Assembly: GCA_034687125.1 (NCBI GenBank)
Contig: JAQGBZ010000020.1
Location: 248,001 to 312,000, forward strand
Reading direction: 5' to 3'
DNA: 64,000 bases
Origin: Neelides folsomi
Lineage: Eukaryota > Arthropoda > Collembola > Neelipleona > Neelidae
A program made the position numbers and the translations under genes. Positions 1-64,000 of this stretch are shown piece by piece; positions within the stretch are counted from its first letter, which is position 1; each line of letters opens with the position of its first letter. The notes under the pieces were generated by a model. That model made no database searches, was not told the DNA's origin, and was given only the letters and a program-made list of their open reading frames with translations.

Positions 1-904
1 AGAATTAAAAATTAATATTTAAATATTCCAACTGTAAGATAATTTATAATAGAAATCTGCTTGCAAAATATTTTATACTTACATGTAAAAAATTTAAATT
101 GGTTCATTTGGAAGTTTTTGGGTGTTGAAATTTTAATTTGACGTCCGTTATTGAATTCCAATTGTTTCTTTGTGTTTCCTCCAAAGGGTTCTCTTTTTCT
201 GAGTTTTCCTCACTTTTGTTTGGTTTTTGTGTGTGGGATCGTCGGAGTCTTCCAATTTCGAATCTTTTAATGGATTTCAATAGATAAAAGACGTTTCCTT
301 CCTTTAATTCCTCCGTTTGGGTTCGAGTTTGAGTTTGAGGAAGAAGGGAATTCCTTTTAGGAATAGTTTGAGAAATACTTTGTAAATGTGTTTTGATCGA
401 GTGAGTGAATTTCCATCTCATCATTCCCCTATTGATTTCGCTCTTTTGTTCTCTTCCCCCTCCCTCCAAACTCACTCGCCTTTTTTCATCCACACAAATT
501 GAGGGAATTAAAAAAGGTGGAGGAAATGAAATTGGATGAATTTCATAATTGAAATTAACAAAAGCCCCAATCGATATTCAACATTATTGATTGAATATAC
601 ATTTATCTGATAACATTCAGCTAATAAATTGATTGCATTACTTAATAAATATACAAAGTCATACAATTTACACAAATTCCATTTCCTTCAAACTTCACCA
701 TTTTTGTTCAATCTTAATATTTGAATTTTTTTTAATAAATACGAAGTTCGTATTATACGAACCAAAGATCCATTAGCAGGATATATCAAATATAAATCCT
801 ATAGATTTATACAGATATTATTGGGTTAGGTAAAAAATTCCTATATGAGTATATATTATATTAATGTTAAGTGTATATTTTGGAAATTTAGCGAGTTTCG
901 GATT

Positions 905-1380
905 TTATAAAGCTTTTGAGTTTTCTCTTTCGGGCATTAGAAGGATATAAGAAGGATATGAGAAGGATATGTATTGAAATAGGTAGTATGAGTTTTCTAT
1001 AGACGTTGAGAGCATTGTCATATAATTCTCGTTATAGTAATCATAATGTATTTGAATTGAATGGCGAGGGTGCAGAAGTTGGGGTTGCGTTTGGCAAGCT
1101 TTTAGAATCAATTCACTCGGATGACAAACCCTCATCCATCTTTGTCACTCAAAAATGGGCGAATAAAGTTTTTGACTTCATTCGCCCTCTGCGGAGTTCG
1201 CCCAATCCTCAAACAACCAAACACAAACCAAATTTCATTAACAATTTTACACAAAGTGCAGCCATTAACATCCCCTAAGCCCCAAAACTCAAAAACTCAA
1301 CAATTTATAAAACCAAAATTCTTAACCGAAATCCTTAACCCAAAATTAACCAAAATTGAACCAACACATGTTATAGTTTA
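905..1380. other. G-to-C skew-switch island
   Basis: The left part is G/T rich (GGCGAGGGTGCAG, GTTGGGGTTGCG). From about 1100 the + strand becomes A/C rich (CAAACAACCAAACACAAACC). AT-rich sequence flanks both sides. It is not recognisable as a gene; open frames occur on both strands at once. Confidence 0.6.
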
Positions 1381-2279
1381 AGAAGCTTAAGTTAATTAAA
1401 AGCCCGAAAATTGAAATTCCTAAATTTTTGGTTTTAGTTAAATTTCGTTTTAGTTAAAATTGAATGTTTCCTCAATGCAAATGGCGCATTTGTTTTGAAT
1501 GAATTTTGTGAGTCGTTTGTCCATTCGTGGGAATTTCTGAGTGAGGAGTGATTTTGAGAATATTTGAAGGATGATGGGCGGGAGGTTCTTGGAAAATTCC
1601 TCATGAGTTGACTTTGAAGTAAAAGGGTATTTTTTCCTTTTTCATGCGAGGGGACTTCAACCTTCATCATCACATTTCTTCCGACCATAACAACCAACAA
1701 CTGACGGAGCTTAAACTATAAGAAACAAAATGTCTGAGAATTCCTTCCTCATTTACCCATGTGTCTTTTTCAATTCTCTCTCTCTGTATATTCCATACAT
1801 ATTCTCTCTGTGTATTGTACATGTTTCCTCCATATCCTGTGAATATCTTTAACATAATTCTCTCTTCATTCTCTCTTCATTCTCCCTCCCAGATGACTAT
1901 GAGTGGAGTTGTCAATGAGAGTCCTCCGTTGGTGGCTCGGATTCAATTTCATTCAGAATCGGAGTGACAGAAGGTCCAAACCCTCACGTACCTCACCAGC
2001 CATACAAAACACCCGAGTCACATTTCACTCACACTAAAACAGATTCAAAAATATCAAATTCTCAAACCATAAAATACAAAAATTTCCACTAAAATCAAAA
2101 ACTGTTTAAATCTGCTCAAATCTACATAAATCTTAAGCAGAAAACAGAAAATTGAAACTAAAACTTAAAATTTTTTCACTTTTTATTTAAACTTTAAAAA
2201 CTAAAATTGAATAACTTCTAAGTTATTTTTTAATCTCAACATAAATTGTGTTTGTTGGAATGTATTTATGTAATGTATT

Positions 2280-2760
2280 TATGTAATTATAATGCAATGC
2301 ATAATAAGGATGAATTAAGGTAGGGGTGAATAATTAAAAAATGTTTGATTTCATCAGAGAGAGTGAGGAAAAAGGGAAAGTTTTGAAGGTGTAATGGAGA
2401 TGGTCTGAGTTGAATTGATGTTGAATGGAGATAATGGGAGAGTTTGGTGGCGTCCAAATCTTGTTTGTTTCCCTCTTGGAAGACAAGTGAGAATTTATTG
2501 CGTCGGTTCATTGGGAGACTCAAACTGTGAGGTTTTCTCAGGTCACTTTTTCCAATCAAAACCCAAGGTATTTAATATGCAACCAGAACCCTTCGACCTC
2601 ACAATTCCTCCCCGAAGGAAAACTCTTTGTCGGCCCAAAACCCTCCATTTCCAAAAAGACAGGACAAGTTGAAGGGCCTTCTTTTCAACTTCAAAAATTC
2701 CCGTTCTTATAAAACTCAAACTCACCATATAAAACAAAACTTTACAAAATAAAACCAAAA
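2280..2760. other. G-to-C skew-switch island
   Basis: Hand counts: 2341-2460 has 41 G and 7 C, while 2581-2700 has 16 G and 38 C. The switch is near 2540. TATA-rich spacers flank it. Function is unknown. Confidence 0.65.
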
Positions 2761-2829
2761 TATATTACCTGTATAATAAATACAGAATATGGTTAGTACA
2801 GTATATGGTAAATATATGGTAAATATATA

Positions 2830-3330
2830 TAGGAAGTTAATGTAGCGGTTTTAGCGGTAGAATGGCGGTAAGGAGCTGTTTACTATTGTATTGGGTGTTA
2901 TGGTCATAATTTAAATAATTCCTTGTGTGTTGGGTGCTAAAGGGTTGTTAGTCATTTTATTGGACGCCATGGGGAGGGCGAAGGAGAATTCCCAGCTTGA
3001 ATTCAGTTCCAACACGAAGGAAACAAGGAGTTGTCCTCCCGGAGGTTAATGTGATATTAAATTCCCCAACATCGCCGGTGGGTCATAAATAATGTGACGG
3101 AGCGACCCGTCGCCTCCACGAGGACCAGAAGTCACTCAAATCCTCCTTTACACTCCCTCAACACAAGCACAAACAACACGTTATTGGAAAAAACTCCCAC
3201 CTTGCTACAAAATTATTATTCAATAAACGATCCGTTTTTTTCATCAAAACGAAAGTGTGGTCTTTTCAAAACTCAACACATTCACAAAAAATTTAAACTT
3301 TTAAAACTAGTTACAAACTATAAAAACTAA
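2830..3330. other. G-to-C skew-switch island
   Basis: The left arm is G rich; 2821-2940 has 33 G and 9 C. The switch lies near 3090, after which the sequence is C/A rich up to the AT spacer at 3330. It is adjacent to the preceding island, with only a short TATA-rich spacer between. Confidence 0.6.
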
Positions 3331-3589
3331 ATAAGACTATGAATTTATGCATAAATGAATAAATAAATATTATTAGCTAAATTTTAACCTTTACCACTCT
3401 TTTTAAAAATATCCTAAATGATGCAATAACGATTAGATACGATAGCTAAATATTGCCATTTTTGTCAATATTGGCAATATTTAGCTATTTGTATTATTTT
3501 TTGACTGGGTGATTTTTTGTACATAAAATAAGTAAAAGGCCAAGAATTCTGTAAAGATTAAAGTCAGTTTAGAAGATGTTTAAATAGAT

Positions 3590-3960
3590 TTATTAGGCTG
3601 AGTTTGTAGGTCGAATGTCAAAGTTCATTGTTTTATTCCTTGAGGGAGTTGAGGGATTTTGTGTGGGTTTCGCGGGAGTTTTGAGTTTGAGGGAGTTTGT
3701 GAGAGGAAATGAAATATAAATTCGAGTCTTCTTTTCTATCAATATTTTTCCTTTCAAGTTGTCAGGAGCTTTTTCGTTGGCCCCCTCTTCAACTCCGACA
3801 TTGTCTGTCAACCGGAGAGGGATGTGAAAAATGAACGCCACTCTCACCCTTCACTCCATCACAACCCAAAAGAACCCACGTTTTTATTTAAAACTACTCC
3901 AAATTTCACCCGCGTCACCCTTAAACTCTCAAAACCGGAAAAACTAAAAACCTTCAAAAA
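3590..3960. other. G-to-C skew-switch island
   Basis: The left arm contains runs such as GAGGGAGTTGAGGG and GGGAGTTTTGAG. After about 3770 the + strand is C/A rich (CACCCTTCACTCCATCACAA). It ends in the 38-bp tandem repeat that follows. Confidence 0.6.
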
Positions 3961-3982
3961 ACTCCCAAAACCCTATAAAACT

Positions 3983-4096
3983 GAAAATTTTAAAAAACTC
4001 TTAAAAAACATTAGAAAACTGAAAATTTTAAAAAACTCTTAAAAAACATTAGAAAACTGAAAATTTTAAAAAACTCTTAAAAAACATTAGAAAACT
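3983..4096. repeat. 38-bp tandem repeat, three copies
   Basis: Three identical or nearly identical 38-bp units start at 3983, 4021 and 4059. Each contains GAAAATTTTAAAAAACTC followed by TTAAAAAACATTAGAAAACT. The near identity suggests a recent expansion. Confidence 0.9.
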
Positions 4097-5199
4097 TTAA
4101 ATAAAAAACACTTTTAATTCATTTTTAAAACCTCCCGGGAATTTAGAACAAACTCACACTCATGTGTACAGTATATAGTCATGACTCGCATTCAGTTCAG
4201 TATTTAAGCTCAAGTGAATGAATGGCATCTTATAGTATATTGGTAGTAGTTGTCTTATTATAAAAATGACGCGGGCATTTTAAAAATTCATGAAATTCTT
4301 GTCATATTTAAAGTGAAGTTTGAAGCCTGGGGTCTTTAACATTAAATGCGGTTGGTTGTGTAAGACATGTTTGGAGATAGGAAACCTCGCCGGCGGAATA
4401 CTCAATGACAGTTTATGGTCGTTGAGGGTGGAATTCGGGTTTTGGAATTAATCAGCGACGGCCTTGGTTATTAGTCGGCAGGTTTGAGGCATCTTGACAT
4501 CACGTCACTTGACGTCCATCAACCAACCAACCAACTCAGGAACTCACAACCCAGAAGGGAACTCAAAGACAACTCACGAAGCTTCATATAGGAAATTCAT
4601 ATAGGAATTACATAGCAACTTATACAGAACTTCACATCGGAACATAATATAGAATTTAGATAGGAAGTTTACAATGAATTTGAGTCAGAAACCCACAGAG
4701 GCAGATTGGGATTCTAACGATGACGGCGATTTGACGATAAGCTTCCGACCGCCCTCCTCAAAAACCTAAATCCCACACAGGACAAATACAGAGAAAAATG
4801 CACGGGAGTGATAGGAACATTCGGATTCATTATTCAACAACCATTGTTGGTTCAATCACCAACTCCCTTCATACACAATTTACATACTTAAAGACCAAAC
4901 ATAAAAACATATTGGAATTACATTAAAAAACATACCAATCATGAAACATCTACACATGTTAATAGAAAGCATCAATATAAAATATTATCAATATATTATC
5001 AATATATTATTAATACAATATATATTGTATTATTAAAATGATTATTTTATAGGCTTGATTTTAACCAACAGAATATTTATAAAAATATTATGATGTTTAT
5101 TCAATAAATTTTAAAGTCTTAAGCATTTAAGTATTTTTAAGAGTGAGTTAATTTATAGAGGTTTTATATTTATAGAATTTATGAGGATGTTTGAATGTT

Positions 5200-5520
5200 T
5201 TGAATTACCAAAGCGTGCCCGAAGATTTATGTAAATGGAATAGATTTAAGATTGATGGTTAGAGTCTTTGGGAGTTGTGTAGTAAAAGCGAGTATATTTT
5301 GAGATTTGGGTTTTTGGGGTTGTGAAGGTCAGGGGTTTGAATTGGGGATGATAATGGAGGAAGTGAATGGTGAGAAATGCATGGGGACAAACGGGAGCTT
5401 CCGACTATAGTCCAAGAGCTATGAGACATAAAAGTGCAACAACAGGCTCCTAAATCACTCAAATAGAAAACCCAAGGAATTCCCAAACCTATACACTTAC
5501 ACTTTCATTCACATCACTTT
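5200..5520. other. G-to-C skew-switch island
   Basis: The clearest unit by count: 5281-5400 has 46 G and 6 C, and 5401-5520 has 13 G and 33 C. The switch is abrupt at about 5400. It ends about 350 bases before the Scr homeobox exon. Confidence 0.7.
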
Positions 5521-5788
5521 TAAATACATTTAACAGAATTAAATACAATTAATTAAGATACGATTAAAATAAAATTTATATTAAATGACACAATTTTATA
5601 TTCAATATAAAAATACCAAAAATATAATAAATATATTAAATATAATATAGATATGTATGTATATCAGCTGAAGTGGAATTGATCTATCAATTGTGATTAA
5701 AAGTTATAATATTAAATATTAATTAAATAATTTAATTAGGCGTATAATTAAATTGAAATTGAAATAAATTAAAATTGGCGATTAATGA

Positions 5789-6193
<405 letters not shown>

Positions 6194-6301
6194 AATTTAG
6201 GTCTGCCCTGTTCCGACTACAACTTCGCCGCCGCCGCTGCAGCCGCCGCCCACGCCCAGCAGCAGTATCATGAGGATTTCCTGGGACAGCAGAACTTTTA
6301 A
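6194..6301 (+). other. Open in-frame extension after the Scr UGA stop (35 codons to TAA)
   Basis: Seen directly: the Scr frame continues for 35 codons past the UGA at 6191-6193 and ends at TAA 6299-6301. It encodes a protein-like tail: LPCSDYNF, eight Ala, HAQQQYHEDFLGQQNF. Base composition is GC rich, like the exon and unlike the AT-rich sequence that follows. Three explanations are open: UGA readthrough; an 81-nt in-frame intron from 6120 (GGG|GTCC-like donor with GT at 6120-6121) to the good acceptor AATTTAG at 6200, which would remove the UGA; or a decayed former C-terminus. An error in the base calls is also possible. Confidence 0.6.
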
Positions 6302-6716
6302 AAACAATTCTGCTCAAGACGCTCTGAAACATCAAGGCCAGACACTCATTACCTGTAATAATCACTTGATTGCAATTGTACATAATATTAATTGCAATTG
6401 TGCATATTAATTGGCAAAAACCCGCGAATTGATTATAAGCGGGAGGTTTAAAAAGAGATGTCAGAAACCAAAGAAATCCCCAAGAGGTTGAATTCGGAAC
6501 AGGGAATTTTCCCCATTTGGACTTTAATCAACAATTTCCATTTTAATATTAATTAAATATCATTTTAACCAGAAAAGAAATTTAAAACTAAAGATTTTAG
6601 TTATTTAATTTTTAATTAGATTTTTAATTCTTATTTAAAACGGCAATATTTTGATTAAGAAATTCTCACCAGTTAAATAAATTTTAATGTAAATCTGCTT
6701 AATACTCAAATTGAAC

Positions 6717-6779
6717 TTAAATTCTCATTAAGGTTATCTTTAAATTCTCATTAAAGTTGTCTTTAAATTCTCATTAAAT
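6717..6779. repeat. Short tandem repeat, about 22 bp, three copies
   Basis: Three copies of a unit built on TTAAATTCTCATTAA followed by a GTT-containing spacer, in the AT-rich flank downstream of Scr. Confidence 0.75.
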
Positions 6780-9092
6780 CGAATGTGTTTAAATTCTTTT
6801 AAAGTTAATTTACCATTTAATTCTCATTATTGGTTTCTTTAAGAGTCAGAGCGATGATTTTAAATTTTGTTTTTTATCGATATGAAAAGGAAAAGGCGTT
6901 GATTAAAGTTCAAAGTCATTGAACTTCCCCAATCTAAAATAGTCTTAAAGGTGTAGAAGAAGGTTGAAGTTTTTCATTTTCACGTTTCGTATTTGTAACG
7001 CACCATTTGGTAAATAAATGAAGGAGTGATATTCTGCGCTCAGGTTAGTTATTTAAATTTCCTCTATAGCTAAACTAGACATTTATATTTAATTAAAATT
7101 TACTTTGTTAAGATATAAGGAAAAAAGAAAAACTCACAACCTTGAATTTAGAAAAATGATTCAATTTCTCATTAGAAAATGAATCTTGTTAAATTCATTC
7201 AAAATGATTTTCACATTGAGAATGAATCTGATTTTCTCAGTGAGATCTTTCAAAGGTGTGGGATTTTGTGAAAAAACCGGAAGTTACAAAGCCAGTATAC
7301 GAAAATACTCTCTTGATAATTTATAAAATGAGTCTTTAATTAAATAAAGTTAAAGTTAATTAAAAGTATTATGATGATCAAATGTATACAAAAAGTCATT
7401 TTAAAGCCTATCAAAATAGAAGCATTTCTTTCATAGCAATTCTAAAAGTTTAGGAAAAATCCTGAGGCAAATGCCGTATTCGTGAGGAATTGAATAAAAA
7501 ATAGTGCTAAAAATTTTAAGCCAACGAGAAATTGAAGTAAAGTTAATTAAGATTAAGAAATTAATTAAAGTTAATTAATTAATAATAAAATTAATTCTAA
7601 ATGTCTTTGTTTACGAAAATCGCCAAAGTTTTTAAGCGTGAATTTTTTCAACTTCTGCTTCTTCCTCCCCCGAGTGAGTCTCATTTAAATCCCCGTGTAA
7701 AACTAAATGTAAGATTTAATTCTTAAATGAATTTAAACAATCGTCATTAAAAAAGTATGTAAATTGAATGTAAATAATCGAAGATATTTAAAAAAAACCC
7801 GTTGTAGGAATAATGTATAAATTTTATTTCTGTATAAATCCTACGAGTTGTCTTTAAATAAAGATCTAATTAAATATAATAAGAATAGGAATAAATGTAA
7901 ATTGTAATTAAAAATTTCCGGTTTGATTTTAAGGATTTTCAAGTTACCAAAAATGTAAAAGGAACGTGAATGTAAATAGCGGCTTCATCAAAACTCATAA
8001 AAAACCTTGACGTAAATAAATTAATAAGAATTCGAAATGTGTACTTATGTAATTCAATACTAAACTTACATAGGATTGGATAGAAAAACCTATAAAAGAT
8101 AAAAACAACAATTCGTATATTAATTCCTATATTAAGTCTTGCTTTTAATTCGTATATTAATTCCTATATAAAACGTGTAATGTTTCTCTCATAAATTACT
8201 GAATGTCTGTTCTTGTCTGCTGTGGTTGTGTAGGTTAAGATTTGACATAAAGATTGGCAGTTTTTTTCACATCCGTTACAAAACCCAGTTTTTTAACAAG
8301 ATTTCGCTTTAATCTATTTCTTTTATTCATGAAATAAATTCATTATTTAATTTTTAATTAATTTTCTACATGGTTTTAAAATTAAAATTAAAAATTTCCT
8401 TTTTGACAAAATTACATTCTTACATTTACGTAGTTCTTACAACGGAAAATAATTAAACTTTTTTAAATGGACTTTTGACATTTTTCTTCTGACCTAAAGC
8501 CTGAACTAGTCAACGTCACTTTGGAAGGAAATGGAGATTGACATAAAATGGAATTGACATTTGATTTTCAAATTGACCTTTGAACCATTAAATTGAAATT
8601 TTTAAAATGACATTTAAATTTACATTTAAATGAAGGACATTTAAATGAGGGACGTTTTGAAAGTGAAAGACGTTTAAAACTGAAGGGACATTAAATGAAG
8701 AATGTTTGAATGACAAATGTGTTTATGGCAATTTGTTGATTTATTTCAATTACACGCCGGTGTTGAAACAAAACTTATTTCCTTTGGAATGTCCCAATGA
8801 CTTAAAGTAAGAAATAAACTTTAACTTTATTTAACTCCTGCGTGTTAGAATTGAGAATTAAGTTAAAGAAAAAGTTAAATGTGTAAATGAATCAAAATGT
8901 AAATCGTTGATCTCAAAGGCCTAAAAGTTGAATTGAAATCCCCCGTTAGAATTCCTTCAAAGCCTTTTATTTTTTATTTTAACACACATTTGTTATTTCA
9001 CCAATTTCAATGAATACAAACATTTTTGGTTCTACATTTTATTATTATTTAACCAGAACATTTAAACATTAAATATTAATATTAAATAAGGA

Positions 9093-9141
9093 TTAATTAA
9101 TTAAAGTGTCAATTAATTAAAGTGTCAATTAATTAAAGTGT
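9093..9141. repeat. 16-bp tandem repeat, three copies
   Basis: Three head-to-tail copies of AATTAATTAAAGTGTC. The core TTAATTAA is palindromic. Confidence 0.8.
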
Positions 9142-9639
9142 TTAATTGATAGTTAAATCAATATGTTAAATGTCATTTAATCATTTAAGGTTTCTCTGTG
9201 TAGTTTAGGAAAAAGTTTAACAATCCAAGTTTGATGAATCCAATTGTAATTGAAGTATACGTGAATATTTATAAAGATAAAGATAATTAATTATTTACAA
9301 ATTTGTGACTCTGTAATATTTACATATAAATACGTAAGATACATTTTTAGTATACGCCCTCGAAGGAAAGAATTCTCATTTCTCTACAAAAAAGAATTGT
9401 TGATGTCAATGATTTTATTTGAAATAAAAAGGACAAGAAAATTTGAACTCAAATTCATTTACTAAATTTTATTTACATTAATTACAATTTACTAATTATT
9501 CAAAATAATTCATATTTAATGAATTAAATTCATTTAGTTAGTTACATAGTTAGCTAGTATTAATTAGCTAGTTTAATTGATATTTAAGTTAAGAATCAAA
9601 TTGATAGATTTATTAACTCTAGTTGTTTTATTGAGTTGT

Positions 9640-10140
9640 TGGGAAGTGGCTTGACTTTTAAATGTGTTTTTAAAAACTTCGGTTTGTGAGAGCTTAGCGA
9701 GAAATGGAGGACGAGAGATTTTAATTCCTGGTTAAACATTCCTCCTTTTTTATTTGGTTAGATCTCTCGATTTGAGATTAGTTTGGATAGTTGTTCATTT
9801 AACTGTTTAGTGCAGACATATACCCCATATATATCAGATATATATGTTATTATTTATATGTTGTTTAGTAGGACGTGATGAGATCGAGGATTTGGAGTCG
9901 GGAATTGAAAACTAATTTTAAAACACGTAGATTCCCCTTTACAACCCCATTTCATCTCTAAAAATAAAATTTCCATTGACTCCTAATCTCACCGACTTCC
10001 TTTACAACACACAACGCTCTTTCTTGGCTCGCCCGATTCCTCATCTTCTATAAGGAGGAAAATCCAACCAGCTGCGGACGTCCTTTACAAAACCCACAAA
10101 CATCACAAGACACAAAAATTCCGACAAAAACCAAAAATAT
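9640..10140. other. G-to-C skew-switch island
   Basis: The left arm is G/T rich (GAGATCGAGGATTTGGAGTC). From about 9905 the + strand is C rich (CCCCTTTACAACCCCATTTC). It is the first clear island after the AT-rich Scr 3' flank. Confidence 0.6.
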
Positions 10141-11544
10141 AAAAAAATTAAACTTTTAATCACATTTAGCATTTTAATCACAATTGCTTTAATCACAATA
10201 TGAGAATCCAAAATAGTAAATATTATAATTAATTATAATTAGTATTTATTTTATGGTAAGTTAACAATATTGGTATTAAGACTTATATTTAGAAATATTC
10301 CAGTATTTTTGTATTGGATATGAAATATTTAGATTTTTCAATTCATAATTTGTTTTGGGTCTTTAAGTTGTTCGCACATCATTTGGATTTCTCCTCCCTC
10401 CGTTTTGTATCTCATTTAGTAGAAAAACCCGAAGATGGATTTCCCATTAACTCATTCATTCAATACTTGAAACATCCCGACAATCTTAAATTCTTTTTTT
10501 AACAAATTAATTCAAATTCAAATAAGAAATCAATTCGATATCCCAATCCCAATAAAGCGCCACCGAATTCACACTGCACTATATCTTTTAAACCGAAAAT
10601 AATTAATATATTTTAAAATTTTTTTATAACTTTAATTCAATAGCTTCTTCTTCTTTCACTCAGAAAATATTTTTGTTCATAATTCCATATATCATTATTC
10701 AATCACAATTATAATAATAATCACAATAAAATTATAATCATAATTATCATTATAATCATTCTTATAATCATCATCTGTTTAAGTATTAAATAGAAATTCT
10801 TCAATCCAAAGCGTGTTTTCTATAAATCTTATAAATATCTTTATATTTGTAAGATCTCTCGGTTTGTTTTTTGGTCTGATGGTCTTTGTATAAAAAAGGG
10901 ATGTTGGGAGAGTCGTTTGGTTGTAATTCATCATTCTTCTTTCTTGAGTCAACAGAACGTGAAGACAGGAGGAAACCTGTCAACGGAATCAACCGACCCG
11001 ACCGATTCTCTTTTATAAAACATACAATTTATTCCAACTATACAAACACTTTCATCAATATCACATAATCATATTTATTACATAATCATATAATACTGAT
11101 CACTAATACTCATAAAACTCATATTAATACCTTCCTTTAATTTTATTACAGATTTGGAATTCGCGGCTTTAAAGCAGTTTCAACTAATCGTCGCATTAGA
11201 TAGTTTAGTCGCAAATTTTAGGAGTCGCAGATTTTAGTTGAATGATTTATTAATTTGATTGACTCTTTTCAACGGAGGGTTTTTGGAGTTTGTGTATAAG
11301 TAGATTGATTCCTTGAGTTCCGAAAACCTCACGCTTCTTCCCATATACTTTCATTGATTTATTCGGCGCTCCTTTTAATCTCCTACTTTTAATCTTGTCA
11401 AATCTCCCTTTTACATCATTTTTAGATAAAATTATATTCAAAAAACCTCCAACAACATTAAGACCATATAAAAACTCCTTTGAGTTTAACCACAATTAAT
11501 TAAACATCTTTAACAATAGTTTTTTATGATTTTAATGCAAAAAC

Positions 11545-11573
11545 GGTTCAAGAGATGTCAAATCTCTTGAACC
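11545..11573. repeat. Perfect 12-bp hairpin
   Basis: GGTTCAAGAGAT (11545-11556), a five-base loop, then its exact reverse complement ATCTCTTGAACC (11562-11573). The surrounding 11500-12000 lacks the island pattern and has another inverted pair, AAAACGGCA near 11660 and TGCCGTTTT at 11743. It may be a remnant of a mobile element. Confidence 0.7.
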
Positions 11574-14095
11574 TTCCCAAAACTTAAAATCCGCGCACAG
11601 GGTTCCGTTAATATATTTCGCATCCCTATTCATTAATTTAAAAACAATTAGCTAGTTAAAAAACGGCACTAGGTAGGATCCAAAATCAAAGTTTTTTTGA
11701 ATTGTTTTTTGGATATCTTTCATATCACATTCACATACGGGCTGCCGTTTTTGTGTTATAAGAAAATCTCATGCATTTTAGACGAGTACCACGTGACCAA
11801 TCCCAATGTCTCATTTCACAAAGATAACAGAATTACCCACAAATTAGTTTGCCTGATGATAATTTTTGGATGGCCATCAGAGCCACAAATTCAATAAAAA
11901 GATAATTATTCATTTTGCATTCTTTAGTTAAATCTTTTCCAAATCCTCATTTAAACCTTAACCTAACCTAACCGAATCTTTTTATCCCGCATGTTGTTCG
12001 CAGGTTTTAAACTTACGTCAACTTAATGCATAAAATAACATTTTAATGCCGTGCGAGCTTTTTAAATTTTTAAAATTATTTTGGGTGGATTTGAAGTTCA
12101 ATTTTTGAAGATTGAATTTTGAATTTCGTATTTTTCCCGTGTGTGTCGTTTTTGTATTTCTCAAAGTCAGAAGTTTGTTTTTGTTTGAATGTATTTGAAT
12201 GTGTTTGAATATATTTGGATGGAGCTAAAGAATGGTTTGAAAGTATTTGTATTAAAAAAGTAATAGGTTTGGTTTTGTACTAATGTATTTTAATTTATTC
12301 CTCTGGTGCAGGTGAAGAATGGTTGAATTTGTTGGACTGGAAGAACCCGCGCTCCGACAGCTCCGAATAACTCAAACATGAGTGAAAAGCTGGAGAAATT
12401 GAACGGAAAATTCCAGCGTGTCGAAAAGAAATTTGGAGAGGGAAATTGGGTTTTTTCTCCCTCTCGGATCCTTGGGAGTTTTCGGAGTGTACGGACAAAT
12501 TCCAACCCACCATTCCGCTCTTTATCTCTCACATTGAGTGTTGGATTCGGAGTCAACGGAGGATTCGGAGTTTTTGGTGAGTGAACGGAGGATTCGGAGT
12601 GAACGAGGGTGTTTGAAACAAAAGCAACTTTCCGGCTCCGTCAGCTCACGTCAATTGAAAAGTCCCCCCACTCTCCCACTCTTCGGCTGTCGGAAAGGAA
12701 TTCACTCAACATTCAAATTCACCCCGACAAACATTTCTTACAAAACTTACAATATTAAATATATAATATAAATGCACAATATATATTAAATACATATACA
12801 ATTGATATTATACAACTTTTATTATTTTTATTACCAATATATGAATTATATGATATGTATGTATGAAGCGTAATAACTATAGATATTATGTAACTACTAA
12901 ATGTTGAATATAATGAATACAGTTATATGTAATATGAAGATGTATGAACGGTATATGAAAAGTATCAATTTCCTTGAAAGAACTTTCAAATGCGGAGTTG
13001 TTGTGGAATCTTCTGAGTCTTTGGCTTTAATGTTGGCTTGAAGGAACTCAAGGAGTTGAGATCAAATTCATAGGAAATGTCTTGGGATGATTTATTTCCT
13101 GTTGATCAAACGCCACTCAAAAAATAACTTTTCTATTCCACTTTTGCACATTTTATTCCCAAATGAAATATTTTATAATAATATTATTATTAATTATTTG
13201 TTAATATTATTAAAACAGTTGTAAGCTTCATGAGTGTGTGAATGTAAAACCAATATTATGATTATGATTAAATAAATAATAAATAATTAAAGTTTAAAAG
13301 TTAGATATTTCAAAGAAAGAAGTTGCTGGAATTTGAGATCATTTAGATATACAGATTGTTCAATTTTTTCTAAGCATAAATGATCTTACATGGAGTTGAT
13401 TTAAATTCATTGTGAATGAATGATTTATTAAATGATCATTTTTGTATGAATTTCAATTTCAATGATCTTTGATTGGTGGAGATTTTGAGATTGTGAGTTG
13501 ATGTAAAAGATTTCTCGATTGTTGTTTGAGTTCGTGGGGGATGAAAGAAAGAAAAGAATGATGGCCACCCTCAATGGAAATCTCTCGCCCAGCCCACATG
13601 TCAATCAAAAACATTAATGGAACAACCCACACAACCCAAATACAAAATCCCCCTACATAAAATAAATACAATTTTAATAATCATTTCATTTATGACTATT
13701 TAGCATTCTCCATTTTCTTATTTACCAGAAAATTGAAAACGTTAAAGAGAGTTAAAGGAAGTTAAAGAGAGTTAAAGGGATATTTCCATTTTGTTCCATT
13801 TTGTTATCTGGATATTGTAAGTGGTTGTATTTAATTCGGATATGAAAAGCGGGTGATGTCTTTTGTCCCTATAAATTGAATTGTGTGGAAGTTTGAGCGA
13901 CAGATGAAGAGAAGGAACGGAATTTCATGTCAGTTGACATTCAAATTCAACCAATCTCACTTTTAATAACAACATCAAACTTCACGCGTCGCTCAAATGT
14001 CAAATGGAGATCAAAACACAAACTGGAATTTCTTACAAATAAAAGTTCAAAAATAATATTTACATTCAAATTGTATTGTAGTTATATTTAATATA

Positions 14096-14170
14096 CAGGG
14101 TGGGCCATAAGTTTCTTTCTTTTTTAAATAAACAATTGTATAAGAAAGAAAGATATTTATGGCCCATCCT
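14096..14170. mobile_element. Short hairpin MITE-like element
   Basis: About 75 bp with near-complete terminal inverted repeats. The left end reads AGGGTGGGCCATAAGT and TTCTTTCTT. The right end, reverse complemented, reads AGGATGGGCCATAAAT and CTTTCTTTCTT. The stem is about 27 bp with a few mismatches around a short AT loop. GGGTGGGCCATAA-type ends recall Tc/mariner-derived MITEs, but the family is not assigned. It lies about 180 bp beyond the stop codon of the second lectin gene. Confidence 0.65.
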
Positions 14171-14349
14171 AAATTCATATTTAAATAAAATTTGGTAAAA
14201 TACATTCGTACCTATTTTAGTTTAGTTTAGTACCTAATTTACCAAATTTTATTTATTTAATTATTTTTAATTCCAACTTAAATATTATTGCGGTGATAAT
14301 GAATGAATGCTGAATAAGATTTTTATGTATTTGCCAACTTTAATTATTT

Positions 14350-15237
14350 TCATGTTTTTTGGCAGATGGTGAAAGCTTGTGAATGACAATTTTTGTCACT
14401 CCAATATAGATTTTTTGAGCCGGTGGTTTGGAAAAGAACGCAATGCTCCTGTCCGCGAAAATTATTCGGCTCGGAAGATTTCCATTTGGTGTAATTGAAG
14501 GATTTACCTGTGGCGAACCAAAAGAATTTACCTTCTTTGCCCAAATCACTTCCAGAACTCCAAAAACCAATTTCTTCACCTAAAGAATTTAAAAAAAAAC
14601 ATTCATGATGTACTGTATAATTATAATTTAGAGAACAAAGGCTTTAAAATATTGTTAAAGTATTAGTTAATTTAAGCTTTTAAAGTGTTTATGAAGAATT
14701 GGAATTTGTAATGTTAAGAATTAACACATAATAATAATTAGCACCTTTTAATTGTAAAGATCTTTCCAGTAAAAGTTGTTCATCTTTTGATTCAACGCTC
14801 GCAAGTTCCATTTGATTCGTTCTGCACAATTCCCATGCTTCAAACCAATTAAGCTTTAAAAGAAAATAAAACTTTAAAAAAACAAGCGTTGCTGTATCTA
14901 ATTCTAATTAATTTTACTAATTCTAATAATATTAAATTTAGTAATTAAATGTATTAAAATAAAAAAGACCGGAATGACAGATTCAACAAAGAATTTTTTC
15001 TTCCCTTCGCACCCAACAAATTCGATCATTCCGCAAATGGATTCATTACTTGTACAGTTAATTTCCGTATTTTCATTTGTTTCTCCAAACTGCATTTAAA
15101 ATAAATTCACCAATTAAATATTTAATTTCTCTACTTAATAATATTTGTTAATAGTTAATAATGAATATTAAACTAATAAAATATAACTCTAAAACCTTAT
15201 AATTAGAAAATAAAATAAATAAAACTACGAAGTTCAT
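14350..15237 (-). CDS. Secreted C-type lectin-domain protein 2 (166 aa)
   Basis: Four exons on the - strand: 15237-15196, 15089-14970, 14853-14745 and 14579-14350. They total 501 nt and all junctions keep phase. The start MNFVVLFILF is a hydrophobic signal sequence; exon 1 is short and is the least certain. The rest is one C-type lectin domain: LNWFEAWELCRTNQMELASV (first helices), GFWSSGSDLGKEGKFFWFAT, then the Ca/sugar loop SSEPNNFRGQEHC and YWSDKNC, ending FTICQK. EPN in this loop is the mannose-type signature in vertebrate lectins. It is a likely extracellular sugar-binding or immune protein. It sits head-to-tail with a related lectin gene with the same 109-nt exon, so the two are a tandem duplicate pair. 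Specificity is inferred. Confidence 0.85.
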
Positions 15238-15268
15238 TTCAATTTATTCAATTAAACTGTTAATTTAA

Positions 15269-15276
15269 AATTTATA
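15269..15276 (-). promoter_or_regulatory. Possible TATA box of lectin gene 2
   Basis: TATAAATT on the - strand lies 32 bp before the proposed ATG at 15237. The short distance would leave almost no 5' leader, so the call is weak. Confidence 0.3.
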
Positions 15277-15413
15277 CTCAAAATATTAGGAAATGAAAAT
15301 GTTGAATTACGCACGAATTTATTCAATTTATTAAATGCAACATGTTTCATAAATAAATGAATGAGGATTAAACAGACTGGATTTAAATTACAATGTTATT
15401 CAAGCCATTTATT

Positions 15414-16526
15414 CTATTTATTAGGAATGGGATTTTCCTGTTGGCATAAAATGTAACAATAAGTATTTGCACATTCAGAGTCGTTCCATTCGAACTTGGA
15501 ATTCCCCGTCATTTGCATTTCAATGCAATGTTCTCGTCCTCGATTGTTGTCCGGTTGACCTCGGATCCAATTTGTGTAGGCCACAGATTTGCCAGAGGCC
15601 ATCCAGAAGAAAAGACCTTCCCGGCCCATGTCACTCCCGGAGGTCCAATACTTGTCAACGAATAAACCATTGGCTGGAGGAGATTCTAAATTAATTAATA
15701 AAAATAAATTAACTAATCTTAATTAACTAATCTTAATTACAATTAAAAGTATGATATAATATGTGCAGCAGAACTGAAATAAAATAGTATATTAATAATT
15801 TAGTTTTATTAAATAAATTTAAACAAATTCTGACCTGGTTTTGGAATAAATGTTTCAATGAGAGTTTGCTCATAGCGAGATTCAATGCTTGCTAAAGTCA
15901 TCTTATGGGAACGACAATATTCCCAAGCTTCGAACCAATTCATCTAAATGCCAGAAACGACCAATTAACTAAATGTAGTATTTTAGCGCAACTCAATAAA
16001 ATAAACTTATTAAAATATTTCGAGTGGATTTTAATTGTGAATTAATAATTTAAATTACGCGAAGGGTTGGATCAGCAAAGTAAGTTTTGACTCCGGTGCA
16101 AGCAACAAAGATGAGCGAACCGCAAGGAACGTCACTGGTGTTTGGATCACATTGGGGATCGTTGTTAAAAAACACATTACGAGCTTGTAAAAGAAAATTA
16201 TGATTAGTTTTTAATTATGGTTAATTAAACGCTAATTAAAGAAAAAATAGTTAAAGATAACTTTATTGAAAATGATTTAAAATAAATAAAAGTATGTTTT
16301 TCAATTACTTGTAATATTTACTCTTTGCTTTCTTCCTAAACTCTAAAATAAGAAATTGATAACAATTGATCATTATTAATATATATAGATTCATTATTCA
16401 TTATTTAACAAAATAACATTTAAAAATTATCAAGTTTAAACTCACGTGTTTTGATTCAATTTCACAATTGGTTAAATCAAGGTTAAGTATAACAAATAAT
16501 GAAAATGAGAAAAGAACGCGTAACAT
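15414..16526 (-). CDS. Secreted C-type lectin-domain protein 1 (206 aa)
   Basis: Five exons on the - strand: 16526-16446, 16342-16309, 16183-16059, 15943-15835 and 15685-15414. They total 621 nt, with all junctions in phase. The start is ATG with signal peptide MLRVLFSFSLFVILNL. A linker with cysteines (NDPQCDPNTSDVPCGS) leads to a C-type lectin domain: NWFEAWEYCRSHKMTLASIE, YWTSGSDMGREGLFFWMASG, the loop GQPDNNRGREHC and FEWNDSEC, ending CYILCQQ. QPD is the galactose-type signature in vertebrate lectins, unlike the EPN of the neighbour. The 34-nt second exon is small but is needed for phase. It is likely secreted and sugar binding; the target is unknown. Confidence 0.88.
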
Positions 16527-16995
16527 CTTACAATAAAATATTCTTTAAAAGTGATTAATTGAATTCTCATTTAAATTCCCAAAATATTTATACCTCTAGG
16601 ATTTGGTTTAAATTGGTTCAATTGTCAATTGGTCCTTGTAATTTATCAATGAATAATTCAAATAAAAGAACCTTGTAAATTATGTGCATTTAAAATAAAA
16701 AGTGTTTTTCATTCAAATTCTATTTAACTAAATATCTTATTTAACTAAATATCTCTACATTCAATTATTATTAAATTGTTAATTTGAAGTTTTTAAATTA
16801 AATCCTCAAATTTAAAAACCCATTTTTAGTTAACTCAACAATGACAATAATTTAAAAATTGAATAAAACTTTAATTTTTACTTTCATATTTAATTTTTCA
16901 TTTTTAAATTCAATGCCTATTTAATTTTTCTTTATCTTATTTGGTTTAAAATGTTTAATTAATTGTAATTGAAAAATAATAATTAAAAAGGATAT
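16527..16995. other. Spacer between lectin gene 1 and the DM10 gene
   Basis: AT-rich, carrying the lectin promoter on one side and presumably the 3' end of the DM10 gene on the other. No gene or skew island is seen. Confidence 0.5.
16583..16592 (-). promoter_or_regulatory. TATA box of lectin gene 1
   Basis: TATAAATATT on the - strand lies about 57 bp upstream of the ATG at 16526, a suitable distance for a start site roughly 30 bp downstream and a short leader. Confidence 0.55.
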
Positions 16996-19069
16996 TTAGC
17001 AAATTGGTCCATTTGGTGTTTGGCAGTCGCAAAGTAGCGGAGATTCAATCGTTACATCCGAACAACATTCGTCCATTAATTCAAGCGGAGTGAAATCCTC
17101 TATAACAGAAAATGAAAAATAATGGAATTAAATATTTTGCCAGTTATATTAAAAATAAATAACAATTAAATTAACTACAAGAGAAAATAATTTATTAGTT
17201 AAATGAGACAGTGCAAAAAAAGTAAATTGATTAATTATCTTGTAAATAGAGTTAACTAAGTTAATAGGTAAATATAATGTTAAGATTACAATTAAAGTAT
17301 TTAAGTAATTATTAATTAATTATTATTAAATTAATAACTCACCCATTCCAAATTTTTCTCTCATGTAAACTTCAGTAAATGGATCGCATTCAGTTATCAT
17401 TACAGCTCGACCGTAAATATTCAAAACTGCTCCGATGGCGAAGTCACACGGTTTGTAAGTTTCTTTCTCTTCGACTCCCGGGCACAATTTGTCCTCCATG
17501 TAAGTCAAAGTAAAATTCCAATCTTCTTCCTTTTTGGTATTTAAAATCAAAATCGCTTCTTCCTTCATCCCAACAATTCCAACCAAATCCCGCATGTCTT
17601 TTGGCACTTTGGATCTATTGAGAAAAACCGGCCAATAAACGCAACCAGAATTCGGCTCGAATCTTTCCAAGATTTCCATCGTGTCATCTTCAAGAAAATA
17701 ATGAATGACGAATTGATGAAGTCGGCCGTCTTCGTTACAGCGATCGTCCCAATAACCCCAAAATCGTAAAACGAGTTTGTAATTTTCATAATATTTCATT
17801 CCTTTGCACGCTTCTCTTTTGTCCGGATGAGCGATGTTTGGAAAACGGCTGTTGTGACGCTATTTAAATACAATTAGGTAATTTAAATGTAATTAAATAA
17901 GTTAAATAAATTTAATTACGTCTAATCGGATGAGCGTCGCAGGATCCCAAGGCATTTCCATATTATGCGGAACGGGAACTCCAGTTTTATTTAAAAACGC
18001 CCGAGTTGTGTCGTTGCAAGAACAGATTTTGAAAATCTTCCCGTAGAACTCAACTTCACATCCGACGTTGAGATGATCAAGTGTGTAATAAGAATTACGG
18101 TCTGGTGGCGGTAAAGGAATTCTTCCTCGGTTGATGAGTCGGCCTTGGACGTAGCCGGGGTCAAAGGTTCGGAGCTCACTCACTTCGATTGTGTCATTCT
18201 CGGGGTAATAATGAATGGCACAAGCGTGGATTCGATAATTTTCTAACGGGGATTCGCAAATTGATTCTTGAAAATAGCCGTAAAAAGTCAGGACCTGAAA
18301 ATCAATTTCGCACACATTTTAAATTTAAAATCAACGTTGCTTTTAAATTAATCTACTATAATCAAAGTAAGTCAGATCAAACTACTTTAATTAAGTAAAT
18401 GAAATTAATATTTAACTAAATATTCAAAATTCATTTGGCAATTTGTTAATCTTAAATTTTCACCAGTTTATTAAACTTAAGCCAATTTGGTTGAAGGGTT
18501 TTTGGCGTTCTGAATGAACTCGGAAAAACTTCTTTTAAAAGACAAGCCGTTTCTTTCCTTCTTGGTCGTGAGAATAAATTAATCGGACCGAGACAATCAA
18601 TTTTGACACATGGAATGAACGGATGTTGCGAATGTCGTTCAGCAAGTCGAACCGCACACAAATTCTCAGCTTCCAAACATGGGAAAACGCAATGAGTTTT
18701 CTAAAATATTAAAATTCCATTTAAATCTTTAAATTTAAATTATTAAATTAAAATGAACTCTTAATTAATAAATGGATTTATTAACATTTTATTTAAACTT
18801 ACAAATCTTTCGCTTGTTGGTAATTTACATCCACGATGGTCAATCCTGAACTTATTTGGTCCATCGCATAAATCTCTGCATCCTCCGGGTCTGCAATTTC
18901 TCATTTCTTCGCATGTTTTGGCAAAGCAGACATTATTGGCCAAACAACATCCGTTTGTGTATTCGATCTTGCAAGGTTTGTCGCAGCAATTCCTCGAGCC
19001 ATTTTGATACGAATAACGACTGCTTGTAATGTCCAAATAGGTTTGATTGTTTGGTCGGAAAAGAGCCAT
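16996..19069 (-). CDS. EFHC1-like protein with two DM10 domains (499 aa)
   Basis: Five exons on the - strand: 19069-18803, 18700-18464, 18294-17920, 17859-17343 and 17099-16996. They total 1500 nt and all introns keep phase. Residues about 169-273 (LTFYGYFQES, ACAIHYYPENDTIEV, VEFYGKIFKICSCND) and about 321-440 (LVLRFWGYWDD, FVIHYFLEDDTMEI, LNIYGRAVMITECD) are DM10 domains. This domain is typical of EFHC1/Rib72, inner-junction proteins of ciliary and flagellar doublet microtubules. EFHC1 has about 640 residues with three DM10 domains and a C-terminal EF-hand region. Here the third DM10 and the EF-hand region are missing, the C-terminus is a 34-residue Cys-containing tail, and residues 20-90 are unusually Cys rich. 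In arthropods a sperm axoneme role is plausible but inferred. Confidence 0.82.
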
Positions 19070-19922
19070 GATATTAATTAGTATTAATACTTGAGTTAAA
19101 TATATTAAATTCGGATGTTAAATATTAAAACGAAAGTTAAATTAAATAAAAACAAAATTAAAAAAGACAAAATATGAGGAAATTATTCTTTTTGTTTTGT
19201 CTTCATGATCAAAACTACCAAAACTACCAAATTATTTTTTAATTTTAAAATTATGCAATAAATTAAGTGGCTTTTAACCCACTTTAACCCAATTTAATAA
19301 TAAAAAATCTTAAATGTGCTGTAATTGACCTTTACTTCCTGTTCAATGTAAATTATATGTAAATAGTTAAATGTCTGCCAGTAAAGCCTTTTTCTTTATA
19401 TTTGTATTTGTGGGATAAAAAGAGTCACCCGAAACAAATTTTGATTTTCCACCGTTCCACTCAAACCGTAGAAAATGTTTTAAACGCTTCCCGATCAAGT
19501 TGAAAGGGACGTGTTTACATATGATACACATACGGGTTGTTTTTTATTAACTATGGTCTATGCTTATGGTACATATTTGTATTTACTCTTGTAATATCAA
19601 ACTTCCCTTTAAACTCTATAAACAAATTACTGTGACTCTATAAACAAATTAATGTGACTCTATAAACAAATACTTAACGCTTTATTTATGTAAGTCAATA
19701 TTCGCATATTGTATAATGGGAATGAAATTGCGAAATGTCATATTCATTTTTTAACTTTAAAACCGTTAAAATTGGGGGAGGAAAATAGTTTGCGAAAAAT
19801 GAGAATTTGTTTTAGAACTCCGCGAGAGCTCGAACGGGAAGGTTTAATTTCAAGCTTAAAGTTGATAAAAAGAACATTGAATTCATTAATATTTAATCAA
19901 TATTTAAATAAAGATAAATAAA
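19070..19922. other. Divergent promoter region between DM10 gene and membrane-protein gene
   Basis: AT-rich spacer of about 850 bp between two divergently transcribed genes, so it should hold both promoters. It contains the short tandem repeat listed next. No coding exon is visible. Confidence 0.5.
19613..19673. repeat. 22-bp tandem repeat, about three copies
   Basis: Three copies of a unit containing GACTCTATAAACAAATTA, upstream of the membrane-protein gene. Each copy has a CTATAAA motif. Confidence 0.8.
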
Positions 19923-20572
19923 ATGAATCGACTTCTCCCGTTAATAATTTTCTTTGTCATTTTGACCAAAACGAGGGAAAGTTCAGGGATTAAATTAATT
20001 TGGGATTTGCTGGACAAAGGAAAAGGACTTTTTTATACAAAGACTCATATTCCAGTACACAGGTAAATAAATACATTAGCAAAAATGAATTCATAATCTA
20101 ATAATAATAACTAAAATTAAATATTATAAAAGTTAAAATAAAATATTATAAAAGATTTGTTACATTCAACGATGACAAATTGGCTCATCACCATAATCCA
20201 AAACTTGGCGGGTTGCGGGGCGGACCTTCGTACGAACCCGAAGTCGGGTACGGTGAGTTCGGTGCCGGTGACCAACTTTACGAATACACCCACACCGTGT
20301 CACAAAGTTCCGGCGGGTTGAACAACGACATTTTCGGGATTCTTTCCGGCCTTTCTTTCGCTTCGCTTCTTGGAGCTTTTCTTTTCTTCCTCGCTCAGCC
20401 AACGAAAGGTCCGCCTGGAAGGAAACAAGAAAAAACGACAGGGAATTCAAACGGAATTGACCCGGAGAAAATACCCGAAATTCTCGCCATGATCGAAGGA
20501 CTTTTGTCGAAATACAATCCGAATTGGAAATCGAATGAATTTGGTAAATTGAACAAAATCAGTTCAGAGTAA
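19923..20572 (+). CDS. Small secreted/single-pass membrane protein (185 aa), family unknown
   Basis: Two exons: 19923-20062 and 20155-20572, total 558 nt, joined CACAG|GTAAAT to ATAAAAG|ATT with phase kept (an Arg codon is split). It begins MNRLLPLIIFFVILTKTRES, a signal peptide. A luminal part rich in Gly, His, Tyr and Glu follows (HHHNPKLGG, YEPEVGYGEFGAGDQLYEY). Residues about 106-128 form one hydrophobic segment (GILSGLSFASLLGAFLFFLA). The short basic/Pro tail runs PTKGPPGRKQEK and ends with NKISSE. This predicts a type I membrane protein. It is the only + strand gene in the six-gene block and faces JNK tail to tail. I do not recognise the family. Confidence 0.75.
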
Positions 20573-21603
20573 AATTAAAATAAATTATTATTAACAAAAT
20601 GGTTAAAGTGATTTAAATTAAATAATTAATAAATAATAATAATTAATAGTAAAATGGTTAGGTTAGGTTTAGTAATAGTAATTAGTAAAATGTTAAATGA
20701 GTTAATATTGTTAATTATTTAGTAAATTGTAAAATGTTAATTATTTAGTTAATTGTAGAATGTTAAACATAATGAATAATTAAAGAAAGTGAGATTTAAA
20801 TTGTTCATTAAAGTTTTAATCAACTGAAGAATATTCGTTCGTGTATAAATATTGGAACTACCCGCGTGTACATAAAATCCACTTTGATAACAATATTTTT
20901 AAATATAACATGATCAAACTGGTTCATTGTATTTTAAATGTTTAAACTTTGTTTAAATCCCATTTGGATTTAAATCTTAAAATCCAACAAAGGTTATTCA
21001 TGTCATACAAAATATTGTTTTTATAAAGAATATTTGTAATTATTTCAACCGTGTTTCAAAGTTTTTATTTCAACTACGGAAAAAATGTTCATTTGGGGTT
21101 TTTAATAAAAATTAAGTTGTTGTTGTTTCGTACTTTTTTCCTCTTCTTGAGCTTCAATTGCACAATTGACATTAAATTGAATAAAGAACCATAAAATCAT
21201 AATAAAATACTTTACAAGTTTATTAAAGAACAATTAAAGTTAAATTAAAGATAAATTAAAGATTAAATTTAAGTAAATTGCACAGACATTTGTCAACATG
21301 CTCACTCGTTGCAACTCAGAGGTTTACAAAAAAATTGGTTCAAAATGACGAATAATTTAAATTAACTTAACTATTGAAATAAATTATTTCCTATATAAAA
21401 TTAGTTTATTAAACTTCACAATTAAAACTGAAATGGATTTAAATTGATTTAAATTGATTTGAATGAACTCCACATTGAAGTGGAAATTGAACAAGGAAAA
21501 AAAATAATTATAAATCCTTAAAATTATTTCCACGAAGATATTTTTGATTAAATTTAAATCCAGAGATGAATAGAATTTTAAATCTCGATTATTATCCTGC
21601 CGA
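20573..21603. other. Convergent 3' flanks of the membrane-protein gene and JNK
   Basis: AT-rich spacer between two convergent genes, presumably both 3' untranslated regions. AATAAA occurs at 20579-20584 and near 20626 on the + strand; TTTATT at 21405-21410 would serve JNK on the - strand. No gene is seen. Confidence 0.5.
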
Positions 21604-24864
<3,261 letters not shown>

Positions 24865-25249
24865 TTAGCGGCGGATCCAATCAAAGGGGGATTCTTGTCC
24901 AAAGATTTGATTTGTTTGCAGGAGATTTAACTAAAATAAATGAATAAATTTTATTAATAAAATATGAGTCACGAAGAAATTCATTTTCTATTAATATTAT
25001 AATGCAGAATGAGAATAAATTATTTAATTATTAAAAAATTAAACGAATTCTAACTTGATCGTTTCCTTCATTTTGATCTGCGGATCTTTTGAATCTTTTC
25101 ATTCTCTTGTGACTCTCACGTGGGTCAAATAATTCATTGTAGTCGTCTGGATTGAGTTGGTTGAACGACGATTGCTGGGGAATTACGGCCCCAATGACAA
25201 TGTCGAGGAAAAGGAACAAGAGGAATAAAATCTTTTGATTTCGATTCAT
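24865..25249 (-). CDS. Small secreted peptide precursor (86 aa), possibly neuropeptide-like
   Basis: Two exons on the - strand: 25249-25055 and 24930-24865, 261 nt, with phase kept at GATCAA|GTTAGA to TTTTAG|TTAAAT. MNRNQKILFLLFLFLDIVIG is a strong signal peptide, probably cleaved near IGA. The propeptide has a cluster of basic sites (SHKRMKRFKRSADQ) that would suit furin-type processing. That would release a C-terminal peptide of about 31 residues starting SADQNEGNDQ and ending ESPFDWIRR. There are no cysteines and no Gly for amidation. I do not recognise a known neuropeptide family; it could equally be a small secreted protein. The gene is the outermost of the non-Hox block. Confidence 0.65.
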
Positions 25250-28200
25250 TTTCTAATGAGAGAAGTCGAGAAATTGAGAAAATCCTACTTTTATTATTTC
25301 TTAACCTACTTTGAACAAATCGAATGAATCAGCCAATGTGTGACTTCAAACTCAATTTCTAATTTCCTCTTAAAGTGTTGATCATTCGATAATTGGCGTT
25401 TTGATTTGCAATGGCAAACTCTTTATAAAATAAGAATTGTTCTCATTAGTAATAAATAGAATTAGCATTAGTAATACATACACACTTTTATATGTAGTTA
25501 CATTATAATATTTAGACTATATTATTCTATTTTAAAATTTAGGCTGTATTATACTTATATAGTATTATGTACATGAACATAGGATTAACATTTATTTATT
25601 TTCAATGTTTTAATTCTTCCTGTTGTTTTGCTCTATTTTATGGCCCAATTTATTTATTTAATTCAACTTGTAATTTAACATTCTAAAATGCTAAATTATT
25701 AATTGTATTTATTAACTAAGTTTTGCCTAATATGAATTTGCAAAACACTCCAATTTCAACCTTTTAATAAATAGTTTATAATCTACAATTTTATGTTTTA
25801 AATTAAAATTATACGAATTTTAATTTAAAAACATCTTTAACAATTTTTATAATATTTTATATTAATGTTTTTGTATTCCATTTAAAAAAACTTAAGGAGT
25901 CTATGGTATATAGAAGAGTCTTTGGTTATAATTTTGTAGTGAAGGGTAGTTTGTTCGTTTTTTGTTGTTTTGGTCTCCCTGCTTGGTATTCCATCAATGA
26001 TTTTGGCTGTCAGGAGTAAATGTCCATTTGAGTGGGTGAATGTTGACGGGATGTCAAATGTTGGAGAGATTGGTGAGATTGGAAAAGACCACCGGATTCA
26101 AACTGATAACGTCCAAGATCATCGCCCCTCATCCAAAGACATCAAACATATATCCAATAACTCCAATTAGATTCATTCAACTCAGTTAGGCCAATCCTCA
26201 AACTTATTTTTTACATCTCCAAGTGCAGATACTAAGAAACTAGTTGAGAAGTTGAGATCATTTAATGATATTAACTATTTGTATCTTAACTATGTACTTG
26301 GATGATATTAACTATCTGTATTAGTAATATTAGGATACATAGGAGTTAGATAGGAGTTTAATACACAGGTCGTTAATGTGAACACAACTTTAGTAATTAT
26401 TGTAAATAGGAGATGAAGTGATTGGGAAATTGGGGGAATTAATTTGGTTCATCATTTGATTCATTTGGATTCATTTGGATTAAAGGAGAGAATTGAAGGT
26501 TTCAATTTCCTCTTAATCTCCCCATCTCAATTCCATTCCGAAGGGGGAGAAGTTGAGATAAATAAGGTGGATTTAATTTTATTCAAATGACTCCACTTGG
26601 GAAGGAAATGGAAAGTTAAACCCAAAACGGCCTTCTTATCGCAAACAAAAACTTAAATGCCGTCATTAAACAAACCCACAAATAATCTTTCTTACCTTTA
26701 TCACATTTAAAACTAAATTAATTATCATAATTGATTACATTATAATATACCAAATACATTACATTTATAAAATTAATTATTATATTACATATATTTACTG
26801 TATATCATTTTCATGTCACGGATCAAAGAAGGATAAAACTTATAAAATGAGAATTACATTACAATTTTGTATTTAATGTTCAGTGAGTGTGGAACGGGAA
26901 GTTTAGGTAAACCAAAGCATTTCAATGCGGGTTGTTTTTGTGATCTAAAGGGATTTAAGTGAAGATTTTGTTTTTCTTCCTTCGCAAAGATTCTTTTGGA
27001 TCTTTTGCATTGAAATTGGTGGGATGAGTTTGGGTTTGAAAGGCGGCTTAAGTGAAGTTAAGTCAAGGATTGTAATCGAACCTTGTAACTTTTGGATTAG
27101 GAGATTCCAATGGCGGATTTCTTGGTTGGAAACTCGCCGTCTCCAAGCCCTCATCACGACAAACAGACCAAACATGGAATTTCACATACCAAAAACACGG
27201 CTTTGTTTTTATTATCATTCACGATAGAAAACTTTCTTTTAATCTCACAGACATTATTAAATTTACATTAACGACATTAACCATTTAGCGATATATTTAA
27301 ATATGATCTTATTAACCATTTAAATATAATCTTATTGAGCATTTAAATATAATCTTATTAACCATAAGCTAATTATTATATTAAGTACTTAACATTTAAA
27401 AATTATATTTTTATGTTAAATTTTAAGGATGAAAAAATTATCTTTGTTTTGCCATTTTGTGATATTGAGCATTATCGAAAGTATTTGGAGTTGTTTGAAA
27501 TAAGTTTGTTGTCTGTGCCTTGTGTCTGTCATTGTGCGACGAGTGTCGTTTTGTATAATTAATGATCTACCTGATTTCCCAAGTGAGTTATTTTCTATTT
27601 TTGCGTCCTCCGCTGCACTCAATTATTCCTCCTTGTTATCCTCCGTCGTCTCCTCCACCGCACAATGGCCATCACCCATCCCACCATGTAATCATAATGA
27701 TCAGTCTCCATCATTACTCACACAATCCTCATCAGCCAAAATCCATTAGAACCCAAAAAATTAACGCTTTCCCTTTTAAAAATAGATGCAAATCCCTGAA
27801 AAAAAACATTTCACAATTCAACAATCCAACAAATGTTCTCATTACGCTTTAAAACATAACATACATGTAAAATCACACTCAAACATTTTTACATAAAACT
27901 CTTAACATCCATATTTTATATTTGACATTGTGCTTAATTTTAAAATATGTCATATATTGCAAATACGTATATACTTATGTAATACTGTACCATATATGTA
28001 CTATGTATATAAATATGTATAATGTATATATAAATATTACGTATACTGTATATATAAATATATATATATATATATATTGTATTGGTAAATAAATTATGAA
28101 GAAAGTGATGAGTCGAAGGCGTAACAAATGTGAAGCAAATGATGTTAAATTATTCTTCCACATCCAAATGATGAGAGAGATGAAAGAATCATAAGAATTA

Positions 28201-31200
28201 ATGTTTTTACACTTCATTGAAAAATGTAACCAGACAGAGATCTGTGGAGAAAATCAATTAAACCCAAGATCTGTTACACTAATTGTTACACATAAATTGA
28301 CATAACTAAATATGTATTTATCGGTATGTGCTTATAAGACTACGTTATTGGAATATTGAGATTATTTAAACATTAATATTGTTTAACCATTTGTTTACCC
28401 ATTTGTTTAACCATTTGTCTAGTGTTTAACCATTAAGATTACAAATGTATTTATGTGATTTGTGATTCTGTGATTTTGAGCTTAAAGGATTTGAATGACT
28501 CGAAGGATGTTTTTGAGTCAACATATTTCCAATGAGATGATAATGAGATTCATTTAGATATCCTTAAAATATTCTTGAGATATTCATTTGGATCTTCTTA
28601 AGATATTCATTTGGATGTTTGTAAGATCTTTTGTAAAGTCGGTAATTGTGTGATGTAAAAGTAGCAGAGTGGAGCTAACCAATTTGACCTTCCTTTTTAC
28701 AACCCACCGTTTTCATTATCTTGTCTTGGAATTCTCCCTTTGACTTCTATTAACTTCCATTCCGCTTACGTTCAACTTTTCTTCTTCAACTCTTCGTGTT
28801 TGGAGATGTGGAGAGACATAGAGATATTTGTATTTAAATGGTTGGAAGGATTTGTCCATTTGCCAGCCAAAGTTTGGTGGTTGGCCGCTAATTAAATCTC
28901 TCAATTTGAATCTTGTGTTTGAACAAGGGCCTGAGTATATGGAATTGATCTACTGGGATTTCCTTCAGTCTCTTCGCCCGCTTCTTCATCTCCCCGTCTC
29001 AAAACGGTCGTAATCTCAGCAGTTGGAAAGGTAATGAAAGTTCTCTAATTAAATCTGAATACTCTCGAGAGATCAAATCAACTAATTACCCTCAAAGTTC
29101 CATCCAAAACTAACATTTACAATTCTAACATTTACAATTCAAATCTCCATTGAAAATAAATCATTTACAATTTTCCTCTCGTAAGAAAATCAAATCATTT
29201 GATCTTTTGACCTAAATTGCAATAATAAAATAAATACAGATATTCATCTTATCCTTAATTTTCTTTTTAGATTAAATTGTTAAATTTAAGATTGTTAATA
29301 ATTATATTTTATTTCTTGTGTTAAAAGTTAATTTAAAGGTTAGAGTTAAAGAGTTAAGAAAGGAATGTAATTTAAAATATTGTCAGAGATTTTGGATTTT
29401 TTCTTGTTAAAATTGGGTTTGAGTAGATTTTCCAAGGATTTTTGTTCAAAGGCAAGGATTTTTGTTGGAAGGTTTGTGAGAGGATTTTTGGTGATTTCTC
29501 CTTTGGAGAAGATTTTTGTGGAGAAGATTTTTGTGGATTTATGTAAGTGGGCATTGGATGTATTTTTGTAAAAAGACTCCCCAGATTGTCCCTCCCATTA
29601 TGAGGAAGGAGAGAGGAAGCAATAAGAGAAGATTCCTTCGGTTTTTACTGCCAACCTCTCGGCCCAATTCCCCTTCACTTACGTTGAAGGAGGAGAAATT
29701 CTCTCTTTTGGGTTTTAGTGTGGGAGTGAAGGAGCTGAACCATCAGATTCCTCGAGATTGAGGAGATGAGGATGTACATGCAATTGGGCTGAGAGTAAAT
29801 CGGGAAAGGACGAGAGTCGTAAAGTTTAAGGTTACATCATAAAGGCAAAGGGAAAGAAAAGATCGCAATAAACACGAAGGGTCGCTGTCCCACACAAGGA
29901 ATGGTCACTTCCAAAGGAGATTCATCCCCATCCTCATTCTCTTATAAAAGGAAGGACCAGACGGGTCAGGAGGATTCACAATCTCCTAAAAACTCCACAC
30001 ACTCTAAACGAAACCATTCATCAAGGACCGGAAAACCCGAAAAATCCCCCAAACCCGGAAAAAGCCCTCAAAGACCAAACAAACTCGGAAACATATTTTT
30101 TCAAAAATCCCTCTTTCAATTTATCAATATCAGCTTTTAGTCTTTCTCAAAGGTAAGAATTATTCAAACAGAGTTTTTAGTTTTTATTTCATTTAAATAC
30201 AGATACTTTACATTGAGAATCTTAACTTAAATCATTTACGACAAAATAAAATTTAAATTAAATAAATTAAAGTTAATTCGGTTTAAATGTTTATTATTTT
30301 ATTATTAAAACTTTACTAAAGTTAATTTAAGTTCAGTTTTGTTCATCTTGAAAAGAAATTGTATGAGCGTGTGCTTTTATTGTATTGGTTTCATTGTGTT
30401 GGTGTCTAAGTCCAGCAGATGTGAATGGAAGGAACAATTCTGACAGTTGGACGTCTAATGGTGACGAGACATTTTTGTTGGCTCGAGTCGCCGTGTCGCA
30501 CATCTTTATGTCCCTCCCTTTCACTCACAAAATATCATAAATGTCACATATGGGAAATTTCCCTTCATTACTCATTCCATCCCGAGAAAACCATTGTGAG
30601 ATCCAAACACTCACAAACGTCTTCATTCCAATCAAATTAACCTTTTCCTTCCAAACATCAAAATACTAATAAATTTTTAATACAAAATCATTTCATCAAA
30701 ACTCTCAAAAACTCCAAATACTAAATAATTTAAGTTTAATAATATTAAATAATTATCAACTTAATTAAAGTTGTTAAATTGTTCCCACTTACAACATTTA
30801 ATTTTTTCATATTTTTTTTTGAATTTGAAGGAGAATTTTGCTATATTTTAGTTTTGAACTTTCAATTTGGCATAATGGATAAATTCCTCTGTGAATTTTA
30901 ATAAAGTAAATGGGAATTTTTATTTTAGATGTTTTTGGGAGGGGCCATTCGATTAGTCGGATTGGGATTCTGTGAAGAGCTGACACATTTTCGTAATGGC
31001 GTGCCGAAGGGTTTTCCTGGGTCGTGGAGGATTTGATGTAATCCGCTGTCAGTCACAAGAGACCTTGAAGGTTTGAAGGGCCCCAAAGGCACACACCCAT
31101 CAGAACACCCTTCAAACTCACTCCGGCCCTTCTTCTATATAACAAAACTCAAAAGCGATCCCTTCAACTATACAGATCCCTTCTACCATACTATTTAATA

Positions 31201-33218
31201 CAGATCCCTATAAGTCCCCTATAAGTCATCTTCCATTTGGTTCTTTTTCTCCACTATAGCAGACTATAGCTACACCCCGAGCTAAACAGCTACACTTATT
31301 TTCACTTATTTCTAAAGGGAGGGAATTATAATAGTGAGCCTGTATAGCTTTCGGAGGGAGACGAAGGGATGAGGGAAATGAGGATGGGCCAAATCGATCC
31401 GACTCCCGAACTTCCATGGCGGCCCTCGCCCATTCAAAACATTACAAACCAACCATGTTACATAAGGAGATTCCATACAATTACAAAAGAAACCATTTCA
31501 TCTTATATATTTTCTGTATCTCTATACATTTTGTGTCTTTTTTATATATTTTCTGTATAGAATATATAGAATGGAATATATAGAGTTCTATATATTTCAT
31601 GTATTCCTTATACATTTTATGTATTTTATACGCATTTGAGATTTAATGTATTTTGAGCTACAGATATGTACAATTTCATGAAAGATTTTCTTATCTATTT
31701 TGTATATTTTGAATGTTGTTTGTATTTTTTGAATTTTGGAAATGAGATGGATCTGATCAAAGGAAGTTTGAAATGTTCCCTTTTAAATTTAGTAAGTGAG
31801 ATGGAGGAAGTTTATTTATTGGCTCATCCGCATAGTTTATGCCCCTTTTTATTGCAACCTACCGACACTAAGGAGGAAATTTATATTTCTTTCCCATTAC
31901 CACTCAAACAAATGACCCATTTTACCAAACCATTATGGAAATGAAGACCATTGATCTTCAAATACTCAAATTACGCCTTCCACACAGCAAATCTCAATTT
32001 GGAAACATTTCATTTGGAAATTTTAACTTCAATTGTAATTCAATCATTTTATTAAACCAATATTTATAAAGTGAAATTTTACACGCTATTTTAGAAAATT
32101 AATTTTTTAATTTGATAAATTATTAAAATTAAAATGTTTACATTTAAAATGAATTTTATAAAAAGGTGAATTCTTGAATTTTATGAGGAATTTTGGGTCG
32201 TTTTGAAATGCTTTAATGGTTAGGTTGGATCTCTTGGGAATTCGATTTTGAATGAGTTTGTAAATATTTTGACTTTAAATGATTGAAGTGCAGGAGATGA
32301 AAAAGTCCAGAACAAATCATTTCTCATCTTTGCCCTTCGACTTTCAAAAGTCTGACAACATTTCTTGGCTCCTCACGTTTCCTCAACTTTCACAATTTCC
32401 CCAAATGACTCCACATTAATAAAACACTCCACCGGAATTTCCAAACTTTCTTTGCATAATTTTGCCCTATTTTGGATCTCGCGGATGTTTAGAAAAAGAA
32501 CTCCCGCAAAACTTCCATTCACTTTCAACAAAACTCAACGAGTTTTTCAAAAACTTGTTCAATCAACTTTGCCATATCAATTTTAACTACAAGCCTTTGG
32601 GTCCGCTTCGGTTTCTTTAACATTCAAAAACTCAAATACATTCTTAAAATCCAAAATATACCATAAAAATACATTACATACACTATACATATATGAAAAT
32701 CCGTATACTTACATACATATACCGTATCTACTAGTATCTATTAGTATATATATTATATACCTACACTACATATGTACGAATATGATTGCTAAATCTAAAT
32801 GATTTTTATTTAATATTCGAATTGAATATGAATTTAAAATATGTTTCTTCATAGAGTGGGATTAATACACAAAGTATATACCATACATATATGTACCATA
32901 TATTTATTTTGTATGTGTAAAGATGTGTTCCATCCCCCTTCTTTTTCACATCTGCCTTTGATGGTTCCTTTTTGATTCCTTCCCCTCTTTTTCCTCAACG
33001 TGTGACCCAACGCGGGTTTTCTCGCACTTCACGATAACTTTTAATATCATCATAACTTTTAATGTCACACGATGGTTAATGGGAGGATTGAAGATAAAAA
33101 TGATGTTGGTGATATAATCAAGATAGGAATAGAGATATTAGAACTATAAGTATTACTTACATACTCAAACTCACTAACTTTAAGTAGATATCAAGTAGTT
33201 AATGATAGGAGTAGATTA

Positions 33219-33285
33219 TGTAAGATATAATGTAAGATATACTATAAGTAAGATATAGTGTAAGATATAGCAAGATAAGATATTT
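33219..33285. repeat. TAAGATATA-type short tandem repeat
   Basis: At least four degenerate copies of GTAAGATATA with short spacers, in an AT-rich spacer between islands. Confidence 0.6.
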
Positions 33286-34839
33286 TGTAGTTATGATAAA
33301 AAGACCAAATGATCGTCGTTTTGATATAGCGATTTAATGTCTGGTCGATAGGTCTAAACGACCTTAATTAAAAATGTAGATGTTTGGCGGTTTTAAGCTT
33401 AGAATTTTAAATCTGGTTCCTTTGGGTAGACTGTGAGAATAAAAGGGGCATAAAATCGGGTTGGTGGATTTGGAAGGTGCAAAGCGTCATAAATGGCCCC
33501 TTGGCTCCATAAAAAGTGAGGAGGAGTCGTAAAAATTGGCGAGGTCTTAAATATGTTATCGAGATGGGCGGATTCACCGTGACAGAGACATTGTTTAAAA
33601 AGCGGAGAAATTCCTATAAACTCCTCTTATCGGATAACGTATTGACCATAAACTTACTCGTTTATTCCTATCTTACTTTCACTATCGCACCGCACCTTGG
33701 CACGCTCCTAAACATGAAAAACGTCTCCTAAAACCTTCGAATCTTTTTTCTTTTAAATTTCTTTAAAATCTTCATTTTAAAATTAAAAATTTCATTTTAA
33801 ATTCTTCAAATTTTTTATTTAAATTCTTCAAAATATATATTTAACAATTTTTGAATTTAATTTCAAAATTATTTCATTTTTAACTTTTATGGATTAGCTT
33901 TATGCATAAGAAATCTGTTATCTTTTATTTGTTAAGTATTTTAATTAAATAAAATTAATTTAATAAAATATTCAGAATATTTGAAGGAAATTCCAAGAAT
34001 ATTTTTTTTATTCAAAAGCCTCAAAATTACCCAGCCGAGGAAGAAACGAAAAAAAGGAATGCCATTGAGGAAGTTTTCCCTTCGGTGTGAATGGGATTTT
34101 CTCCGGTGGGTGAGAAAATGTACGAGTTTTTATTCAAACTTTATTTCAAAGCACTGAAAGTGAATGGAGGGTCCTTTGGATGTTACAAAAAAAGAACAAG
34201 GGAAAAAGTGTTTGAATTTGCAAGTTGATCGCAACTCGTTAAAATCCACTTGTGGTGAGTTTGAATTGGGTCGTGATGTTGGCAATTCCCGATAATAATA
34301 TTACAACTATTTTCCATATCCCTTTCAACGGGAGAGATAAAAGCAGTTTGTCCCCGGAAACTTCTTCGTCCACCTCAGTAACAAGTCACTATGAGTTGAA
34401 TGATAACTATTATACAATTTGTATGGAAGTATTTGTATGATACAATTTGTATATATATATAGGAAATTATCAATATACAGATTAAGCACACTGTATATGT
34501 ACTGTACACATTATATGCACTGTACACTTTACATGGTAGTATGCTATGTGTATTTATTTGAGAATTAATTTATGAAAGTGTATGGGAATGTATTGGAATA
34601 TATTGAGAGTATTATGTGAGTATTACAGGAGCATTTAGAAGCGGTTTATGTGAAAGATGGTTGGTTTTGACCTCGTTGTTGTCCGAGGAGTAAAGAAGTT
34701 CTCTATGGTTTTGTATAGGAAAAGGTTCGCTCTTGGCGTTTGACTTTTAGGTGCGTTATTTATGGCAGTGAGCTCGACGAGGGGGTAATAAAATTTATTG
34801 CTAGGATTTATAGTTGGCCATTTGGTTGAAAATTTGGGG

Positions 34840-35110
34840 GCTCCTTTTGAGTTCCTCAGCAGCAGCCCCTGTGCGCTTGCCTTTGAAGACGGGTCGGGTC
34901 GGCTGGAGCGGTCCAGTCGATCCGGTGGCGTCTCCCGCTCCGCACAAAACTCCCGTCCTCCCGTGGAAACCCAAAGCGCTGCCGTCTCCACACTCACACG
35001 GTATTTCCCCTATCCACGCAGCCCTCGTCGCCATTATTGTAAATAGCCAATGAGTGGGGAAGCTGTCGGCTCACACTCCATTCCAAACGCACTTTGAGTG
35101 ACAGGAGACG
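34840..35110. other. GC- and CpG-rich non-coding island
   Basis: This stretch is much richer in G, C and CpG than the rest (GACGGGTCGGGTCGGCTGG, GGTGGCGTCTCCCGCTCCGC). Frames on both strands stay open for about 80 codons, as expected from composition. It could be a CpG-rich promoter, an enhancer or an unrecognised exon. No protein family features are visible, so it is not called as a gene. Confidence 0.4.
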
Positions 35111-38100
35111 ACTCCCCTCCCGGTAACCCTCCCGCCAACTCTCTTTCAAAACAATTTCAAATTTCCCTCCTTTACAGTTACAGCACCTTCTACAATATTG
35201 CAAAAAATCAACCACCCTGTATTTAGTCACATTACCAATTTATCTTTCTCAATAAAATCAAAATCAGAGTTCTAAACTCATTTTTATTTTATATGAAGCT
35301 AATGTAAATAGGTTATAAAGTTAATGTTAAGGATATTTTTAAAATGTATTTAATCATATTTAGTTATTTAGAATTATTTAGTTACATAGTAGAGATTTCT
35401 TATTTAGGGTGTTTAGGGTATTCTGTACATTGAAGAGTATAATACTGATATGAGAATGTATTGGATGGAGGATATTAAGTTTTATTTATTTTCCTTGTCG
35501 GAAGGGGCGGGAAAGTAGCCGCCATTGGCATATGGTCTGCCTTTGTTTCTCCCCGGATCGATAATTTGGCCAGAGTCCAATTTGATAATTTAGGAGAGGG
35601 AGCGGGATGAGGAATCCTTTTCCCATCCCCGTTTAACCACTGTGGTTCTCCTCATAGGAGTTGAGGGACCCTTAATTGGCCTCCCTACACAACCAACCCT
35701 CCTTTTGGCACCCAAACACAATCCCCTAGGCCCATTACATCATATCTATAATACCCGGGTAGTTTATATCTCCTGGGTAGTTTATGCTATCCGGGCATTT
35801 CATCTTATTAGGACATTTTATGCTCCTTTCTTATAATTTAGAATTTATTCCTTCTTATTTCATAATTTTATATTCGGGTACAATACAGTTATACACTCTG
35901 GGAATTTTCATTAAAACCCGGGTATAATGTATAAAAAGGATTTTCCATACAAAATAAATTATTTTATATTCCTAAAGTGGTGAGATTTATGTTTGAGTTT
36001 AAAATTGTTCCTTTGGCATGGTAATGTCATTAGATAAATTAGAAGGAGCGAGATATTAAAACTTTTCTTATGGTTTGGCGGAGGTCATTAAATTCTTTTT
36101 TAAACGCTTTGAATAACCATGAAAGGAAAAATCCCCTACGAGTTGCTTTGGCAGAGTGAAAGGAGAAAGTTCCATGGTGTGAGATAAAATTATGAGTCGA
36201 GGGATCTCACGGAGTCTCCGACTCACTCGCGGAGAAATCGGAAAAATGTGTGTAGGGAAATGGAAGGGAGGACAAAAGGAGAAGTTTTAATGATCTCCCC
36301 CTTGAAGAGATACGGAGATTCCCATCTTCAATTCTACACGCCCCACTTCCCCTGCTTTCACGAAATTACATCACTTCCTCTCCCGACGAACAAAATTACA
36401 CCAAACCAAATATACAAATATATACACACTCTTTATATACATAATACTCTCAACATTACAAATATAATGTTAGAATGTTAAATAAACTCTATTTAAATAC
36501 ACTGTATTTAATACACAATGTACATATTACACAGTATTATATTCTTATATGAGTCTTATAAGGAGAAAATATGTATGAAGTGTCTTATTTAATATTTAAC
36601 ATGTTTTATAAACTTCAATTCATCTGCATTGGGATTTATATGTATATCTCGTTTTTACTTTTACTTTTTAGAGTTTTAATAGAGAGAAATGGAGATGAAA
36701 GATGAGGGAATATTGTTAATGGGAATTTAAAATGCTCCGCCCAATTTAATCTCACTTTACTTTTATGATTAAAAGGGCCGGGCGGGAATTTGGGAGTTAT
36801 TAAGAGAAAGGCGGAAATATTTAAATTATTTAATTAGCCCTCCTTTCCTTCCTCGGAACATGGTCGGCATTTTTGGCTTTTTGGACGTTAAAAGGGAAAT
36901 TGAGGGGAATTCCTTGGATGAATTTCTCCACGTTGTTCGGGTTATTTCTTCGGCCTTTTTAGGTTTAAAATAATTGATCCCTGGTGAACAATTTGGCCTG
37001 ATTCCACATGAGATTTTAACGAGGGCTCGTTTGCCATTCAACCCCTCGGCTCGACTTCTTTTGCATTGATTTCCTATTGATTCCACTTTTGACTTCCTCC
37101 GTCATGCTCAAAACCCAGACAGGGCAATTAATGGTGGCAATTAACAACCAAACCTTTTAACATTACGCAATACTTTTACATTACAGAATACTTTTATATA
37201 AGTCTAACTTGGTTATTTGGAATTATTCTGACTTATGTGTACATTTAGTCTTGTGGAGAGATGTTGGAGAAAGATAAGGAAAAATGATTGGGAGCTTCCT
37301 CCGCTTTTTAATATTTGAGGAGCGTAAAGATGAAGGTGATAGGAATTTTGTGGGTGGCCCTTCGAGGTCGGCATTTAATTCCTCATGATCCTAAAAGGAT
37401 CAGCCAACAAACAAACAACCCGTCTTTACAACCTTTATTAACCCACCCTGTACATAAATGTCAATTTTGTGATTTTAATATTTTTATTCTCAATTCAACA
37501 TTTGCTGGAAGGACTGAAAAATGATTTTTTAAAATATATGAATTAAAGCTATAATTTATAACAAACGGTTTTAAAATTAATTCAGAAATAATTCGTTTTA
37601 AATATTTGTTTTGAATATTCATTTTAAATATATATTTTAAATAAATTGTCTTGAATTAATATTTTTTAAGTTTGTTATATGGACGAGGATTAAAAAGGAT
37701 TAATGATAAAATTAAAAATAGTTTTTCTCAATTACGAAGCATTTTTCATTAAATGTTTAAGTCCAATAGAAAAAGATTAAAATGACCAGATGTTGAAATC
37801 TTGCACAATGTGAATGTTCATTTAATTTATTCCAAAACAGGTGTTGAATTAATAAAATCTCATTCTTCCTTTTTTGGCATTTTTAATGTTTTGTATTTAA
37901 TGATATTTAGACTTTTAATGGTCATTGAAACTTTGCGGTTTTCTCTGCCTTCTTTTCCTCGGAGCATCTGTGAATTGTAAAGAAGCAGAGAAGGAACATA
38001 AAGAGAAGATTTCTTTCAAGGCATAATGAAGGCGTCTATTTTGGCCTTAAACTCCGCCACCCGAATCTTGTACTTTTAGAACAACCAGAAGGCCCCAAAA

Positions 38101-38357
38101 GGAAGAGAAATGGAGAAATAAATAGAAATAGAAAAGGAATGGGAAAATCGGGTCGCTCAACAACAAAGTTGACAAATCATTTGTCTTTTTTTTCCCTCTC
38201 AAATCACTCGGGTTTTTTCCATGCAAAAAAATGACTTCCTTTTTTCCTCCTCTTTCTTCCTTCTTTTTACATCATTATTTCCTGTTGCTACACTTTCAGA
38301 CTTCTTTTGCCCAAAGTTGCTAAAAATCTTCAAATCTCCCAAATCTCCAAATCTCCG

Positions 38358-38420
38358 TAATGAAGCTTCGTAAGAAGCTCCGTAAGAAACTCCATAAGAA
38401 GCTCCATAAAAATTGCGTAA
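38358..38420. repeat. Short tandem repeat of CGTAAGAAGCTC type
   Basis: About four degenerate copies of a 14-15 bp unit (CGTAAGAAGCTC, CATAAGAAGCTC) about 300 bp upstream of mir-10. Confidence 0.6.
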
Positions 38421-38705
38421 GAAAATGAATAAAAAAAGTTAGGAGTTTGAGGAATTAAATAAATTCATTTGAGTGGGAAGTCAATGAGAAGTAAAACAAT
38501 TTGAAGGCCAAGTTTCAAACTTTCCCACTTTTCATTCAATTTCCCCTTGTCGGGTATTTGGAGAGTAAATTGGAATTAAGGAGACTCGGAGAGTTTCCTT
38601 GACAAAGTTCACTTCTTTTACACCAAATTAGGACTGAAGGTCAAAGTTTAAATTTCTTTTGTTCCAGGGCGGAGAGTCGGAGAGGTTGAGGCATAAAGGT
38701 TTAAT

Positions 38706-38790
38706 GCTTTACATCTACCCTGTAGATCCGAATTTGTCTGAAACCCAGACTACCTAACAAATTCGGTTCTAGAGAGGTTTGTGTGGAACA
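38706..38790 (+). ncRNA. mir-10: mir-10 microRNA hairpin
   Basis: The 5p arm at 38716-38737 begins TACCCTGTAGATCCGAAT, identical to bilaterian miR-10-5p. The 3p arm at 38758-38780 begins CAAATTCGGTTCTAGAGAGG, matching fly miR-10-3p, followed by the conserved flank TTTGTGTGG. A loop of about 20 nt separates the arms. mir-10 lies between Scr and Dfd on the same strand in many arthropods, which this position reproduces: about 11 kb upstream of Dfd and 32 kb downstream of Scr. It is expected to be processed from a + strand primary transcript, perhaps shared with Dfd, and to repress Hox targets after transcription. Confidence 0.97.
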
Positions 38791-38799
38791 TACTGTGCA

Positions 38800-41700
38800 A
38801 CCTTGGGCTTCCCTCACACCTTCACAACTTCAACAAATCCAACGCGGACTTCCAAGGGACGAGTGAAACCTGAAGGGACGAATGAAACTTTAAGGGACGA
38901 GTGAATTGGAAGGGACGAGATATTTGTACTAAGGCCATGTTGGAAAAGAAGAGTCAGCAAATTCCTTGAGTTAATGTGGGACGAGTGTGGAGGGGCCTTT
39001 GAGGATCAAAAGGAACATCCAAGGTACTCCCTACAAAATCCAATTATTCCCAAACTATTCAAACTCACACGCGTCCCCAAACAACCCAACGATCTCAAAC
39101 TTCAAATCTCAAACTTCAAATTCTCAAACAACTCCAAAACTAAAATGGTATGGGAAAAGAAATAAAAATGGTTGCCATCTTTTTCACATTCTTTCATTTG
39201 CCGATCTTCATCTCATATCATTCATTTTGATAAATTAATAAATGTCGATAAATTCATAACTATCATTAAAATTATAATTCAAATAGCGTTTATCAGTAAG
39301 TTGTATAATATAGCATGGGAATATGTAATGGTAATGGGATATGGTTTTTAAGGAAGTGAATCATTAAGATGAGGTAAAAACTAAATAGAGACATTGTAAG
39401 AATAAAGGGAGATGAAAGTCATGATGATGAAAGATGTTCATTTAAGATGGTGGGCCAACCACCCCTTTCATAAACTCAATAGATCAACTAGGTATTAAGG
39501 CAATTTACAACTCACAGCTTCTCGGTTTCCACAATTTACGACTCTCATTTACATTCAATGGAAATTCACTCCGATACTCAACACACAAACTTAATCAAAT
39601 TGAGTCAATATCGATTTCATCATTGTCATGTTCACACAATATTAAAATAATTAAATAAATAATTTAATTGCCAATTAGTTAATTATAATATCCGATTTAC
39701 TGTACTTTTGTATATGTATGGTATGTTCTTATGTGTATGTTATTGTGTACTACAGGTATGTTCTTGTATTTTTGAATAATCTAATGTATTTGTATTTATT
39801 GTAATTTATATTCTATATTTATCAATTGTTACATGGATTATATCAATTAGAGAATGAATGACTTCATATAACAATTCTAATTATGTATTTAGTATAATGT
39901 AAAAGGATGGGTAAAAAGTATTATAGGGCTATTGACTTGACGTGTGTTTTTGTATCATTTATTTTCTACCTCCACTTTACCTTTGGCAGCGGACGATTAA
40001 TCTTCCACGATGGACACTTGAGAAATTCAAATATTAATATTGAGGGATTAAAGACCCGGGCCGTGTGTTGGGGGAACTATTAAACAACCATTACAAAACA
40101 TTCAGACTAAATTTACAAATCATCAATTCAATACCAAATTAAACACTTCCAATAAACTCATAACAATAAAGTTATTCAACCTATGATATAATGAACCCAT
40201 GATAAATGAAATAAAGCTATAAACCTTTAAATATATCATAATTTGACCTGTCATTATACCTATATTCATCTGACCTTATGGATTTATGACCTATGACAAA
40301 AGAGAATTGTGAAACGGTGTGGGAAATGAAGGGAATTGTCATTTCCCTAACTGTAACGACACGCTTTTCCTTTTCTTCAATTCTTTCCCATTCCTTCCAA
40401 TGAGTTCCAACAAGTTCCAATGAGTCTCAAGGAGTTGTAAGTTGTAAGGCATATTGGCTGTCGAATGCTAAAAGTGAAGTTTGGGTTTTGGAAATTTGGT
40501 TGTGGGAGGGCGAAGAGATAATGTGGGAATTAGGACAATCCACGCCTTCAAATCCCCACTTAGGGAAAGACAAATTCGGAAGGAGTCAAATGTTTATGGC
40601 ACTTCAATCAAAACCTTTTGTCCCTTTTGGGATCAATGTCACCTTTAACCCTCTCAAATTACACGTGTTAAACTTACACTTTTGAGAATCAGAATTCACT
40701 TTGGGAGTTCCTGTACATTTATTACTTTAACTATTTATAAGTTATCCGTAGCTTATTTAAATATTGGTATATAAAACATTGAGATTAAATTTACAATATG
40801 AATTTCAAATTAATGTAACTAGTAAATTTAAATGTATTACTTTAAATATAATTTATTTTTTTAAATTGATTGGATTTTAAATATTTTAATTGTGGATTTT
40901 TTAAAATTTTAAAGTTTTGAATTATCCATAGCTTTTAGCTTACAGGGTTTGAGATTTTGTGTGATTTTGAGTTTGAAAGTTTGAAATGGATTTTTGTTAT
41001 TTAGGGAAAGAGGAAATGAAATGTGTTTTGTTGTGCTTGGGAGTGGAGGGATTTGGGACAGGAATTTAATAGGTTTCTGGATTGGGAAGAATCTCCTTGG
41101 ATAAAGAAAAAGAACTTCCCTCGTCGTCTGGGGAAGTTTTGTGCGGAGTTGTTGAAAGTCCATTTCTCCTCCATCTTCATCCAAATCCTCAACACTCCCA
41201 GATCGATTACCCCAAAATTCCCAAGAGATTTCAAAAGCCAGTTGGAATTCGCTTCGCTTACACAAACTCCTTTCCATTTAAATCAAACTCTAACCAACAG
41301 CACAACACTGACTTTATCAAAGATATTTTAAATAGCTTTTTAAAATAAAATTCAGCATTTAAATTCCAACTTGCAGTAAAAGTTAAAGTTAACGTAAACA
41401 TTAAAGTAAACGTAAACGTGAATATAAAAAGATTTATTTGACGGAAGTATTTGTATTTTTATATTTGACTGATGGAGAATTTGATGTTTTGATGTAAGAA
41501 GAGTTTTGTATTTGAGAAGAAGTCAAATGAAGTATTCTTATTATGAATGATGGGCTGAAAATATTGTAAGCTTTAATTGATTGTTTATTTTTCCCAACAA
41601 GGCAGCCGCGTGGGGGAAATCCCAAGGGAGAGATTTATTCCAATACTCACAACATTGCCCTTTTAAACTCACCGTGCTCATCAGTTTCAATCTTTCAATT

Positions 41701-41904
41701 CTTTCCAAACGGATGACAACAAAGTCAAAACTCCTCGTCGATATTTACAAATAAAAATTACAAGATCTAAACTTTGAAAGAAAACTCCTTGGTTTATTTA
41801 TTTCCATCCTTTGCCAATTTCACTTAAGAAAATTTAAGATTTACACTTTTTAATTAAGTTATGTTAATTATTAATTATTTAAAGGTGGATTTGTCAGGTA
41901 AGTT
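38800..41904. other. Intergenic DNA downstream of mir-10
   Basis: Skew-switch islands and AT spacers continue; a clear switch lies near 41150 within 40900-41330. No gene is recognised. Long open frames on both strands at 40909-41348 follow from the skewed composition. Confidence 0.45.
38858..38922. repeat. Tandem repeat of AGGGACGAGTGAA units
   Basis: Four degenerate copies of about 21-24 bp sharing AGGGACGA(G/A)TGAA, just downstream of mir-10. Confidence 0.7.
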
Positions 41905-44255
41905 TTAAGGAACGTCAGCTCCAGTCCAAAGGGTAGCCGAAACGATTCGTTTCTTCTTCAACCGAATGATTTTCTTCATTATAAGATCCGGTCGGCTTCT
42001 TTGATGCAAATAATGTCGAGTGAAAATGTTTCGGCTCATTTCGCTATCAGGAACTTCACTAAAATAATAAAACGTCATTAAAACGTTACGTTTTAATTTA
42101 ATTTAACTTTAATTTTAAAAAAATGATACTATAATTATACAGATTTGTAAAGCGAAATTATTTTAGTTTATTAAATTTAATTAATTTTGGAATTGGAATG
42201 TTAAATATTATAAATTAATTAACTCACTCGACACTTAAATAAAGTCCATTAAAATTTGGGATCGGCCGTTGGAAAGCGAGTTTTTGATGGTAAGAAGAAG
42301 CAAATTCGGTAAATGTGAAAGAAACACATTCGTCATCTGAAAATTCCTCTTCGACTTTTTCCACATCTCTGAAATATTCATAAAAGAGCGGATCGCTCTT
42401 TTTGACCAACGATCGGAATCCAGAATTCAAATACAGATAATAAGCATAAAGATAGCTCATCAAACTCCGTTTGCCCAATTTGCGCGACACGATGACTGTG
42501 GGAACGTAGGTCGGGTCCGATGTAAGAAAAGACTTTTGTGGCGGGAGAGACCAACGATGGAATTGGATCATGTAATCATAACAATATTTGACCGTCTTCA
42601 GCATGTCTTGACTCACAATGAGACTTCGAATTGAAACATCATGTGTGTCGTTGTACATGTCGTAAAGGGCTCTTCCATGGTTAATGAATTCCGTCCGTTG
42701 ATCTTTGGTCGCGTTCTTGGGCGATTCTTGATAATCTTCAAGGAAATAATTTAAACCGCCGAGAAGAATCTTTAAATCGCATTTATGATTTTGGAATTCG
42801 CATTGCTTAAATCCTTCTTTGGCTTGTTCAAGAAGTTCGTAGATTTCGGCAATTTTTGAATTGACCGTTTCGATAAAGCTTGTAAGGAGTTGAGTTCTTT
42901 CATGGGAAACCAATCCAGAAACTTCGGTCCATTCATGACGCTAAGAAAAATACAAAATGAAAAATAAAGATTTATTAACTAAATATATTAACTATTAATT
43001 TTATTATTGTTAATAAAAACAATTAATTAATGCGGATTTAGTTAAAATTTATATAATTAATATTGATTTAATAAAAAGTTGCTTACTTTGTCCTTGCCTG
43101 GGACATAAACATGAAGCGCATAATTGTTCCATCGAACTACGAGATTGTCAATTTGATCAAACATGTAAACCCCTTCTTGATTCTGAAGATTGCATTGATA
43201 TTCTTGCCAAAATGGATTTTCTTTCATGATGGGTCTTTTGGCGTATATCACTTCGTTTTTGAATTTCCCAAAGTTCCAGATTTGTGCGATTAAATCCAAA
43301 ATCCCGATAACTTCCCGCCGCATTTTCCTCATTTTCCGCTCCAGGTAGACTAAAGCCTGGTTCACAATCTCCGCAGCCAAGATGGCCTCAATGTACAGGT
43401 TTCGAATTTGGAGCAGCAAATAGTCTTTCTCTCGCACGTCTTCAAATTGAAGCTCTTGAATGAAATATGTAATGACCCAAATGTAAGTTCCAAAGAGAGA
43501 ATATCCTTCAGTGATGTCGTCATCGGTAACCTTTTTGATGTAACCCACGTGGCGGTAAATTCGAAGAAGTCGACTTTGGATCCATTCCATGTTCATTTCA
43601 AGACTAGCCAAAAGTGGCAAAAGCAAATCAAGACTTTTGATCTTCTCATTTGCAAAATCCCTATCATTTTAATGAAGAATTTCATAATATAGTTATTAAT
43701 CTCAATTATTTAATGACGTTTTAAACTATTAAATCTATTAATTTTAATCAATTAAATCAATTTACATGTCTTCTTTTGTGAAGGTTCTGGCGGGAATTAA
43801 TTTATTATTCAAGGTAACATCAGGTGGCTTAATCCGTTCATTTTTGTTCCACACTTTGACAGCCCGAAGAATTTTTTTACGACTTGAGATTCTCAGACGT
43901 TTCTTGCAGAGTTTATCGAAACTAAGTTAAATAAAAGCTGATAAATTATTTTAACTCATCTAAAATGTTTATTCTATCTAATTATAAGTTAATTCTTAAA
44001 GCTTTATAATAATATTAAAATAATATATTATTTGACTAACAACTCTTCTGAATCTTCCGGTTCATCTTCTTTCTCACAACAATCATCCAACTGTTCTTTA
44101 CGAAGCTCCTGAAGTTCTTTGAATTCCTCATTGGATCCGGATTTGAGAAAAAGCGTTCCAAACAACTCATTGGCCATTTCCTTCACATCTTTCAAATTTC
44201 CGACGACTTCCTCTTTGGTGCACCACAAACGGTTGATCGAATGGCGGCACAACAT
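41905..44255 (-). CDS. Unrecognised intracellular protein (603 aa)
   Basis: Five exons on the - strand: 44255-44041, 43921-43766, 43660-43087, 42940-42228 and 42058-41905. They total 1812 nt with every junction in phase. In-frame TAA codons just before ATG 44255 support that start. There is no signal peptide or clear membrane segment. The N-terminus is acidic and charged (EKEDEPEDSEE), followed by a basic stretch (KKRLRISSRKKILRAVKVW). The middle is helix-rich with Leu/Ile heptad-like runs (YIEAILAAEIVNQALVYLER). The second half has LVSHERTQLLTSFIETVNSK and YYLYLNSGFRSL, with a basic tail (MKKIIRLKKKRIVSATLW). I do not recognise a domain. Dense coding and regular splice sites make it a real gene. 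It lies alone between mir-10 and Dfd on the strand opposite to the Hox genes. Confidence 0.8.
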
Positions 44256-46913
44256 CTCTTATTTTTATTTAAATTTAAATCATAAACTCTGTCTTTACAT
44301 TAGACATAAGCAAAATCAATATTAGCGCATTTCAAGAATTCTATATTTTGAGAGATTTTTTTTAAAAAGTTTTTATTTTTTAGAATTGTTTCATATTCGA
44401 AAATTACCATGTTAATTATTTAATTCAAAACACAATTTTTAAACTAATTGCACTAATGCAATTATATTCATAATATAAAAATAAATAATAAATGTAATTA
44501 ACTTTTAAAAATAAATAATATTATGTAATGTAATGAAAATAATAAAGTACTAATAATAAATATTTTAAGGGTTGTAATTTGTGTCTGAAGTTTTTGAGTG
44601 TGGGAAAGTTTTGAGTGTGACGTTGAGGTGAATTGAAAATGGATGAAGAAAGTGACAGGTCCAAGATGGATGACTTCCACCCAATATCACTTCAATCATA
44701 AAATATTTTGACACTCACCAAACTCCTTCCCTCATAAATATTTTCATTCCTCCCCGTCTTCAAGATGAAAAATGCAAAAAACATTTCCATCATTTGATTA
44801 AACAGACTTTTCCAACATTTGTTTACTACAAATATAATTGGGGCTTTTAAGTTGTTCAAATTAACCACATTGCCTCTTTTCCAATTTCACTTATCTTACC
44901 AATATGAGAAAAAGATCAAAACACGCAGCGGCTCAAAACACACAAAAATGATGGGAATTTCTAATTTCCCCTTTCGTGCATCAAAACAATAAAAAAACAC
45001 AATCAATTATTCACAATAATTCAAAATTCCAAAATGGGAAATTTTTTAATCAACTTCCACCTTAATATTTTTAAAATAGTTTAAATAATCAAATAAAGAT
45101 GAATTTTATATTAGTAAGGTCTCCTTTTCTACCTTTAAGTATTTTTATGAGTTCTATTTGAAAAAGTAAAAAAAGTTTTATCCAATGAGACTTATCCAAC
45201 TTTAGGTTGATTAAAAAAGAAATTCTTGATTGAATATAAATGGAATGTATTTGTGGAGTTTTGGGAACTTTCACACTTGTTCTTCCCAATTCCAAGAATT
45301 CCAAAACTCATTTACTTTTACACATAAAACCATATACTTACACAATATAAAACTATCCACAACTCATCTTCTCTATACTTTTAATAGATCATATAAAGAC
45401 ACAAGCCTTATGTATACATTCTGTATACTATCATAGAGAAACAAAACATCAACATAAGAAATAAATATCCCTCGTGTTTTCATTTTCAATAGAAAAAAGC
45501 ATGCAAGCGAACGTGCGACCCAACAAAATAAAATTCCCGTCGAAAAATCATAAAAAAAGCAATTAGCGAAAAATCGACATTTTTTATATGATTTTATCTT
45601 TATTTTCAATCTAAAATGAGTTTGAATAATAATAATAAATGAATTATTTAATTGTCATTAAAAAACTATGAATTCTGTAAATGTAATTGTAAGATCATGA
45701 GGTCGATTGTGTGTCAAAAGGTTAAATGGTCTATTAAGTGTAAATGTTAGTTAATGAAACATTGAATGATGATGATAAGCGAGTGTTGAATGTGTTTGTT
45801 GGGTAAGGTCGTTGATTGTGTTCATTCATTCCTCCTTGGGTTGTGATCGTAAATCCTGGAGCGAAGGAATGATAAATTTCGCCTCTGTCTCTTTACATGG
45901 TGAACCGACAGTCGGGAGCTCATTACAAACAAAACCCCCCATTCAAAATAGGCATAAATCTTATCGCGCTTTCTCCAAAGATCAACCCAAACCATCCTTA
46001 AACTCCACGCTTTCACCTTCACCCAATTCACCCAAATTGGACAAATATTAAGGGAAATAAACCGGAAATGAAACTTCGCGTGAGGACCGTGAAATCCTCC
46101 CATCCTTTTTTAATACAATAATAATTGTACTCAATTTAATTCCTACGGTCTTTTCAATCCCTTCGGACCAAATAAATACATTTAATCCATAGGGGAAATT
46201 GGGAAGGAAGCCGCTAACGACAATGTCACACACAAAACGGCTTTATTAACCTTCATTTCCATATAATTCCCATTTGGCCCATTATTCATGCGCCCACAAT
46301 TGAGGAAGAAAATGAGGGTTTAAATGGAGAAACAATTTTCAATTTTCATTTCCCTTGTTTTATTATTACTTTCGTGGAATGGGAAAGAGAAATGTTTTAT
46401 GGGAATAATAAATGCTATGCTATAATTCCTGTATGATGAAATAACCCAAGGAACATATGGGAAGGAACAAGGAATATTTTTCAATATATACATATTTCAT
46501 ATGAGTGTCTTTGATACGAGAAGCATATTTTTGATATGGATGTTTTGGATGTATTAGATATGGAATATGGTATGGAATATATGGAATGTGCTAACGGCGT
46601 ATTTAATTTGTGTTTTGTTCGTATATGTCTGTCGGATGGAAGTGGGTTGATTTGGTATATGTGGAGGGGATGTCGACTCAAATTCCCACCATTAATCTTT
46701 TGGGCTGATGGAAAGGGGCGAGTAAAAAGTTTGTGTGTGTGATGTGAAGTCAAGGCACTCCAGCCACTCCACAGCCTCCAAAACTCCCAATCCACTCCAT
46801 GCATACCAACGGCTCCCGACGACCAGCCCCAAACGTCAGTCACCCAGCTTTGGTCCATCAAGACCCTCTCACAAAATATCCCCGACCATTCACACACAAA
46901 TGCACCCAGAGAG
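44256..46913. other. Intergenic DNA with skew-switch islands
   Basis: No gene recognised. Island/spacer alternation continues, with switches near 45270, 45900 and 46740. Open frames such as 46481-46897 (-) are composition artefacts. Confidence 0.45.
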
Positions 46914-46921
46914 ACTCAAAG

Positions 46922-47752
46922 GGGAGTCTAAAATGTTAGCGTAATACATAATAGGGTAAATACAAAATGGCGTAATTGTCTTAGCGTAAATATTTAATGG
47001 CGTAATATTATTATAGCTTATGTATTAAATTGCGTAGTATTATAATGGCGTAAGTATTTAATAGCTTAGAACTATAATAGCGTAAAATTCACATTCAAAT
47101 GATGATAAAGGTAAAACTTCATATTCAGCAATATTTTCCGAGATATTAGATGATTTACATCTTGCTAAACACGAACTATTGGATTGAATGCAATGCTTAT
47201 GAATTGTGTCTTTGTAATTGTAATCTTTACTATAAAGATATCCTTCGTGAACTAATTGATTTCCCCTTCATATATTTATGAAGTTCTTGACCTCAACCTT
47301 TTCATGGTCAAGAAATATCAGTTATATAAATAATAAATTAATATTATGTAAATTAGAGGCAATTTCTTTGTTTATCCTTATTTAACTTATCGTGTTTCAT
47401 TCATGTTTTCATGAATAAATACATTGGTTTAAAAGAGACTTTAAATTTATAAAGAAAAGCTTACATTCAATATTTAGATACAATACAAAGACAAAGTTAA
47501 CTAATTTACCTTCTTAAAATATATAGCGTTAATCTAAAACTTACGTTGCTTTAATATTAAGCTGTAAAATATTTACGTCATTAAAGTTCAAAGCTATTAA
47601 ATATTTACGCGATATTAATATTACGCTATTAAATACTTAAGCTATATTAACATTACGCCATTATTTACTTAAGCCATATTAATATTACGCCTAGACAATT
47701 ACACCATTTTGTATTTGCCCTATTATGTATTACGCTAACATTTCATGCTCCC
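46922..47752. mobile_element. 831-bp foldback / hAT-like non-autonomous transposon
   Basis: The ends are long inverted repeats of roughly 170 bp. The left end starts GGGAGTCTAAAATGTTAGCG; the right end, reverse complemented, starts GGGAGCATGAAATGTTAGCG, and both continue TAATACATAATAGGG. The inner part of each arm is made of degenerate units of about 20 bp carrying GCGTAA and TATTTAATA, a foldback-type architecture. ACTCAAAG (46914-46921) and ACTCTAAG (47753-47760) look like an 8-bp target duplication with one mismatch, the length typical of hAT transposition. The central 400 bp codes for nothing recognisable, so the element would need a transposase supplied elsewhere. Confidence 0.85.
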
Positions 47753-47760
47753 ACTCTAAG

Positions 47761-49542
47761 ACCAAAAATTTACACAAGATTCCTTTTAGTCAAAAATCCT
47801 ATATGAATCCTTTGTCCAATTATGAATTCTTTCATTTTCTCTCATGTCCAATTCATTTTCTTATTTAGAGATTTTCTCCATTTAATATGATTCTAATACA
47901 TACTATACTGATACATATTGTATCTTTATATGTAGTATATGCATTGCATTAGATCCAACAGAACGATTCTTTAGAAGTTTATATAAGACGCTTTGTATTT
48001 AATGGAAATAAGCTAAGAAAACAATTTTGTTATTTTAGATGTTATTTTTGTGTTTTGAATCCGGCTCAAAGATTGAGGAATTTTTATTCCTACCTGTATA
48101 TCTATATGAGTATGTTTATATTGTTGGTAAGTTGGCTAAGAGAGTTTAAGAGAGTTTGTGAGCCAAATGACCAACAATGGGGATTTTTCCGAATGCGAGC
48201 GCGAAAGTAGGAGGAATTCCCATTGTGTTTGCCCATTAATATCGGCATTTATTTCGAAAGAAAGTGGACGTTGATTGAGGGGAGATTTCCATCCAGAGGA
48301 ATCTAAATGAGCGGGCAGGTGAGTGAGGTGAGGAGCTGACGGCCCATCCACTGATAAAAAAATCACACAGATTGACACTGACAGGGCCAGTTGACAATAA
48401 TTATTGAACTACCAAGAATAGAACCGGCCTTCAGACAATCACACAACCTATGCAACTAATATTATAAACTCACTACTAAGACTACTAATACTCTTTATAT
48501 CGCTATATAATAAATAAGCATACTATATAAATATTATATGTACTTAAAGTTAGTATGTATAAGTGTACATTAGCTATGTAAAACTCCGACTAGATCAACT
48601 CCAACTGGATATAAAAAGTATCTGGTTGAATAAATGTGATATGTATTTTATATATCCTTTACAATGAGTCTTGTAACGTTTTTTTCCATGGACAGCTTTA
48701 TAGGAATTGATTCCGAGATGTTTGATAAAGGGGTTCGAGGATTAAAGATCCAGATTCTCAAACCAAACTAATGGCCCTTTACAAAACCAATGAAAAGAAC
48801 ATTTCTCCACTTAATTCAATTCCCATTCAGCTTCCCTTGAACTACCCGATAACTCTCTCCAAAACGATCCAAAACCTCCGATTCAACTACAAATTATAAA
48901 AAACACCTAAAACGCCCCAAACACATCATGAACATTTTGTACTTATTTATGAAGATCTTGTACATACTTTAAACGCAATTATATTGGAAATTAAGTCAAT
49001 AGTAAAATTATAGTTATTATAGTAAAATTGTGCCAGCTATATTTAATAATTTTCTCTTATTGGTCTTTTGGTTGACATGGTCGGGGTCAGGGAGGGCCTT
49101 TGGGGTGGGAGGCGATGTGAGCAATGTGTTGCTAATAGAGACCCACCCCTGAATGCGCGCGATGGATGGCCTCCTATTCCTCACAAAGCTCATCTATCAT
49201 TCTTGTCGAAATCACCTCTCGGCTAACTTGTAGCTTACCCAAACTCTCCTCATCAGACTTCCCCGAGTCGCCCACAAATCAAGTTCTCCACCACGTGCTC
49301 CGACAACACGCTCTCCCCACACACACACACACCAACTCTAAAGAAATCAAATTCCACGAATTCAAGAAATCTCACAACCCTGGAGAAACCCGAGATGAAA
49401 TAAACCCCGAAATTAATATATAAACCCGGGAGAAATAAATAAACCCGGGGATAAATAAATCCCGTAAATAAATCCTGAGAGAGATAAATCCAGAGGTGAG
49501 AGGTGAAAATGAAGTAAATCCTTCATTGGATTAAACTGGAGG
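47761..49542. other. Dfd upstream region
   Basis: Skew-switch islands near 48200, 48760 and 49160, then a C/A-rich stretch. 49420-49500 has repeated CCCGGGAGAAATAAATAAA-type motifs. The Dfd promoter and 5' leader should lie here or further upstream, but I cannot place a start site. No other gene is seen. Confidence 0.45.
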
Positions 49543-49575
49543 ATGTGCGAATTAAAAGTGAAGTGCCGGCAATGA
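49543..49575 (+). promoter_or_regulatory. Upstream ORF overlapping the Dfd start codon
   Basis: ATG at 49543-49545 opens a 10-codon frame ([10 protein letters not shown]) whose stop TGA at 49573-49575 overlaps the Dfd ATG at 49572-49574 as ATGA. If the transcript starts upstream, Dfd translation would need leaky scanning or reinitiation. A three-codon ATG AAG TAA lies at 49509-49517. Confidence 0.45.
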
Positions 49576-52277
49576 GTTCGTTCCTCATGAACGGAAATGG
49601 GACTTATTTGGATCCGAAGTTTCCTCCGCCGGAGGACTACGGGATCCAATATTCATCCGACTATTACATGTCAATGGGGATGCCTTCAAGCCCTGCTCTG
49701 CCGCCGCACCATCACCAACTTTACTATCAAAACTCACAACTACACCATCATCACCAAAATGTTCCTCCGCACATTCACCACCATCAAAACTCCCATCAAA
49801 ACAACAGTCAGTACCCGGGTGGCATAAGTGGCAGCATTAGTGGCATAAGTGGCAGCAGCATAAGTGGATTAAGTGGCAGCGGTATTGGTTCCACTAGTGG
49901 CATTAGTGGCAATGGAGCCAACCATGGGAATTCAACTCATGGGACAAGTAACCCGGGTGGGCGAGATGGCGGGTTGTTTTACGGACATGGTTACTATGAA
50001 GAAGCTGCCGGGCAACAGCAACAACAACATTCTAGTCCCCCCTTGGCCGTCTTGAACAACAACAGCATGATCAACAATTTAATGGGAGAGAAATCCCCCA
50101 CTTCGGTCATGACCTCCTTGTCAATGATGGCTGGCGGGAGCGGGTATTTGAATCAGAAGTTCGGGGAGATCACCATTGGGGTGGGGAGTGACTGCGGGCG
50201 GGAGGGGAGCGGCGGGAGTTTGGCCTCCCTTCCCAATACCCACAATGGTGAGGAATTGAGTCCTGACGGCGGGGGCGACGATTCCTCTTCCAACAATATC
50301 CCTTCAGAATGCATGGACTCGGACGTGGAAGAAGACGAAAGTGGCCATCCGCTCATTTTCCCCTGGATGAAGAAAATTCATGTAGCAGGAGTCGGTGAGG
50401 ACTGTAAAGTCTTTTTTGTTCCTTCTTTTAATTTATATTTAATTTTAAGTCTAATTAAATAATAGTTTAAATCTACCGCTTAAGGACTGCATAAACATTT
50501 AAAAACATTCAAAAAATTCACTCCTTAAAGAATACTTAAACTAAAAGTTAACTTAAAAGAATTTTAAAAATTAAAGAAATAAAGTAATTAAAATTCGGCA
50601 AAATTAACATTGAACTAAAAATGCCAAAAACTTAATTTAAAATCTCACGAATTTAAAAAGTTTTCAAACATGAAGTAAAAGGAAAAAACCGTTTGTTGAA
50701 GCTTTAAAAGGCCGAGGCTGATTTTAAGCTGATGGGAGAAATTCAAAGGAACCCCAATTTCCCCCAAATGAAGAATTTAAATTGAAGGCGGATTTTGAGC
50801 TGATGAGATTTCCTTCACTTTTTCCATTATTTTCTTCCCACTTTTTTCCCATTTTGAAGTGCAGAGTCTTAAAATGTGTAATGAGAAGTGTAAAATGAAG
50901 TAATTAGCCACGTCGTCACTCAACCCATTTACACACTACCAAAAAGTGAGAGAGAAAAAGGAGGAAAAAATGTGATGTTGGCGATAGTTGAATTCCATGT
51001 CATCGAGATGAGAAGGAATTTTGTGAAGATCCAAAGACTCCAACAGCAAAAGATTCCTTCCAATCGCCACTTTGATTCGGCTCATTAAACTCATTCCGAT
51101 ATTCATTTTCAATTATTTTTTATTCCTTCGATTCCTCCCTTTTTATTCCTTCTTCCACTTTAGATACGGGGAGATGTAATTAACCCAAAATACCTCATTT
51201 GCATAAATCCCACATTGATAAAACTCCTCTTGTTTAATTAACTAAAGGACTCATTCGAGTCATTTGGATCTTTGAAGTTTTGATCAACTCAAAGATTTAA
51301 TTCATTTAATGTCAATGTCATCAGCAGAGAAAAAATTCCCTTAATGCAATTTCACAATCAGACGTTCACATCTGAACAATCTCAGATCTCAATGTTGGAA
51401 TTTAAGAATGAAATTGGATTTGTGAAAACATTAAATTACCGTAATTAACAATTGACAAACGAGGTTTAATGAGTTTCGAACATCTTTAAGTATCTTTAAG
51501 AATCTAAGACTCTTTTAACGCTTAAGATCTTTAAAAACTTCAAACATTTCTTACATCAATAAAGATCTTATAAAAGCTAATTTAGATTCATAAAGTTGAG
51601 TAGAATCCAATATGAATAAAAAATTATTACTTGATTGGAAAAATTCTTGGAAATTCTTGGAAATATTCTTAGAAAAATTCTCATGCATTAAATTGAGTAA
51701 AATATGTACAGGTAGATAAGATATATAACAGATATATAAGATAAAAGACATGAAAATATTTAGTCGATAGATTTGTGTATGTTTAATAGGGAGCCACTAA
51801 CGGGGTTTTTGGGTTGTAGCAAACGGATCGTTCCAACCGGGGATGGAGCCAAAGCGTCAGCGGACAGCGTACACGCGGATGCAAATTCTGGAGCTCGAGA
51901 AAGAATTCCACTTCAATCGCTATTTGACCCGGAGGAGGAGAATCGAAATCGCCCACACGCTGAGTCTCTCAGAGCGACAGATCAAAATTTGGTTTCAGAA
52001 CCGAAGGATGAAATGGAAAAAAGACAACAAACTCCCAAACACCAAAAACGTGAGGAGGAAAAACAAAAACAATCCCGCCCCGCAAACTACTTCAAATCCC
52101 CCGCCAAATCCCCCGCCCTCGTCGCAGCCCACGAACAACAACAGTCGGAACAATTCAAATTGCATCGGATCCCCCGACCTCATCAACTTCCACGGGAATT
52201 CCTCTTGTTTGCAAAACCAACCGCCCCTGACAATTAAATCCTCCGGCTCGCCCAATTACGGACTCATCTCATTGTAA
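49572..52277 (+). CDS. Dfd: Deformed, Hox4 homeodomain protein (426 aa)
   Basis: Hox transcription factor for gnathal/anterior identity. Exons are 49572-50394 and 51820-52277, 1281 nt in total. The junction GTCG|GTGAGG to TTGTAG|CAAAC restores [18 protein letters not shown], a diagnostic Dfd linker. The start is set at MSSFLM, the conserved Hox4 N-terminus. [11 protein letters not shown] follows, then His/Gln-rich low complexity, an unusual Ser/Gly/Ile repeat (SGISG units), and an acidic stretch ([12 protein letters not shown]). The hexapeptide, [13 protein letters not shown], is the PBC/Exd contact and has Phe where Tyr is usual. The homeodomain is at 51849-52028 ([20 protein letters not shown] to RMKWKKDN), followed by KLPNTKNV, specific to Hox4. 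Met at homeodomain position 11 replaces the usual His. The tail is Asn/Pro/Ser rich and ends NYGLISL. Confidence 0.97.
50395..51819 (+). other. Dfd: Dfd intron (1425 bp)
   Basis: It runs from GTGAGG to TTGTAG, separating the hexapeptide exon from the homeobox exon, a position conserved in Hox genes. It is AT rich with a C-rich middle part (50700-51230). I see no nested gene. Confidence 0.85.
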
Positions 52278-52490
52278 TAATTAATTAAATTGCCCATTTA
52301 ATCCAAGTGGCTTGAATATTTAATTCAGTTATTTACTTCAATTAATTGAGATGGACAGATAAATGAATTAATTGAAATGAATTAATTGAAATGAACCATT
52401 TTAATTAATTGAAATGAACAAATTGAATTAATTAAATGAACAATTAAAATGGAAATGTCCATAATAAAAAGGTCAGTTCTTCCTAATAAT

Positions 52491-52496
52491 AATAAA
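52491..52496 (+). terminator. Candidate Dfd polyadenylation signal
   Basis: AATAAA 214 bases after the Dfd stop, in an AATAATAATAAAG context followed by T/G-containing sequence. Other AATAAA motifs occur nearby, so use is not certain. Confidence 0.35.
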
Positions 52497-55400
52497 GTGT
52501 GGAAAAATAGTATTTATTTTGTGAAATCTCCTCGAGCTCCGCGCTCTTCTTTTTCAAACGAGTCAGTGCTAATTAGAAGAAGAATTAGAAAATTAAAAGT
52601 TTAAATATTTAAATATTTAAACAAAAGTCCTCGTCGCCGTCTTGAAAACGTCTCAAATGTGTTTGCCATTTTTTCGTGTGTTTTTTTCCTCTCGTTCGTT
52701 TTATTCCTAGTTATTTCAACGATGGTTTCAAAGTTCCTTTTTACTGAGATTTCTCACAAAAGAAAGCTCGCAATTTTAAGTTCGTCCTCATCGTTGACAA
52801 TTTTTTTTAGTTTTTCTCATAAAAATGTTTTTTAATTAAATATTGTGTTAAATATTAAATTTTAATTAATAGAATCCAGAAATTAAATTTTCACCCAAAC
52901 TCCAACTAGAAGTTAATATCAATATTTAAATTAATTTGATCATTTTATAAATTATTAATTGGTGTTATTGTAATTATAAAGTGATTTTACAAATTTTTCA
53001 AAAGTGTATCAAAAAAGAAAATACGAATCTGTATACGTCAATATGTTTAAGGTAAAAACTACTTAAAAGGTTCTCCTAATGAAAAGCAATTAGGAGACCA
53101 ATCGATCTCTTTCACTCAAAATGAATGAAACTAGTGAATTGGAATTTCGGGTTTGATTTTGAATAGCCGAATGTTTAAGATTTAATAATAAATATATATT
53201 CCTAATAATATAAAAAATTAGGGACAAAGTGTGAGTGTGATTTAAATTGATTCGACTGGGTCAGGAAGAGCCGGTGACTGAAAGAGGAAAAATTTATATT
53301 TATTCGAATAAAAAACATGAGTTTTTAATTCCAGTACATTTATTTAATATTAATTATTTAATTAATTATAATTGCAATTAATTCATAGATTTATCATATC
53401 ATATTTGAAGTGAATGAATTACAAATATTTTTATCAGGTTGGTTTAATAAATTAAGTCAAGTGGTTTTTGGAACTTCCATTGAATGTAAATGAAGTCATT
53501 TGGGAATTTACGCGATCCGCCATTCGTTTCACAACATAAAATTCATAATTAATGGCTAATTGACCATTTATGTTCTCTCTCCTTTATCTCCCTGTTTTCT
53601 TCTTTCCATTGAATGAACCAAGTCGTAAATATGTTTTATGGCTCAAAAGGACAGCTAAAATTTTTAGCTTCGCTACAAGGAATTATCCTTTAATTTATTA
53701 AAATCCCCATTTCATATACCATTATTACCTAATATAAGAGACTTATAACATGCAATGTGTAAGAGACGATAACCTGCCAAATTACACTATATTTCAAAAT
53801 GGAGGAATATTCAAATATCTCTAATTCAAATAGAAGTCTTCAATAAAGAATCTTCTTATTATGGATCTTATCCCTATTTCATTATATATTTGATATATAA
53901 TATTTTCAATATATTTTGATATTTAAAAAAAAGTTCACATAGAGTGAATATAAAAAATATTTTGATTAAATTAAAGAAGATGTTTGATTTGTATTTAAAA
54001 TATTAAATGCTGGGAAAGGAGCGTGTAATTAAAAAGCGTATAAATTGAGTGAAGGGCGGCTACTCTAAATTCAATCCACACGTCCCATCCATTTTTAATC
54101 GGGGTGAGTCCGGGTGGGATAATATTTATTGAAAGATGGGCACGACAGATAGATTACCTTCAACTGCGGCTCCAACCAACCCACGACTCTTCTCTTCACG
54201 ACTCCAGACGAACACCAATCCTTCACAAATACTCGCTTTCAAGGGTGCGGTCACGAAACTCCCCAACAATCAAAGACATCAAACATCAAACCTTCAGACC
54301 ATTTACATCAACACGAAACCATCAAACATATTTACCTTTTACTCAAACGATTAAACTTACAAGATAACAAACTGAAGCTAAATAATGATCAGGAATTAAA
54401 TCACGCGCTTACTAAACTTAATAAAACTAAATAATCCGAAGAAATCCCAATACTAAATAATCTGAAGAAATCATAATACTAAATAACGATAGATATCATA
54501 ATAGAAAACAAATTATTGAGAAAAAGAGAACAACATGTTTTTGAATAATTTTGGACAATTGGGAGCGAATTTTAATTTAAAAATAGGAGATTTGGATGGG
54601 AAAAGTGTGTAAGTAAACGAAGGTGTATTCGAGTCCCGGTAATTGTCTCAGTTAGGATATTTGGAATATAATGGGGACCACGCTGGGAGCTGTGAATGAC
54701 TCCTAAGCTTCCAACTTGTAAAAGTGTCATTTAATCCTTTCCCTAATTTACAACCTCACTTTCACGTCGGACACAACGGCATTATTCTAAAAATGGGCTT
54801 CTTCTGTCTCCCCATGCCAAATTCGTCTTTTGGCCCTCTCTCAGACCAACAAGCTCACAAACTCACAAAACTCCTTGTGATGAGTTAAATAAATATAAAA
54901 TCTCCCTTCTTGGAGAAAATAAAATGACTCGCCGCTTTCACAGCAGGAATCAAGAAAAAGCAAAGCGGAAAAAACACATGATTCATCAAATAAAAAATTA
55001 ACTTCAATGCCTTCAATAAAACTAGAAAAATCCCCAAATGGAAAATCATATTAAATCGATAAAATCATAATGATAAAAAACTATAGGCTTTTTAACTACA
55101 GGCTTTACACTTAAAACATAGCAAAATTGTAAATGTGCTTTTGGATGATTAAAGTTAATGTGAATGGTAAAAGTAAGTGCGTAAGTGGCGTAGAGTTAAA
55201 TTTGACATTTTGAATTCCAAACGAGCCGTTTAAACTCCATTTGGTTTCAGTTGAGCTCATTAAAGAGTTAAAGCGTGGAGTGGAGAACTTCAGGGCGGAG
55301 TTTTGTATTAAACGGGACGTTTGAGGTCTTCACGGCATGCGAAGGAAATTTGTCTCTAAGTTGTTTTAAATGTCCTCATTCCCACACGCACACGAAGACG

Positions 55401-57257
55401 GCCGAAGACCCTTCAAGGCCCCCCCGTAGGAATAAGAACAAAAGAAGGAGTCTTCAATTTATGACACATTTTTCAAATACAAACAAATGACAAATCATAA
55501 AGGGCTTAAACGTAGAATTTAACACAAATTAACAACAAAAAATTTTTTTAAAGTTAATTGTACAAATCCGTTTATTTTAATTATAATTAACTTTATTTTT
55601 AAATTAACGATTAATATTTTTAGTTAAGTCCTGTTGGATAAATGATCTTTGTAGAATTAACGGTAAATAAAGATCTCAAAATTCCCATCCCATGAAGCGT
55701 AATTTGTGAATTATTTGAAATTGTTCATATAAGGTTCTGTCCATTGGAGTGAGTTGACTAATTGCGGGATTTGAAAGCCCCTCGAAAAGGTAATTGTGAA
55801 TAAAGGGAGGAAACTCAGAGGTGCGGAACGTCGGAGTTGTCCTATAAGGAATCACAAATAATTAAAGGATCTTCATTTCTTCACTCCTTGCATAACTCAC
55901 CTTTTTTTCATCCTCCCAGAAGGTCTAAAAAGAAATGAGAAAAACCTCCATAGCTTTTTATTGCGCATTCCCCTTAAGCTCATAATTTCAACAGGTATTT
56001 TGTGAAGTTTAAATCCTTTAAATCTTTTATCACATTTAATCTCATATTAGAAATAAAAATATAATCTCATATTAGATACATGATAGAAAATATTCCAAAT
56101 CTATTAAATTCTAATAGCCATTAAATTAATATTAAAGTAATAAAATTTAATTCCTATTGGCGGAATTAAATCAGTTAAATGGAATAATCGGATTGAAGAA
56201 ATAAATACAGTAAATACTGTAATTGTAATATCAATTACATAATAAGCATTTATTTATTTATGACATTTATAAGAAGTTGTAAAGGTGAATTTGTGAATAG
56301 AATATATAATGAAAAGATCCTTGGTGTAAATTGAGGATTCCCCCAAATTGTTTTGTTTTTCTAATTGTCCGAGTTGTTCGTGATGGTCGTGGCCGAAGGG
56401 AGCGAATTAAACTTTTGTTCAATTGAAGAATGTTGTTCGGACATGACAACATTCCTCGGTATTCCTTGGGACATTCTCCCATTTGGAAATAATGTTAATA
56501 ATAATGTAAATAAATACCCGATGACGCGATGAGGTTTTTGAAATGTCATTAAGAAATTTCACAAATCATCCTTCGCCATTTCGAGAGCTAACACAAATAA
56601 TCTTACAAGAAAGAAATCTTGTAAGAAATCCTATAAGAAAGAAGTCTTGTAAGAAAGCTTTGTACAAATAACAATAATAATAATAATAATCCTATAATGA
56701 ATTTCTATGAATTATTTGATTAAACATTTTTAATTTGCCAATTCTCCAAACCTGTAATTGACAAATGAATAATTTGGAAAATTGTTCGAAATCTTTTGTG
56801 TTCTTTGATGGAAATTATATAAAGAAATAATATATGGATTTATATAAGGAAATTGTAGAAAGTTGTAGATTTAAAATTATAGTTGTTTGGGTGTAAGGCG
56901 TGTAAAATTCGTTAGTATTTTAGTTGAAATTGTTAGAAGTTTCTAAGAAATTCCATTTTGGTATTTGTAAAGTCTTTTTAATTTTGAGTTTGGGATTGGC
57001 ATGAGGCGGAGTTTTGAGGATCAAAGGACCGCCGCTGTTTATCTTCGACTTCTCTTCTTAGGAACCAGAGGCGCCGATGAACAATACAGATTAATTATAT
57101 GCCCTTTCAAAACCAACCATATAATTTGTGAGACCAACAGATCCGCTATCAGACAATCTGGAAAATGATGAGAGCGTGAGGAGAAGAAACAACAAAATCA
57201 TCCTCCAATGACTCCCACACTTCATTCTTTTATTACCCTCTTTATTAACATACTAAG
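52497..57257. other. Intergenic DNA downstream of Dfd
   Basis: Plain AT-rich to about 53450, then islands return (switches near 54165, 54720 and 55370). No Hox3, pb or mir-993 is recognised. Short AAT repeats occur near 56680. Confidence 0.45.
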
Positions 57258-57437
57258 ACCATCCGAATTTTATACTAAATCCTGCCAATTTAGACTAAAA
57301 TCAGCCCATTTAGACTAAAAACCGCCAATTTAGACTAAAATTAACCTATTTAGGCCAAAAACAGCGAACTTAGGCTAAAACCGGCCATTTAGGCTAAAAG
57401 AGCGAATTTAGACTAAATGATGCGAAATTAGACTAGA
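57258..57437. repeat. 20-bp satellite-like tandem repeat, about eight to nine copies
   Basis: Units of 19-20 bp share CCAATTTAGACTAAAA or diverged forms (CCATTTAGGCTAAAA, GCGAATTTAGACTAAA). The first three full units are most alike and the array decays to the right. Confidence 0.85.
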
Positions 57438-60400
57438 TAGTTAGACTTCATTAATTAAATGATGTTACTATAAACGTTAATTTTCAATTGTAATTAGCTA
57501 AAACAAGCGACAGCATATAGAAGACTATAGGAGGCGAGAACAAGCTACAGAGAGCTAATTTTGAAATTCATCTAAATATTCTAAGTTGTTCCTTAAATCC
57601 TCTTTGTGTTTTTAATTTCCAATGACAGAAGCTGAGTGAAAGTTGACAAATGGAGAACTGTCATTGTTGGGGTGATGGGGAAATTAAAGTCGTGATTTTG
57701 CATCAAATTCCATCTTTTCCCTCATCTTGGAAATTAAGATTTCCAAGTTTGAGGATTAGGCGGGGGAATTTAAATATATTTGATCAAATTTTGTCCTTTC
57801 CGAAACGTGCGAGGGAATGCGGAGTGATGTTTATGCTTTTGGATTTTCTGTCGTTTGTATCGTCGAGTTTCCTCTTTGTGCCGGAGTTTTGGGAAGGATG
57901 AAAGTTATCACATTAATCTTCCACTCGTTTCGCCACATCTTGACGGCTTCCTCCAAAATGGCATATGAAAGGGATGGAATAAATTCACCATTAGACCCTT
58001 CATTATTTAACTCTTTTCCCTCCACCCAAATCCTCACGATATTGAGAATTAATACAAGGATTACTTTGCCCTTAATTCAATTTAAAACTTTTTAATTCTT
58101 TTTAAACTTTCCCTCACTTTTTAAACTTCATTTTCATTCTACCGTTATAAATACGGTTATAATAAATTTAGTTAGTTAAATTAAAATATTTAAATAAATA
58201 TCAGTACATAATCTATAAAGATATAATCCAAAAATAAGGGAAAAATATAGAAAAATGTTATAAATCGAAAGGAAATATTATAGTTATAGCCAAGTTGTAG
58301 CAAAAGGGGAAAGTACTATAAAACTGTTCATAAAGTTATTAAACTCTGTGACTGTATGTGAATTTTGATGGACATTTTGTTTTTGAGGGTCGAAGGCGCG
58401 GTGTTCAGAATTTTAATGGTTTTTGAAAAAGGGGGCGAGTTTTGGCTGTCAGATCTTTTTTCTCCGGACGACCCAAACTTCGCATCATTCGTCATTCTCG
58501 CTCGAGAGGTTTCATTTCTTTGACTGGGGTTTGAAGGTGTAGTCTGGCGGCCCATTATCAACTTCGCCCGAACCATGTGGAACAAAGACCAAAGGGAAGT
58601 CACAGCCAAACCCGGACCAGAATAGAAACCCGCTAGGCTCACATTTCAACTTCCTCCAACACAAATACTAAAAACAGACGACTAGAAAACCTAAAACAAA
58701 ACCACACACCCCCACTAAACTAAAGACCAAAAATCAAAGACATAAAAGCCAAAAGCTTAAAAATTAAATATTCATACAATATATTTTAAAAACAAAATAA
58801 AATAAATATATTTAATAAATATAAATTTAGTTACTTGAAAGTGTCAAAAACCTATGAATATTCTTTAAAAGTGATCATTTGAGAATTAGCACATTTTTTG
58901 TATCTAAAAGTGAAATTGTGAATTGATGAAAAGAAGATGATAATATATTGGATATATGGTATATGATATACTTATTGGATATTGTATGTATGGCATTTGT
59001 AGCATATGGATTTTCTATGTTTTAGCATGGTCTTCGTAATAAAGTGAAATGACCTTAGATTTTGTTAAGAGAGTGGGTGGGTCTATGAAGGAGGGTGCGA
59101 GTGAATCACGTCATTCAGCCCAACAGCATCAATCATCCATTGTGAATGAGAGAACCATTCGCATATTGGTTCCTTGCCGACGAAGCTAGAGGATTAGCGA
59201 CCAAAAGAGAACCCTTTTTATCCAAGACGCGCGACGAGGGTTCAATTCCGCCTTGTTATCATCCTCCTTTCTCTTACAGCTTCGGATCATCTCCCTCCTC
59301 CATATAATTCTCATATAATTCCCCCCATCCATCTCACCCGAATCTCCTACAAAGTCCAAAACTCTAAGAGAACTCCATTGGGATGAATAGACCTATGAAT
59401 AGACCTATGAGGATATCCATCGTAATACATTCAATATATTGATATATTCACTTTATAGAATATATTCACTACTAGAATATGAGTATGATACAGATGTATG
59501 ATATATGAGTAAAATGTACTGAAAGTAAGGATGATAGTAATGGAGAGTATTTGTGGAGTGCGAAAGAGTTGCGAAGGGTCGCAGCAGGGTGGCGGGAATG
59601 AGCCGGCGGGCCAAGGGGTGCTTATTTGTGTCACTGGATTATTCCATAGTCTGATTAATGGATTCTCGATCCTGCCACTGTTGTTGGAGCTCAAAGAACC
59701 CCCAGCGCACAAAGGAGGAACTCAGGTTGAGAGCGAAGGCTCTTGGACAATATCTGTCACTCAACCGCCCCATCCCAACCAACTCAAAAGACACTTTCAC
59801 GCATTCAATACACACACAACCTGACTTCAAAATCTCAGCCCTTTTTAATTCAAAACATCAGTCACAAAATACATTTTTCACTTCTTTCAATCCTCAATAC
59901 TTTTTCTTTTTTATAACTTTTTCAAATTCACTTCACTTCATTTTAGTTTTTAAAAATTAAAAATAGAGAAAATTGTATTAAATCCGATGTTTAAAATATT
60001 AAAATAATATTAAGGAAGTTATTTAGATATAAGAGTCAAAGTTCTGAATGATTTGTGTGTATTTGATTCTGGATTTGTAATTGTAATCTGAATGTCATGT
60101 TCATTGAGTTGTATTCCAATTGTGTGTTTTGTTCATTATTGGTTGTGGCGAAGACAGTTATGATTTTCTCGTTCCTTCTGTATGACTCGGAGTGATTTGG
60201 CAGAAGAATCAACAGAGGAATCAATTGAAAAACAGTAGTGGTGAATGCAGGGCTTTTTTAAACCTCCGGGCGACGCTCCATGTGAGATCTTCAAAGATGA
60301 TCAAAGATTTTCCCTCAGTCGCTCCACGTCGCCTCTTGAGACGGAGAGAGAAAAAATTGGGAATTGAATTCCAATTTGATCAAACTCCGCCTACCGCCAT

Positions 60401-63400
60401 TATCCGAGAGATTCGCTTTAAACGGCCCACCAAAATCTCATTCAATAAATCCATGCGGGAGATTCGAATAATGTCAAAATGAATTTGAGAATTGGACTTG
60501 CCCAGATTTTAACTGCTTTTGCCATTTCATAAATAAGGAAATGTGTGGGAGATCACAAGGAAATTGTGATTTGCTCCATGAAGGAATTCATAAATTACTA
60601 TTCATAACATTCATAAAGAGGAGAAATATTGAAATTCCCTCTGGAAATCAGGAAAATCGCGACGCCTTCCCAATTTCATAAACAATTTGTCAGGGACGGA
60701 TTTATCCATTCCTTTTTATTCCCCATTCAAATTCATTGAAATTCATTGAAATTCAAAGCCAAATTCTGAACAAAATTCTGAATAATATTCATGTACATTT
60801 TTTAATGTTTAAAACTCAATTTTTCAAATTGTGAATTTTATTCAATAACTCAATTTTATTTCAATATCAGATTTCTTTTGTAAAAGAAGTTCTAAATGTT
60901 GCTATTTATTTCAATATGGATCCGATATCGGTTATAGCTTCTTATAACAAAACAATATATGTAATGTATCCATATTAGGATATTAGATTGATCTTATACA
61001 AACTTATACTGATTAGGTATATTATATAGTTTCTGTATTTGTTATATGATTTCATTGTAAATTGTTTTATGGTTTAACTCTGGATGAATTTAAGATTTCC
61101 GATCAGTCAATTTTTTGTGTAAGGAAGCGGAAGGGCGTAGTGAAAGTGAGATTGTGAGATTTCTTCCCTTTCTCCCGTGTGGATTTGAGACGTTGTGAGG
61201 AGCAATAAAAGCGGACCATAACTCTTGATTATGTGAAATTTGATGGTTTCACGGTTGGGAATTTTCCCCGCTCAGCCGCTCCTTTGTCTTCAATTCAACC
61301 ACCCGTGACAAGAACCAAGCCAAGACCAAAAATCATTTATACAAAGACAGTCTTTGACCATTCCCATTATGAATATCAAAACGAAGAAATTTATTTTAAT
61401 AAGAAATAATTAAATCCTAATTAATGTTTTTTATAATAAATAAGAAAACCAGGATTTTCTTTAAGACTAATTAAATTTTTTATCTTTATTAAATTATTAA
61501 ATGCTGTTTTAATTTATTAAATTTAATTTATATTGTGTTGGACTATGGTGAACTGAATATAATAAGTAAAATGTTTAATTTAAAGAACTTTGATGAAAAG
61601 AATGAAGGGATTTTTGTGAAAGGTTTTTGGGTCTTTTGGAATTTTCCTCTTCATTCATCATGGTCATGGGAAGAAGGCGGAGGTTGGTGGGAAAATCGAC
61701 ATGTCTTGTCCATTTTGACGTCCTCGTTTGATTTCCACTCCCCGGTGTTTTCCTCCCCAATCCCTCTTTGCATTCTTCCTGGGTTGGTTAGATGTAAATG
61801 GACAGGACTTTCCTCTTCCAATCTAATGGAGATAATCGGGGAAAAGTCGATTTTTCCCTTCACACGCCGCTGGAGCTGGCGAGTTTCGAGTTTGTGAGCT
61901 GGAGCGGAGCTGGGCAGGGCGGGAGACAGGCGGGCAGATTTCCCAAACTCCGAGTCTTAAGGAGTGAAGTGGGAAAAAAGTAACAACTTGAGCAGAATAA
62001 TTCAGCCATCACCGGGGACACACAACGATTAATCTTTGTCCATTTCTAGCACTTTATGAGAAAATTTTCCCCTCACCTCGACTGCCCCAGCCGCCGCACT
62101 TCTCACAACAAAATCCCATCACCCGGTTTAATTAAAAACACACTCAAACCAATACGACCACTAGACTTATACATTCAATATTACTCAATTCAAACAAATT
62201 CAATCCAATTATTATATTAAAATTGGTAATTAAATTAATTAAAATAATTTTTATTTATTCTAAATAACCATTAATAAAATATTTAAAATATGAATAAATA
62301 TGAAAATAAAAAAATTATATGGATATGAAAATGATATTAAAATGAACATTGGTGTTTGAAATATTTTTCTAAAGATGAGAACCGAGTTGATCATTTTATC
62401 CTTTTCATGTTGTTTGAAGGGGAGGTTGAGTCAGCAGAAAGAAGAATCAACAAGGTAATTTTGGTTTGTGGGAGCCGACAGAGCCGGTGGAGTGCACGAC
62501 TCGTCCTCAATAGCCAAACTAATTTTATTACTCTCCAAGAATCACCCACCTTGTTCGCAATTACCACACCACTCAATTACAAAATTCCGATTGCCGACAA
62601 TGGGAAGATCATTTGGCCCAAAGCAAGCCAACTTTAAGATCTTCATTCAAACCTTCTCAATTCAAAACTCCTCAATTCAAAACTCTTCAAATGAGGGTTC
62701 AATTAAACATTCTCATTTAAATCCACCTTAGAAGTTGTTTGACTGGGAGATGGGAATTCACTTGCGAATGGGATTCGTTTTTTTCCGCTAAAAGGGACAT
62801 GAAGACATTTCTAAGACATTGGCCGACATGATGGTGTTCTTTTCGACGGCTCTCAATGTCCAACTCACTCGCAAAAACCTTTGTAGAAGATCTCTTTTCC
62901 CCTCACTTTTTTATGTCACACTCATTTTTCTTCAACATTCATCTTCATCATCAAACTCCCCCCACTCAACTCTTTGACAATACCAATTATTATTAACTTA
63001 CATCTCACAAAATACATTCACACAGCTAAATTTTTCTATTTTAATTTAATTCATTTATTTTTATTATTTTATTATAATATTTTATTTTGAACGGTTTCAT
63101 TTAACGAATTTACAGTCGAATATTTTTATGCATGATTAATGAGAAAATGAAACTTGTACTAAAGCTTAATACTGATATAATTCAAAAAATTAAATTATTT
63201 CTTTGAATAAAAGCAATAATGTTAAAAATATAATTTAATAAACTTCAATTTGACATAATTGTTTGAAAAGTAGTGAGATTTCAAATTAAATGACTTTTAG
63301 ATAAATAAAAGTTGAAGAATTTAGGAAAAAATAACACGAGAAAATAATTTCTTCTAATTTTGTTGATATTGAATTTTAAATGTAAAATGATGAAATATTG

Positions 63401-64000
63401 ATGAAAAAGACACGATTTTTTCATTTTCAATTTCACAGTTCTTTTCGAAAAATAGGAAGATTGGAAATTAAAAATCATTTTTTTGGTCAACAAAACGTGC
63501 AAAATTCAGATATGATTCAAGTTTTGCATTAAACCTTTTAATAAAGTAAGAATTTATAATTAATATAAAATAAAATAATTAAACAATTTATTTCCCGCTA
63601 TTGTAAAATAAAGCTTAACGCCTTATAATAAGAATATATAAAGTTTATATGTCTAATATTTAGAATTGTATTGAAGTAGATCATAAAACTTGTCATTAGT
63701 GATATTTAAGGAAAAATGATCATGTATGCGTAATAAAATAAAATATGAAAATTGTAGTTAAAAAGCCACTGCTTGATTTTCTCTTCTTATTTTGCTGTGT
63801 GTGTTGGATGTGTGGAGTTGATGAAAGTTTGATCGAAGGAGTTGATGAGGGTTTGCGAAAAGAAGATAAATACTTGGAATTCCCCCATGGGACTCGAAGA
63901 TGAGAGATGGGATAATCGAGAGAATAAAAAAATAAGAAGAACATTTCCCCCCATCAACCTTTTATCATGATTTATTCCCCTCCCGAGACTCTTAATTTAT
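57438..64000. other. Intergenic DNA with skew-switch islands, right end of window
   Basis: Islands are regular here, with switches near 57930, 58480, 59190, 59740, 60300, 61270, 61980 and 62490. In 59521-59640 I counted 49 G and 14 C, and in 59761-59880 6 G and 40 C. The final 63000-63750 is plain AT-rich. No gene or RNA gene is recognised. Confidence 0.5.
59520..59900. other. G-to-C skew-switch island
   Basis: The left arm (GGGTGGCGGGAATGAG) has G:C of 49:14 and the right arm (CCCCATCCCAACCAACTC) has 6:40 by hand count. It shows that the same architecture continues beyond Dfd, more than 50 kb from the first units. Confidence 0.7.

What the first reader, a model, noticed from the sequence alone, without database searches (positions are those of the whole stretch)
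905..62730. Intergenic DNA is tiled by units with a G/T-rich left arm and an A/C-rich right arm
Dozens of units of about 0.4-1 kb show the same polarity: + strand G (and T) excess, a sharp switch, then C (and A) excess. Hand counts of G:C are 46:6 then 13:33 (5281-5400 and 5401-5520), 41:7 then 16:38 (2341-2460 and 2581-2700), and 49:14 then 6:40 (59521-59640 and 59761-59880). The pattern equals its own reverse complement, so it is symmetric between strands, yet the arms I compared are not sequence inverted repeats. No standard feature class predicts this. Possible causes are strand-asymmetric mutation from local replication or pervasive transcription, or selected structure.
Basis: seen in the sequence. 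Interest (0 to 1): 0.9.

Follow-up and report, generated by a model that had tools for sequence, protein, structure and literature searches.

The report
Strand-biased islands with sharp G-to-C switch
In the Hox region of an arthropod most GC-richer patches of non-coding DNA are G-rich on one side and C-rich on the other with a sharp switch between (more weakly so elsewhere in its genome), which looks like the evolutionary scar of a process that starts at one point and runs both ways.

Summary
The window is the Scr-Dfd part of an arthropod Hox cluster in a 75-Mb assembly. AT-rich spacers (about 80% AT) alternate with GC-richer islands. A polarity-neutral decoder finds 54 of 80 islands starting G-rich and ending C-rich on the + strand and 7 the opposite (52:3 outside coding stretches; 51:1 of 70 with emissions set beforehand). 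The polarity statistic lies far outside 300 shuffles and is positive in 20 of 20 sampled loci and 25 of 27 homeobox loci; four six-letter word pairs show the same order genome-wide (1768:1383). The extra GC is carried almost wholly by one strand on each side. In held-out bases the switch is a step (about 15 bp) while the outer edges fade (about 145 bp), so the pattern is anchored at the switch. Arms are not inverted repeats or one repeat family, and no dominant motif sits at the switch. The T/A part holds only in this window. Best guess: an accumulated footprint of bidirectional initiation, origin-like in polarity (G/T on the 5' side, C/A on the 3' side, as recalled for fly and mouse origins). 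Divergent transcription is a close rival. The mechanism is unproven.

The parts
101..64000 (.). span of the array of AT-rich spacers and polar islands; 65 clean non-coding units, all listed in the Full report section
882..1367 (.). unit, switch at 1106
   Evidence: neutral HMM decode
1483..1891 (.). unit, switch at 1654
   Evidence: GC jump 0.40
   Evidence: G:C 41:7 then 16:38
3596..3973 (.). unit, switch at 3728
   Evidence: GC jump 0.38 at 3780
   Evidence: GC jump 0.53; its part 5281-5520 has one match in the genome, itself
5903..6073 (+). homeobox of Scr (reference gene; not part of the units)
   Evidence: the name Scr rests on recalled residues
9633..10132 (.). unit, switch at 9908
17326..17799 (-). 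DM10-domain exon; its island (17338-17860) has the reversed polarity
24005..24379 (.). unit, switch at 24175
   Evidence: GC jump 0.45
26878..27201 (.). unit, switch at 27130
30928..31316 (.). unit, switch at 31081
   Evidence: GC jump 0.46
32185..32633 (.). unit, switch at 32307
   Evidence: GC jump 0.44
35977..36407 (.). unit, switch at 36295
   Evidence: GC jump 0.47
38709..38785 (+). mir-10 precursor, inside island 37920-39140; begins at the switch (38707) of unit 38547-38764
   Evidence: Rfam RF00104, 54.7 bits
38856..39140 (.). unit, switch at 39014
   Evidence: GC jump 0.55
40945..41312 (.). unit, switch at 41160
   Evidence: GC jump 0.49
44569..44987 (.). unit, switch at 44673
   Evidence: GC jump 0.53
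45689..46986 (.). composite island (+-+-+-+) with the largest listed jump, 0.57 at 46755; the part at 46745-46928 scores as coding-like and is not among the 65
48123..48493 (.). unit, switch at 48343
49062..49490 (.). polar stretch 5' of the Dfd start codon (49572), switch about 49150-49170; not among the 65 because 49141-49411 scores as coding-like
   Evidence: sequence read; jump 0.47 at 49169
51852..52022 (+). homeobox of Dfd (reference gene; not part of the units)
   Evidence: the name Dfd rests on recalled residues
54553..55035 (.). unit, switch at 54699
57727..58038 (.). unit, switch at 57909
62409..62727 (.). unit, switch at 62495

Best explanation
Each unit is the accumulated substitution footprint of a bidirectional process that starts at a nearly fixed point (the switch) in stable open DNA and runs outward for about 150-250 bp. 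On each side it raises or preserves G:C pairs in one strand sense only: C on the strand whose 5'-to-3' direction points away from the switch, hence G on the strand that points toward it. Repeated over evolutionary time at many stable sites, this turns AT-rich non-coding DNA into GC islands that are G-rich on the left and C-rich on the right. I commit to replication initiation (metazoan, origin-like sites used flexibly and in excess) as the most likely driver. SHOWN here: the polarity, its genome-wide reach, the nearly one-strand carriage of the extra GC, the sharp switch and fading outer edges, strand symmetry, no hairpin, no repeat family. INFERRED: that it is mutational rather than selected, that the switch is the start point, that the sites are open, and that the process is replication.
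For: Sharp centre and soft edges in held-out bases: 10-90% width 15.0+-5.4 bp at the switch against 145+-44 bp at the outer edge in the window; 8.6+-5.3 against 71+-15 bp elsewhere. Synthetic ramps show that such a width means a step of under about 30 bp. From spacer to left arm G rises from 0.10 to 0.295 and C only from 0.101 to 0.106 in the fitted model, whose two arms are tied; in held-out bases G rises from about 0.10 to 0.27 and C from about 0.105 to 0.13. GC content is highest at the switch (aligned on the jump itself). Genome-wide: D positive in 20 of 20 sampled and 25 of 27 homeobox loci; word-order counts 439:360, 599:491, 408:306, 322:226. Predicted coding exons share it at their flanks (77 positive, 22 negative of 103), which favours a process tied to DNA rather than to promoters. 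The polarity equals that recalled for fly and mouse origins (Cayrou 2011). Murat et al. 2022 say that mutagenesis at human origins reproduces both a local GC rise and base skews (PMC9645720, passages). Guilbaud et al. 2022 see a GC-skew transition that grows with origin efficiency, in AT-rich surroundings (PMC9303276, passages).
Against: Density: about one unit per 0.6-1 kb, far above mapped origins in fly (recalled). The classical S-jump goes from negative to positive at origins (PMC9303276 introduction), the opposite sign, so a fork-polarity bias alone cannot be the cause. I could not read the sign of the local human skew, which is in figures only. Origin hallmarks are missing: 6 G-quadruplex motifs in 64 kb, long G runs depleted, no CpG peak. 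T/A skew is absent outside the window. The two arms of a unit do not covary in strength or length within the window (rho 0.04 and -0.07; n=65). Over all loci the strength correlation is larger across a spacer (0.29, n=108) than across a switch (0.13, n=330), which fits a centre in the spacer better. Third codon positions show no drift along predicted exons of 400 bp or more. No functional data exist for this genome here.
Confidence: 0.3

Rival explanations
1. Divergent transcription initiation: each switch is a bidirectional promoter or enhancer core; RNAs start there and run outward, and their sense strand becomes C-rich and G-poor, as at plant and fungal transcription starts.
For: [quoted passage not shown] A polar stretch has its switch about 400 bp 5' of the Dfd start codon. 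Polarity is strongest in Hox DNA and stronger near homeobox genes than in the sampled non-coding DNA (means 0.037, 0.017, 0.009), as expected for enhancer-rich DNA. 23 candidate start codons have a C-rich stretch 250-400 bp upstream (-0.10 to -0.15).
Against: PMC555766 found no C excess in any of 10 animals, fly and a tick included. The same 23 candidate starts show no C-rich leader next to the ATG: skew +0.05 to +0.09 in the last 150 bp (starts uncertain). TATAAA has no preferred direction in arms or spacers. Exon flanks share the polarity. Divergent starts usually lie 100 bp or more apart (recalled), which would blur the switch.
Confidence: 0.25
2. Recombination footprint: switches are stable meiotic break sites; repair of the 3' tails with GC-biased, strand-biased mismatch correction adds G:C pairs on both sides.
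For: It explains a GC peak and a sharp centre together, with G on the 3'-tail strand on both sides, and works in exons as well as non-coding DNA.
Against: It needs an unproven strand bias in mismatch correction. Break sites are usually spread over 100-200 bp (recalled). One site per 0.6 kb is very dense. My two literature searches on it listed no direct precedent.
Confidence: 0.15
3. A selected chromatin code: nucleosomes or remodellers read asymmetric G/C and T/A tracts around open sites, and selection keeps the polarity.
For: Quasi-period about 560 bp, near three nucleosome repeats (repeat length recalled). T-rich outer left edges in the window. Purine autocorrelation at 9-11 bp above a Markov null (0.052 against -0.009, sd 0.006, at lag 9). 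TpA and T runs depleted in arms.
Against: No dominant motif at the switch. Arms are longer than half a nucleosome. Purine periodicity is gone at 20-32 bp. T/A polarity is missing in the other loci.
Confidence: 0.13
4. Inward transcription from AT-rich spacers: spacers are nucleosome-free bidirectional starts and RNAs run into the islands, leaving the usual G-rich sense strand.
For: The sign fits the mammalian-type bias and template-strand repair. Island edges defined by GC alone show G on the inward strand. Strength correlates across spacers (0.29).
Against: It predicts sharp outer edges and a blurred middle where convergent RNAs meet; the reverse is seen.
Confidence: 0.09
5. Remnants of mobile elements with long terminal inverted repeats, or one repeat family.
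For: Symmetric composition and similar sizes.
Against: Own arms match no better than arms of other units (20.0 against 20.3). Mean unit-unit similarity is only slightly above block-shuffled units (23.0 against 21.8; best pair 54 against 40). The one unit searched genome-wide matched only itself (that search skips very common words).
Confidence: 0.02

Closest known systems
Nucleotide skew at metazoan replication origins (Cayrou et al. 2011, fly and mouse; abstract recalled, paper not held)
   Same: G/T excess on the 5' side and C/A excess on the 3' side of the initiation point; scale of a few hundred bp; strand-symmetric; sites in excess
   Different: Here read from sequence only; far denser; no G-quadruplex or CpG-island character; T/A part only in the Hox window
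Mutational footprint of human constitutive origins (Murat et al. 2022 PMC9645720; Guilbaud et al. 2022 PMC9303276)
   Same: Local GC rise and a skew transition in AT-rich surroundings, said to be driven by mutation at initiation
   Different: Skew profiled over 20 kb around origin centres, at about 1-kb origin resolution; sign not readable from the text seen; here a step of under about 30 bp repeated every 0.5-1 kb
GC skew at transcription starts of plants and fungi (Fujimori et al. 2005 PMC555766)
   Same: C-rich sense strand over about 100 bp at a point-like start
   Different: Reported as one-sided at genes and absent in 10 animals; here two-sided, in non-coding DNA and at exon flanks, in an arthropod
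S-jumps and N-domains of mammalian genomes (described in PMC9303276, introduction)
   Same: Strand-skew landmarks attributed to replication
   Different: Opposite sign (upward) and a far larger scale

Membership tests
Metazoan replication origin (nascent-strand type) | G/T rich 5' and C/A rich 3' of the initiation point | tested here: met
   GC part: 54:7 islands in the window, genome-wide. T/A part in the window only. The feature itself is recalled from Cayrou 2011, and that the switch is an initiation point is not shown
Metazoan replication origin (nascent-strand type) | G-rich repeated element / G-quadruplex upstream of initiation | tested here: not met
   5 motifs on + and 1 on - in 64 kb, 6 in 200 kb of sampled loci; GGGG and GGGGG depleted in arms
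Metazoan replication origin (nascent-strand type) | Nascent strands, ORC or MCM at the site | not testable with these tools
   no functional data
Plant/fungal-type transcription start skew | C>G on the sense strand at mapped start sites | tested here: inconclusive
   no mapped starts; 23 candidate ATG starts show no C-rich leader next to the ATG but a C-rich stretch 250-400 bp upstream; Dfd fits
S-jump (replication fork polarity) | Sharp change from negative to positive skew | tested here: not met
   sharp jumps are mostly downward, 24:3 at >=0.40
Foldback/MITE element | Arms are inverted repeats of each other | tested here: not met
CpG island | Raised CpG observed/expected at the GC peak | tested here: not met
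   CpG O/E about 0.7-1.0 in arms, 0.71 at the switch, no peak

The most novel reading that the evidence does not exclude
In this arthropod a single bidirectional, strand-biased process, acting at sharply fixed and evolutionarily stable points, has built many and perhaps most GC islands of the non-coding genome. The extra GC lies on one strand on each side, so the positions of open or initiating sites can be read to within about 30 bp from raw sequence without any assay, most clearly in Hox regulatory DNA.
Probability: 0.35. Interest if true: 0.78.

Novelty: new variant of a known kind. Interest (0 to 1): 0.6.

Why it matters
If the switches are start sites, they give a sequence-only map of initiation or open chromatin at tens of bp, and a natural record of which strand is damaged or repaired on each side. 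That would make the open question 'what fixes replication (or divergent transcription) start sites in animals, and do they mutate their own sequence?' testable by comparing existing genomes, without new cell work. It also warns that GC content and skew of regulatory DNA may be set by such a process rather than by binding sites.

Tried and rejected
Hairpin or inverted-repeat arms: rejected. One repeat family: not supported. Single motif at the switch: none dominant, the best 6-mers 3- to 4-fold over a position-specific model. Directed TATA boxes: no orientation (the first edge-anchored bin of that table is inflated by a slicing slip and is not used). Coding arms: no 3-bp period. Start codons: no C-rich leader next to the ATG. 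Protein searches to name the species: no useful name. Literature searches for prior reports of this pattern in arthropod or other non-coding DNA: the listings showed nothing directly on it; this does not prove absence. A cross-switch correlation of arm strength was expected under my best explanation and was weak.

Dropped before counts: L001 (inside the window), L026 and L027 (overlap the window) and L044 (overlaps L038) were left out of the homeobox group, leaving 27 loci, four of them from the same Hox cluster; still held L044 (28 loci). Islands under 80 bp were not counted. Units overlapping coding-like segments (score 14 or more) were left out of the 65; this removed some of the strongest jumps (for example 34930, 46755, 49169, 59661). 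Coding-like segments scoring under 14 and those within 75 bp of a locus end were left out of the exon-flank test. Exons are predicted by codon score, not annotated. The 'sampled' loci are one fixed place (300001-310000) on each of 20 large contigs, not a random draw.
Full report
WHAT THE WINDOW IS. The window is bases 248001-312000 of contig C20 in an unnamed 75.1-Mb, 840-contig assembly. It holds two Hox homeoboxes on the + strand, at 5903-6073 and 51852-52022; the translated residues are those I recall for Scr and Dfd. Between them lies a mir-10 precursor at 38709-38785 (Rfam), its known arthropod place (recalled). Neighbouring homeoboxes on C20 look like Ubx/abd-A, Antp, ftz and Hox3 (names recalled). 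A DM10-domain exon lies on the - strand at 17326-17799, and two ORFs without a Pfam match lie at 42224-43626. So the host is an arthropod with a small genome; I could not name it.

THE OBSERVATION. Sharp downward jumps of G-C outnumber upward ones 61:25 (>=0.30) and 24:3 (>=0.40) in the window, and 89:61 and 17:7 in 200 kb taken from 20 other contigs. A three-state model left free to learn its transitions learned that AT-rich spacer passes into a G-rich state about 15 times more often than into a C-rich state, and that exits run the other way. With transitions made polarity-neutral, 54 of 80 islands run from G-rich to C-rich, 7 run the other way, 10 begin and end alike and 9 have one sign; three piece-permuted windows gave 23:27, 25:22 and 26:21. 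The sampled loci gave 89:24 of 195 islands. Outside the coding stretches of the window, which I listed by hand, the count is 52:3 of 70. With emission values set beforehand it is 51:1 of 70 in the window, 76:16 in the sampled loci and 49:3 in the homeobox loci (minimum spacer 40).

A TEST WITHOUT A MODEL. The cross-correlation of GC content with GC skew is antisymmetric, +0.195 at -120 bp and -0.214 at +120 bp in the window; the sampled set gives about +0.07 and -0.07, the homeobox set +0.13 and -0.11. Skew and GC content also show a damped repeat near 560 bp, in the window only. The summary statistic D is 0.0349, against a local dinucleotide-shuffle sd of 0.0009 (100 shuffles) and a piece-permutation sd of 0.0014 (200); it is positive in 15 of 16 window blocks, 20 of 20 sampled loci and 25 of 27 homeobox loci. 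E. coli and phage T4 give about zero.

WHOLE GENOME. Because only about 300 kb of letters could be had, I counted word pairs over all 75 Mb. G-word before C-word against the same words in the other order: GGAGTT/AAACCC 439:360, TTGAGG/CCCAAA 599:491, GGGAGT/CCCAAA 408:306, TGAGGG/AAACCC 322:226 (the second and fourth pairs come from the tool's reversed-pattern controls). The sum is 1768:1383. The effect is genome-wide but modest.

ANATOMY. In the fitted model spacers are about 40/10/10/40 (A/C/G/T), a left arm 29/11/30/31 and a right arm its complement; the model ties the two arms, but the untied profile is symmetric too. In held-out bases of the window G rises from about 0.10 in the spacer to 0.27 in the arm, and C from about 0.105 to 0.13. 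The added GC is therefore nearly all G on the left and nearly all C on the right; C does not fall in the left arm, so simple loss of C is not the cause. Arms have TpA at 0.55 of expectation and few long T or G runs, no codon period, no CpG depletion or peak, no dominant motif at the switch and no directed TATA box. To avoid circularity I located switches on odd (or even) bases and measured composition on the others. The switch is then a step, 10-90% width 15+-5 bp in the window, while the outer edge takes 145+-44 bp. Synthetic units with known ramps (three sets each) show that such a width means less than about 30 bp (ramp 0: 17-22; ramp 30: 19-31; ramp 60: 24-58; ramp 120: 58-91). The pattern is thus anchored at the switch and fades outward. 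In the sampled and homeobox loci the step is equally sharp (8.6+-5.3 bp against 71+-15 bp) but the amplitude is lower.

WHERE IT IS STRONG. In non-coding DNA the mean polarity is 0.037 in window blocks (15 of 16 positive), 0.017 in homeobox loci (21 of 24) and 0.009 in sampled pieces (33 of 39). The density of called units per kb of non-coding DNA is no higher in the window (1.11) than in the sampled loci (1.16; homeobox 0.77), so it is the amplitude that differs. Predicted coding exons carry it at their flanks, G-rich before and C-rich after in the sense direction: 77 positive and 22 negative of 103, p=3e-9. Splice signals would be expected to push the other way (recalled). Third codon positions in predicted exons of 200-400 bp drift from -0.03 to -0.17 along the exon (n=72), but in those of 400 bp or more (n=27) there is no drift. 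Reversed islands exist: of the seven in the window, three overlap coding-like stretches of the - strand at 15.5-18.3 kb, one is the Scr exon and three are non-coding. The T-left, A-right part is found in 16 of 16 window blocks but not elsewhere, so the general trait is a G-to-C switch, and 'G/T then A/C' is its Hox-window form.

MECHANISM. A sharp centre, outward fade, strand symmetry and presence in exon flanks argue for a bidirectional process that starts at the switch. Inward processes from the spacers predict sharp outer edges and a blurred middle, the reverse of what is seen. Hairpins and mobile elements fail. Among outward processes I put replication initiation first because the polarity equals the one I recall from the abstract of Cayrou et al. 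2011 for fly and mouse origins (not held), and because mutagenesis at human origins is said to create both a GC rise and base skews (PMC9645720: part 1 of 10 and passages seen). Efficient human origins show a GC-skew transition in AT-rich surroundings (PMC9303276: passages). Related origin papers were seen as passages only (PMC7506530, PMC6646384). Divergent transcription with a C-rich sense strand is nearly as likely: plants and fungi show it (PMC555766: parts 1 and 2 of 5 read; PMC3315797: parts 1 and 3 of 4 read), and one polar stretch sits at the expected place before Dfd. But 10 animals, fly included, did not show it, and my 23 candidate starts showed no C-rich leader next to the ATG, though a C-rich stretch lies 250-400 bp upstream.

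AGAINST MY READING. The unit density is too high for firing origins, so most would be potential sites. G-quadruplex and CpG marks of vertebrate origins are missing. Fork-polarity skew has the opposite sign. Arm strength correlates more across spacers (0.29, n=108) than across switches (0.13, n=330), and within the window alone neither is significant. Nothing here distinguishes mutation from fixation bias or selection.

UNITS (start, switch, end): 101-413-498; 882-1106-1367; 1483-1654-1891; 1892-1976-2068; 2308-2544-2726; 2832-3105-3208; 3596-3728-3973; 4163-4490-4638; 4639-4742-4900; 5183-5398-5517; 9633-9908-10132; 10849-10973-11150; 11151-11320-12050; 12534-12616-12750; 12992-13107-13160; 13471-13565-13656; 13747-13937-13994; 14361-14516-14580; 18489-18640-18690; 23742-23816-24004; 24005-24175-24379; 25896-26088-26222; 26540-26618-26704; 26878-27130-27201; 27459-27567-27910; 28613-28675-28795; 28796-28962-29148; 29683-29889-30117; 30361-30499-30659; 30928-31081-31316; 31317-31389-31454; 31738-31823-31995; 32185-32307-32633; 33311-33608-33743; 34037-34283-34389; 35407-35613-35756; 35977-36295-36407; 36855-37034-37208; 37209-37372-37453; 37920-38045-38100; 38101-38156-38412; 38547-38707-38764; 38856-39014-39140; 39313-39455-39590; 39905-39956-40008; 40421-40535-40679; 40945-41160-41312; 41467-41640-41740; 44569-44673-44987; 45689-45919-46189; 48123-48343-48493; 48690-48750-48927; 50946-51031-51390; 54553-54699-55035; 55135-55374-55426; 55733-55841-55981; 56882-57028-57158; 57727-57909-58038; 58348-58450-58503; 58977-59104-59472; 60033-60253-60335; 61117-61266-61365; 62409-62495-62727; 62728-62850-63026; 63794-63940-64000. 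Units overlapping coding-like segments are not in this list (see Tried and rejected).

VERDICT. It is best filed as a strong, unusually sharp variant of the local strand skews known at initiation sites; which kind of initiation (or whether recombination or selection instead) needs one functional map or one polymorphism survey.

Noticed in passing
window 38709-38785: mir-10 precursor between Scr and Dfd, on the same strand; it begins at the switch (38707) of unit 38547-38764 and runs past the unit's end.
   Followed up: partly
window 15.5-18.3 kb, - strand: A DM10-domain exon (17326-17799) and neighbouring coding-like stretches sit inside the Hox cluster between Scr and Dfd; three of the seven islands with reversed polarity overlap them.
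   Followed up: partly
window 42224-43626, - strand: Two ORFs of 229 and 189 aa with no Pfam match, between Scr and Dfd.
   Followed up: no
window, 10 sites (346, 5475, 5952, 15497 ...): GGAATTCC occurs 10 times against 0.57 expected from base frequencies, while similar palindromes occur 0-2 times; in 200 kb of sampled loci the excess is less special (9, beside 10 ATGGCCAT).
   Followed up: partly
arms of the window units: Purine autocorrelation at 9-11 bp is well above a Markov null but absent at 20-32 bp.
   Followed up: partly
whole window: 115 short tandem-repeat rows, e.g. a perfect 38-bp unit x3.2 at 3977-4096 and a 40-bp unit at 57269-57417.
   Followed up: no
G000: Only 6 matches to the histone-fold family in the whole assembly, one of them under the family's cut-off; histone arrays may be collapsed or missing.
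   Followed up: no
window and other loci: T/A polarity accompanies G/C polarity in the Hox window only (16 of 16 blocks; 15 of 39 sampled pieces); unexplained.
   Followed up: partly
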